In this document: positions 1 through 45,622 of the stretch, piece after piece
How positions within the stretch are numbered: position 1 is the first letter of the stretch
How the letters are laid out: each line of letters starts with the position of its first letter
Assembly: GCA_005778115.1 (NCBI GenBank)
Contig: SXKJ01000005.1
Span: 1 to 45,622 of the forward strand
Source of the DNA: Planctomyces sp.
GTDB lineage: Bacteria; Planctomycetota; Planctomycetia; Planctomycetales; Planctomycetaceae
DNA length: 45,622 nucleotides
Direction of reading: 5' to 3'
The notes under the pieces: generated by a model
The model's database searches: none
What the model was told of the DNA's origin: nothing
The model's input: only the letters and a program-made list of their open reading frames with translations
Position numbers and translations under genes: made by a program

Positions 1-1013
1 ACCAGCAGGTTGCCCAGATACTCCTCCGGCAGTCCGTCCGACTCGTAGGCCAGGATGCCGGAGGGAGCTTCGCCGGTCCCCGCGACCATCGGCAGCGTGC
101 CGGGAATCTCGCCGTTCCAGGCGGTGAAGGGGTGCAGTCCCTTGCGGCCGTTGCGGAAGCGGTAGCCGTAATCGCCTCCCGGAATCACATGCAACAGCCG
201 ACACGGCGGACGGCTGTCCGCGTCGTTGTCCACGGTGAAGAGCCGGCCGAACGCATCGAAGCAGCTCGCGTGCGGATTCCAAAACCCGGTCGCGATCTGG
301 CTCAGCTTCGAGCCATCCAGCCGGCAACGATAAATGTCCCCCCCCTCGCCGCCCCCGCTGAGCGTCGTGCCGTCCGAACCGATGATCTTGTAGTCGGCTC
401 CGAGGTTCTCGCCGAACCCGAAGTACATCCAGCCGAGCGCATCAATCGCAAACCCCGCCAGCCCGTTGTGCGGATAATCCCCCTTCGTGTCGAGATGCAC
501 GATCGACTCTTTGCGATCCGCTTTGTCGTCGCCGTCATCGTCGTGGAAGAGGAAGATTTCTCGGCGAGTGGCGATGTAAACGGAACTGAGCGGCACGGCG
601 CTAGCCGCCGGTGTCTTCGCGGAATCACCGGCTGTTTTTTTTGAATCACCGGCGGCTAGCGCCTTGCCGCTCACAGGGAACCAGATCGGCCTCACGACAA
701 CGCTCATCGAGAACTTCAGGCCGTCGGTGAAGACGACGATCTTGTCCGCCTTGCCGTCGCCGTCCGAGTCGCTCATCACGAGCACTCGGTCACTCGGATG
801 CCCCTTGTAGCCTTCGGGCGGGAAGTGCGTGTTACTCTCGATGGCGAACACTCGGCCCCGATGATCGACGTCGAGACCGGTCGGCGTGACGATCTGCGGA
901 TGCTCGGCGAAGAGTTCAATCTTCAACCGCGGGTCGAGCGACTTCGGCGGCTCTTCCGCCTGCGCGACGAAGTTGGTCATCAACATCACGAACAAGACCG
1001 AGTAGCGACGCAT
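1..1013 (-). CDS. PVC-type heme-binding beta-propeller protein, N-terminal part (runs off the window)
   Basis: Only the first ~337 residues are inside the window; the gene continues past base 1. It begins MRRYSVLFVMLMTNFVAQA, a short Sec-type signal peptide, so the product is exported. The following sequence has the planctomycete membrane-bound dehydrogenase/propeller pattern: 'LKIELFAEHPQIVTPTGLDV', aspartate-rich repeats such as SDSDGDGKADK and HDDDGDDKADRK, and GDYGYRF. It is a relative of the 1020-aa gene at 25225-28287, and full-length members end in HEAT repeats and a CxxCH cytochrome domain that would lie outside this window. Residues ~117-139 (bases 597-663) are encoded by a palindrome and look like a low-complexity insertion (ALAAGDSKKTAGDSAKTPAA). 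Substrate is unknown; family members are thought to act in polysaccharide or alcohol oxidation. Confidence 0.8.
   Translation of the reverse strand, partial: MRRYSVLFVMLMTNFVAQAEEPPKSLDPRLKIELFAEHPQIVTPTGLDVDHRGRVFAIESNTHFPPEGYKGHPSDRVLVMSDSDGDGKADKIVVFTDGLKFSMSVVVRPIWFPVSGKALAAGDSKKTAGDSAKTPAASAVPLSSVYIATRREIFLFHDDDGDDKADRKESIVHLDTKGDYPHNGLAGFAIDALGWMYFGFGENLGADYKIIGSDGTTLSGGGEGGDIYRCRLDGSKLSQIATGFWNPHASCFDAFGRLFTVDNDADSRPPCRLLHVIPGGDYGYRFRNGRKGLHPFTAWNGEIPGTLPMVAGTGEAPSGILAYESDGLPEEYLGNLL
597..663. repeat. Intragenic palindromic element (67 bp)
   Basis: A 17-nt arm (GGCGCTAGCCGCCGGTG on the gene strand) is mirrored perfectly at the other end. The interior has a second partial copy of GCCGGTGATTC. 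The element lies inside the heme-propeller gene without breaking its frame and encodes an Ala/Lys/Asp-rich stretch between two conserved-looking blocks. Confidence 0.75.
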
Positions 1014-1043
1014 AGCAGACTCCTCAGCAGACTTCGCGAGCAA

Positions 1044-1093
1044 GTAGTTCGGACGCCAACGTCCGAACGCCCGGACGTAGGCGTCCGGGCTAC
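1044..1093. repeat. GTAG...CTAC palindromic element in a divergent intergenic region
   Basis: The outer arms are GTAG-tt-CGGACGCC and GGCGTCCG-gg-CTAC. Two smaller hairpins are nested within: 1048-1067 (TTCGGACG/CGTCCGAA) and 1069-1090 (GCCCGGACG/CGTCCGGGC). It lies between the start of the minus-strand heme-propeller gene and the plus-strand dehydrogenase, so it could fall in either 5' UTR. Confidence 0.7.
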
Positions 1094-1222
1094 GCGAAGA
1101 TCGTCCGACAGCTTGATCCAAAAAGCCAGCGACTCGATAGCTGCCGTTTGGCGTGTGACACGATATGTTGTGGCCGACGTTTTCATCGTCCTCAACTCAT
1201 CACCCGAGACTCTCAACGCAAC

Positions 1223-2287
1223 ATGCCAACAACTCATCGCATCGCCGTCATCGCGGGTGACGGCATTGGCCCCGAAGTCATTCGCGAAGCCATTCGAGTC
1301 GCCGATGTGGCGGCTCCGAAGTCGGACGCTCGGTGCGAGTGGACTCACTTTCCGTGGGGGACCGACTACTACTTTCAAAACGGGCGGATGGCTCCGGCCG
1401 ATTACCTCGACACGCTGGCCGGGTTCGATGCGATCTTGCTGGGAGCGGTCGGGCATCCGAGCGTGCAGGATCACGTCACGCTCAACGGGTTGCTGTTGCC
1501 GATTCGGCGGCGGTTCGATCAGTGCGTCTGCTTGCGACCGGCGTACCTGTATCCCGGCGTCGAAAGCCCGCTGCGGAACAAGCCGGGAGGCAGCATCGAC
1601 ATGCTCGTCTTCCGTGAGAACACCGAAGGGGAATACGCCAACATCGGCGGCTTCCTGTATCGCGGGATGCCCGATGAGTCGGCGATTCAAACGAGCATGT
1701 TCACTCGCAAAGGCTGCGAACGCATCATCCGCGCGGCGTTCGAGAAAGCGGCGACTCGGCCGAAGCAGCGAGTCGCATCGATCACCAAAAGCAACGCTCA
1801 AGGCTACGGCATGGTCCTGTGGGACGAATGCTTCGCTCGCGTGGCCGCCGAGTTTCCCAACATCGCGACCGAATCGCTGCTGATCGACCGCGCCGTGATG
1901 GAATTCGTGCGCCGCCCCGAATCGTTCGACGTGGTCGTGGCCAGCAATTTATTTGGCGACATCCTGACCGACCTCTCGGCGATCATCGTCGGCAGCATGG
2001 GCCTCGCCGCCAGCGGCAACATCGACCCGACTCGCGGGTATCCCAGCATGTTCGAGCCGGTCCACGGTTCCGCTCCCGACATCACGGGAAAGGGCATCGC
2101 GAATCCGCTCGCGGCGATCTTGTCGGTCGCGATGATGTTTGAGCATCTGCTTCTCGACGTTGCGGCCGCGAGCATTCATCAAGCGGTGAAAGATTTGCTG
2201 GCATCGAACGGATTGCGAACACCGGACTTGGGCGGCAGCGGCACGACGGAGCAGGTCGGCATGGCGGTTCGTGAACGCGTTGCGTAG
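1223..2287 (+). CDS. Isocitrate/isopropylmalate dehydrogenase family protein, tartrate/D-malate dehydrogenase-like
   Basis: A 354-aa beta-decarboxylating dehydrogenase that would oxidise a 2-hydroxyacid with NAD(+) and release CO2. Visible landmarks are the N-terminal IAVIAGDGIGPEV, the substrate-arginine region LLLPIRRRFDQCVCLRP, VFRENTEGEYANIGG, the Lys/Asn segment SITKSNAQGYGMVLWDE, the metal-binding aspartates in SNLFGDILTDLSA, and the NAD-site motif EPVHGSAPDITGKGIANP. REN(T)EGEY and the absence of a LeuB-type signature fit tartrate dehydrogenase/decarboxylase or D-malate dehydrogenase (DmlA/TtuC) better than LeuB; the substrate cannot be fixed from sequence alone. The ATG at 1223 is chosen because the family motif starts seven residues later. 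Its TAG stop lies inside the palindrome at 2284-2368. A second family member, icd, is at 43535. Confidence 0.88.
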   Translation: MPTTHRIAVIAGDGIGPEVIREAIRVADVAAPKSDARCEWTHFPWGTDYYFQNGRMAPADYLDTLAGFDAILLGAVGHPSVQDHVTLNGLLLPIRRRFDQCVCLRPAYLYPGVESPLRNKPGGSIDMLVFRENTEGEYANIGGFLYRGMPDESAIQTSMFTRKGCERIIRAAFEKAATRPKQRVASITKSNAQGYGMVLWDECFARVAAEFPNIATESLLIDRAVMEFVRRPESFDVVVASNLFGDILTDLSAIIVGSMGLAASGNIDPTRGYPSMFEPVHGSAPDITGKGIANPLAAILSVAMMFEHLLLDVAAASIHQAVKDLLASNGLRTPDLGGSGTTEQVGMAVRERVA

Positions 2288-2368
2288 GTTGGGATTCCAT
2301 CCCGACCGCTTTGTTGATCGAGATTCGTTCGCGGCGATGAAGGAGGTCGGGACAGAGTCCCAATCTAC
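2284..2368. repeat. GTAG...CTAC palindromic element filling a convergent gene gap
   Basis: Arms of 24 nt (left begins GTAGGTTGGGA, right ends TCCCAATCTAC) pair with four mismatches around a ~37-nt loop. Both flanking genes end inside it: the TAG of the left GTAG is the stop of the dehydrogenase (2285-2287), and the TAG on the opposite strand (2367-2365) is the stop of the sulfatase. It probably also works as a bidirectional terminator. Confidence 0.85.
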
Positions 2369-3906
2369 AGGTCCGACGCTTTCAGCTTTCCTCGGTCGTC
2401 TGGGACTTGGTAGAGCTTTTGCAAACGTGCGACCTCGGCCTTCAGGTCTTTGACGAGGTCAGCATTCGCGGGATCGGCGTAGATGCTGTGCATCTCGTTG
2501 GGGTCCGCCTTGAGGTCGAACAGTTCCCACTCGTCTTCGTTGTAGAAGTGGATCAACTTGTGGCGGTCGGTGCGCACGCCGTAGTGGCGGCGGACGGCGT
2601 GGGAGGCTCCCCGGTCGGAGAAGAATTCGTAGTAGTGGTAGTAGATGCTCTTTCGCCAATCGCTGGGCGTTTCGCTTTTGAACAGCGGAACAATGCTGCG
2701 GCCTTGCATGTCTTTGGGAGCCTCGATGCCCGCGAGATCGAGGAACGTTTCAGCGAAGTCCAGGTTCTGCACGAGGTCGGTATTCACCGAGCCGGGCTTG
2801 GTCACGCCGGGCCAACGAGCCAGTAGCGGCATGCGCAGCGATGGCTCGTACATGAACCGCTTGTCGAACCAGCCGTGGTCGCCGAGATAGAAGCCTTGGT
2901 CGGATGAGTAAATCACGACCGTGTTCTGGGCGAGGCCAGTGTCGTCGAGATATTTCAGGACTCGGCCGACGCCGTCATCGACGGCGGCGACGCAGCGCAG
3001 GTAGTCCTTGATATAGCGCTGATACTTCCAGCGTACGAGTTCTTTGCCGGTGAGTTTGGCTTTCTCGAACGCGGCGTTTTCCTCGTCGTAGGCTTTGTGC
3101 CAGGCGGCGAGTTGTTCGGGGGTAAGGTTTTTGGGCGGATCGAGCTTCAGGTCGAAGCGGGTCATCGTCTTTTCGATGGTCATGTCCTGTTTGTGAGCGG
3201 CAGTGCCTCGGCCGGAGTAATCGTCGAAGAGCGTGTCCGGCTCTGGGATCGTCACGTCTTTGTAGAGATCAAAATATTTCGGCCCCGGCTGCCACTCGCG
3301 ATGCGGGGCTTTGTGCTGCCACATCAACATGAAGGGTTTGTCTTTGTCTCGGCCTTTGTCCAACCAGTCCACCGCGAGGTCGGTGAGGATCTCGGTCGTG
3401 TAGCCGGTGTGCTGCATTCGTTTGCCGTCGCGGATCATCGGCGGGTTGTAGTAGGGGCCTTGGCCGATCAGGATGTCCGAGTAATCAAAGCCGGTCGGAT
3501 TGCTGCCGAGATGCCACTTGCCGATCAGCGCCGTTTGATAGCCGGCCTTTTGCAGCAGCTTGGGAAATGTTTGCTGCGCTCCGTTAAACGACTCGCCCCC
3601 TTCGTTGGTCTTGTAGCCGTTTAAGTGGCTGTGCTTGCCGGTGAGGATGACGGCTCGGCTGGGGCCGCAGATCGAGTTCGTACAGAAGCAGTTCTGAAAC
3701 CGCATCCCCTCGCTCGCGATGCGATCGAGGTTCGGCGTTTTGTTGATCTTCGAGCCGTAACAACTCATCGCGTGAGCGGCGTGGTCGTCGGTGAAAATGA
3801 AGATCACGTTGGGCCGCTTGGCATCGGCGGCAGGCGAATCGTGGACGCCAAAGACCAGAGTCACGCAGGCGGCCAGGAACAGTCCGAGTGTGGTAAGGCG
3901 GCTCAT
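2365..3906 (-). CDS. Secreted type I sulfatase (formylglycine-dependent)
   Basis: A 513-aa sulfatase that would hydrolyse sulfate esters, probably on an algal or mucin-like polysaccharide, outside the cytoplasm. The start at 3906 ([10 protein letters not shown]...) gives a clean signal peptide ending near residue 29; an upstream in-frame ATG at 3972 would add an implausible leader. Core landmarks: [19 protein letters not shown] (metal-binding DD, residues 40-41), C80-G-P-S-R84 as the Cys-type formylglycine site, GKWHLG, and the C-terminal DUF4976-like part ([30 protein letters not shown]). It resembles the N-acetylglucosamine-6-sulfatase/mucin-desulfating group, but the substrate is not determinable. 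It lies 62 nt downstream of the NDH-2-cNMP gene on the same strand. Confidence 0.93.
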
Positions 3907-3968
3907 GTGGGAGTTCTCGTGAAGGTAAGAAAGTCGATGCCGAACAACGATCGCTGAAGAGAGTCGAT

Positions 3969-5639
3969 TCACCTCGGAGTGTCGGTGTTCGGCGGCGGTG
4001 CGCTGAGCGGCGGTGGTTTGCTGAGAGATTCCACGATTGCCATTCGTGCTTGGAAAAGTTCATTCATCGACGACTTCACTCCGGGCAAGTGCGTGACCAG
4101 CTTGTCGAACGCATCGCGTGAGATGCTGATGAGATCCAGCGGCGTCTTGGCCATCACGGCCGCGCTGCGGGGTTGGTCGGAGATCAGGGCCATCTCGCCA
4201 AAGACGTCACCATTCTTGAGCGTGGCCAACGACTGGCCATCGCGTTGCACGTCCGCTTCACCCTTCACGACAACATACAGCTTGTCGCCGAAGTCCCCTT
4301 GGTCGAAGACCGATTCGCCGGTATGGAAGTGCTCGCGCAAAACCGAGTCGTCATAGAAAATGTGGACTTCGGTAATGTCGCGTGGCAGGAACATGTCGAG
4401 CACCCAGTCGGTCAAGATGCGCCACTTGCGGTCCAGTCCTGGAACTTTGCTGAGATAGACCGCTCGCCAGAAGACCCACGCGATGAAGCCATGCAGTTTG
4501 ATCCCCATGACTTCCGCCACGGCCGACATGTGCCCCAGCGAGGCGAGTTTACCCAAACCGGTGAAGGAGAATCGTCGCATCGGTGTGCCACGCAGTGTGG
4601 CGAGAATGTTCGACGCACAGGTGTGAGCTTGTCGCAAGGCGTGCTGAGCGGTGGGAGGAGACATGATTCCGTCTGGTTGCGGCACGGCCGCGCAGTCGCC
4701 GAGTGCCCACAGGTGAGGCGTTCCAACTACGTGCATTTCCGGAGTAACGACGATGCGGCCCCCTTTGTCTTTCTCGACCGGCAGTTGTTCGACTAAACGA
4801 TGCGGCGCGGCGGGGACGGTGGCCACCACGGTACGCGAGAGAATGACTTCTGGCTCGGTGGAGTGTTTCGATTGCAGGACCGCCCCTTCGGCGGTCACCG
4901 CGCAAAGTCGCGTGTGCAGGCGGATTTCGATGCCACGTTTTTCCAGAATGTCCTGGGCGTACTTGGCGAGGCTCGCACCCAATTCGGGGAGGATCCGATC
5001 GGCGCTTTGCAGCAGCACGACGCGCAGATCGCTGGCTTTGATCGTCTGATAGGACGAAACGGCGCTGATCAGGAAGTCGTGAAGCTCGGCGATACATTCC
5101 ACCCCGGAGAAGCCACCTCCACCCACCACAAAAGTGAGCAACCGCCGGCGCTCGTCCGGGTCGGTTTCGTTGTCCGCCTCTTCGAGCACCTGCACGATGG
5201 CGGTTCGCAGTCGCAGTGCGTCGCCGAGGTATTTAAACGCGATTGCGTGCTCGCGCATCCCCGGCACCATGTCGTAATTCAGCCGAGACCCCAGCGCGAC
5301 CACGAGGTGATCGAACGGCAGCTCCTTTTTCTTCGGGAGGAATTCCGGCCCCAGCGTCACGATCTGCCGCTGCATGTCGATGCCGACAATCTCGCGAGTA
5401 TGCAGTCGCGTCCGCTTGGCCATGCGGCGGATTGGCGTGATGACATGCAACATCTCGATTGTGCCGCTGATGACTTCCGGCAGCAGGGGCTGGAAGACCA
5501 TGTAGTTTTCCAGGCTGACCAGCGAGATTTCGTATTGATCCCGCTCGGCCCAAAACATCGCTTTTTCGAGGTACACCGCGGTGTACACGCCCGCAAAGCC
5601 GCCACCCAGGATGAGTATCCGCTTCTTCTCGTGACTCAT
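3969..5639 (-). CDS. NDH-2-type NADH:quinone oxidoreductase fused to a cyclic-nucleotide-binding domain
   Basis: 556 aa. Residues 1-~425 are a type II NADH dehydrogenase-like flavoprotein: FAD Rossmann motif GGGFAG (12-17), the quinone-side signature [12 protein letters not shown] (45-56), the NADH Rossmann motif GGGGFSG (173-179), and the FAD motif [14 protein letters not shown] (~310). An amphipathic segment around [17 protein letters not shown] would attach it to the membrane. Residues ~430-530 form a CRP/cNMP-binding fold with an intact phosphate-binding cassette, G-E482-M-A-L ... P-R491-S-A-A, preceded by [18 protein letters not shown]. Ordinary NDH-2 is ~400-430 aa, so the C-terminal domain is an addition. 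The inference is that a cyclic nucleotide modulates non-proton-pumping NADH oxidation. The tail is Pro-rich ([15 protein letters not shown]). Confidence 0.88.
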
Positions 5640-5784
5640 GGTGTGCAGTGCTCGGTGGAGATGATGGCGGCGGCGACGACGGGAGTTGATTGGGCAACAC
5701 TGTCAAACTCTCGGTTCGAAATGTCAAGCAGCCCTCAAGCCACTGCGGGGAAAGTGGATGAGTTGCGGAGAATGTCGCAGCGAG

Positions 5785-5870
5785 AAACGTAGGGTGGGAC
5801 GAGTCATCGAGACCCACCACAAGCCAGGATTGATCTGGTGGGTCTCGATGACTCGACCCACCCTACGTTT
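5785..5870. repeat. GTAGGGTGGG palindromic element in a divergent intergenic region
   Basis: Arms of 34 nt, beginning AAACGTAGGGTGGGACGAG, are near-perfect mirrors around an 18-nt loop. It sits between the start codons of the NDH-2-cNMP gene (-) and the small propeller gene (+). The arm sequence is clearly related to the element at 25126-25208, making these two copies of one family. Confidence 0.88.
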
Positions 5871-5893
5871 GAAAAACTGTTGCGAGCCTTATC

Positions 5894-6796
5894 ATGCTCG
5901 CCATGAGCTTCTATTCGCCAAGCTGGTTGCAGGAAGGACAAGGGATTCCGCCAACTTTGCGTTGGGCGTTTTCGACGGAGGCCCCGTTGGTGGCGCTCGA
6001 CATGGGACGCGAATCGGGCGAAGTGCTGGTGGCAGATGAGACCGGTGGCTTGTATCGGCTCGACCGCCGGGGGCAGTTGTTGACGGTGTCGCGTGGGCTG
6101 CGCGGAGTGCGCTCAGTCGCCTGGTCGGACTCGAATGCTTCCGGAGCGGTGATTGTTGGCGAACGAAAAGTCTTTCGACTGAATGGGCAACTTGAAGCGG
6201 AATGGTCGGTCGGATTGCCGGAGGTGGCGCTGGGGATCGCACTGGCTCCGTTTGGCCGACAGACGGCGATCAGTCTGGCGAACGGCGGCAATCTCGTGCT
6301 GGGAGATCAAAGCGAACAGCTCACCGTGTTCGACACGATCCGACCGCTGAAGTGGATTCAATTCCTGTCGAGCGAAGCGGTACTGATCGGCGCGGCGGAC
6401 TACGGGCAAGTCTGTGCTCACCGACTGAACGGCGAACAGCTTTGGAGCGAGAAATGTTTCACGTCACTGGGCGAGATTTGCGCGGCGGCTGACGGCGAGA
6501 CGATCCTGCTGGCGGGATTCAATCAGGGGATTCAATCGCTCCGCGGCGACGGTTCGACGGGGGACTCGTATTTGATCGAAGGGACCGTCTGCCGCGTCTC
6601 GTGTAGCTTCAACGCCGACCGGATCGCCGCCGCGACGTTGGAGCGACAACTGTATTGGCTCGATTCAGACGGCCAACTGCTGTGGGCCACTGAAGTCGAT
6701 GACGAGATCGTGCGCGTGATCTGTGACCCACTCGGCGAATGGTTGCTGGTCGGCCTGAGCTCCGGCCACATCCTGCGACTGGATTGGGAAAGTTGA
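5894..6796 (+). CDS. WD40/PQQ-like beta-propeller protein of unknown function
   Basis: A 300-aa protein with no signal peptide, so probably cytoplasmic. It consists of about seven short beta-blade repeats with a recurring pattern 'ADETGGLYRLDRRGQLL', 'VGERKVFRLNGQLEAEW', 'LANGGNLVLGDQSEQL', 'DYGQVCAHRLNGEQLW', 'LERQLYWLDSDGQLLW', 'LSSGHILRLDW'. This is typical of a PQQ-like or WD40-type propeller used as a binding scaffold. Start codons at 5894 (MLAMSF) and 5903 (MSFYSP) are both possible. No enzymatic motif is visible. It converges with the methyltransferase gene. Confidence 0.72.
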   Translation: MLAMSFYSPSWLQEGQGIPPTLRWAFSTEAPLVALDMGRESGEVLVADETGGLYRLDRRGQLLTVSRGLRGVRSVAWSDSNASGAVIVGERKVFRLNGQLEAEWSVGLPEVALGIALAPFGRQTAISLANGGNLVLGDQSEQLTVFDTIRPLKWIQFLSSEAVLIGAADYGQVCAHRLNGEQLWSEKCFTSLGEICAAADGETILLAGFNQGIQSLRGDGSTGDSYLIEGTVCRVSCSFNADRIAAATLERQLYWLDSDGQLLWATEVDDEIVRVICDPLGEWLLVGLSSGHILRLDWES

Positions 6797-6810
6797 GGAA
6801 CGGCGCGATC

Positions 6811-6869
6811 GTAGTGCCCCATTTGTGTGGTCGAACGAGCGACACAGACTCAATAAATTGAGTCACTAC
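6811..6869. repeat. GTAGTG...CACTAC element between convergent genes
   Basis: GTAGTG at 6811-6816 and CACTAC at 6864-6869 bracket the element. An inner perfect hairpin GACTCAAT-AA-ATTGAGTC occupies 6847-6864. It lies between the propeller stop (6796) and the methyltransferase stop (6875) and resembles the GTAGTGACCC element at 41019. Probable terminator function. Confidence 0.6.
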
Positions 6870-6874
6870 AAGCG

Positions 6875-7630
6875 CTACTCGGCCAGTTCTTCTTTCCGTA
6901 GCTCAACGAGAATTCCGCCGAGCTTCAAAAAGCGATGAACTCGCGAGAACCAGAGTTGCCGATTCCACGCAAGCCCCGTTTGAGCACACGCATGTCGCAG
7001 CTCATCGCGATTGAACGTGCGGCAGCGCCACATCCGGCCGTTGAGAAATCCGGTGTAGGTATCCTCGGTCGCCGCGAGCAGCAGGCTGCCTCCCGGCTTG
7101 AGCACTCGATGCAGTTCCGTCAGCCCCGGCAGAGGGTCCGGGAGGTATTCCAAAACGTAGCCGCAGGTGACGCAGTCGAAAGAGTTGTCGGCAAACGGCA
7201 GATGCGTCATGTCTGCGGCGATGTACCACGGTCGCGTCTCGCCATGTGCTTGACGTGACTTCATCGACTGTCGAGCTCGGCGGAGCATCTGTGGCGAGAG
7301 ATCGCACGCGACGATTTGCACTTCCGGATGCGTGTGCTTCAGCAGATGACCGAGGATCTGGCCAGCTCCGGAACCGACATCCAAGATCGACTGAAACCGG
7401 CCGAGATCAAAATTCTGTTTCCGCAACATTCGGCCAATCAATGGCTGATGCAACGAGACGAGACTGGCGATCATCAACATCGCACCGGCCGGGCCGTCGT
7501 AGAGCCGACGGACTCGGCTGCGGTATTGCTGCAAGGGGACGCGCTGGAAGCCTCGGAATTCAACCAGGCGACGGAACGCCCGCTTGTGCAGCGCGGGGCG
7601 AGTCATTCGAGGTGGCTCAATGGGTGTCAT
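6875..7630 (-). CDS. Class I SAM-dependent methyltransferase (UbiE/type 11-like)
   Basis: 251 aa. Motif I, ILDVGSGAGQILGHLL (~residues 86-101), is a standard Rossmann SAM-binding loop. It is followed by an acidic motif II position in VACDLSPQMLRRA, motif III-like AADMTHLPFADNSFDCVTCGYVLEYLPD, and a post-motif VLKPGGSLLLAATEDTY. This is the Methyltransf_11 pattern seen in quinone, sterol, phospholipid and small-molecule methylases. The substrate cannot be inferred. It is on the same strand as queA and follows it after 82 nt, so the two may be co-transcribed. Confidence 0.82.
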   Translation of the reverse strand: MTPIEPPRMTRPALHKRAFRRLVEFRGFQRVPLQQYRSRVRRLYDGPAGAMLMIASLVSLHQPLIGRMLRKQNFDLGRFQSILDVGSGAGQILGHLLKHTHPEVQIVACDLSPQMLRRARQSMKSRQAHGETRPWYIAADMTHLPFADNSFDCVTCGYVLEYLPDPLPGLTELHRVLKPGGSLLLAATEDTYTGFLNGRMWRCRTFNRDELRHACAQTGLAWNRQLWFSRVHRFLKLGGILVELRKEELAE

Positions 7631-7712
7631 ATCAGTGATCGGCGGACCGAATTCAGCAGGAGAAAACTCAAAGCATCGGACGTTCTACAGCGGCTTCCGG
7701 AAATTGTCATCT

Positions 7713-8867
7713 TCACCACTGACTGCCGATGGAACTCGACACTGACTCGGACAGCATCAGCATCGCGTCGCCATAGCTGTAGAAGCGATATCGCTCACGA
7801 ATCGCCGCCGCGTATGCCGCTTGAATGTGCTCCAGTCCCGCGAACGCGGAGACGAGCACAAGCAGCGTGGAACGAGGCAAATGAAAATTGGTCAGCAACC
7901 CATCAACCACACGAAACCGGTATGGTGGTCGGATAAAAATGGATGTGGTCCCGCGCCACGGACGGAGTTGCCCGTCAGCCGCCGCCGTTTCAAGCGTCCG
8001 CACTGAGGTCGTCCCAACCGCCACGATTCGCCCGCCTCGCTCGCGAGTCTCATGAATCGTCTGCACGGCCGGTTCACCGATTTCACACCACTCCGAGTGC
8101 ATCAAGTGCTCGCTGAGTGTCGTCGCTGAGATTGGCCGAAATGTCCCCAGCCCGACATGCAGTGTCACCCGCGCGATTCGAATGCCTCGACCTTCAATGT
8201 CCGCCAACAATGACTCCGTCAGATGCAGCCCTGCCGTTGGAGCGGCCACCGAACCGGGATGGCTGGCGTAGGTCGTTTGATATCTCTGCCAATCCGAACC
8301 GGTCGCCACCTTCCGCTGCATGTACGGCGGCAGCGGCATCGTGCCAAACTGCTGAAGCAGCGAAAACGCGTCACCGGCCGGCTCCGGCCGCATCCGCCAG
8401 ACGCCATCTGGTTCGCGGTCGATCAGCGTCAGGTGCAGCGACTCCGGAGCACTCGGCGGATCATGGCCGAGTGGAATCAACACGACTTGCTCACCCGATT
8501 TGAGATAACCGCGCGTCTGGCCGATCAGCCGCCAATCGCCGTTCTCCGCTTGCCCGAGATACAGCCCTTCCCATTTCCCGCCGGTGTTCGCTCGCCGCCC
8601 AATCAGACGAGCGGGCAGCACTCGCGTGTCGTTGAGCACCAGACAATCACCCGGCCGAAGCAGGTCTGCCAACCCGCGAATTCCGCGATGCTGGATCGCC
8701 CCCGTCTGCCGATCGAGCACCAACAGCCGCGAAGCATCCCGCTCTGGCAGCGGCTCTTTGGCGATCAGCTCTGCCGGCAATTCGTAGTCGTACAGAGAGA
8801 CGTCGTCGAACGGGCGATCCACGTTTGGTGTGACGGAAGACGATTCGGAAATGGACTCGCTCGACAT
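7713..8867 (-). CDS. queA: S-adenosylmethionine:tRNA ribosyltransferase-isomerase
   Basis: A 384-aa QueA, which transfers and isomerises the ribosyl moiety of SAM onto 7-deazaguanine at tRNA position 34 to make epoxyqueuosine. Family signatures are plain: YDYELPAELIAKEPLPERDASRLLVLDR near the N-terminus, LVLNDTRVLPARLIGRR, PLPPYMQR, and the highly conserved block YASHPGSVAAPTAGLHLT. Then come VTLHVGLGTFRPI, VAVGTTSVRTLE and FHLPRSTLLVLVSAFAG. Length and order match the family, with a slightly long Ser-rich N-terminus (MSSESISESSSVTPNVDRP). It diverges from the glycosyltransferase gene. Confidence 0.97.
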   Translation of the reverse strand: MSSESISESSSVTPNVDRPFDDVSLYDYELPAELIAKEPLPERDASRLLVLDRQTGAIQHRGIRGLADLLRPGDCLVLNDTRVLPARLIGRRANTGGKWEGLYLGQAENGDWRLIGQTRGYLKSGEQVVLIPLGHDPPSAPESLHLTLIDREPDGVWRMRPEPAGDAFSLLQQFGTMPLPPYMQRKVATGSDWQRYQTTYASHPGSVAAPTAGLHLTESLLADIEGRGIRIARVTLHVGLGTFRPISATTLSEHLMHSEWCEIGEPAVQTIHETRERGGRIVAVGTTSVRTLETAAADGQLRPWRGTTSIFIRPPYRFRVVDGLLTNFHLPRSTLLVLVSAFAGLEHIQAAYAAAIRERYRFYSYGDAMLMLSESVSSSIGSQW

Positions 8868-8925
8868 GCCATTTTACTCGTATGGTCTCGGAGAGAATGA
8901 GGCGTGATCGGAGAAAGGTCGTTAC

Positions 8926-10080
8926 ATGAAGGACGGGATCGTATTGCCTGCGAATGACTCCGGCGAACGTCCGCCGCCCATCCGAATCGCCTTCTGCATC
9001 ACGGATCTCGATGTCGGCGGTGCCGAGCGAATGTTCGTCGAACTCGTGACCCGATTGGACCGAAATCGTTGGGAACCGCGAGTCTATTGCCTGTCCGGTC
9101 CCGGAGCCTTGGTCGCACGCCTGCAAGCCGCCGAGATTCCCGTCATCTGCTTCGGTGCCAAGAGCACTCGCAATCTGGGAGTCTTTCAAAGGCTGACCAC
9201 AGAGTTGAAGAAGTTTTCGCCGGCTTTACTTCAGTGCTTTCTGTTTCACGCCAACATCCTGGGCCGCATGGCCGCTTGGCGAGCCGGAGTGCCTCGTGTC
9301 GTGTGCGGAGTTCGCGTTGCCGAACGTCGCAGTCGTGTCCCACTGTGGCTGGATCGGCTGTCTCAGGGATTTGTCGATCACAATGTCTGTGTGAGCCAAG
9401 CGGTCGCTGAGTTCTCGATTCACCAGGCCGGACTCAAGGCGTCCAAGATCAGCGTGATCCCTAATGCGGTCGACTTCGACCGGTTCGCGAATGCGGTGGC
9501 TGTCGATCGCTCGAAATTGGGATTGTCGGCCGCTCCGTTAGCTTTGTTTGTGGGGCGACTCGATCCACAGAAGGCTCCGTTCAATCTGCTGGAGGCGTTC
9601 GGCAATCTGCTGTTGCGGCATCCCGATTGGCAACTTCTGTTTGTCGGCGACGGCTCGCTGAAGGCGTCGATGGACGAATGGGTCGCGCATCGCGGCCTTG
9701 GTCATCGCATTCGAATCGCGGGTTGGAGGCCGGATGTGCCAGAGCTACTCAAGGCCGCCGACCTCCTAGTGCTCCCATCGTTGTGGGAGGGGATGCCCAA
9801 CATCGTGTTGGAGGCAATGGCAGCGGGGCTACCGGTAGTGGTGAGCCGCGTGGAAGGGACCGACGAGCTCATCCGAGATGGCGAGACTGGACTGCTTGTG
9901 ACTCCCGGTTTGCCAACCGAATTGGAGCATCAAATCGAAGCGGTCCTCACCACTCCGGAACTTTCTTCGAGGATCAGAACTGCCGCGCAACTGGCTGTTC
10001 AGAAGCAGTTTACGATGGGCCGCATGGAGTCCGCTTATGAGCAACTCTATGCCCGTCTAATCGATGTCGATGGTCGCTGA
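8926..10080 (+). CDS. GT4-family glycosyltransferase
   Basis: A 384-aa retaining GT-B glycosyltransferase. The N-terminal half begins with IRIAFCITDLDVGGAERMFVELV, the usual GG(A)E acceptor-side start. The donor-binding half has LALFVGRLDPQKAPFNLLEAF, LLFVGDG, HRIRIAGWRPDVPELLKAADLLVLPS, and the E-x7-E nucleotide-sugar motif in LWEGMPNIVLEAMAAGLPVV. Likely role: addition of a sugar to a lipid-linked or surface glycan in the cytoplasm; neither donor nor acceptor can be assigned. The start follows an AAGG-like ribosome site at about 8915. Confidence 0.9.
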   Translation: MKDGIVLPANDSGERPPPIRIAFCITDLDVGGAERMFVELVTRLDRNRWEPRVYCLSGPGALVARLQAAEIPVICFGAKSTRNLGVFQRLTTELKKFSPALLQCFLFHANILGRMAAWRAGVPRVVCGVRVAERRSRVPLWLDRLSQGFVDHNVCVSQAVAEFSIHQAGLKASKISVIPNAVDFDRFANAVAVDRSKLGLSAAPLALFVGRLDPQKAPFNLLEAFGNLLLRHPDWQLLFVGDGSLKASMDEWVAHRGLGHRIRIAGWRPDVPELLKAADLLVLPSLWEGMPNIVLEAMAAGLPVVVSRVEGTDELIRDGETGLLVTPGLPTELEHQIEAVLTTPELSSRIRTAAQLAVQKQFTMGRMESAYEQLYARLIDVDGR

Positions 10081-10190
10081 CCTCGCTGTAAACGGCTTCA
10101 AAAAAAATCTTCTAAATCGGCAATTGATGACCGCGATTGGACCTGCGTCGATGGCCGTGTGCGGAAGTGTGCTCACATGGGAAATGATGC

Positions 10191-10219
10191 TTGACGGTTT
10201 GAGGCTTGGCCAGGATATT
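10191..10219 (+). promoter_or_regulatory. Candidate sigma-70-type promoter of mraZ
   Basis: TTGACG (10191-10196) is followed after 17 nt by GATATT (10214-10219), giving 5/6 and 4/6 matches to the -35 and -10 consensus. The expected transcription start (~10226) would place the four TGG boxes over the -10/+1 region and the leader. Confidence 0.45.
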
Positions 10220-10253
10220 GGGGCCGTGTGGTTGGTTGTGGGGAAAATTGGTG
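10219..10253 (+). promoter_or_regulatory. Candidate MraZ operator: four TGG(GG) boxes with 10-bp period
   Basis: TGGGG (10219-10223), TGGTT (10229-10233), TGGGG (10239-10243) and TGGTG (10249-10253) are spaced exactly 10 bp apart and end 5 nt before the mraZ ATG. In E. coli, MraZ binds TGGGN repeats separated by 5 nt upstream of its own gene, so spacing and core match. They overlap the probable promoter and ribosome-binding region, as expected of an autorepressor site. Confidence 0.6.
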
Positions 10254-10258
10254 ATTAG

Positions 10259-10750
10259 ATGGCCCTCACCGGCACCTACGAGCGAACGGTGGATGACAAG
10301 AGCCGGATCGCGGTCCCCAAGCAACTTCGCGAAGCGTTCAGTTTAAGAAATGGGAACTCAGGAAATGGCACTGACGAGAATGGTGTGACCCACCTTTTTG
10401 TCGGACCAGGAGACGATCAATCGCTGGTGGTGTATGCCCCCGCCGATTTCGAGAAGCTGGCTCAACGGATGGATTCCAGTTCTTCCACACGAGCCGAGGT
10501 TCTCAAATACGAACGGTTCTTTTTTCCCCGAGCAGAGAAAGTGGAGTTCGACGGTCAGGGACGCATCCGCCTTCCGGAGCGATTGGCCGCTCACGCCAAG
10601 CTGCAACGAGAAGTGATGCTGCTGGGAGTTCGAGACCACGCGGAGATTTGGGACAAGGCCCTGTGGACGGAGTTCGAGAAACAACACACCGCCCACTTCG
10701 ACGAGTTTGCCCAAGCCGCGTTTGCACGAGTTACCCCGCCACCCGCTTGA
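10259..10750 (+). CDS. mraZ: MraZ-type AbrB-fold transcriptional regulator
   Basis: 163 aa, slightly longer than the ~145-aa norm. Both SpoVT/AbrB-like repeats are visible: repeat 1 GTYERTVDDKSRIAVPKQLREAF (residues ~4-26) and repeat 2 FFFPRAEKVEFDGQGRIRLPERLAAHA (~87-115), each with the DxxGR/DxKSR-type core. In most bacteria mraZ heads the division/cell-wall cluster and is followed by rsmH. Here it is followed by a terminator and a DapA-like gene, and planctomycetes lack FtsZ, so this is an orphan whose targets may differ. Regulation is probably autorepression through the box array at 10219-10253. Confidence 0.92.
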   Translation: MALTGTYERTVDDKSRIAVPKQLREAFSLRNGNSGNGTDENGVTHLFVGPGDDQSLVVYAPADFEKLAQRMDSSSSTRAEVLKYERFFFPRAEKVEFDGQGRIRLPERLAAHAKLQREVMLLGVRDHAEIWDKALWTEFEKQHTAHFDEFAQAAFARVTPPPA

Positions 10751-11124
10751 TGGAATCAAGCCAATCCTTGCCGACCAAACTCAACTGCATCTGCCCAATT
10801 GAGGATCAACGAGTGAATTCCGCTGGCTAACCGGGCTGCGGAGAATGGCGATCACGGAAGATCGCCTGATTGAGAGCGGGAATGCGAGTGCGTCCGCATT
10901 CTCCATGAAAACGCCTGGCCGACAGGATGTCGCGACCAGGTGTTTTTGTTTTTGAGGCGGTCGATTGACGGGACCGTCCAATCAAACGGGGTGCAGAACA
11001 ACAATTCGCTGACCACACGCTGTAACCCGACCCCTCGTGGGTCGGTTGATTTCGGAATTTCGTCGAATCCTCCAGGCAGCAAGGGCCTGGGCTACAGGAA
11101 TTCCGAATGTTGTTTTTCATCCAA
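10751..11124. other. Intergenic region with inverted repeats
   Basis: No convincing gene. It holds a weak palindrome 10840-10904 (GGAGAATG/CATTCTCC with an inner GGCGATC/GATCGCC hairpin), an intrinsic terminator at 10908-10954, a hairpin CCGACCC/GGGTCGG around 11028-11045, and a palindrome 11052-11106 (TCGGAATT/AATTCCGA with an inner CCAGGC/GGCCTGG). The region separates mraZ (+) from the convergent DapA-family gene (-). Confidence 0.6.
10908..10954 (+). terminator. Rho-independent terminator after mraZ
   Basis: AAAAC-G-CCTGG pairs with CCAGG-T-GTTTTT around a ~20-nt loop and is followed by TGTTTTTGTTTTT on the plus strand. The A-run on the other side means it could act in both directions between the convergent mraZ and DapA-family genes. 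Confidence 0.65.
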
Positions 11125-12141
11125 TTAAACGACCCCGCGGCGCTTCAGTTCGGCAACGACCGTCTGCACGATCGCACTCACGTCCTGAGTCTTCAGATCG
11201 CCTCCCGATGCCGGACAGCCGCCGATCGGTTCGTCCGTGAAGCCGTGCTGTGAGAGCATACATTGCAGCGTCTTGCTCAAGGCAACGAGATCCGTCACTT
11301 GCTGTTCTGACTGCGGTTGCCGGCCGATACCCATGTTGAAGCCGCGAAGATCGACGGCCGAACGGAAGCCATTGGGAAACTCGGCCGAGTAGATCATCGT
11401 GTCGAATAGCGTCACAAGATCGAACTGCACCCGTCGAGCTTCATCCAGCCGACCGCCCAGCGTCAGGTCATAGAGCAATCGTGTCACTTCCGGCACGACT
11501 CCCGACGAGGCATTCGTCCCGCCGTCGCAGCCGATCAGCAGCATCGGCATCAAGGCCGCGTCCCAGCCGGTCATGAATGCGAACTCGGGTCGGTTGGGGC
11601 GGACCGCTTGAATCATGCGGATCATGTGGACGATGTCGCCCGAACTGTCCTTGATCGCGACGACCTTCTCGCATTCATCGGCGAGCCGTCGCACCGTCGG
11701 CACGTCGATCGGGCTGGCGAACATCGGGATATTGTAGAGCGTTACGTCGATCGGCGTGTTCTTGGCGATCTCTTTGAAGTACGCATACACCGACGCGGGG
11801 CTGAGCTTGTAGTAGAAGGGGGCGACGATCGCGACCGCTCGGCAGCCGAGTTCGTGGTAGTACTCGCAGGCCCTGATCGTCTCTTTGACGTTGGCCTCGG
11901 CCGCACCGGCCAGGATGGGAACTCGGCCACGAGTCTGGTCGGCGACGATTTCGATGACCCGGCGGCGTTCCTCGACCGTGAACCGAGTGAATTCGCCGGT
12001 CGAGCCGTTTGGATACAGCCCATGCACCCCCTTGGCGATCAGCCAGTCGATGTACCGCCGCAGTTCCGGCTCGTTGATCTCCCCTCGGCAATCGAGCGGG
12101 ACAAGATTTGGCGTGAAAATCCCTTGCAGTCGAGCGGTCAT
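11125..12141 (-). CDS. DapA/N-acetylneuraminate lyase-family aldolase
   Basis: A 338-aa class I aldolase/dehydratase of the dihydrodipicolinate synthase superfamily. Landmarks are the phosphate/carboxylate loop [10 protein letters not shown] (in place of GTTGE), [18 protein letters not shown], the catalytic-Tyr region [13 protein letters not shown], and the Schiff-base lysine in [11 protein letters not shown]. The non-canonical NGSTGE loop and a C-terminal extension of ~35 residues argue against true DapA; KDG aldolase, HpcH-like or other 2-keto-acid lyases are alternatives. I chose the ATG at 12141 because AGGA lies 7 nt upstream. An in-frame ATG at 12168 would be reached from the base of the palindrome at 12171-12279, and longer upstream frames are not credible. 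Confidence 0.85.
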
Positions 12142-12170
12142 GAGTCGGTCCTGATCCTGATTTGTCATCC

Positions 12171-12279
12171 CCCCACTGGGCTTGCCCCAGTGGCTCGCGG
12201 GCTTTTGCACTACTCGAATGATTGATCGGCAGCGGCGTAGTGCAAAGGCCAACGAGCCACCGGCACAAGGCCGGTGGAG
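12171..12279. repeat. CCCCACTGG-family palindromic element upstream of the DapA-like gene
   Basis: Arms of ~43 nt (left begins CCCCACTGGGCTTGCCCCAG) pair with about ten mismatches; the inner ends are GCACTAC and GTAGTGC. It ends ~30 nt upstream of the minus-strand start codon, so it is probably transcribed in that 5' UTR. The left arm is nearly identical to that of the element at 42028-42124, which holds the same position before another gene. Confidence 0.85.
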
Positions 12280-12361
12280 AGACTGTGATTGTCGCGATCT
12301 CGCACGACACTCATACGTCTCGGCCCTTGCCTGATCGGCATGTTTGACACAATCCGGCAAC

Positions 12362-13078
12362 TCAGCCAGCCGCTGGCCAAGTGACTCGGAAGGTCGTGCC
12401 GTTTTCCGGCGACGAGTCGCAGTCGATCTGGCCGCCGTGCAGTTCGACGATCCGCCAGCACTTGCAGAGCCCGAAACCCAAGCCTCGCCCAGCTTGGCGG
12501 CCGGAGAAGAACGGATCGAAAAGGTGTTCGCGTTCGATGGCCGATAGTCCAACGCCTCGATCTCGCACGACGAGCATTGCTGATCGCCCCATATCCGCTT
12601 CGCGGCGAGAGCACTCAACGGTGATGGAACCACCAGACGCCGACGCATTCAGGCTGTTGAGCAACAGGTTGCTGATCACCACTCGCAACTGAATCGGGTC
12701 CGCGAGGATCGGCACTGACGACTCGCCGGCCCGAACGACCGTCAGAGATTTTCCTCGCAGGGATTCGTCCAACTTGCGAACGACGTCGTCCACGACTTCC
12801 ACCAGATTCAGCGATTTCGGCTCTGGCTTCGGCGGCCGAGCAAAGACCATCAAGTCGCCGATCATGTCGCGAATTCGCAGTGCCTGCGCCCCAATGGTCA
12901 GCAGAGCTTGTCGCCGTTCGGGGTTGCTCTCCCCTTTGAGCAGCAATTCGGCTCGGCCAACGATCGTGGCGACGGGGTTGTTGATCTCATGACCGGCCCC
13001 GGCGGCGAATTCGGCGAGGGCTTCGAGCTTTGCTCGAAGAAAGGCGTCCGAGGTCGAGATGTCGGGGGACTCGGACAC
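12362..13078 (-). CDS. Soluble, sensorless histidine kinase
   Basis: 238 aa with no transmembrane segment and no PAS/GAF sensor. The H-box is [25 protein letters not shown] (phosphoacceptor His in GHEINNP). Then follow the N-box [13 protein letters not shown], the G1-box [13 protein letters not shown], the F-box [16 protein letters not shown] and the G2 region [16 protein letters not shown]. This is an HWE/NtrB-like PHP kinase core. Translation starts at GTG 13078. It lies just downstream of an HTH-receiver gene on the same strand, so the two probably form a cognate pair. The intervening 126 nt holds two hairpins that could reduce kinase expression relative to the regulator. Confidence 0.88.
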
Positions 13079-13101
13079 GGTGCTCGCCTCGGAAAAGACA
13101 A

Positions 13102-13119
13102 AGCGGGGATGAATCCCCG
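13102..13119 (-). other. Hairpin in the kinase leader
   Basis: GCGGGGAT-GA-ATCCCCGC is a perfect 8-bp stem about 25 nt upstream of the histidine-kinase GTG start. It may be an RNA stem in the 5' UTR. Confidence 0.4.
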
Positions 13120-13134
13120 CACTCCAAATAAAAG

Positions 13135-13164
13135 AAACCCGGCCTCGAAACCGAGGCCGGGTTT
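13135..13164 (-). terminator. Strong hairpin between response regulator and kinase genes
   Basis: AAACCCGGCCTCG pairs perfectly with CGAGGCCGGGTTT around a 4-nt loop (AAAC). It has the shape of a terminator or attenuator located after the HTH-receiver gene stop (13205) and before the kinase start. The run of T after it on the minus strand is short (TTTC), so read-through into the kinase is likely. Confidence 0.6.
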
Positions 13165-13204
13165 GTAGTCGCTTCTCTCAAATTTCAAATTTCAAATCTC
13201 AAAT

Positions 13205-13786
13205 CTATTTCACTGCAACCGGCTCGACGTCCAGCAGCAGGCAGATGCGTTCGATGAGGTTTTCCACCTCGAACGGCTTCTGCATGAACTCGTTCGCGCC
13301 GTTGGCTTTCAGGTCTTCGATCTTATCCTGCTCGACCATGCCGCTGATGCAGATGATCTTCACGTCGTCCAGCGAGTTATCGCTGCGGACTCGTTGGCAG
13401 ACTTCCTTGCCGTTGATGTCCGGCAGCATCACATCCAGAACGATGACGTCCGGGTGATATTCGCGGACCATCATGCCGGCGTCGAAGCCGTTGTTGGCCA
13501 CGCGAATCTCGAAGCGGCCGTCCGCTTCGAGCGCATCGCGGATCAGTTCCACGAGTTCCTCGTCGTCATCGACGATCAGAGCCTTGCGGCGACCGCTTTC
13601 GAGGGCATCGGTGGGGATGCCGTTCTCTTTCATAAAGCGATACAGGATGTCGCGCGGGATGCGGCGGAACCGCGAACCGGGGACGCGAAATCCTCGCAAC
13701 TGGCCGGAGTCGAAGCAGCGAATGATCGTCTGCTGACTCACCTTGCAAATCTTGGCGGCTTCGCCGGTGGTAAACACGGTTTTCAT
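13205..13786 (-). CDS. HTH (excisionase-type)-receiver domain response regulator
   Basis: 193 aa from the ATG at 13786, which has AAGGATGG-like pairing just upstream; a 40-residue longer frame is open but its extension looks non-coding. Domain order is unusual: an N-terminal MerR/excisionase-type helix-turn-helix, FTTGEAAKICKVSQQTIIRCFDSGQLRGFRVPGSRFRRIPRD (~residues 5-48), then a receiver domain. The receiver has acidic pocket KALIVDDDEELVELI, phospho-Asp in VIVLDVMLPDINGKEV, Thr/Ser in IICISGM, and Lys in FMQKPFEVENL. Most response regulators have the receiver first. Likely role: phosphorylation-controlled DNA binding, with the downstream kinase as partner. Confidence 0.87.
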   Translation of the reverse strand: MKTVFTTGEAAKICKVSQQTIIRCFDSGQLRGFRVPGSRFRRIPRDILYRFMKENGIPTDALESGRRKALIVDDDEELVELIRDALEADGRFEIRVANNGFDAGMMVREYHPDVIVLDVMLPDINGKEVCQRVRSDNSLDDVKIICISGMVEQDKIEDLKANGANEFMQKPFEVENLIERICLLLDVEPVAVK

Positions 13787-14153
13787 CAGGCATCCATCCT
13801 TTTGACTGGCCGATCCGCCTGATGTCTCAGTCCTCTGAGAGCCGGTCGGATGCGGTGAGACTTCCTTGTCCTTCGCAGTGCTGACGATGGCGAACGTTGC
13901 TGGCAAACTTTCGCGAGCTTAACTGTCTTATCGGATATCTGGGGCGTTCGCATTGAGCCAATCTACCAGCTTTAGCCCGGCAGTGATTGTTGACTATTCT
14001 TTGAAAACGTGTCAACAGGCGTTTTCCGACTCAGAACCCCCGATGTGAGGAAGCCACAGAGTCGCTCAACCCAACGCACTTTGTCGAGTCCAGCAATCCT
14101 TGCCGCAGAGCCGCATAAAGTAGACGAGTCACTCTGTGACTCGTCTAAGTTAG
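13787..14153. other. Intergenic region upstream of the HTH-receiver gene
   Basis: No gene seen. It holds an inverted pair GTTGAC (13989-13994)/GTCAAC (14011-14016) that could be an operator. The minus-strand TTGACA within it resembles a -35 hexamer, but no convincing -10 follows. A perfect hairpin lies at 14121-14147. Confidence 0.5.
14121..14147. terminator. Hairpin at the 3' end of mnmG
   Basis: TAGACGAGTCAC and GTGACTCGTCTA form a perfect 12-bp stem with a 3-nt loop seven bases beyond the mnmG stop. It is a probable transcription end or mRNA 3' stabiliser; there is no strong U-tract. Confidence 0.5.
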
Positions 14154-16058
14154 CTACGTCGCCATCCGCGTCGGCTCGGTCAGATACAGCATCAACACCG
14201 CGAGATCGGCCGGAGTGATGCCGCTGATCCGACTCGCTTGCCCGACGTGACGTGGGCGGACGCGAGTCAGCTTCTCCTTAGCTTCGGCGCGGAGTTGTGG
14301 GCAGGCATGGAAATCAAAGGCGTCTGGGATGCGAACGGTATCGACTTGTTCCTGCCGTTCGATCGTCGCCGTCTGCCGACGGATGTAGCCGGCGTACTTG
14401 GCTTCGATCGAGAGTTGCTTCGCGGCCAGAGCCGGCAGATTCAACGACCGCGCCTCTTCGCTGAACTCGCAGACGTCGGGCCATTCGGTCAATGGCCGGC
14501 GTAGCCACTCTTCGAGACTGTGCCCCTGATGAAACTTCTTGACGGCCAACTCGGAAGCCACCGCGATCGCGGCTTCGTGAGCTTCCCAGCGGCGCACCCG
14601 TTCGCCCGACGCCAGCCCGACGCGAGCACCAATCGGCGTCAGTCGCCGATCGGCATTGTCGTGGCGCAGCAGCAGGCGGTATTCGGCTCGCGAAGTAAAC
14701 ATACGGTAGGGCTCATCGACCCCTTTTGTCACGAGGTCGTCGATCATCACCCCCAGATACGCCTGGCTGCGGTCCAAAATCAGTGGCGGTTTATTAGCGA
14801 TCTTTAACGCCGCGTTGGCCCCGGCGAGCAGTCCCTGCCCGGCCGCTTCTTCATATCCGGTCGTCCCGTTGATCTGCCCCGCGAAATACAGCCCTTCGAC
14901 CCGCTTCGTTTCGAGCGTCGCGTGCAACTGCGTCGGCGGAGCGAAGTCGTACTCGACCGCGTAGCCATAGCGCATGATCTCGGCCCGTTCGAGGCCGGGG
15001 ATCAAATGCACCAACTCCTCCTGCACATCGCGCGGCAGGCTGGTCGAGATGCCGTTGCAGTAGTACTCGCAGGTGTGGCGGCCTTCCGGCTCTAAGAAGA
15101 TGTGGTGGGCGGTTTTGTCCGCGAACCGCACCACTTTGTCTTCAATGCTCGGACAGTAGCGGGGACCGGTCGATTGAATCTGGCCCGAATACATCGGAGC
15201 CCGATGCAGGTTAGCTCGGATCAGGTCGTGGACTCGCTCGTTCGTCTCCGTCAGATGGCAACACATCTGCGGCTGAGTGATCGCGTCGGTCAAGAACGAA
15301 AACGGCTGCGGCTCGGCGTCGCCCGGTTGCTCCTGGGTGACCGAGAAATCAATCGTGCGCCCATTGATCCGGCACGGCGTGCCCGTCTTGAATCGTCGCA
15401 GTTCAAAGCAGAGTTCCGTGAGGGTTTGAGACAATCCCGTGGTTGTCCCTTCGCCTGCTCGGCCACCGGACGCTTTGGCCTCGCCGGTGTGCATGATCGC
15501 TTGCAGGAACGTGCCAGTCGTGATGACGACCGCTTTGGCTCGGTAGCTCGCTCCCCCTTTGACGCGGACGGCGGTGATGGAGGCAGTGGGTAGTGGGCAG
15601 TGGGCAGTGGAAGAACTCTCCGATTGTTGCTTTTCACCACTGCCCACCGCCCACTGCCTACTGCCTACTTCCAGTCCCTCGACCACTTCTTGGCGAAGCG
15701 TCAGATTCTCCTGCTGCTCGACGCGCCACTTCATGGCGAACTGATACGCCTTCTTGTCGGCCTGAGCACGCGGGCTGTGCATCGCCGGCCCCTTGGTCTG
15801 ATTGAGCATCCGAAACTGGATTCCGGTCTCGTCGATGACCCGCCCCATCTCGCCGCCGAGCGCGTCGATCTCGCGAACGATCTGTCCTTTCGCGACGCCG
15901 CCGATGGCCGGATTGCAGCTCATTGCGGCGACCATGTCGCAGCTCATGGTCAGTAAAGCCGTCTTCGCCCCCAGCCGAGCCGCTGCCAACGCCGCTTCGC
16001 AGCCGGCGTGCCCGGCCCCGATCACCACCACATCAAAATCGTAGATCACGTCACTCAT
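14154..16058 (-). CDS. mnmG: tRNA uridine-5-carboxymethylaminomethyl modification enzyme MnmG (GidA)
   Basis: 634 aa from ATG 16058, the start that begins the family sequence ([33 protein letters not shown] motif GAGHAG). With MnmE it forms cmnm5U34 in tRNAs. Other signatures: [85 protein letters not shown] and the C-terminal [14 protein letters not shown]. Residues ~131-160 ([27 protein letters not shown]) are foreign to the family and correspond exactly to a palindromic repeat (15581-15666) inserted in frame between '[11 protein letters not shown]' and '[10 protein letters not shown]'. It diverges from the SGNH hydrolase gene. Confidence 0.96.
15581..15666. repeat. Intragenic GGGCAGT-rich palindromic element in mnmG
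   Basis: The left half is built of tandem GTGGGCA/GTGGGTA heptads (AGGCAGTGGGTAGTGGGCAG...). The right half is their imperfect reverse complement ending ACTGCCTACTGCCT. About 86 nt are inserted without disturbing the mnmG frame. Confidence 0.8.
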
Positions 16059-16089
16059 TACCGGCTCTCGCGACTGTCGTCGTTCAAAA

Positions 16090-16176
16090 GTAGCAGGCAC
16101 ACTCCGTGTGCCGTCCGCTTGGGGGTTTCCAAAAACCGGCGAACAATGGCGGCGGCACACGGAGTGTGCCTGCTAC
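16090..16176. repeat. GTAGCAGGCAC palindromic element between mnmG and the SGNH hydrolase
   Basis: Perfect 23-bp arms (GTAGCAGGCACACTCC... and its mirror ending CTAC) flank a 41-nt loop. It lies between two divergent start codons (16058 minus, 16214 plus), inside the region that should hold both promoters. Confidence 0.9.
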
Positions 16177-16213
16177 TATTTCGTTCGGGAATTCGAGGCG
16201 GGATCATATCGGC

Positions 16214-17116
16214 ATGAGCGGCCTCAACCAGTTCACGGCGTACCTGTTCTCCAGCGGCGATGCGTTCTTCGTCGGAGCGGCACTGATCGCCTTAGGCCGA
16301 GCGACCGCTTGGCAATTCCGCACACATCGGTTTGCGAAGTGGCCGCGACTGGTGACGGTGCTGGGAGTCCTCTTCATCGCGTTGTCGATGACGCCGCTCC
16401 CTTGGTGGCTGTACGGCCTCTGCCTGATTCCTCCGCTCGTTAGTTTGAACGTGCCGTTCCGCGCTGCCGACCAAGCTCGTTGGCCGCGAATCGTTCGCCG
16501 AGTTCAGCCAATCGTTGAATTCATGTTGCTCGCCAGCGTCACCGCCGAGTTGATCGAGCGGCACCGCCTGCACGTTCCACCGCTGGCCACTTTGCCGGCC
16601 GAGGTGCATGTCATCGGCGATTCCCTGAGTGCCGGCATCGCCAGCGAACAAGAGCGTCTCTGGCCGAATTTGCTCGCGAGCGAATGGCACATGCCGGTGC
16701 GGAATTACGCTCAAGCCGGAGCCACCACCGCGTCCGCATTTCGGCAGGCCGAAGAGATCGAATGCGATGACTGCCTCGTGCTGATCGAGATTGGCGGCAA
16801 CGACCTGCTCAGCGGCCGAGACTCACGGCAGATCGAAGCGGACTTGGATCGGCTGTTGGCTCGGCTCAGTCCGCCGAAGGGGGATCGAACGCTGGTGATG
16901 TTTGAGCTGCCCGTGCCGCCCATTCCCGGCGGTTACGAATTTGCTCGACTGCAACGCCGACTGGCTCACCGCCACGCCGTGCGTCTGATCCCGCGCCGCG
17001 AGTTCGCCAAAGTGCTGTTCACTCCCGGTGCCACGACCGACGGCTTGCACCTTTCTCCGACCGGACACCGCGCTCTCGCCGATTTGGTTTTGCAGATGAT
17101 GAGCGCGACTCACTGA
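16214..17116 (+). CDS. Membrane-anchored SGNH/GDSL hydrolase
   Basis: 300 aa. The first ~115 residues contain three hydrophobic segments (FVGAALIALGRATAW; LVTVLGVLFIALSM plus PLPWWLYGLCLIPPLV; IVEFMLLASVTAELI), giving a membrane anchor. Residues ~130-300 are an SGNH esterase domain: block I VHVIGDSLSAG (nucleophile Ser), block II NYAQAGATTAS, block III IEIGGNDLLSG (oxyanion Asn), block V DGLHLSPTGH (Asp/His pair). Likely activity is lipase/esterase or deacetylase at the envelope. ATG 16214 is chosen because the upstream open frame runs through the palindrome at 16090-16176. Confidence 0.87.
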   Translation: MSGLNQFTAYLFSSGDAFFVGAALIALGRATAWQFRTHRFAKWPRLVTVLGVLFIALSMTPLPWWLYGLCLIPPLVSLNVPFRAADQARWPRIVRRVQPIVEFMLLASVTAELIERHRLHVPPLATLPAEVHVIGDSLSAGIASEQERLWPNLLASEWHMPVRNYAQAGATTASAFRQAEEIECDDCLVLIEIGGNDLLSGRDSRQIEADLDRLLARLSPPKGDRTLVMFELPVPPIPGGYEFARLQRRLAHRHAVRLIPRREFAKVLFTPGATTDGLHLSPTGHRALADLVLQMMSATH

Positions 17117-17238
17117 CCTCCACCGATATCTCGAAGCTTCCTTGCCTTCGGTATTCTTAAACTTGCTGGTGAGTTCAACGCCTTGTCTCGCCACCAGCGC
17201 ACGCTGGTCATGTCTAGCCGTTCGCCTTTGAATTCAAT

Positions 17239-19653
17239 CTACTTCACCTGTTTCGTCCCGTTTTGGCTTTCGCGGTTGAGGACACTGGTGATTTCCATCC
17301 AGCGCACGTCGGCGAACTCCAGTTTGTCCTTTCCGACGGCTCGCTCGTCCCCTTCAGAGAAGGTGCCGATCACGAGCATCACGGGATACGGCTGCTGGAG
17401 CCATTGCTTCACCCACCGCTGCTTCTCGATCTTGAAGATCTCGACACCGTCTGTCTTGCGCTTGGTGAGGTGGGAATTCCCTGACTTCAATTGCAGGTAA
17501 AGCCGCTTTCCTGTGCCTTTGCCGTCATCGTTCGTGAATTCCAATTCCATGTCGAGCCCCTCGTCCTCTGTGGCCGGAATCTCGAACCACTTCTGGTCCG
17601 CGCTTGTGATGCGCGATCCCACCTCCAGTGCCAGCAGCTTCCCTTTTCGACGCGAGTCCAGTTGCACAACATCGTCGGCCTGAAGTTCCTCCACCCGTAT
17701 GCGCATCGCTTCACTGGCAAACTTCCGTTCCAGTGCATCCCACAGTGGGAAGCGTTCTCCGCATTGATCGCATTCCGTGTCGGCCTGCTGTTTCTTCGCG
17801 AGCAGCTTCTTCATCAGCACCTGCGGATTGCCTTTCGGAGTGTGGTACTTTGGGCAGACGTAATACCGCAGCCGTTCAACCTCCTCGCAGGTGCCTCCGA
17901 GGTGCGCGTGGATGTAATTTGCAAAGATCACCTGTTCCTCACGCGTCACGCCCTTCCCGAAATACACGCTGACGTCGCCGTCGCTGCCAGTGTCACGCGT
18001 GAGCTTGAGGCCCATATGGTGATCGCCGGCGAGCGTCACGAAATCCGCCGCGTCGCGCCAGAGTTCCTTGAGTTGGAATGACTCGCTGTCTGCGAGTTTC
18101 ACTACCAGCGTCGCATAGATGTCATCGAGAAAGCCTTTGACTACATAGCTCACGAACACCGACGGATAGTCAAGTTTTGCCGGGCGGTCGCGTCCACAGT
18201 GGCTGGGAAAGACAAGCTTGTCTCCCTGACGCAGACAGAGTCCACGCTCCATCAACTGCCGCTCCATCTCTCCCAGCACAACACGCTCGTCGGCAGCTTG
18301 CAGGCGTTTCATCTCTACGGCAGCCCCGTCGCGTCCGATGCTTTGATAGATCAGCTTCCCTTCCGCGATGCTACGCAGAGGGAACACACCGAGGTCGTTC
18401 TCCGTACTGCGCAGTGTGCGAATCACGGCTTGGGCATAGGCATTGATCCATTCCGGCGCGAGCAGGATGTAGGTGCCATAGTCGAGTTCCTTCACCACGC
18501 CGGGGCCGTCCAGCAATCCGATCACCGTCTTCAATGTGTTATCTGAGAAGCGAGGCTCTTTTGGCAGGCGTAGCCAGAGCAGTTCACGCAGTTCCTTGAA
18601 GGTGTGCAGCACTTGCCCTTCGTCCCGCAGCTTCAGGATTTCGTCTTTGATCACTTTGAAAATGTGCGGCGAAGTCCGCTTCTCCATCTGTCCCCATGGG
18701 ATGCCATTGATCATGGCTGCACGCAGCTCGTCGCAGCCTTCCCCCGTCTTCGCGCTTGTCGCGTGGAAGGCGAACCCCTGTTCGTTCGCAAAGGCTTGCA
18801 GTTTTCCCCGGCTCGCCTTGAAGCCGGTGTCGATCCGGCCGGCTACGAGTAAGTACGGAATCTTCTCCTTCACACAGCGTCGCAGGGCCGTCTGCCAGTC
18901 GCGAAGACCGGGCAGGGCATCCTCCTGGTCTGCATTGAAGAGCAGCAGGATAAGCGCGGTGTGATCCATGTAGAGCTGGTGAATGAGACGTTGATCGGCC
19001 TGCCCGCCGAAATCCCACAGCCAGAGCTCCCGTTCCACGCCCGACTCCCCGTTGATGTCCTTCAACGGCCACTGCGTGGACCAAGCACCCACTGTGGAGT
19101 CTTCGCTCGGCTTCCATTCGCCGGTCGCGAGGCGGTGCGTCAATCCGGTCTTACCCGCGTTGGCGTCGCCGACCAGGAGAACTTTGGCGTTCGTGTATTC
19201 GACTTGATCCGGCGCAGTTGGCAAGCCGGTCGCGGGAATTTTCGGGATTCGCACTTTGGTGACAAATTCCGACAGATTCCATATCCGAAAGCCGCCATTG
19301 TCATCACCGGAGATGGCGCGGCGTTCATCGGCGCTCCACGCCACAGTCATTACTTGCGACGTGTGCCCTTCGAGCACGTATAGGCAGCGCCCGGTCTCCA
19401 CGTCCCACAGCCGAACGGTGTTATCTCCGGAGCCAGAAAGGGCGTGGAGCTGATCGGTGCTCCAGGCTACGGAATTGACGACGGCAGTGTGGCCTTCGAG
19501 CACGCGGAGGCAACGCCCCGTCTCCACGTCCCAAAGCCGAACGGTGCAATCCGCGGAACCGGAGAGGGCGCGTAGTTGATCGGTACTCCAGGCCACGGAA
19601 TAGACGTCGGATGTGTGGCCTTCGAGGGCGCGCAGGCACCGCCCGGTCTCCAC
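17239..19653 (-). CDS. 3' part of the TIR-WD40-GTPase gene: WD40 blades, Roc-COR GTPase and DUF4365-like domain
   Basis: 804 aa if restarted at GTG 19653, which lies 3 nt after the TAG that ends the upstream part (TAG-GAT-GTG). The frame is identical, so this is one 1082-codon gene cut by one codon. Residues 1-~127 are three and a half WD40 repeats (TVRLWDVETGRCLRVLEGHT). Residues ~155-330 are a Ras-like Roc GTPase: P-loop GDANAGKT (162-169), G3 WDFGGQ, G4 AGRIDTG (not the canonical NKxD), G5 TSAKTGEG. A COR-like region follows (LWLRLPKEPRF..., YGTYILLAPEWINAYAQAVIR), then a Cys pair CDQCGERF. The C-terminus fits the DUF4365 nuclease-like pattern (GLDMELEF ... LYLQLKSG). Likely a STAND-like immune switch. 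Confidence 0.8.
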   Translation of the reverse strand: METGRCLRALEGHTSDVYSVAWSTDQLRALSGSADCTVRLWDVETGRCLRVLEGHTAVVNSVAWSTDQLHALSGSGDNTVRLWDVETGRCLYVLEGHTSQVMTVAWSADERRAISGDDNGGFRIWNLSEFVTKVRIPKIPATGLPTAPDQVEYTNAKVLLVGDANAGKTGLTHRLATGEWKPSEDSTVGAWSTQWPLKDINGESGVERELWLWDFGGQADQRLIHQLYMDHTALILLLFNADQEDALPGLRDWQTALRRCVKEKIPYLLVAGRIDTGFKASRGKLQAFANEQGFAFHATSAKTGEGCDELRAAMINGIPWGQMEKRTSPHIFKVIKDEILKLRDEGQVLHTFKELRELLWLRLPKEPRFSDNTLKTVIGLLDGPGVVKELDYGTYILLAPEWINAYAQAVIRTLRSTENDLGVFPLRSIAEGKLIYQSIGRDGAAVEMKRLQAADERVVLGEMERQLMERGLCLRQGDKLVFPSHCGRDRPAKLDYPSVFVSYVVKGFLDDIYATLVVKLADSESFQLKELWRDAADFVTLAGDHHMGLKLTRDTGSDGDVSVYFGKGVTREEQVIFANYIHAHLGGTCEEVERLRYYVCPKYHTPKGNPQVLMKKLLAKKQQADTECDQCGERFPLWDALERKFASEAMRIRVEELQADDVVQLDSRRKGKLLALEVGSRITSADQKWFEIPATEDEGLDMELEFTNDDGKGTGKRLYLQLKSGNSHLTKRKTDGVEIFKIEKQRWVKQWLQQPYPVMLVIGTFSEGDERAVGKDKLEFADVRWMEITSVLNRESQNGTKQVK

Positions 19654-19656
19654 ATC

Positions 19657-20484
19657 CTACAGTCGCAAGTTGTCCTCCCCCCACATCCAACAGCCGGAGA
19701 TCGCGCGGCGTTGATCGGTGCTCCACCCAACACACTTGACTGGTCCACTGTGGGCTTCAAACACGCGCAGGCATTGCCCGGTTTCCACGTTCCAAAGCCG
19801 CACTGTCATATCTTTGGCACTTGAAAGGGCGCGGCGTTGATTGGCGCTCCAGACCACGCTCCAAACAGGACTGTCCGTGTGCCCTTTGAACACGCGCAGG
19901 CAGCGTCCCGTTTTCACGTCCCAAAGCCGCACGGTCTTGGTATTCTCGGCACTGAGGACGAGTTTTCCATCCGGACTAAACGCGTAGGCTTCGGGGCGGT
20001 ACTTGTTCGCGAGTTGAATAGCTTTTTCTGCAATCTTTTCGCCTGTGACCTGCGGTTCCAACGCTGCCGGCTTCACTAGCTGCCGACAGGATTCGAGGAG
20101 CTTCGGATATTCCTGCTCGCGGTCCTGCAGTAGCCAGTTGATGTAAAGGAATTGCGCAAGGGAGCCTTTGATGGGGGCGTCGTCTAGCCGCAGGGGAACG
20201 AAGCGGCGATCCTTGTTCAGCGGGTCGCGAAACCGGAACGTGCCGGCCTCCAACTGCGACCAGTCCGAGCCGAACGCATTCGCCGACATGCAGAGCACGA
20301 GCACGCGGGAGTGCTCCAGACCTTCCTCGATCTTCGACGGGATGCTGTCCCCCGGCTTGATCTCCCATTGATCGAACCACACCCGCAAGCCGTCCCGCTT
20401 CAATCGCTCCGCCAACTCGCGAATGACGTCTTTGTCCCGCGAACTGTGGCTCAGAAAAACATCGAATGAGAATTCGTCCGCCAT
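19657..20484 (-). CDS. 5' part of the TIR-WD40-GTPase gene: TIR domain plus first WD40 blades (ends at in-frame TAG)
   Basis: 275 aa. Residues 5-~130 are a TIR domain: FDVFLSHSSRDKDVIRELAERL, GLRVWFDQWEIKPGD, and the NADase-type WxxxE motif W75-SQL-E79 in SDWSQLEAGTF. TIR effectors of this type cleave NAD(+) or make signalling cyclic ADP-riboses. From ~168 come WD40 blades (TVRLWDVKTGRCLRVFKGHT; TVRLWNVETGQCLRVFEAHS). The frame ends ...EDNLRL-TAG-DVETGRCL, where every other blade has RLWDVETGRCL, so the stop replaces the conserved Trp (TGG to TAG). A GAGG ribosome site 6 nt before ATG 20484 supports the start. Whether the stop is real, an error or a regulated split is unresolved. Confidence 0.82.
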   Translation of the reverse strand: MADEFSFDVFLSHSSRDKDVIRELAERLKRDGLRVWFDQWEIKPGDSIPSKIEEGLEHSRVLVLCMSANAFGSDWSQLEAGTFRFRDPLNKDRRFVPLRLDDAPIKGSLAQFLYINWLLQDREQEYPKLLESCRQLVKPAALEPQVTGEKIAEKAIQLANKYRPEAYAFSPDGKLVLSAENTKTVRLWDVKTGRCLRVFKGHTDSPVWSVVWSANQRRALSSAKDMTVRLWNVETGQCLRVFEAHSGPVKCVGWSTDQRRAISGCWMWGEDNLRL

Positions 20485-20617
20485 GCTGTACCTCGGCTGT
20501 GTTCATCCGGCCCCAACAGGCTACGCAGGAACGCCGACCGATTAAAGCGTGAGGACCGAGTAGGGTCGGCTCCCGCCGAGTCACCGGCGCGACAGGCTGG
20601 AGCCTGCCCTTCTCAAC

Positions 20618-21556
20618 TCACTCCAGGCCGACGCAATAGAGGTATCGCTCGCCGCGAAGATAAATGTGCTGACCGTCGGTGATTGGCGGCGAGTACGTCA
20701 GCGTCTCTTGAGCCGGCAGCGGCAAGTGGCGGTCGAGCACCGTGTCGATGCGGTTGCGAGCGACTTCGCGGTACTCGCGGCCCGGTTCGATCACGACCGT
20801 CGTCCCTTGGTTGTCGCAAAGAAAAATATGCCTGCCAATCAGCGTCGGGCTGGCCGCGACCGGGACGGAGTTGTAGTGCATGAAGCCGCGCAGCTTCAGA
20901 TCGTGCCAATAGATCATTTTCTTCTCGGCGATGTCGGACACGAACAGGTTTCCGTAGATGTCGATCTGATAGACCAACCCTTCCCACACCAGCGGCGAGC
21001 CGGCGGTCCAACGGTCGATCCAGCCGCCGTCCGGTTTGCGGCTCACTTCCGGAGTCGTCCCGATCTGACCGACATGTTGTGGTTGCCATGTCACCCCCTC
21101 GCAGCCGGTGAAGTCGAAGACGTTGATCTCGTTCACGCCGTATCGCGGTGAAAACATCGTGTCACCGAGGATCACCGGTGGTGCCCAGCCTTGATCGCCC
21201 GTCGTGAGTCCCCGCGGACGGAACAGCAGATGGCCGTCGCTCGGACGGATGATCTCGCCGGCTTGAGTGACGACAACATCTTGCCCCGCCAATTTCGCGG
21301 CGAGCACGGCGGCGACGTTTTTGTTGATGCGATGCTGAGTCCATTTCAGCTTGCCGGTCTCCGCGTCGAAGCCGAACAGCTTGCCGAAGAACGCCACGAA
21401 GACTCCGTCCGCCAGCGTTGGGGACGAGCCGTAGACGATGTGATCGGTCTCGACTCGCGTGATCCATTTCCGCGTCCCGTCGAGATCGAAGCATGCGGCG
21501 ACGCCCATGCCGTTCCAGACGAAGACGTGCTTGCCGTCGGAGAGCGGCGTCGGCAT
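20618..21556 (-). pseudogene. PQQ-like beta-propeller gene, 3' part after palindrome insertion
   Basis: 312 aa from an internal ATG at 21556; the homologous frame is actually open from the insertion point (EQQRQLRTELRAKIQKTL...). It contains PQQ-like propeller blades: DGKHVFVWNGMGVAACFDLDGTRKW, VFVAFFGKLFGFDAETGKLKWTQ, GLVYQIDIYGNLFVSDIAEKKMIYWHDL, and a C-terminal GQHIYLRGERYLYCVG. Together with 21691-22791 it forms one 698-residue exported propeller protein once the 77-nt palindrome is removed. It is unlikely to be secreted alone because the signal peptide is on the other fragment. Confidence 0.75.
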
Positions 21557-21690
21557 CGTGAAGCCGACGATGCCGAAGTGTGCCTCGAAGTGATCGTTCG
21601 CCGGAATGCTGAAGCGTGCTTCGTCGATTTCGATGAGCGTCTTTTGAATCTTCGCCCGCAGTTCGGTGCGGAGCTGACGTTGCTGCTCGA

Positions 21691-21767
21691 TTAGCCGGAA
21701 CGCGCTAGCGTCCGGTTTTTCGAGTCGGATTCGCGATCGGAACCGGACGCTAGCGCGTTCCGGCTAA
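21691..21767. repeat. 77-bp palindromic element interrupting a propeller gene
   Basis: TTAGCCGGAACGCGCTAGCG... and its mirror ...CGCTAGCGCGTTCCGGCTAA form ~27-bp perfect arms around a ~23-nt loop. The length is 77 nt, so it shifts the frame; its terminal TAA is the premature stop of the upstream part. Deleting exactly these bases restores ...ELRRQI-EQQRQLRTEL.... Confidence 0.92.
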
Positions 21768-22791
21768 TTTGTCGGCGCAGTTCCGCAACGAGCGGATCGA
21801 CGCGCGATGCGAACTCTGGCTTTGCGGCCTTCTGTTCCGGCGACAGCGCTTCGTAGTAATTGGTTGCCGCCGACCACAGCACTTTGCCGGTGTTCTTGTC
21901 GAGGCACAGCAACTCATCCGGTTCGGCCAGCACGAAGATGCGGTCGCCGACGAGGATTGGAGTGGACGTACTGCGAGCCGGAAGCTCGGTCATCCAGCGG
22001 ATGTTTTTCGTTTCATACGGCACGTTCGGCGGGTCCATGATCCGCAGATGGCAGCGCATGTCGGTGTGGCCGGCGATGCGTGGGCTGCTCAGCTTCAGCA
22101 GCAAGCGATTCCAACCCGGCTTGAGTTCCACGTCAAAGCGCGGCGACTCCTGATGCAGATGATTCAACTCCAGCTTGCTGAGGTTCGTGTAAAACCCCAA
22201 TCCCATCGCCCGCTTCGGCTGCCGATAGACTTCGCGGCCGTTGAGCCACGCCTTCAAGCCCTCGCCATGATCGACAACAACCCGCGCCGGCCCGCCGCGC
22301 GGTGAGAACAAATACGTGTGAGCGTACGCCAACTGGTTGATCTTGAATCCGACCGCCTTGCCGACATCCAGCCACGGCACCTCGGCCGTCCCAAACACCA
22401 TTGGATCATCCGCCGGTGCGGTGAGCGGCTTCCATTCATGTTCGGTGACTTTATCTCCGGCCGACGGCTCGATGGATGGCTCGCCGCTCAACGCCTCGTC
22501 ATCGAAGTTCTTTTCTGAATCGCCAACGGCAAACGGTCCAATGACCAGCCATTCGCGAATCAAGCCTTTCTCCACAACGGCGATTTCACTCACATCCACG
22601 CCGACTGGCCGACTCGCTCGACAGCGCAGTCCTTCGATCGCTCCGTGCGGAATCCGAAACCATTCGATCGGTGTCTTCGCCTCCGGCCACAGGCCGGTGC
22701 GATTACCTCGCCAACCGCTGGTCGGCTCCACCGCACTGCCCGGAGTCGCGATTGAGATCAGACAGCCGACCAGCACGAGAAATCGTCGCAT
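21691..22791 (-). pseudogene. PQQ-like beta-propeller gene, 5' part (truncated by palindrome)
   Basis: 366 aa from ATG 22791, which has an excellent ribosome site (GGGGAGG six nt upstream); the frame is open a little further upstream but without a site. Signal peptide MRRFLVLVGCLISIATPGSA, so exported. Then comes a planctomycete PQQ-propeller N-terminus (WRGNRTGLWPEAKTPIEW), a jelly-roll-like segment (VDHGEGLKAWLNGREVYRQPKRA, PGWNRLLLKLSS), and the first propeller blades (ILVGDRIFVLAEPDELLCLDKNTGKVLWSA). The last ~24 residues (SRNALASGSDRESDSKNRTLARSG) are translated palindrome. The frame then stops at TAA 21693-21691. Confidence 0.82.
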
Positions 22792-22867
22792 CGCGAACCT
22801 CCCCAAACGGACACGGTCATGACAGCCGATCTCACTCGCCGCATCATACTGCCGTGGCGGTGCTGCG

Positions 22868-22933
22868 CTGACTCTCCGAGCCGTGACGGATCGGTTAAAA
22901 GGTGCCGCAGAAATTCCCGACTCGGAGAGTCAG
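22868..22933. repeat. Palindromic element upstream of lpxK
   Basis: CTGACTCTCCGAG and CTCGGAGAGTCAG are perfect 13-bp arms about 18 nt before the lpxK start, separated by a 40-nt interior. Probably in the leader of lpxK. Confidence 0.7.
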
Positions 22934-22950
22934 GCGACGAAGGACCGACG

Positions 22951-24006
22951 ATGGAGCAGTTCGCCCGTGAAATGATGTCTGGCCGGAAACGCGGTCTTGC
23001 GGCGAGCCTGTTGCGCGCGGGGTTGTGGTCGGCACAGTGGCCGTATCGCGTCGGAGTCGGCTGCAAGAATCTGGCCTTTGACTTTCGGCTGCGAGAGCCG
23101 TTTGAAGTTGGCGTGCCGATCATCAGTGTGGGCAATCTCACGACCGGCGGAACCGGCAAGACGCCGGTCGTCGCGTTCCTGGCCAATTGGTTTCGTGACG
23201 CGGGGGCGAATGTCGGTCTGCTGAGCCGGGGATACAAGTCGCTCGACTCATTGGCCAACGACGAGAAGCTCGTGCTCGATCAGCTTTGTCCGGGAGTACC
23301 GCAGTGGCTCAACCCCGATCGAATTCTTTCGGCGAAGCGAGCGGTGGTGGATGGCTGCAATTTGCTGATCCTCGACGACGCCTTTCAGCATCGCCGAGTC
23401 CATCGTGATCTCGACATTGTGTTGATCGACGCCACGAACCCGTGGGGCTACGGGCATTGCCTGCCGCGCGGTTTGCTGCGTGAGCCGATCGCGAACATCG
23501 AACGAGCGGACTTGGTGATCATCACACGCGCCGACCAAGTGCCTGCGGAGGAACTTAACGCAATCCGCACGGAGTTGGTGCGGCACAACCAAGTTGGCAG
23601 CGTGATCGAAGTCTCGTTTCGGCCGAGCCAACTTCTCAGCAGTGCCGGCCAAACGAAACCGCTGGCCGACGTGGCCGGACAACGAGCTTTCGGCTTCTGC
23701 GGCATCGGGAACCCGGTGTCCTTCGAGCAGACGCTGCGGTTACTCGGCACGGAAGTCGTCGGCTTCGAGTCGTTTCCCGATCATCATCATTTCACGCCCG
23801 ACGATCTCGCGCGGCTCGGCGAGCAATCGAGGTCGACCAACGCCGACTTACTACTGACGACTCATAAAGACCTGGTGAAAATTCACGAGACTGAACTCGG
23901 TGATCGACCATTGTGGGCCGTGCAGATTGGGACCGAGATCGTTCGCGGCGCACCGATCCTCGAAGCCCGGTTGTGGTCGATTCTGGAACATGTCCCAAAG
24001 TCGTAG
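22951..24006 (+). CDS. lpxK: Tetraacyldisaccharide 4'-kinase (lipid A biosynthesis)
   Basis: A 351-aa LpxK, which phosphorylates the 4' position of the lipid A disaccharide precursor at the inner membrane. Signatures: the Walker A loop VGNLTTGGTGKTPVV near residue 55, NVGLLSRGYKS, the family motif LILDDAFQHRRVHRDLDIVLID with the catalytic DD, GHCLPRGLLREP, ADLVIITRAD, and FPDHHHFTPDDLARL. ATG 22951 is supported by AAGGA 8 nt upstream; the open frame further upstream reads through a palindrome. An Arg-rich N-terminal amphipathic segment fits membrane attachment. Its TAG stop is inside the palindrome at 24003-24084. Its presence implies outer-membrane lipid A in this organism. Confidence 0.95.
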   Translation: MEQFAREMMSGRKRGLAASLLRAGLWSAQWPYRVGVGCKNLAFDFRLREPFEVGVPIISVGNLTTGGTGKTPVVAFLANWFRDAGANVGLLSRGYKSLDSLANDEKLVLDQLCPGVPQWLNPDRILSAKRAVVDGCNLLILDDAFQHRRVHRDLDIVLIDATNPWGYGHCLPRGLLREPIANIERADLVIITRADQVPAEELNAIRTELVRHNQVGSVIEVSFRPSQLLSSAGQTKPLADVAGQRAFGFCGIGNPVSFEQTLRLLGTEVVGFESFPDHHHFTPDDLARLGEQSRSTNADLLLTTHKDLVKIHETELGDRPLWAVQIGTEIVRGAPILEARLWSILEHVPKS

Positions 24007-24084
24007 GTCAGGCTTTCCAGCCTGACCCGAACGCTTCGATTTGCGCTCAATCCTATTCGGGGCAGCCTGGAAAGGCTGACCTAC
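24003..24084. repeat. GTAGGTCAGGC palindromic element at the end of lpxK
   Basis: Near-perfect ~22-bp arms (GTAGGTCAGGCTTTCCAG... mirrored to ...CTGGAAAGGCTGACCTAC). The TAG of its first GTAG is the lpxK stop codon. The element ends 43 nt before the next gene on the same strand. Confidence 0.88.
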
Positions 24085-24126
24085 ACAGACTGGAAATCTC
24101 ACGCGGTTCCCAGTACTCAATACCTC

Positions 24127-25104
24127 ATGACTCAACCCGCCTTTCCGCCATGCCCTGCTGTGCAAGCGACCGCTCGCGTCGTCGAGCAGGAGCAGATGGC
24201 CCGCAACACGTACCGGCTGCGACTGCACTGTCCTGAAATCGCCAGCCGTATTGTCCCCGGCCAGTTTTTTATGGTCCGTCCGGCGCGTGGGAGCGATCCG
24301 TTGCTCGGTCGGCCGTTCGCTCTGTTCGATACCTACGATGACGAGCGCGGACAGCCCGTCGGATTCGATTTCGGCTATGTGACGGTCGGCAAACTCACCG
24401 GACTGATGCCAAGCTGGAAAGTCGGTGACGAAGTCTCGGTTTGGGGCCCGCTCGGCAACGGGTTCCCGATCGTGCCGGCGGGAACGAAACACTTGATGTG
24501 TGTAGCGGGCGGCATCGGACAGACTCCGTTCCTGGCGGTCGCGCGCGAGTTGTTGACGTCGCGGCGCTACGGAACGCCAAACCGCGCTCGGCGCGGGTCT
24601 CCTGACCCCGCTGCTGGAATGGACCGAAGGTCTCCAGGATTCGGCAATGTTTCGGGAGACCTACAGTCGGCTGAAGCGGCGGGGTCAGGAGACCCGCGCC
24701 GAGCGCTACCGAAGGTCTCGCTGTGCTACGGAGCACGCTCGGCTGATTACCTCGCTGGGCTGGATCAGTTCGCGATCGACGGACTCGACGTGCGACTGGC
24801 AACCGATGACGGCAGCCGAGGTCATCACGGGTTCGTCACCGAATTGCTCAAGCAATCGCTCGCCTCCGACTCTCCGCCGGACCTCATTTACTGCTGTGGC
24901 CCGGAGCCGATGATGCACGCGGTGCAAAAGATCGCGACGGCGGCGAATGTCGCGTGCTGGCTCTCGCTGGAGACGCCGATGGCCTGTGGCATTGGCATCT
25001 GTTTCAGTTGTGTCGCGAAAATCCAACAGGACGACGGCGAGTGGGACTACCGCCGGACGTGTCTGGAAGGTCCGATCTTTTCGGCGGCGAAAGTCGTGTT
25101 TTAG
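24127..25104 (+). CDS. pyrK: Dihydroorotate dehydrogenase electron transfer subunit-like ferredoxin reductase (PyrK family)
   Basis: 325 aa. It has an FAD/NAD ferredoxin-reductase fold with a 2Fe-2S cluster: flavin segment PGQFFMVRP ... [38 protein letters not shown], pyridine-nucleotide segment [48 protein letters not shown], and the C-terminal cluster CGIGICFSC ... C (Cys x4 Cys x2 Cys x~14 Cys). This is the PyrK subunit that passes electrons to NAD(+) in type 1B dihydroorotate oxidation; no pyrD is adjacent. Codons 153-193 are an exact 123-nt palindrome insertion ([12 protein letters not shown]...AGSGDPRRA) that keeps the frame. Without it the length (~284 aa) would be closer to the family's. 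Confidence 0.87.
24583..24705. repeat. Intragenic 123-bp palindromic element in pyrK
   Basis: Perfect 27-bp arms (24583-24609 and 24679-24705; left begins CGCTCGGCGCGGGTCTCC). A second, inner palindrome lies around GGTCTCC...GGGAGACC. The length is exactly 41 codons and the boundaries coincide with codon boundaries. Confidence 0.92.
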
Positions 25105-25125
25105 CCGAGCCGTCCCCGTAGTCCC

Positions 25126-25208
25126 CGTAGGGTGGGTCGAGTCATCGAGACCCACCGGAAACATCAACCCCGCTGGGGGGTCTCGATGACTCGACCCACC
25201 CAACGTTT
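25126..25208. repeat. GTAGGGTGGG palindromic element (second family copy)
   Basis: Arms CGTAGGGTGGGTCGAGTCAT... and their mirror ...GACTCGACCCACCCAACG are near perfect. It shares arm sequence with the element at 5785-5870. It lies between pyrK and the 1020-aa heme-propeller gene, ending 16 nt before the latter's start. Confidence 0.88.
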
Positions 25209-25224
25209 GATCGGTGAGTGAGAC

Positions 25225-28200
25225 ATGCCGCTGCGTTTTCTGCTCCCGTGTGTGCTGGCTGCTTTTTGCTCCGTTGGCTTCGCTCAGGACAAGCCGTCAC
25301 CACTCGATCAAGGCAAGTCGCTGAAAGAGCTGATGCCGCGCATTCCGGCGACGGAGACGAAGGACGCACTCAATACGTTTCAGGTCGAACGTGGCTTCAA
25401 GCTGGAACTCGTCGCGGGCGAACCGTTGGTTGGCGATCCGGTCGATGCCTGCTTCGATGAGTTCGGCCGGATGTACGTCGCTGAGTTCCACGGCTATCCG
25501 TACTCAGCCGAGCCGACCAAGCTGCACCCGAAAGGTGGCGGCAAGAAGAACGACGGCATCATCCGGCTGCTCGAAGACACCGACGGCGATGGCAAGTTCG
25601 AGAAGAGCACCGTCTTCGCCGACAACTTCGAGTGGGCGCTGTCGGTCTGCTGCTACGACGGAGGCGTGTTCGTCATCGGGCATCCGCACTTGTGGTACTT
25701 CAAGGACACCGACGGCGACGGCAAGGCAGACATTCGCAAGATCGTGCTCAGCGGCTTCGGCAAAGACAACGTGCAGTCGCTGGCCAACAACATGAAGTGG
25801 GGTTTGGAGAATCGCATCCTCGTCGCCGGTGGTCGTAATCCCAACACGCTGACTCGCGACGGCAAGCCAGTGATGTCAGGGACCAGCGATTTCTCGTTCG
25901 ATCCGCGTGTCATGATTTCTAGCGCGACGACAGACGATGTCGCGAAGTCCATTCAACTCCTCAGCGGCGGCGAGCAATTCGGGCATTCGACGGACGATTG
26001 GGGCAATCGCTTCGTCTGCAACAACAGCAACCACATCGAGCATGTCGTCCTGCCGCGCCGGTATCTCAATCGCAATCCGACGTTCATCGCCAGCGGCATC
26101 GTCCGCAGCATCGGGGCCGAGGGAGCCGCCGCTCCGGTCTTTCGACGTAGCCCACCTGAGCCGTGGCGAATTGTCCGCACGGCTCGACGAAATGCGGACC
26201 CGAAGTTCGCGGGACTGCCGCAAAGCGAGAAAGTGGCCGCCGGCTTCTTCACCTCGGCGACCGGCGTGACGATTTATCGTGGCGGTGCATACCCCGAAGA
26301 GTTTCGCGGCAACGCGTTCATTGGCGACGTCGGCGCGAATCTGATCCATCGCAAGATGATGACGCCAAATGGGCCGAGCTTCCTCGCCAAACGAGCCGAC
26401 GAGATGACGGAGTTTGTCTCCTCAACTGATAACTGGTTCCGGCCGGTCAACTTCGTCAACGCACCGGACGGGACGCTGTTCGTGCTCGACATGTACCGCG
26501 AGACCATCGAGCATCCCGCTTCAATCCCCGAAGACATCAAAGCGATGGTCGATCTCGAAAGCGGCCACGATCGCGGCCGCATCTGGCGACTGATCGGCCC
26601 CGACGGACAACGGATGAAGGTCGAGTCGATCGGTAAGCTGCCGCCGGATCAGCTCATCAAGCAGTTCTGGTCACCGAATTCGTGGAATCGCGAAACCGCG
26701 CAGCGGCTGTTCGTCGAACGAGGCGATTTGTCGGTCGTCCCGTCACTGCGTCGCATGGCGGCGCTGAATCGCTCACCGCTAGCGCGACTGCATTGCCTCT
26801 ACACGCTCGCGGGACTCAACGCGATGAAGTCGGACGTGTTGATGGTGAACCTCAAGCATCCCGAGCCACGTCTGCGGGCACATGTGCTGCGACTGGCCGA
26901 ACCGTTGTTCGCGCAAGATCGCGAACTGGCTGAGGCCGCTGCCGAACGGGCGACCGACGACAGCGATCTCGTTCGCTGGCAACTCGCGTTCTCGGCGGGC
27001 GAGATGCCAAACGATCTGGCGGTTGCGACGCTCAGCCGATTGGCTCGCGATCCGCGCAACTCCGGAGACATTCGCACGGCAATGATGACCTCGCTAAGCG
27101 GCAAAGCGACGGCGCTTCTCGAAGCCCTGGCCTCCGATGCGGAATTCGCGAAGCAGTCCCATGCGTCCGGTTGGTATTCGGAACTCGCGCGGATGCTCGG
27201 CACCGATGCGAATCCCGCCGCCGGTGCGAGCGTTTTGAAGATCGTCATCAACGACCAACTGTCTCCGGCAGCGCGGTCGGCAATTTTGATCGCTCTGGGA
27301 GACGGACTGCGACGCCGCGGAATGACCATCGAGCGTTTGCTAGACGCCGCTCAATCCGACAGCCAACTCCGACAAGCGCTGACCCTCTTCACGAGCAAGT
27401 CGCTGACCGCCGCGAAGGACTCCGAACGCCCGATTGCCGAACGAGTCGCCGCAGTGCGAGTGCTGGCGTTCCTCGATTGCGCCTCGTGCCGCCAGTCGTT
27501 GACCGAACTACTTAACCCGCAGGTCGATCCGCAATTGCAGATCGCAGCGGCTAATTCGCTGGGTCAACTGGCACATGCGGAAGTGCCGAGCTTGTTGTTG
27601 AGCGGTTGGCGAAGTCATTCTCCCGGTTTGCGTCGCGAAGTGGTTGACGCGCTGCTCCGTTCCACCGATCGAGTCGGCTCGCTGCTCGACGCTCTACAAG
27701 CCGGCACAGTGCTGCGCGGCGAGATCGAACGGGACAAGAAGGATTTGTTGCTCAACCATCCGAAGTCGGAACTGCGTGACCGTGCGAAGAAGCTGTTGGC
27801 CGGTGACGTGGATGCCAATCGAGCCAAGGTCATCGCTGACTATCAACCGGCATTGGAATCGCCGGGCGACATCGCGAAAGGAAAAATGCTCTTCCAGCAG
27901 AAGTGCGCGAACTGCCATCAGATTGCCGGAGTCGGCCACATCGTTGGGCCGAACTTGCAGAGCGTCGCGAATAAATCGCTCGCCGATCTGCTGATTGCGA
28001 TCCTCGACCCGAACCGAGAAGCTCAGCCCAACTTTGCGACCTACGTTGTCGAGACACAGGACGGCAAAGTGCTCAACGGCTTGCTGATCGGTGACACCGC
28101 AACCAGCGTCACGCTGCGACGAGCGGAAGCCAAAGAAGATGTCGTGCTGCGGAGCAACATCGAGACGATTGTCTCGAACGGCAAATCGCTGATGCCCGAA

Positions 28201-28287
28201 GGCTTCGAGAAAGACGTGTCGCCCGCCGCATTGGCTGACTTGCTGGCGTACTTGAAGTCACTGGGAATGGCGGAGGCGAAACCTTGA
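25225..28287 (+). CDS. Large secreted PVC-type heme-binding protein (propeller + HEAT repeats + cytochrome c)
   Basis: 1020 aa. The signal peptide MPLRFLLPCVLAAFCSVGFA targets it to the periplasm. Residues ~50-480 are a membrane-bound dehydrogenase-type beta-propeller with LLEDTDGDGKFEKSTVFAD, YFKDTDGDGKADIRKI, GGEQFGHSTDDWGNRFVCNNSNH and GTLFVLDMYRETIEHP. Residues ~500-860 are alpha-helical HEAT-like repeats (LRAHVLRLAEPLF; LQIAAANSLGQLAHAEVPSLLL). The C-terminus is a single-heme domain with C894-A-N-C897-H898 (KCANCHQIAGVGHIVGPNLQ) and a likely Met ligand in SLMPEG. These proteins are expanded in planctomycetes; role in polysaccharide or alcohol oxidation is inferred, not shown. It ends directly against the palindrome at 28288. 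Confidence 0.92.
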   Translation: MPLRFLLPCVLAAFCSVGFAQDKPSPLDQGKSLKELMPRIPATETKDALNTFQVERGFKLELVAGEPLVGDPVDACFDEFGRMYVAEFHGYPYSAEPTKLHPKGGGKKNDGIIRLLEDTDGDGKFEKSTVFADNFEWALSVCCYDGGVFVIGHPHLWYFKDTDGDGKADIRKIVLSGFGKDNVQSLANNMKWGLENRILVAGGRNPNTLTRDGKPVMSGTSDFSFDPRVMISSATTDDVAKSIQLLSGGEQFGHSTDDWGNRFVCNNSNHIEHVVLPRRYLNRNPTFIASGIVRSIGAEGAAAPVFRRSPPEPWRIVRTARRNADPKFAGLPQSEKVAAGFFTSATGVTIYRGGAYPEEFRGNAFIGDVGANLIHRKMMTPNGPSFLAKRADEMTEFVSSTDNWFRPVNFVNAPDGTLFVLDMYRETIEHPASIPEDIKAMVDLESGHDRGRIWRLIGPDGQRMKVESIGKLPPDQLIKQFWSPNSWNRETAQRLFVERGDLSVVPSLRRMAALNRSPLARLHCLYTLAGLNAMKSDVLMVNLKHPEPRLRAHVLRLAEPLFAQDRELAEAAAERATDDSDLVRWQLAFSAGEMPNDLAVATLSRLARDPRNSGDIRTAMMTSLSGKATALLEALASDAEFAKQSHASGWYSELARMLGTDANPAAGASVLKIVINDQLSPAARSAILIALGDGLRRRGMTIERLLDAAQSDSQLRQALTLFTSKSLTAAKDSERPIAERVAAVRVLAFLDCASCRQSLTELLNPQVDPQLQIAAANSLGQLAHAEVPSLLLSGWRSHSPGLRREVVDALLRSTDRVGSLLDALQAGTVLRGEIERDKKDLLLNHPKSELRDRAKKLLAGDVDANRAKVIADYQPALESPGDIAKGKMLFQQKCANCHQIAGVGHIVGPNLQSVANKSLADLLIAILDPNREAQPNFATYVVETQDGKVLNGLLIGDTATSVTLRRAEAKEDVVLRSNIETIVSNGKSLMPEGFEKDVSPAALADLLAYLKSLGMAEAKP

Positions 28288-28356
28288 GTAGGATGGGCAC
28301 TCTTGCCTGTCCCCTGTCGCGGTAAAAAGACGGACGGGCAAGAATGCCCATCCTAC
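28288..28356. repeat. GTAGGATGGGC palindromic element filling a convergent gene gap
   Basis: The ~20-bp arms (GTAGGATGGGCACTCTTGCC / GGCAAGAATGCCCATCCTAC) have one mismatch and a ~29-nt loop. The TGA of the heme-propeller gene ends at 28287 and the TGA of the DUF1552 gene starts at 28358. The element therefore occupies the whole gap and is well placed as a bidirectional terminator. Confidence 0.92.
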
Positions 28357-28357
28357 G

Positions 28358-29701
28358 TCACGCCAATCCCGTCAGCGTTCCGGTCGAGTCGCGGAACTTG
28401 TCGGACTCGACACCCATTTTCTGGATCAGCGTCAGCAGCACATTCGACAGCGGCGGGTGATTGTTCGGTTCCCAGCCGAGATGCTGGCCGTGCTTCAGCC
28501 CTAGTTTGTGACCGCCGGCCACGAGCAGCGGCAGGTTCTTCGGCGAGTGGTCGCCTCCCGCGCCGGAGTTCATGCCAGAGCCGAACATGACCAGCGTGTT
28601 GTCGAGCATGTTCCCGTCTCCCTCTTTTGTCGATTTGAGGAACGTGAGGAATCGGCCGAGGCGTTCGAGGTGGAAGCGGTCGATGATCCCCAGCTTCTTG
28701 AGCATCTCTTTGTCACCGCCGTGGTGCGACAGCTCGTGATGGTTCTCACCGCCTCCGCCGTAGCCGCCCGCTTCGCGTGACCACTCGAAGGTGATGACCC
28801 GCGTCGTGTCGGTCAGGAAGGCGAGGTACGAGACTTCGAGCATCACGTCCAGCCACATCGGTCGGTCGTGAGCGTTCTGCGGTTGGCTGCCGAGCTGTAA
28901 GTTCTTGGGATCGACCTCCGGCTTCGGCACATCAACCCACGCTTCGAGCCGTCCCACTCGCTGCTCGGTTTCGCGGACGGACGTCAGATACTCGTCGAGC
29001 TTCTTCTGATCCTGCTTGCCAAGCTTGTCGTTGAGCGCTTTTGCTTCACCGCGCACGCTGTCGAGGATCGACTTCCGTTCGGCATACCGCCGCAACGTCG
29101 CCGCGCGATCGGCCGCGCTGTCGGGGACGAACAATCTTTCAAAGAGCCGTTTCGGCGAATTCTCCGAAGGCATCGGCGTGCCGCTGCGATCGAACGACAG
29201 CGTGTGCGAATGCCCGGCCGACCCAGTGCCGCTGGCGTCTGACAACTGCAACGACGGAAACCGAGTCTGCTTGCCGTGCAACTCGGCAACGATCTGATCC
29301 GCTGAAACTTGATTCGTGTAGTCTGCACCGGGAGTCGCCTTAAGATCGGCACCGGTCAGCCATGTGTCCGCACCGCTGTGTCCGCCTTGCGAGGCAGGAT
29401 GTCCAAGCCCCGTCAGTACCGAGAAGTCGGCGCGATGTTCCTTCAAGACTTCGAGCGTTGGCGACAATGTGTAGTCGCGGCCTTTCTCGCTGGGCATCCA
29501 CTCCAAAATGTTGACGCCGTTGGGGACGTAGCAACAAATCATCCGCGGATGCGTGCCGGCCGATTTCTCCAAAGGCTTGTACTGCGACGGCGCTCCCCAC
29601 AAGCGTGGCAGCATGGCGTCAAGCAAAGGCAGACTCAGGCTCGCACCAAGTCCTCGCAGAATGTGACGGCGCGATAACGGCTGATTAATGATCGAGGTCA
29701 T
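28358..29701 (-). CDS. DUF1552 domain protein, Tat-exported
   Basis: 447 aa. The N-terminus LSRRHILRGLGASLSLPLLDAML is a twin-arginine signal. The body has the DUF1552 pattern: RMICCYVPNGVNILEWMPSEKGRDYTLSPTLEVLKEHRADFSVLTGLGHP, HSGADTWLTGADL, SADQIVAELHGKQTRFPSLQLS, LTDTTRVITFEWSREAGGYG, HHELSHHGGDKEMLKKLGIIDRFHLERL, and NTLVMFGSGMNSGAGGDHSPKNLPLLVAGG. DUF1552 genes regularly follow a DUF1592-type gene, as here, and the two are thought to form an exported metabolic unit of unknown substrate. Confidence 0.93.
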   Translation of the reverse strand: MTSIINQPLSRRHILRGLGASLSLPLLDAMLPRLWGAPSQYKPLEKSAGTHPRMICCYVPNGVNILEWMPSEKGRDYTLSPTLEVLKEHRADFSVLTGLGHPASQGGHSGADTWLTGADLKATPGADYTNQVSADQIVAELHGKQTRFPSLQLSDASGTGSAGHSHTLSFDRSGTPMPSENSPKRLFERLFVPDSAADRAATLRRYAERKSILDSVRGEAKALNDKLGKQDQKKLDEYLTSVRETEQRVGRLEAWVDVPKPEVDPKNLQLGSQPQNAHDRPMWLDVMLEVSYLAFLTDTTRVITFEWSREAGGYGGGGENHHELSHHGGDKEMLKKLGIIDRFHLERLGRFLTFLKSTKEGDGNMLDNTLVMFGSGMNSGAGGDHSPKNLPLLVAGGHKLGLKHGQHLGWEPNNHPPLSNVLLTLIQKMGVESDKFRDSTGTLTGLA

Positions 29702-29718
29702 GGACGATCTCCACAGGA

Positions 29719-30624
29719 TTACTTCGATCCGAATGATTCGGAAGTGACGATGAATTGGATCAGCGAACGTAAGGTGTAGCCATTCTTTTTCGAGTGTGCG
29801 ACAGCCGCTTTCACGGTCGGCTGGTCAGCGATTCCGAGTTCTCGGCCAAGGGCATACGTCAACATTTTGCTGGCGAGGCAATTGAGGAACAGGTCTTCTC
29901 GCTGACGCAGCACCGTTCGCAAATCATCGACGCCGTTGATCTCCGTTCCGTCGGGAAGTTTGGAGGCGGCGTTGACTTTTGGATCGTTCCGCTCGATGCG
30001 GCCTTTGTATCCAAAACCTTCCTGATCGCGCCATTCGCCAGCGGCGTTGAAGTTCTCTAGGGCAAATCCCAGCGGGTCGATCTTGTTGTGGCAGCGAGCA
30101 CACTGCGGCAGCGTGCGATGAATCTCCAACCGCTGCCGCACAGTCGCCTTGTCGATGCCGGGAACTTTCGGAGCGATGTCTCCCGCATTCGCGACCGGCA
30201 GGCCGGGGTCGATGCCGAGCACATTCTTCAGCACCCACGTCCCGCGTTTGACCGGAGAGGTGCGTGTGCCGTTGGACGTGATCGTCAACATTGACGCTTG
30301 TGTGACGATGCCGCCGCGATGCACACCTTCGGGGACGGGGACACGGCGGAACTGGGCGCCGCGTACGTCGGGGATGCCATAGAACCGCGCGAGCCTCTCG
30401 TTGATGACGACGGAGTCTGAGCCGACGAAGTTCAGGACGCTCAGATCGTGCTTGAGGATTTCGGCAAAGAAGGCTCGTGACTCTTCGGTGATTGACGTTT
30501 CGAGATGCCGGTCATATTGCGGATACAAATCGGGAGCAGGCGGATTCGCACCGACTTCGCGCAGTCCCAACCATTGGCCGGCGAAGTTGCGGACGAACGC
30601 TTCGGATTTGTCGTTGGCCAGCAT
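29719..30624 (-). CDS. DUF1592-type gene, C-terminal part (DUF1592 end, DUF1588, DUF1585)
   Basis: 301 aa from ATG 30624. It continues, in the same frame, the gene at 30667-32361 after a single TGA at 30669-30667. The true frame is open between the two (KLRDSKTLTTQVNR), so this fragment is the C-terminal part rather than a separate gene. DUF1588: [53 protein letters not shown], with a second CxxCH ([19 protein letters not shown]). DUF1585: [39 protein letters not shown] ... [17 protein letters not shown]. It is followed 17 nt later by the DUF1552 gene. Confidence 0.8.
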
Positions 30625-30666
30625 TCGGTTGACCTGAGTCGTCAGCGTCTTTGAGTCCCGCAGCTT

Positions 30667-32361
30667 TCAGTTATCGGCGAGTTTGTTGAGTTCATCGTCG
30701 GGCATTGAGGACCAAAGGAAGTAGCTCAACCGCGCGGCGAATTCGTGGTCTTGTAGCGCACGCGGCTCGCGTGCGTTGGCGTCGGGTTTGGTCTTGCTCG
30801 ATGTGGAGGTCGGTCGCACGCGAGCCGCGTGCGCCACAGGTTCCGCCAAATACAAGAAGTGTGGCGAGGCCATTGCTGCGATGAGCGGGGTCTTGATTGC
30901 TTGGACGAACGACGGCGAGTCGGCTCGTACGAGGTCGAATAGCTTCAGCTTTTCGTCGATCTCGGCGGCCGTCACCGGGCGGCGGTAGGCCGAACGCAGG
31001 AAGCGGGCGATCAACGTCTTTGCGGTTTCGCGCTCTTTCGCTTTCGACGGGAGCGTGTCACCGAGCAAGCGGCGATGACTCGGCGGTGGCCAGGATTCGT
31101 GGATCGGGCCTTCGAGTTCAAACCAATCGACGTACAACTCTGGCCGAGCAAATACGTCGTGTCCCTGAAACCAAAAGTTCTCAAGCACTCGCGGAATCGG
31201 GTAGGCGTATTCGATCGTCAGGCCGGCTTGCTCGGTCGTGAAGCGGGCACAGACTTCGTATTCGCGCGGCTTTTCGAGCGGCGCATCGACGTCGAACTCG
31301 GCGAGCACTTTCGGTTGGCCGCCGAGATTCTGAATCAGCTTCAGTCGGGGCGAGCCGTAGTCGTACATCCGGTCGGTCGCGAAGTGTTTGAGGTCGCGTT
31401 CCATCTGCTCGCGGTGATACTTCTCTGCCTTGGGGTTCTCCTGCATCTGCTTGTCGAAGCGGTTCTGCAACGCTTTGCGAGCGGACTCGACGACGGCATC
31501 TCGCTTCGGGACAAAGCCCGCCGCGCGGATGCGGATGATGTAGTCTCCCTCGTGCTTGAGGCCGTAACCGCGAGCGTTCAGGTGCTTGTCCCAGTTGTCG
31601 TGGTGCAACACTTTGAAGCCGTCTTTGACCGGGTTGTTGCCGCCGTTCACGATCACGTTCTGCTTGTCGTAGACCTTGCGGTTCGAGTTGTTGTCGCCGC
31701 TGTCGATCTCGAATCGCCATTTGATTGCCGGCGGCTGATCCCCTTCGACAAGTGTTCGATCCAGAATCTTCCGAGCCGCATCGAGGTAGAGTTCGGTGAG
31801 CAGCGGCGACATCGTCAGGGCAGAGCCGTTGTTGTCGAAGCCTCCCGATGCCGGATCAAGCGGGAATGGAGCGACATCGAAGTCGATTCCGATCAAATCG
31901 CGGATCGTGCTGCGGTACTCATCCCGGTTGAGCCGTCGCAGCACGATCTGCCCGTCGCGGCGGACCAGTTCGGCACGAACCATCTGCTCGGTGATCCAAT
32001 CGACGACCTTCGCGACTTCCTCCGGTTTCGGTTGCGGTTCTCCTTCCGGGGGCATCTCGTGGCTGTTGAGGACGTTGACGACCTCGCTCCATTTTTCTTT
32101 GGAGGCCGGATCGACGAACTCGTTCTTGAGATGCTGATCGACGCGAAAGGTCCCCTCCTGCTTCGCCGGCCCATGGCAGCGAACGCAATGTGTCTTCACG
32201 AATGGGGCGACGATTGCCTGGAAGCCAGCCTGATCGGTGGAACTCGGCGATCGCTCCTGAGTTCGACTGGGGATCGTCGCCAACAGAATCGGTAGCGCGA
32301 GAATTAGAAGGCGGATCACTGATGGATTCTGGTGGTTAATTTGATTTCGTCTCATCTTCAT
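30667..32361 (-). CDS. DUF1592-type gene, N-terminal part with cytochrome-c-like domain (ends at in-frame TGA)
   Basis: 564 aa. Signal segment (VIRLLILALPILLATIPSRT), then a PSCyt1-type heme site C59-V-R-C-H63 (THCVRCHGPAKQEGTFRVD). DUF1587: VLRRLNRDEYRSTIRDLIGIDFDVAPFPLDPASGGFDNNG. DUF1595: IARFLRSAYRRPVTAAEIDEKL. Start of DUF1592: RLSYFLWSSMPDDELNKLADN. It ends at TGA where relatives have Gly (LADxGKLRD), i.e. GGA to TGA. Residues ~508-536 (RVRPTSTSSKTKPDANAREPRA) are encoded by the palindrome at 30753-30837. ATG 32361 or 32355 could be the start. With the downstream part the gene would be 880 codons, the normal full architecture. Confidence 0.83.
   Translation of the reverse strand: MKMRRNQINHQNPSVIRLLILALPILLATIPSRTQERSPSSTDQAGFQAIVAPFVKTHCVRCHGPAKQEGTFRVDQHLKNEFVDPASKEKWSEVVNVLNSHEMPPEGEPQPKPEEVAKVVDWITEQMVRAELVRRDGQIVLRRLNRDEYRSTIRDLIGIDFDVAPFPLDPASGGFDNNGSALTMSPLLTELYLDAARKILDRTLVEGDQPPAIKWRFEIDSGDNNSNRKVYDKQNVIVNGGNNPVKDGFKVLHHDNWDKHLNARGYGLKHEGDYIIRIRAAGFVPKRDAVVESARKALQNRFDKQMQENPKAEKYHREQMERDLKHFATDRMYDYGSPRLKLIQNLGGQPKVLAEFDVDAPLEKPREYEVCARFTTEQAGLTIEYAYPIPRVLENFWFQGHDVFARPELYVDWFELEGPIHESWPPPSHRRLLGDTLPSKAKERETAKTLIARFLRSAYRRPVTAAEIDEKLKLFDLVRADSPSFVQAIKTPLIAAMASPHFLYLAEPVAHAARVRPTSTSSKTKPDANAREPRALQDHEFAARLSYFLWSSMPDDELNKLADN
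30753..30837. repeat. Intragenic GCGCACGCGG palindromic element in the DUF1592-type gene
   Basis: Perfect 20-bp arms (GCGCACGCGGCTCGCGTGCG and mirror, 30756-30775 and 30815-30834) with a 39-nt interior; the outer ends read TGTAG... and ...CCACA. The frame is preserved across it. Confidence 0.9.
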
Positions 32362-32375
32362 GCCAGTTATTCAAG

Positions 32376-32458
32376 GAAGGAGCCCGACGAATCGAAGGAG
32401 ACGACGAATGCTGCAACTGCCCTTATTCGTCGTCTCCTTCGATTCGTCGGGCTCCTTC
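32376..32458. repeat. 34-bp-arm palindrome between the CotH and DUF1592-type genes
   Basis: Perfect 34-bp arms (32376-32409 and 32425-32458, left begins GAAGGAGCCCGACGAATCG) with a 15-nt loop. It fills most of the gap between the CotH stop (32478) and the DUF1592-type start (32361), on the same transcript direction. Confidence 0.95.
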
Positions 32459-32477
32459 TGTTTTGATTATCGATGTC

Positions 32478-34136
32478 TTATTCGCGTTTCATCAACCGAG
32501 CGACCGGCTCCAGCCACATCCGTCCGGCGGCGGCTCGGAGTTCGGCGACGAGCGTGATGTCCCGGACGTCTTCGAGTACTTCAAATTCGTAGGCGACGGT
32601 TTTCCATTCGGAGTCCCCCGCGAGTTTGTTGTCTCGCTTGCCGCCGGAGATGCGGAGACCGGCTCCGGTTCCCGATTCGTCTTCGCGAGCAACGACGCCC
32701 TCGGTGCGGCAGCGAGCCTCGATGCAGTAGCGGCCTTTGGCGAGGAGGACTTTGCGACGCCATGAGCCCACGCATTGGCCGGACTCGCCGACTTGAATCG
32801 AGTAACGCTTCTGGCCGTCGATCTCCAGCTCTTCGACTTTCGTGTCGTCGGTTTCTTGAGCGGGGAACCAATCGGCGATCTCGGCGATGCCTTCAGCGCT
32901 GAACTCCTGCGGAGTTGGATCGCCGTTTTGCAGTTGTTCGCGCAGGTTCGGCTCGCGCGCGGCGATTCGTTCTTTGAGTTCGCGGACTCGGTCGGCGTGA
33001 GCGTTGGCGAACTCGTCGCCGAATTCTTTGATGACTGGCTGCAGGCGTGCGACCACCTTGTCGAGCTTCTCATGCAACCGCTGCGGCTCAAACAGCGGCA
33101 GTAATTCGGCGACTCGCTTGCGATAGCGCTTGCGCCATTCGGGATGGTGCATCACAGCGTTGGCGACGATCGTTTCCGGGTACTCCAGAATAGGAAAGCC
33201 GGGGTCGCCAAACATCTGGTCCATGCCGTGCGGCAAGAACCGAGCCTTGCTGTTCGCCGGTTCGAAATAGATGCGGTAGTTGTTTTTGTTCTGCGTGTAG
33301 CCATCCCAGTGCGCGGTCATCAGTTCGATAGCCATAAAGCTGAGGAAAGCATCCACGTCCAAATGCTCTTCGATGGTGGACCAACGCTTTTCCGGATCGG
33401 GTTCCAAGCAGGCGTCTTTGAGGCTGCGCAGGTCGCTGTGATCGTCGGGGCCTTTGCCGCAGTCTTTTTCCAGATCGACGTCGATGTCCTGAACGAAACC
33501 GCCGTCGTAGAGGTTGCCGGTTCCGTCGGCGAAGTGCCGCTTGAGGAACGTGGCGTCGAAGCCCTCCTTGAGAACATACAGCCCTAGATCGCGATCATTC
33601 AGCCAGACGCGGGCATGAGTCGCTCGCGGGGTGGGCACCTTTGCGTCGCGTGACAGGTCCGAGCAGAGCCACTCGCAGAGATACGACTCGTCCTGCACCG
33701 AGTTGTTGAGATGGAACTTGTCGATGTCGTGAAAGGTCTGTCCTTTGACGTGCTTGTTCATGTTGAGCGTGAAGGCGGGCTTGTCGTCGAGTTCTCGAAA
33801 GCTGCCGGCCGCTCCTTTGAGCTTGATGGCGACGTCGGCGTAGGTGGTCTCGCCGTTCTCGATCAGCTTACACTTCGCGTAGTGCCGTGCGTCCTCGCGG
33901 AGCTTCTTGGCTTGCGACTCTTTGAGCTCGATTTTGAGCTGCGGGATGACGCCGTTTTCGAAGAAGTCCTCGCTGGCATCGCGTGGGGGCGTGGCCGGAG
34001 CGTCCGGTTCGACGATCGGATCAAGCTCAACCGTGGAATCGACTGTCCCGGTCGCGGATTTGCGACAGGCGGGGAGCAGCAGCAAGCAGAAACAACATGC
34101 GAACAGAATCGGTCGCGGGAACAATCGCAGATTCAT
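32478..34136 (-). CDS. CotH kinase family lipoprotein
   Basis: 552 aa from ATG 34136, supported by GGAGG seven nt upstream. The lipobox LLLLPAC (Cys24) marks it as a lipoprotein. The CotH domain spans ~60-420: LKIELKESQAKKLREDARHYAKCKL, DVAIKLKGAAGSFRELDDKPAFTLNMNKH, FHLNNSVQDESYLCEWLCSDL, RVWLNDRDLGLYVLKEGFD, and the catalytic-type segment NNYRIYFEP ... ARFLPHGMDQMFGDP. CotH proteins are atypical protein kinases in Bacillus spores; exported planctomycete versions have no established substrate. The C-terminal ~110 residues (RYCIEARCRTEGV...GAGLRISGGKRDNKLAGDSEWKTVAYEFEV) look like a carbohydrate-binding-type beta-sandwich. Confidence 0.9.
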   Translation of the reverse strand: MNLRLFPRPILFACCFCLLLLPACRKSATGTVDSTVELDPIVEPDAPATPPRDASEDFFENGVIPQLKIELKESQAKKLREDARHYAKCKLIENGETTYADVAIKLKGAAGSFRELDDKPAFTLNMNKHVKGQTFHDIDKFHLNNSVQDESYLCEWLCSDLSRDAKVPTPRATHARVWLNDRDLGLYVLKEGFDATFLKRHFADGTGNLYDGGFVQDIDVDLEKDCGKGPDDHSDLRSLKDACLEPDPEKRWSTIEEHLDVDAFLSFMAIELMTAHWDGYTQNKNNYRIYFEPANSKARFLPHGMDQMFGDPGFPILEYPETIVANAVMHHPEWRKRYRKRVAELLPLFEPQRLHEKLDKVVARLQPVIKEFGDEFANAHADRVRELKERIAAREPNLREQLQNGDPTPQEFSAEGIAEIADWFPAQETDDTKVEELEIDGQKRYSIQVGESGQCVGSWRRKVLLAKGRYCIEARCRTEGVVAREDESGTGAGLRISGGKRDNKLAGDSEWKTVAYEFEVLEDVRDITLVAELRAAAGRMWLEPVARLMKRE

Positions 34137-34241
34137 TCGACACCTCCGTGGAGGGCATCGTAGCAAGAATCTCAGGTGAGCGGGGTGGCTTCAGCCCCAT
34201 GGTTTTTCAGGCTCCGGGGTCGGGGCAGTCTCGGCGAGACA

Positions 34242-34787
34242 TCACCGCATCGCTGGCCGCGGTCGTTCGACACACATACCGCCAAGGACGGAGCCAGACA
34301 GGAACTGCGGCGCACGCGGAGTGGCTTCGGGAGATTGGACAGTGGCGTTCTGACCGGGGATCGGGACGGCTGCCAAAGCGTGATTCGTGGGAGGTTCGCC
34401 GACCGTCGAGTTTTTCATCGCGAGGTACTTGAGCACGGTGGTCCGCGAGATTCGGCCCAGCAGTTGTCCGTCGCGGCAGACGTAGGCTCGCGAGCAGCTT
34501 CCTTCGCGGAACAGCGGCACGGCTTGGTCCATCAGGGCATCGGCCGGCAACAGCGTCACGGCGCGGCTGATCATCGAACTGACCGAGCGGCCGAGTAGCT
34601 CGGCACTGAGATGAGCCTTCAGCAGATCAAAGTCGGTGACGATTCCAGTTAGTCGTCCTGTGTCTTCGACGACGCACAGTTCGGTGAGATCGGAAGCGAC
34701 CAGCAGGTTCAGCGCGTCCTCCAGCGACATGCGTGCCGTTACCGTCACGAAATCCACCGACATCAAATCCGCAACCGTCTTCCGCAT
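34242..34787 (-). CDS. Tandem CBS-domain protein
   Basis: 181 aa. Two CBS motifs span residues ~8-60 (MSVDFVTVTARMSLEDALNLLVASDLTELCVVEDTGRLTGIVTDFDLLK) and ~70-125 (MISRAVTLLPADALMDQAVPLFREGSCSRAYVCRDGQLLGRISRTTVLKYL). Such pairs bind adenosyl nucleotides (AMP, ATP, SAM) and act as energy sensors for a partner protein. No catalytic domain is attached, and the C-terminal ~55 residues are disordered-looking (Pro/Ala-rich). The start is supported by GGGAGG nine nt upstream of ATG 34787. No obvious partner lies nearby. Confidence 0.88.
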   Translation of the reverse strand: MRKTVADLMSVDFVTVTARMSLEDALNLLVASDLTELCVVEDTGRLTGIVTDFDLLKAHLSAELLGRSVSSMISRAVTLLPADALMDQAVPLFREGSCSRAYVCRDGQLLGRISRTTVLKYLAMKNSTVGEPPTNHALAAVPIPGQNATVQSPEATPRAPQFLSGSVLGGMCVERPRPAMR

Positions 34788-34926
34788 GACAGAACCTCCC
34801 GCTCGGACGGAATCGGCAGGAGGGTTAGGAACGGCTTAATCAGAACGGAACTTTGACGGTCATTGCGGTTGTGCCGATCGTTTTGAGCGGCGTGGCACTC
34901 GCTGCGATTATTCATGGATGGGAGTT

Positions 34927-34995
34927 AGCACGACCCGCCAGCGAGTGGTCTGGGTGCATCCACTCGGTAAGTACCACTCGCTTGCGCGTCGTGCT
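34927..34995. repeat. AGCACGAC palindromic element
   Basis: AGCACGAC-cc-GC-c-AGCGAGTGG pairs with CCACTCGCT-t-GCG-c-GTCGTGCT, ~20 paired bases with small bulges and a ~23-nt interior. It lies between the CBS gene and the end of the PilX-like gene (both minus strand). Confidence 0.8.
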
Positions 34996-35010
34996 GATTG
35001 CCGCTGACGA

Positions 35011-36846
35011 TTAGAGCATCTCGCGCCAGAAGAGGACTCGCCAGCGATAGCCGGAGGGGTCGTTCGTCGCCGTGATGAGGTGCGCCGGCGGGACGTAGCT
35101 CTTAAACAGCGGCAGGCTGTCGCGGAATGTGACGCCGGTTTGCGGACGAATGTGGACGACCGGTTCCAGTGGCAGGCCGGCGGTCTCCCACGGACCGCCC
35201 CATCCGTTGTAGGTCGAGGGGTCTGCAACCCACGTCACGAACGGAGTGATCGGCTGGCCGTTATTGGCTTGAATCTGCGTGATGAGCTGCCAGATGTTGT
35301 ATTGATTGTTCCACAAGCCATTACTGAGTTTCCAAGAACCGCTGGCGGTGAATGTTGCCCGCGAAGCCATGAGCGGTCCCCGCACATCGAAGCAGCGAGT
35401 CCGTTGGCGGCGGATGCGAAAGTTGGTTGCCGTGGGACGAATGGCCTCACCCAAAATCGTCAGACGGCGATTGGTGGCGTCGACGTCGATGATCGGGAAC
35501 CAATTGCCGCTGTTCCCTTCCGCGAGCCAGATCGCATGAGTGCGGCCACTCGCATTGGAGAGGTTCGTGCCGGCGGGAAGCTGCACTTCGCTGTACGGTT
35601 GCCGGATGGGGGCGCTCGTGGCATTCGAGCCGCTCACATTCACGTCAGTGCCACTGACGAAGTCATAGCTGCCATCGGCACCGGCCAGACTGCTGGTCAA
35701 TAACACGGCCCCTTCGATCGACGCACGCGTGCCGGAGTTCAGCGCAATGCTTTGAGCCACGATCGCCGGCATGCGCGGGAAGAGCTTGCCATTAGAAACC
35801 ACTTCGCTGCCCGATGAGTCTCGCCAATTCACGCTCTCGAGCAGCACGTTGTCGCCAGTGAAGGAGATCTTTCCCGAACAGACGATCGTCCCTTGCACGA
35901 CCACATTGTCGTCAATCGTGAGTGCTCCTTCTCGATAGAAAACTCCCAACGGATTGTGCAGCGACGGGCGCAACACCGAGCTGTCGAGTGTTCCATTGGT
36001 CAGCGTCTCGGCGTTGTAGGTGAAGCCCCCTTCGTACAACCGATACGTCTTCCAATTGGCGAATGTGATCGACGGCGTCGTCAGCGAGGTACCGGCGGTC
36101 ACACGCGGGACATTCAGTTTCGTCAGATCGGCCAACTCAGACGCGGTGAAGCTGCTGGCGTTTGTGATTGGTCCACCCAACGGATGCGGGTGCAGCAAGG
36201 AGACGTTGCCGCCGCTGCTGGTGGAGTACAGCGTACCGGTCGATCGCAGAAATTCGTCACGTACCGAATCGTTCCACTTGGGACCGCTGAAGACTTTGAT
36301 GCCTTGAGTCAGCCAAGTTGGTCCATCGATGCATTGGCCGGGTTCCAACGTCAGCGACGGCTGTCCGGAACTGCCGGCCGACGTGAAAAGCGCATAGTTT
36401 TGAATCTGGTTGAAGCTGGCATTGCTGGCGAGGACGTCCGTGGCTTCCGTGATGTCGGGAGCGAGTATCTGCCGGCCGGGGACGCGTGGTTGTAATTCGA
36501 CGCCTACCTCGACGGTCTCGGTGACAAAGTCGAGTGGATCAGTGAGCGACGCCCACTTGCCGGTCGAACGGACCAACAATTGAAACGCTTGCCGCATGGC
36601 GCTCGCCGCGGTGCCCGCGCTGCTGGAGGACAAACCGTTGGACGACGGATTGAAGAATGCCGAACTGCCGCTCAACGGCGTTTGTCCCTTGCCCGTCGGA
36701 TAGGCGGTAGGCGACGTTTCGCCATCGATGGTGCGAAACTCGATCGTGTAGCTGGTGGTTCCCGAAGGATCGCTGCCGAGCCATCTCCCGCCGATTGACG
36801 TTCTGCCGCAACTGCACACCGCGCGATTGCGAACTGAGCGCGGCAT
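35011..36846 (-). CDS. PilX-like minor pseudopilin, main part (N-terminus in another frame)
   Basis: 611 aa as an open frame from 36846, but the first ~20 residues (MPRSVRNRAVCSCGRTSIGGR) are an out-of-frame reading of the true N-terminus. The credible protein starts around WLGSDPSGTTSYTIEFRTIDGE. It is a long secreted, Ser/Thr/Gly-rich protein of the planctomycete pilin-like family: LDFVTETVEVGVELQPRVPGRQI, an apparent beta-helix-like region (GVFYREGALTIDDNVVVQGTIVCSGKISFTGDNVLLESVNW), and ASIEGAVLLTSSLAGADGSYDFVSG. It is the last gene of the pseudopilin operon. The hydrophobic N-terminal helix is carried by 36773-37060 in another frame, implying a deletion or frameshift near 36770-36785. 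Confidence 0.72.
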   Translation of the reverse strand: MPRSVRNRAVCSCGRTSIGGRWLGSDPSGTTSYTIEFRTIDGETSPTAYPTGKGQTPLSGSSAFFNPSSNGLSSSSAGTAASAMRQAFQLLVRSTGKWASLTDPLDFVTETVEVGVELQPRVPGRQILAPDITEATDVLASNASFNQIQNYALFTSAGSSGQPSLTLEPGQCIDGPTWLTQGIKVFSGPKWNDSVRDEFLRSTGTLYSTSSGGNVSLLHPHPLGGPITNASSFTASELADLTKLNVPRVTAGTSLTTPSITFANWKTYRLYEGGFTYNAETLTNGTLDSSVLRPSLHNPLGVFYREGALTIDDNVVVQGTIVCSGKISFTGDNVLLESVNWRDSSGSEVVSNGKLFPRMPAIVAQSIALNSGTRASIEGAVLLTSSLAGADGSYDFVSGTDVNVSGSNATSAPIRQPYSEVQLPAGTNLSNASGRTHAIWLAEGNSGNWFPIIDVDATNRRLTILGEAIRPTATNFRIRRQRTRCFDVRGPLMASRATFTASGSWKLSNGLWNNQYNIWQLITQIQANNGQPITPFVTWVADPSTYNGWGGPWETAGLPLEPVVHIRPQTGVTFRDSLPLFKSYVPPAHLITATNDPSGYRWRVLFWREML

Positions 36847-37060
36847 ACGTCAGCGCCATGCTCATACTGATGGCGATCATCACGACCACCAGCGATACAC
36901 CACGCCGATCTGAGATCCGTCGCAGGGCGCTAACCCCGGTTTGTGTTTCGAGAACCGGGGCTAACGCCCTGCGGCTGATTCGATCTACGAAAACAAACCT
37001 AGCACATTTCAGCTGATCCGAATGCGACCACCGGGGGGCTGACGCCGCCCCGCTCGCCAA
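36773..37060 (-). pseudogene. PilX-like pseudopilin, N-terminal fragment
   Basis: This frame supplies the missing N-terminus of the gene above: RISDRRGVSLVVVMIAISMSMALTYAALSSQSRGVQLRQNVNRREMARQ, a typical prepilin/PilX segment (basic leader, cleavage near R-G/V, one hydrophobic helix, then NRREMARQ, normally followed by AxxAG). The family-like sequence stops at ARQ (~36773), and the other frame takes over with GSDPSGTTSY. Some 40 codons expected between them are missing. The upstream start is unclear: TTG 37060 is only the limit of the open frame, and part of the leader (RRALAPVLETQTGVSALRR) is translated palindrome. Confidence 0.6.
36921..36973. repeat. CGCAGGGCG palindromic element in the PilX-like leader
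   Basis: The 21-nt arms (CGCAGGGCGCTAACCCCGG... / mirror) have two mismatches and an 11-nt loop. It encodes part of the region just before the prepilin peptidase site. It belongs to the same family as 39721-39789. Confidence 0.85.
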
Positions 37061-37087
37061 TCGAGATTAGTGTCTCATGCGGTCCTC

Positions 37088-37759
37088 TCAGAAATTCGGC
37101 ATCGTGAGGTTGGCGGGATAGGACTGCACATCACCGACGCTGACGGCGCCTGTGATCCACGACACCGTGATCAGGATGCAGCGGCGATTCGTTCCGGTGT
37201 TCTCGACCAGCCAGATGACGGTGTCTTGCGTGCGCGTCGGACCGGTGCCTCCCGACGGCGTAAACGTGAGATCGACGACCGATGCCTTAGAGGTCTTCAT
37301 CGCCGCGCCGCCGAGGATGACGTGCGACCGATTCCTTCCCCCCGCGCCGGACGTATCGAGGTCAATCGTGCTACTGCTGCCGGCGTGTGCCAACACGCTG
37401 ACCATTCCGGGCGCGCTGCCGCTGACCGGATTGGTCTGATACGAATTGCTGGCCAAGTCGAACGTGACCGCGAAGCTGGCGTTGTATTGCACCGCCGATT
37501 GCCGCGCGCCCCGAATGTCCGCCGCCAGACTGCGAGCCGTTGCTTCCAACGCCACCGCACCGCTCGCTGAACTCAGTGAGGGAATAACGACCGAGGCCAA
37601 GATGCCGACGATCGTCACCACGATCAGCATCTCGACCAGCGTGAAGCCCTGGCGAAAAGCGGAGGGGGGAAGGCGGAGGGAGGAAAGGGGAATTGGAAAC
37701 GAAGGCACTACTCCGATTCCCGACTTCCGCTCTCCGACTTCCGAATTTCTACGGCTCAT
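37088..37759 (-). CDS. GspH/FimT-type pseudopilin
   Basis: 223 aa. The prepilin peptidase site and N-terminal helix are RQGFTLVEMLIVVTIVGILASVVIPSLSSA (cleavage G^F, Glu at +5). Downstream, EATARSLAADIRGARQSAVQYNASFAVTFD is the GspH-like segment, followed by beta-rich sequence (VSVLAHAGSSSTIDLDTSGAG, VVDLTFTPSGGTGPTRTQDTVIWLVENTGTNRRCILITVSWITGAVSVGD). The ~36-residue leader (NSEVGERKSGIGVVPSFPIPLSSLRLPPSAF) is far longer than usual and is read from a purine-rich palindrome. The ATG at 37759 overlaps the end of the upstream PulJ-like gene by 11 nt. Confidence 0.87.
   Translation of the reverse strand: MSRRNSEVGERKSGIGVVPSFPIPLSSLRLPPSAFRQGFTLVEMLIVVTIVGILASVVIPSLSSASGAVALEATARSLAADIRGARQSAVQYNASFAVTFDLASNSYQTNPVSGSAPGMVSVLAHAGSSSTIDLDTSGAGGRNRSHVILGGAAMKTSKASVVDLTFTPSGGTGPTRTQDTVIWLVENTGTNRRCILITVSWITGAVSVGDVQSYPANLTMPNF
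37656..37748. repeat. Purine-rich imperfect palindrome at the PulJ/GspH junction
   Basis: The left half AGCGGAGGGGGGAAGGCGGA... is imperfectly complementary to the right half ...CCCGACTTCCGCTCTCCGAC. It covers the gene junction and encodes the leader of the GspH-like protein. Confidence 0.6.
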
Positions 37760-38723
37760 AGACGTACCTCAGACTCGCCGAACCAAAGAAAGGAATCGCC
37801 GAAACCGTATCTGAAGCGCGGACGATGCCATCTGGTTCAACCTGCAATTCAATCTGCAACGTCGCCTGTCGCACTCCCGAGCGGTTGCCGAAGGTGCCTT
37901 GTGGCCAACTCAACTGCATCCAGGCCGTGGTCTGAGGCGCGGCTGATGCCAACTCGCTGTCGCTGGGAGTCAGCGAGAGTACGAAACGCGCATTGCCAAT
38001 CGACTGCGTGACGCTGCTGGTCGGTGTCGAGGAACTTGGTGAACTCGACGGTCCTGGCGGAAGCGAAGGTCCAAACGGAGAACCCGTTCCGCTCGCGGGC
38101 GGGAACACGGGAGCTGAGACCGCACTGCTGGATGTGCTCAACGAGGACTGACGCAGTCGATCACACAACGGAATCTTCTCGGCCGCGGTGGAGGTCAGCA
38201 GATTGGTGACAGTCGTCGGCAAATCGCTGGCGGCGAAATCAAACGACGCTGTCTGACCGGGGAACGCGACCTCAATCAATTGACCGGGGTTTTTGGAGTC
38301 CCAAGTGTAGATCAACAACTCGCCGACGTTCGGCAGACGATTCAGCACGCCATTCGCGGACATGCCCCCTGACCGGCCGCCGGTCCACAGCACCAGCACA
38401 TCCGGAATCTGATTCGTCCCCACCGGCCGAGACACGACAGTCATCCCAACACGAGTTGGCTGCCCAGCCAGGTCATACACGCCGGTCTGAGAAATCATGT
38501 ACTCGATGCGTTCAATCGCCGCGCGGGCTTGCAGGTCGGAATCCTCGACACCCTTTGTATAGGACCACGCCGAGTTCACCGCGTTCGACATACCCGCCAG
38601 CACGACCGACATCATGCTCAGGATCGTCAGCGAGATCAGCAGCTCGGCGAGAGTCATGCCGCGATGACTAATACGGAGTGCGGAGTGTCGAGTGCGGAGT
38701 GATGAACCCACTCCGCACTCCAC
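37749..38723 (-). CDS. PulJ/GspJ-type pseudopilin
   Basis: 324 aa. Prepilin segment HRGMTLAELLISLTILSMMSVVLAGMSNAVNSAW, with cleavage G^M and the conserved Glu at +5. It is followed by YTKGVEDSDLQARAAIERIEYMISQ, the usual J-type pseudopilin continuation, VLWTGGRSGG, and a long Ser/Pro-rich linker (PVFPPASGTGSPFGPSLPPG...). The ~22-residue leader before HRGM (ECGVGSSLRTRHSALRIS) comes from the palindrome at 38674-38748, and the frame starts at GTG 38723 inside it. The gene overlaps the end of the upstream PilV-like gene by ~70 nt. Confidence 0.85.
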   Translation of the reverse strand: MECGVGSSLRTRHSALRISHRGMTLAELLISLTILSMMSVVLAGMSNAVNSAWSYTKGVEDSDLQARAAIERIEYMISQTGVYDLAGQPTRVGMTVVSRPVGTNQIPDVLVLWTGGRSGGMSANGVLNRLPNVGELLIYTWDSKNPGQLIEVAFPGQTASFDFAASDLPTTVTNLLTSTAAEKIPLCDRLRQSSLSTSSSAVSAPVFPPASGTGSPFGPSLPPGPSSSPSSSTPTSSVTQSIGNARFVLSLTPSDSELASAAPQTTAWMQLSWPQGTFGNRSGVRQATLQIELQVEPDGIVRASDTVSAIPFFGSASLRYVYEP

Positions 38724-39421
38724 ACTCCGAATTCCGAATTCCGAATTGACGACGTCTGCGCATGGTCTCCCACTCCTTCAGGGGCCGGTGACACGGAGGA
38801 GAAGACTCGCACGACTTGGGCGACAGTCCGCGTGGACTTATTCGCGGTGTAAGCCACGAACACGGTGACTCGGCGATGCGGCGTGTGTTGTGTGACCACG
38901 GTCCAGCCGGTTGGGTTCGGCTGTAATCGCTCGATTAGCACCGACCGCGTAAAGCGACCGACAAAGTTCGGTGCCGCTGCGAGTTCGGCCGTCCGGCTAC
39001 CGGCCTTGCCAAGCGTCATTTCCATGTAAGCCGCTGCGGCAATTGCACCGTCATCATTGCCCAGGACTTCTCCCGCTTTGGTACGGGGTGGGCATTCGCT
39101 GAACTTGTCGTAGTCATCAATCGTCGTGAACCAACTCCGCAGCGGAATTGGCGAAACAATGCCGGCTGTTCCCGTGGGAAACTTCGAGGCGGCGATTTCG
39201 TTCATCAATTGCTCGGCCATGCCTTGCCCGACCGAACGATAAATCGAATCGTTGCTGGATTGGACTGCTCCGGCGACCGAGTTCAACAAGGCCGCGCCCG
39301 CCAGTGACATCACCGCCAGAGCGATCATCGACTCGGCATATGTGAAACCTCGGCGCAGAGGAGTGCTCGGCGCGATCAAATGTCGCGAGCAATCACCACG
39401 AACTTCGCCGAGAGTTGTCAC
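38654..39421 (-). CDS. PilV/GspI-type pseudopilin
   Basis: 255 aa, first gene of the operon. Prepilin segment LRRGFTYAESMIALAVMSLAGAALLNSVAGAVQSS, cleavage G^F, Glu at +5, with a normal basic leader and no palindrome. The following region (AEQLMNEIAASKFPTGTAG) is typical of PilV/GspI relatives. The last ~25 residues (SSIRNSEFGVWSAEWVHHSALDTPHSVLV) are translated from the palindrome at 38674-38748, which also encodes the leader of the next protein. This operon probably builds a pseudopilus tip or related secretion or attachment structure in the envelope; no ATPase or peptidase gene is present here. Confidence 0.85.
   Translation of the reverse strand: MTTLGEVRGDCSRHLIAPSTPLRRGFTYAESMIALAVMSLAGAALLNSVAGAVQSSNDSIYRSVGQGMAEQLMNEIAASKFPTGTAGIVSPIPLRSWFTTIDDYDKFSECPPRTKAGEVLGNDDGAIAAAAYMEMTLGKAGSRTAELAAAPNFVGRFTRSVLIERLQPNPTGWTVVTQHTPHRRVTVFVAYTANKSTRTVAQVVRVFSSVSPAPEGVGDHAQTSSIRNSEFGVWSAEWVHHSALDTPHSVLVIAA
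38674..38748. repeat. CGGAGTG palindromic element at the PilV/PulJ junction
   Basis: CGGAGTGCGGAGTGTCGAG... pairs with ...CACTCCGCACTCCACACTCCG, followed by tandem AATTCCG. It is read in two frames at once, as the end of the PilV-like protein and the leader of the PulJ-like protein. Confidence 0.8.
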
Positions 39422-39720
39422 GATCTCCGCTCCGTTTCAATGGCAGCGCATGAAAAAAGACGCGGCATGTTCCCCTCGAAGCTCCCAGCTTCCCATGCCG
39501 CGCCCGTAAAGTCGTTATCGTCCGTCCCAGAACCAGATGGGCGTCAGGGGCCGAACAGTCACCAGAAACCTAGGTCACGTCCTCAGACTGTCAAATCGCG
39601 GCCGGCATCTTTTGTCCGAACGCGGCAATCCTCGATCGTTGTCGGCCCCATCCAGCTTGTCTGGATGGACCGAACGATGGTGAGCTAGAGCAATCTCAGA
39701 GCAAAGAATTTGGGTTGAGC

Positions 39721-39789
39721 AAATCAGCCGCAGGGCGCTAGCCCCGGTTCGAGCGAGATTAACCGGGACTAGCGTCCTGCGGCTGATTT
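39721..39789. repeat. CGCAGGGCG palindromic element (second family copy)
   Basis: The 29-nt arms (AAATCAGCCGCAGGGCGC... / ...GCGTCCTGCGGCTGATTT) pair with two or three mismatches around an 11-nt loop. The core CGCAGGGCGCTA.CCCCGG is shared with 36921-36973. Confidence 0.88.
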
Positions 39790-39836
39790 AGGGAGCCCCA
39801 ATTCTTGGTTGTGACACAGCACTATAGGCAGACCAT

Positions 39837-39961
39837 CCACCCGGTTCTCTGCCCCCATCCGCATCGTTGCAGAAGCCGGATACCTGCTCGCCGAATTGCG
39901 ATTAGCGGGCGATCTCTCGCTCCATCGACGCGAGGTCAATGGGGGCGATAGAACCCGGTGG
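39837..39961 (+). ncRNA. Candidate structured RNA or 5' UTR element upstream of the enoyl reductase
   Basis: CCACCCGGTTCT-ct-GCCCCCAT (39837-39858) pairs with ATGGGGGC-gat-AGAACCCGGTGG (39939-39961): ~19 base pairs with one mismatch and one small internal loop. It encloses about 80 nt with further potential stems (CTCGC/GCGAG, TCGCC/GGCGA). Unlike the short-loop palindromes, this has the layout of a branched RNA. No known riboswitch or 6S/SRP signature is recognised, and either strand could be the functional one. Confidence 0.35.
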
Positions 39962-39996
39962 CATCAGGATCAATCAATCAACGAGGGCGAAGTACG

Positions 39997-41022
39997 ATGA
40001 AGGCTGTGCAATTCGATCAGTTCGGTGAACCCGCGGATGTGCTGCGTGTGCGGGATGTCGAGCCGCCTCAGCCCAAGGCTGGCGAGCTTCTCGTGAGGAT
40101 GTTGCTCAGTCCGGCCAATCCCTCGGACTTAATGACGACCCGCGGGGTGTATGGCAAACTGCCGAAGCTCCCTTGCACGCCAGGGTACGAAGGAGTCGGC
40201 ATCGTCGAAGCCAGCGGCGGCGGATTGCTCGGCAAGCTGCTGGTCGGCAAACGCGTCGCCTTGCTCAACGGCATCAACGGGAATTGGCAAGAGCTGACGA
40301 CGGTCGGCGCGAAACAAGCCGTGCCGTTGCCGAAGTCGCTACCGTCCGAACAAGGCGCGACGTTCTTCGTGAATCCGACAACCGCATTCGCAATGACTCA
40401 GCGAGTGCTCGCCGTGCCGAAGGGAGATTGGTTGATCCAAACGGCGGCCGCATCGGAGCTCGGCAAGATGGTCGTGCGGCTGGGACAGCGATTTGGTTTC
40501 AAGACGCTCAACGTCGTCCGTCGCGCCGAGCAAGCGGCCGCCTTGAAATCGTTGGGCGCGGAAGCGGTCGTCGTATTTGATCCCGCGCAGCATTCGGTCG
40601 ACGACTTGCGAAACGAAGTGCGGCATGTGGCAGGGGATCGTGGAGTGCGTTTCGCAATTGATCCCGTCGGTGGAGCAACGGGCTCGGCCGTCGTGAAATG
40701 CTTGGCACCTGGCGGCCGCATGTTGGTCTACGGAACACTGTCGCCAGAACCCATGAGTTTCTCGCCGCGCGATTTGATGACTCCAGGAGCAACCATCGCG
40801 GGCTTTTGGTTGGCTCGCTGGCTGCCGCAGCAAGGCTTGCTCGCCAAGATCAAACTGATCCGCACCGTCTCGCGATTGATTCAGGAGGGGGTGCTGACAT
40901 CACAGATCGGCGAAGTTTTTCCGATGGATCAGATTGCCGATGCCGTCCGCGCCGCGGAAGCGCCCGGGCGAACGGGCAAAGTGCTGTTGCGATTGGGCGA
41001 TTTTAAACACGACCGCCCGTAG
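39997..41022 (+). CDS. Zinc-free MDR oxidoreductase, trans-2-enoyl-CoA reductase-like
   Basis: 341 aa from ATG 39997, where the family sequence begins (MKAVQFDQFGEPADVLRVRDVEPPQPKAGELLVRMLLSPANPSDL). A medium-chain reductase: TPGYEGVGIVEASGGG, NPTTAFAMTQRVL, the nucleotide-binding turn WLIQTAAASELGKMVVRLGQRFGFKTLNVVRR, GGRMLVYGTLS. Catalytic-zinc ligands are absent. The order ANPSDL...G-YG-LP..PG-EGVG and FFVNPTTA resemble mitochondrial-type enoyl thioester reductase (MECR/ETR1), which reduces enoyl-ACP/CoA with NADPH; quinone reductase is the alternative. Its stop is the TAG of the GTAG that begins the palindrome at 41019. Confidence 0.85.
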   Translation: MKAVQFDQFGEPADVLRVRDVEPPQPKAGELLVRMLLSPANPSDLMTTRGVYGKLPKLPCTPGYEGVGIVEASGGGLLGKLLVGKRVALLNGINGNWQELTTVGAKQAVPLPKSLPSEQGATFFVNPTTAFAMTQRVLAVPKGDWLIQTAAASELGKMVVRLGQRFGFKTLNVVRRAEQAAALKSLGAEAVVVFDPAQHSVDDLRNEVRHVAGDRGVRFAIDPVGGATGSAVVKCLAPGGRMLVYGTLSPEPMSFSPRDLMTPGATIAGFWLARWLPQQGLLAKIKLIRTVSRLIQEGVLTSQIGEVFPMDQIADAVRAAEAPGRTGKVLLRLGDFKHDRP

Positions 41023-41078
41023 TGACCCGATTTATCGGGTCTTGATCGCTCGTTCGACCCCATAAATGGGGTCACGAC
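41019..41078. repeat. GTAGTGACCC palindromic element
   Basis: GTAGTGACCC and GGGGTCACGAC bracket two inner hairpins (GACCCGAT-TT-ATCGGGTC and GACCCCAT-AA-ATGGGGTC). It lies between convergent genes (stops at 41022 and 41087) and supplies the plus-strand TAG stop. Probable terminator. Confidence 0.82.
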
Positions 41079-41086
41079 GAGCGCGG

Positions 41087-42010
41087 TCAGTCGTCGTAGC
41101 GATTCGGACTCCAGCCTTGTGCGACATCGCAGAGCGTTTTCAACGTCGCGTGATCGACGGCGCAGGCGACGATGCGTGGCAGGCGCAGCATGTTGGCTCG
41201 ACCGTCCAGCCACATTTCGCGGAAGTGGACCGGCTCGCCGGTATCGGTCCAGATGGCGTCCCCTCCCAGGATGCGAGCGATGTGCAGTGAGACCGGGAAG
41301 TCGTAGATGTTCGGCGAGTGAATCAGGCTGCCACCGAATTCGCCGGTTGCGAGTAGCGGGTAGATGCTGCCTGGCATGTCGTCGGGAGCGACTCCTTGCA
41401 GGCCGGCAGCGGTGACTGCCTCAGCACGTTCGCGGTCGCGCTGTTGGAAGCCGATGAGGTAGATCTGTTTTGACTGTGGCCGAGTTGCCGGAACGATCGG
41501 TGTCAGACCATCGAGCACCGCACGAGCCCGTTGGCTGGGGTCATCGGCCCCGACGACGATGCGAGAACCAATCGCCTCGAACCAGGTGCCGTGCTCACCG
41601 GTCTCCGGCACGAAGACCAGGGAGTAATGCAGCGTCTGCCGATCTCGCAGGTGCAGCATGACTGCGTAGCCGTTGCCGGTGTGGTCGCGATACTGCTTCG
41701 TGCCGTCGATCGGATCGAGCGCGATGGTCAGCTCGCCATCGGATGCGAAGTGTCCCATGTCGCCGTTCTCTTCTTCCGCCTCGATGCGACATTGCCGAAA
41801 CAGCGGCGAACGGTCACGCAGTGCGGAGATGACCAGCTCCTGCACCGTCAGGTCCGCGAGTGTCAGGGCATCGGTCGCCGCGCTGCCGGACGTCTTGCCC
41901 GACAACGCGATGTTGAACTTGCGCAGTTGTCGAGCAACGCCTCCTGCCCAGCGCAAAACCTCTGGCATGTGAGTCGCCAACGCTTCGGCCACTTCGCGAA
42001 CTGCGGTCAT
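41087..42010 (-). CDS. Inositol monophosphatase-family phosphatase (CysQ/IMPase-like)
   Basis: 307 aa from ATG 42010; the open frame upstream runs into a palindrome and is not used. Family metal-site motifs: Glu in RIEAEEENGDM, the hallmark IALDPIDGTKQY (D-P-I-D-G-T), and the distal acidic region LIHSPNIYDFPVSLHIARILGGDAIWTDTGE in place of W(D)xAAG. The substrate-side lysine region 'SGKTSGSAATDALTLADLTVQE' is the usual K..GS.VT.AD segment. It probably removes a phosphate from an inositol, nucleotide (PAP) or sugar phosphate. The altered WDxAAG motif (IYDFPVS) makes the exact activity uncertain. Confidence 0.85.
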   Translation of the reverse strand: MTAVREVAEALATHMPEVLRWAGGVARQLRKFNIALSGKTSGSAATDALTLADLTVQELVISALRDRSPLFRQCRIEAEEENGDMGHFASDGELTIALDPIDGTKQYRDHTGNGYAVMLHLRDRQTLHYSLVFVPETGEHGTWFEAIGSRIVVGADDPSQRARAVLDGLTPIVPATRPQSKQIYLIGFQQRDRERAEAVTAAGLQGVAPDDMPGSIYPLLATGEFGGSLIHSPNIYDFPVSLHIARILGGDAIWTDTGEPVHFREMWLDGRANMLRLPRIVACAVDHATLKTLCDVAQGWSPNRYDD

Positions 42011-42027
42011 GAGAACCTGTCCTTTCA

Positions 42028-42124
42028 CCCCACTGGCCTTGCGCCAGTGACTCGCGGGCTTTTGCACTACTCTTCGACCATTGGTGCAGAAGCCCACGAG
42101 CCACTGAGGCAAGCTCAGTGGGGG
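42028..42124. repeat. CCCCACTGG-family palindromic element upstream of the IMPase gene
   Basis: The left arm CCCCACTGGCCTTGCGCCAG... continues GACTCGCGGGCTTTTGCAC and pairs with GTGCAGAAGCCCACGAGCCACTG...CAGTGGGG. It starts 17 nt upstream of the minus-strand start codon. The left arm is nearly the same as in 12171-12279. Confidence 0.87.
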
Positions 42125-42130
42125 TTATGG

Positions 42131-43336
42131 TTATTCGTCGTCGTCAGTCTTCTTTCGATTGAACCAGGCAAACGGTGAGCGGCTGCCTTCTTCTTTCGTT
42201 TCTGGTTTCCGAGGCTCCGCGCCCAAAGCGGCGAGCACTTTGGGAAAGACCTCGTCGAACTTCGTGTCGTTGCGTCGCCAGCCGTTGAAGTCGGCGACGA
42301 CTCGCGCGGCGACGGCCTTGTCGTGTTTCCCTTTCGCGTCGCCGCCGAATAGGAAGCCATCCAGCGTCAGAGGCAGCTGCAGCTTCACGTCCTGTCCGGT
42401 GTCGCGCTTCCACTGTTCCTCTCGCTTCAACAACCGCGCGACTTCTCCTTCAACCCAAGGCGATGTCAGCGAGCTGCGCGAGGCCAAGAAGATCACTTTG
42501 TTGGGCTGCTGCGAATCAAACTGCGCTTCGAGCGGCGGCTCCGAGCGGCCCGCGTCCGGCATTTCATCGAGCCAGCAGACCAGACCGACGGATCGGAGTC
42601 CTTCTGCCAGTCGCTCGGCGAACGACAGGTCTTCGTGGCTGAATCGGAGAAAACAGGCGGCCGCTTCGCGCGGAGCGGATTGCATCGCCGCCACGAAATC
42701 ATCTGGTAACCCGCTGCCACGCAGGAACTCGGCGGGGATTTGCCCACGAGATTTCAGCCATGTGTCTAAGCCAATGCTGCTCGGTCCGTGATGGACCGAG
42801 GTGTCCAGACCGATGACTTGGCTGAGATCGCAATTGCTCCAGCGTGTCCAACCGCACGCCAGCCGAGACGCATGCGTCCCCGAGAACCGAGCCAGACTGA
42901 AATCCGTTCCCAAAACGCTTGCATCGCTGAGCTGCGCCTTATTGAGGTCCGCTTCGAGGAAGCTCGCTCGCGTCAGCTTGGCTTTGGTGAGGTCGCTGCT
43001 GTTGAGGTTCGCACGACCGAAGTCCGCTTCGGTAGCATCTGCCTCGCCAAGCATCGCCTTGAATAAGTTCGCTCGCCGAAAATCCGCTCGCGCGAGCGTC
43101 GCCAGCTTCATGCCCGCTCGCGTGAGATCCGCTTCGCTCAAGATCGCGCCGCTTAGGTCCGCGCGAGCCAGCTTCGCTCCGACCAACAATGCTCGCCGCA
43201 GATTCATCCCGCGCAGGTCCGCCCCCTTGAGATCAGCTTCGGTCAAATCGAGCAGCACATTCGGATTCGTCGCCCGGAACTTGGCGAGCGCCTGCTTTCC
43301 CTCTTTGACAGCTTCCAAAACTTTGCTGCTGGCCAC
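42131..43336 (-). CDS. Pentapeptide-repeat TIR-domain protein
   Basis: 401 aa. I chose GTG 43336 because GGAGA lies six nt upstream; the ATG at 43360 (eight residues longer) has no such site. Residues ~28-175 are pentapeptide repeats of the A(D/N)LxxA type (TEADLKGADLRGMNLRRALLVGAKLARADLSGA...). A linker HHGPSSIGLDTWLKSRGQIP, EFLRGSGLPDDFV is characteristic of bacterial pentapeptide-TIR proteins. Residues ~226-385 are the TIR domain: ACFLRFSHEDLSFAERLAEGLRSVGLVCWLDEM, NKVIFLASRSSLTSPW, and WxxxE as W294-VEG-E298. Tail acidic and Lys-rich. Likely a signalling or NAD(+)-cleaving effector; its trigger is unknown. Confidence 0.88.
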   Translation of the reverse strand: MASSKVLEAVKEGKQALAKFRATNPNVLLDLTEADLKGADLRGMNLRRALLVGAKLARADLSGAILSEADLTRAGMKLATLARADFRRANLFKAMLGEADATEADFGRANLNSSDLTKAKLTRASFLEADLNKAQLSDASVLGTDFSLARFSGTHASRLACGWTRWSNCDLSQVIGLDTSVHHGPSSIGLDTWLKSRGQIPAEFLRGSGLPDDFVAAMQSAPREAAACFLRFSHEDLSFAERLAEGLRSVGLVCWLDEMPDAGRSEPPLEAQFDSQQPNKVIFLASRSSLTSPWVEGEVARLLKREEQWKRDTGQDVKLQLPLTLDGFLFGGDAKGKHDKAVAARVVADFNGWRRNDTKFDEVFPKVLAALGAEPRKPETKEEGSRSPFAWFNRKKTDDDE

Positions 43337-43534
43337 GGCGAATCTCCGGCTTCGATGCATTGCTCACGACAACAGTGATTCTGAACGGTATTGGCCGCGA
43401 ACGGCAAGCAGACGGTTATTTTCCGTTCCTTGCCCGCCTGTAGGGGGTCTGATAGTTTCCGCCCGACCGTTACGGTACCGCTCGTCGGATTGATCAATCA
43501 CCTTTGAAAACGTCAGAAAGATTTTGAGGCTCGC

Positions 43535-44713
43535 ATGTACAACGTCACGCTGATCCCTGGAGATGGAACTGGACCGGACCTCGCCGAAGCGACACGCAAG
43601 TGCGTGGATGCCACGGGAGTCAAAATCAACTGGGACGTGCAGGAATGCGGCATCGAAGTCATTGAGGCTCAGGGAAAGATCCCGGATTCGGTGTTCGCGT
43701 CGATCCGAGCCAACAAGATTGGACTGAAGGCCCCGATCACAACCCCGATCGGCAAAGGATTTCGATCGGTCAACGTCGCGCTGCGACAAGAGCTGGGCCT
43801 CTATGCCTGCGTGCGACCGTGCAAGACGTACAAAGGGGTTCGGTCGTACTTTGAAAACACCAAAGTGGACCTGGTCATCGTCCGTGAGAACACCGAAGAC
43901 CTCTATGCCGGCGTTGAGTTCCAAGCCGGTCAGCCGAAGACCACCGAGCTGATTCAGTTCATCAACTCGATCGCGACCGGCAAGAAGATCGGCACTGGGT
44001 TGCAAACGACGGGCGTCAGCATCAAGCCGATGTCGGTCGAGGGAACTCGGAATATCGCCAAATACGCCTTCGACTACGCCGTGAAGTACGGCCGCAAGTC
44101 GGTCACGTCGATCTGCAAGGCGAACATCATGAAGTTCACCGACGGTCTGTGGTACGACGAAACGCGAGCCGTCGCGACCGCGTTCGGTGCGAAGTACGAA
44201 GACCCGAAGCTGGCCGAAGGGGTGAAGGCCGATCCGACGCTCGCTGGCAAAGTCTCCAGTGCGGCCGGCATCCACTACATCGAGCGGCTCGTGGACAACA
44301 TGTGCATGCAGTTGGTCCAGAAGCCGGAGAACTACGATGTGCTGGTGATGGGCAACTTGTACGGCGACATCCTCAGCGACCTGTGCGCTGGCCTGGTCGG
44401 CGGCTTGGGAGTCGCTCCCGGAGCGAACATCGGCCCGGACTCGGCGATCTTCGAGGCGACTCACGGTTCGGCCCCGAAGTACAAAGGCCAAAACAAGGTC
44501 AACCCGACTGCGCTGATCCTCTCCGGCAAGCTGATGCTGGAACACATGGGCGAAGCCGCTGCCGCCGCGAAGCTCGAACGAGCCGTCGCCAGCATCATCG
44601 AAGAAGGCAAGTACGTCACCTACGACATGAAGCCCGACCGCAACGACCCCACTGCCGTCGGCACCCGCGAAATGGCCGAAGCGATCTGCAAACGTATGGC
44701 AGAATTGGGGTGA
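43535..44713 (+). CDS. icd: NAD-type isocitrate dehydrogenase
   Basis: 392 aa, supported by a GAGG ribosome site 5 nt before ATG 43535. Signatures: [50 protein letters not shown] (substrate-binding Ser/Asn/Arg), [42 protein letters not shown] (catalytic Lys region), [29 protein letters not shown] (metal-binding Asp), and [33 protein letters not shown] and the shorter length fit the mitochondrial-type NAD-dependent isocitrate dehydrogenase of the TCA cycle, oxidising isocitrate to 2-oxoglutarate. An unusually long open frame on the opposite strand is a codon-bias shadow. Confidence 0.95.
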
Positions 44714-44759
44714 GCCGTGTTGTGACGGTGGTGATCCTCGCTTGTCCGGGACCGCGTTT

Positions 44760-45259
44760 ATGATCCACAGCGCTGTCGGACTCATCCATGTGATTGCCGC
44801 CGTCATCTCTTTGCTGAGCGGTCTCGTGATCTTTCTCCGCAAGAAGGCGGGTGCGCTACATCGGTTCTTGGGGTATGTCTATTCGCTGGCCATGCTCGTG
44901 ATGCTCTTGACCGCTCTTTCCATCTATCAACTGAGCGGCTCGTTCAATCTGCTTCACGGTTTCGCGATCATCAGCACCGTGCAATTAGGCTGCGGTCTGT
45001 ACCACGCCGTCTCGCGGAAACCGAAAGGAGCCTGGTTGGACTCGCATTACCGATGGATCATCGGATCGTAGATCGGCTTGTGTGCGGCTCTCGTCGCCGA
45101 GAGCGCGATACGGGTCACCTGCCTTACCTTTATGATCAAGGCGTTCGATCGTTTGGCTGGTTTTGGATCATCGTGGGAACGGCAACATTCGTCGTCGTCT
45201 GGGTCGGGCAAATCCTGATGAAACGAAATCGTGGAATTCTGAAAAACCATCAACGGTAA
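44760..45259 (+). pseudogene. Degenerate DUF2306 membrane protein gene
   Basis: From ATG 44760 the first 103 residues are a clear DUF2306 start: IHSAVGLIHVIAAVISLLSGLVIFLRKKAGALHRFLGYVYSLAMLVMLLTALSIYQL, LLHGFAIISTVQLGCGLYHAVSRKPKGAWLDSHYRWIIGS. The frame then meets TAG (45069-45071) where relatives have Tyr (GS-Y-IGL). It continues IGLCAALVAESAIRV, and must shift near 45112-45122 into the frame PYLYDQGVRSFGWFWIIVGTATFVVVWVGQILMKRNR. The gene is thus broken twice. Four transmembrane helices were expected. A sequencing error could explain one break but hardly both. Confidence 0.75.
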
Positions 45260-45507
45260 CTGCGAGTTCGGGATCAGGTCTTCCAACTCGAAAATGGTAG
45301 ACCTGCCCCACGCTGATTACGCGACGTTCACGAGAGCTTTTCCGAGCACGTCGAATTTCGGCGTGATCCCCAGTCTCGGTTGTGTGCTGGCCGATATTCG
45401 GCCATGCGATCGTTGTGGCGCTCCGTTGGTGAGTCGCGACTTGGCAGCAAAGAATTTAGGGTTTATCGGACTTCGGTGTGGGTATTGGTCTAAATGAGTT
45501 GTCTTGG
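45260..45507. other. Gap between the DUF2306 remnant and the transposase tail
   Basis: Nothing recognisable. A short open frame here has no family features. The right end of the insertion sequence may lie in this interval, but no terminal inverted repeat was identified. Confidence 0.4.
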
Positions 45508-45622
45508 TTACATGTCGAGCCCTCCGCAATGGAAGTAGATGGCGGTGATGAAGCTGTGCAGGTTTCGATAGCCGGCGGCACGTCGTTTGAGGGACATGAT
45601 TTTGCTGTTGAGTCCCTCGGAG
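45508..45622 (-). mobile_element. C-terminal end of a transposase, probably ISL3 family (partial at the window edge)
   Basis: The minus strand encodes SEGLNSKIMSLKRRAAGYRN, then LHSFITAIYFHCGGLDM, ending at TAA 45510-45508. 'EGLNSKIxxLKRxAxGYRN...F...I.F.CGGL' is the usual C-terminal signature of ISL3-type DDE transposases. The rest lies outside the window, so completeness cannot be judged. Confidence 0.62.

Follow-up and report, generated by a model that had tools for sequence, protein, structure and literature searches.

Most palindromes of a Planctomyces window are probably REPINs of several families, some with arms on both sides of Y1 transposase genes

The window analysed here, a stretch of 45,622 nt from Planctomyces sp., raises the question of what its numerous palindromes are, and how elements of such different sequence came to lie both between and within its genes. 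A strict search (arm score of at least 14, with +1 per match and -2 per mismatch; a score of 15 was also reached by every hit) recovered 18 non-overlapping palindromes with arms of 21–41 nt, equivalent to one per 2.5 kb, compared with none in any of three second-order Markov simulations of the window. A looser finder returned 23 pairs, some of them weak or overlapping. The palindromes described in the initial annotation are therefore real, although its count of about 25 was slightly high and its density of one per 1.8 kb exceeded the measured value. Sixty other contigs of the same genome, serving as controls (730,907 bases, roughly a tenth of the genome), contained 214 palindromes at a score of at least 15 (one per 3.4 kb), against none in one second-order and one fourth-order Markov simulation; in neither set was the density that of shuffled sequence. 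The three families said to recur within the window do so (5785 and 25126; 12173 and 42028; 36921 and 39721). As had also been claimed, both intergenic gaps and gene interiors are occupied, four of the 18 elements lying within coding DNA, and no gene is encoded by any of them, in keeping with a non-autonomous, REP/MITE-like nature. Elements account for ~ 1.0 of the 5.0 kb of non-coding DNA in the window, or about a fifth.

Table 1. Palindromic elements of the window at the strict cut-off, with their sequence motifs and surroundings
Position	Element	Surroundings and remarks
587-673	Palindrome, family F, TGAGCGGCAAGGCGCTAGCCGCC hairpins, without GTAG foot	Minus-strand frame open over window 1-960
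5785-5870	REP doublet, family A, GTAGGGTGGGTCGAGTCATCGAGACCCACC	Intergenic; same REP flanks RAYT L016
12173-12277	Palindrome, family H, outer hairpin CCACTGG..., inner GTAGTGCAAAAG	Upstream of DHDPS-family gene
15581-15666	Palindrome, 7-bp tandem arms (GGCAGTG-like units)	In frame within mnmG/gidA (minus strand), GIDA domain
16089-16177	REP doublet, family C, GTAGCAGGCACACTCCGTGTGCC	Site empty in six congeners; both sides of Y1 gene L342 (G006)
21690-21768	Palindrome, ATTAGCCGGAACGCGCTAGCGTCCGG	Covers final codons of ORF 21691-22806 (minus)
24003-24084	REP doublet, family B, GTAGGTCAGGCTTTCCAGCCTGACC	Same family flanks Y1 genes L012 and L203
24584-24706	Palindrome, family I, GCGCTCGGCGCGGGTCTCCTGACCCCGC	In frame within pyrK-family gene (24127-25104)
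25126-25205	REP doublet, family A	Intergenic
28288-28356	REP doublet, family D, GTAGGATGGGCACTCTTGCCCGTCC	Convergent genes either side
30752-30838	REP doublet, family E, GTAGCGCACGCGGCTCGCGTGCG	In frame, PSD5/PSD4 inter-domain stretch, minus-strand gene
32376-32458	Palindrome, family J, perfect 34-bp arms with direct repeats (CGACGAAT twice)	TIR-like
34927-34995	Palindrome, family K, AGCACGACGCGCAAGCGAGTGGT	Both sides of Y1 gene L204 (G010)
36921-36973	Palindrome, family G, CAGCCGCAGGGCGCTAGCCCCGG	Family recurs within 39686-39824
38670-38740	Palindrome, 7-bp tandem arms (GGAGTGC-like units)	Clusters with L068:6096-6173
39686-39824	Family G pair (39721-39789)	Part of longer conserved element, ~140 bp
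41014-41083	REP doublet, family L, CGTAGTGACCC...GGGTC	Convergent genes either side
42028-42123	Palindrome, family H	Upstream of inositol-monophosphatase-family gene

In most of the palindromes two REP hairpins face each other as an inverted doublet, and a GTAG foot is frequently present. An inner hairpin (score of at least 7) was present in 31% of 464 arms, as opposed to 2.4% of shuffled arms. Inner-hairpin scores were low at 15581 and 32376 (2–3) and at 38670 (3 and 6); family J, to which 32376 belongs with a score of only 3, has many copies in congeners G004, G002 and G010. By eye, GTAG was seen near an arm end in nine of the 18 window palindromes (outer end in seven, inner end in two; at 42028 on one arm only), while by script 63 of 232 palindromes had it close to the outer end, and GCTA-loop families do without this foot. 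Copy number is high for some families. REP units of family A occur 143 times in the genome at up to three mismatches, 83 of them exact, against zero for a reversed-pattern control, and at least 12 further places in the genome match the element at 39686 over 119–147 bases. Further matches to 16 of the 18 window arms were found in the control contigs, the exceptions being 15581 and 16089.

A search for a RAYT/TnpA_REP-like gene, advised by the initial annotation, yielded L016, which matches NF047646 (REP_Tyr_transpos) with 184.1 bits (cut-off 80), resembles TnpA_REP 4er8 (E 1e-41) and is surrounded by the REP seen at 5785 and 25126, as a single unit upstream and a doublet downstream. Of ten Y1 proteins scanned, including L016, L012 scored 80.0, exactly at the cut-off, and the remaining eight fell below it or gave no match. 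Genes of the L010 type have, by eye, direct-repeat ends. Across the genus, six of the 18 window palindromes (five families) match arms that flank a Y1 (HUH) gene on either side, namely L016, L012, L203, L206, L204 or L342; random pseudo-genes were positive in 4 of 5000 cases. Arms of family F flank L206 in this way, and repeats of the same family also adjoin L013 and L015. Over 71–78 nt, family H is ~ 73% alike to the doublets that bracket Y1 gene L201 (G004), a likeness below the strict threshold; with this looser match counted, palindromes with a partner gene number eight of 18. The strict both-sides test gave no same-arm Y1 gene for 12 of the 18 (ten if family H counts). Palindromes without a located partner include the two with 7-bp tandem arms and the one with direct-repeat arms, 32376, for which the 100 loci whose Y1 gene could be located (of 102 loci; some places represented twice) yielded no partner. 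That the partner of family J is a TIRYT is no more than our guess, prompted by the ends of the L010-type genes.

RAYT relatives of 64–65% in G004 and G001, and a shortened one of 59% in G002, adjoin REPs with a common GTAGGGTGGG...CCCACC stem and other loops; no REPs with this stem lie beside the 48% relative in G003. Presence of the cognate RAYT did not predict family A copy number well: units numbered 60, 42, 25 and 21 in G006, G007, G010 and G009, which lack a close RAYT, compared with 91 in G002 (the shortened relative) and 9 and 0 in G004 and G001 (the 64–65% relatives). No Y1 match was obtained in G011, yet it carries palindromes at 0.08–0.16 per kb. Y1 count correlated with palindrome density across 12 genomes (Spearman 0.63, p = 0.027), though both genome size (0.53, p = 0.075) and relatedness are confounders here and G008 contributed only 13.7 kb.

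Taken with the occupancy and reading-frame data below, this anatomy, copy number and Y1 flanking make it probable that the majority of the palindromes are REPINs, each a short REP hairpin present twice in opposite orientation, and that Y1/HUH RAYTs encoded in the same genome mobilise them in trans. By analogy with other systems, a RAYT would recognise foot and hairpin on single-stranded DNA, cut beside the hairpin and then paste the doublet elsewhere. Copies would survive where they do little damage: in what little intergenic DNA there is, at stop codons and, for a few genes, in frame within loops or linkers. The unusual variety of arm sequences would follow if several RAYT lineages, each paired with a REP family of its own, exist side by side. 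The REPIN model does not cover the tandem-arm palindromes at 15581 and 38670 nor, with less certainty, the TIR-like element at 32376.

Coding DNA holds four elements, three in Pfam-supported genes (15581, 24584 and 30752) and one in an open minus-strand frame (587). Length differences between congeners were multiples of three in 28 of 28 comparisons at these sites and in 37 of 67 elsewhere, zero differences being counted as multiples of three. Site 587, where the difference was a multiple of three in 6/6 congeners and the minus-strand frame was open across the site in all six, joined the coding group only once its length differences were known; when it is set aside, 22 of 22 remain. The site at 24584 was 105 bp shorter in five of seven congeners, and all 12 genomes of the genus contain matches to family I, to which its element belongs. 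Residues encoded by 15581 are absent from two solved MnmG proteins in the alignments shown. In the LpxK-family gene at 22819-24006, the TAG stop is provided by the GTAG of the family B doublet at 24003. Across the whole set, 71 of 212 non-edge palindromes fell in called genes, an upper bound because long ORFs take in upstream DNA, as at 12173 and 42028, which are in-gene by ORF yet upstream of the conserved domain. Proteins of the window also include Planctomycete cytochrome C and PSD domains, which, like the nearest named relatives of the RAYTs, mark the DNA as planctomycete.

Orthologous sites were compared by alignments scored with fixed thresholds. Among 95 comparisons, 29 sites were empty, 27 held an element of a different family, 14 one of the same family and 25 were unclassified. 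Palindromes fixed at every related locus, which the initial annotation regarded as an argument against mobility, were thus not what we found; the empty and differently occupied sites point to turnover, and in these alignments the elements look as though they come and go among related species. Nested or abutting elements were seen by eye at 8890 (G010 versus G004) and at 24003 (G004, G009). Targeted replacement of one element by another was considered as a general rule and rejected. Counted over related congeners, so that events are not independent, with families linked at a fixed score and a gene list trimmed and joined by hand, 50 site-family events fell in 26 sites, close to the 26.7 (sd 2.5) predicted by random non-coding placement and far from the 45.3 predicted by uniform placement over the whole window. 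Scarcity of non-coding space therefore suffices to explain why different families share intergenic sites. Within genes, ten events in seven sites exceeded uniform coding placement (P = 0.0008; the gene call at 43411 is uncertain), which tolerant linkers would explain equally well.

The elements left outside the REPIN model invite other origins. Tandem 7-bp arms occur at 15581, at 38670 (where the arms repeat at lag 7 in 19 of 25 positions) and in a few elements of congeners, the heptamer differing by locus. What fills the mnmG slot varies: heptamer arms in the window, a REP doublet in both G007 and G010, and short repeats in other congeners, tandem to the eye but uncalled by the palindrome finder; all length differences there are multiples of three. 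That these palindromes form a separate class, born in situ in slots that REPINs also use, strikes us as improbable; if true, the birth of palindromes could be followed at mnmG. The same tandem-arm elements are what local formation by template switching or inverted duplication, with no transposase, would best fit, and as an account of the palindromes at large it is very unlikely, given that arms recur in the control contigs and that family A units are repeated exactly; it likely applies at most to the tandem-arm minority.

Slightly less credible still is the view that the host itself makes the palindromes, as transcription terminators or as hairpins at mRNA 3′ ends, and that selection rather than mobility maintains them. 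The hairpins are long and GC-rich, and those at 28288 and 41014 sit between convergent genes. However, when the 71 palindromes in called genes and 20 at edges were left out of the 232, the 141 intergenic ones divided into 93 tandem, 26 convergent and 22 divergent, while intergenic bases divide into 62%, 20% and 18%; the convergent class was not in excess (~ 28 expected by intergenic length). Nor would terminators be expected to occur inside genes, to flank Y1 genes, to be missing from some relatives or to differ in family at a single site. Least plausible are classical MITEs driven by a DDE transposase, which would carry terminal inverted repeats and leave target duplications. For all that the size, the non-coding nature and the perfect 34-bp arms at 32376 would suit them, the families for which a partner was located sit around Y1/HUH genes, and at the empty site 16089, the only one inspected by eye, no target duplication was seen.

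With REPINs as the preferred reading for the majority, the value of this planctomycete genus lies in the number of its REP families, in the several partner transposases located, and in a set of twelve genomes that allow each site to be compared for occupancy, turnover and nesting of elements. Parts of the MnmG- and PyrK-family enzyme genes are written by such elements. The kind of system is known, and it is a good comparative one for specificity change in RAYTs and REPs.

Rickettsia palindromic elements are palindromes inserted within genes. The initial annotation named them as the nearest analogue, which holds for the in-gene, in-frame palindromes (28 of 28 length differences being multiples of three); the window differs in having a cognate transposase gene in the genome and most copies outside genes. 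REPIN/REP-RAYT systems are closer, because this genome encodes a RAYT, L016, with the window's own family A repeats around it. According to the passages available of PMC3116915, REPINs of Pseudomonas fluorescens likewise have an inverted REP doublet as their unit, random extragenic placement, RAYTs near cognate REPs and several families per genome; unlike these, the present ones come from a planctomycete genus and their families are numerous; some copies lie in frame within genes, and some families have no GTAG foot. TnpA_Y1 class 3 is found mainly in planctomycetes, acidobacteria and proteobacteria, with atypical flanking hairpins that are sometimes of high copy number (PMC6006769, in part). 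It resembles the present case in planctomycete host and flanking hairpins, and L014 has a Y----Q motif by eye, whereas the L014 repeats begin CGTACCGCGACC rather than with the CnGA foot described there. Beside RAYT relatives in G000, G001, G002 and G004, a common stem with a changed loop recalls the orthoswitch of REPs around orthologous RAYTs, as excerpted from PMC3686654. Further parallels come from the GTAG/CGTC-tagged REPs, RAYTs and TIRYTs of PMC3733652, whose available passages describe HH and TT dimers, TAG stops derived from GTAG feet, intragenic REPs, and different REPs at about one site in recB of two Xanthomonas species; RPE-4, RPE-6 and RPE-1 are named there as well. For the planctomycete R. 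baltica the same passages report REPs, RAYT-like genes and a large number of Y1 genes accompanied by repeats, so neither REPs nor RAYT-like genes are new to planctomycetes, whereas the initial annotation pointed to no description of this set there. The palindromes of this window would count as new families of a known kind.

Using a palindrome finder that scored arms at +1/-2 with a cut-off of 14, 18 palindromes were detected in the window (one per 2.5 kb), against none in three second-order Markov simulations; a looser finder returned 23 pairs, with overlaps among them. In a sample of 60 other contigs from the same 7.43-Mb genome (730,907 bases), a cut-off of 15 yielded 214 palindromes (one per 3.4 kb), and simulated samples of order 2 and order 4 (one simulation each) yielded none. 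The 232 sampled palindromes fell into 75 clusters, the biggest having 58 members, with 46 singletons. The three families that the initial annotation had described as recurring (A, G and H) proved to be real.

The commonest plan was a short spacer between two inverted hairpins, with an outer GTAG foot in many cases, and an inner-hairpin score of at least 7 was reached by 31% of 464 arms vs 2.4% of shuffled arms. Three window palindromes (15581, 38670 and 32376, named by start coordinate) lay outside this hairpin-doublet plan: 32376 has perfect 34-bp arms containing direct repeats, while those of the other two are built of 7-bp tandem units, less exactly repeated at 38670 than in other tandem arms. 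The best repeat lag was 7 or 14, with identity of at least 0.78, in 12 of 422 arms; among 4220 shuffled arms this identity was found in none at lag 7 or 14 and in two at other lags. The tandem-arm class is small, and its heptamer differs from place to place. Separately, conservation of a ~140-bp element at 39686-39824 extends past the core hairpin pair and recurs in at least 12 other places of the same genome.

Palindromes by arm structure (GTAG positions read by eye)
Place	Family	Structure
5785	A	GTAG at outer foot
16089	C	GTAG at outer foot
24003	B	GTAG at outer foot
25126	A	GTAG at outer foot
28288		GTAG at outer foot
30752		GTAG at outer foot
41014		GTAG at outer foot
12173	H	GTAG at inner end
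42028	H	GTAG at inner end, one arm
587	F	GCTA loop, no GTAG foot
21690		GCTA loop, no GTAG foot
36921	G	GCTA loop, no GTAG foot
39721	G	GCTA loop, no GTAG foot
15581-15666		7-bp tandem arms
38670-38740		7-bp tandem arms
L068:6096-6173		7-bp tandem arms
G007 (C88), 38670 site		7-bp tandem arms
G010 (C178), 38670 site		7-bp tandem arms

Matches to PF01797 (Y1 transposase) numbered 16 in the window's genome; across the genus, 11 of 12 genomes had such matches. The product of locus L016 is a REP-associated tyrosine transposase (RAYT; NF047646, 184.1 bits, cut-off 80) resembling TnpA_REP (4er8, E 1e-41); the gene is flanked by family A elements, a REP on the upstream side and a doublet on the downstream side. 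Window arms likewise stood on both sides of Y1 genes for families B (L012 and L203), F (L206), K (L204) and C (L342). Defined by the same window arm on both gene sides, a partner gene was assigned to 6 of 18 window palindromes; random 600-bp pseudo-genes gave such an arrangement in 4 of 5000 cases. H-type doublets flanking L201 on both sides (~73% similarity with 12173 across 71-78 nt) were below the threshold and would raise the figure to 8 of 18, so that a Y1 partner was not located for 10-12 palindromes. Other Y1 genes, at L010 (G000:C194), L211 (G002:C127) and L177 (G005:C167), have direct-repeat or TIR-like ends replacing hairpins and appear TIRYT-like by eye. L014 (G000:C136), with CGTACCGCGACC doublets on both flanks and a Y----Q motif seen by eye, resembles the TnpA_Y1 class 3 described in PMC6006769.

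Family A comprises 143 REP units in the window's genome at up to three mismatches (two units per doublet), 83 of them exact as counted from the listing; the reversed pattern gave no matches there. Relatives of the L016 RAYT were present in G004 and G001 (two genes, 64-65%) and, truncated, in G002 (59%, REPs seen on the one side examined). REPs beside these relatives share the family A foot and stem base with a different loop; such REPs were not found beside the 48% relative in G003. G006, G007, G010 and G009 have plentiful family A REPs and no close RAYT, and G004 and G001, with their 64-65% relatives, have few or none of these REPs. G006:C341 and G000:C112, the latter a contig of the window's genome, have REP coordinates 2557, 10195 and 10242 in common, suggesting that a single contig was assigned to both genomes; such mixing of bins may have raised the G006 count. 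Y1 count and palindrome density were correlated (0.63, p = 0.027), a relationship confounded with genome size.

Orthologous sites were read in the 11 congeners, with at least one orthologue for 16 of 18 sites. The 95 site-by-genome comparisons, scored without a tree and with insertion and loss taken together, comprised 29 empty sites, 14 with the same family, 27 with a different palindrome and 25 others. At 16089 the same 111 bp were absent from six congeners; this site (16073-16190) carries extra DNA of 685 bp in G002 and 621 bp in G010. Nesting or abutting of elements was seen by eye at two sites. At 8890, a GTAG element of G010 sits within an apparent decayed copy of the palindrome present there in G004, the G004 copy being unmarked by the finder; at 24003, G004 and G009 have an element adjoining a remnant that resembles the family found in G003, G005, G006 and G007. 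Scarcity of space accounts for the sharing of intergenic sites.

Some copies lie inside genes. Palindrome 15581 is within mnmG, whose residues 141-165 are lacking in 3cp8 and almost entirely lacking in 2zxh; 24584 is within a pyrK-family gene (325 aa in three proteins, 290 aa in five), the extra residues falling within the stretch not aligning to 1ep3. Palindrome 30752 is located between PSD5 and PSD4 matches, and 587 is in a minus-strand frame open over 1-960; in 6 of 6 congeners the frame likewise continues through the site. Length differences were divisible by three in 28 of 28 comparisons at these four sites (zeros counted) and in 37 of 67 at the remaining ones. The PSD-domain gene (30667-32361) stops after 28 residues of PSD4, with the same frame open past the stop, reflecting either a disrupted gene or a sequence error. 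The window end (45452-45622) recurs at 97-99% in contigs C385, C258 and C422, at or close to where each begins, and the assembly may have been interrupted by this repeat.

Collectively, we conclude that the palindromes of this planctomycete form a large and mixed REPIN/RAYT population, a tandem-arm minority lying outside this explanation. The families appear to be new, and the kind of system is known. REPINs were defined in PMC3116915, the orthoswitch was described in PMC3686654, and in vitro cutting was reported in PMC8266576. PMC3733652 reports that REPs with GTAG occur in the PVC group and that R. baltica has several REP families together with many Y1 genes bordered by repeats; the paper also describes REP dimers, intragenic REPs and GTAG-derived stop codons, as well as different REPs occupying nearly the same position in recB of Xanthomonas.
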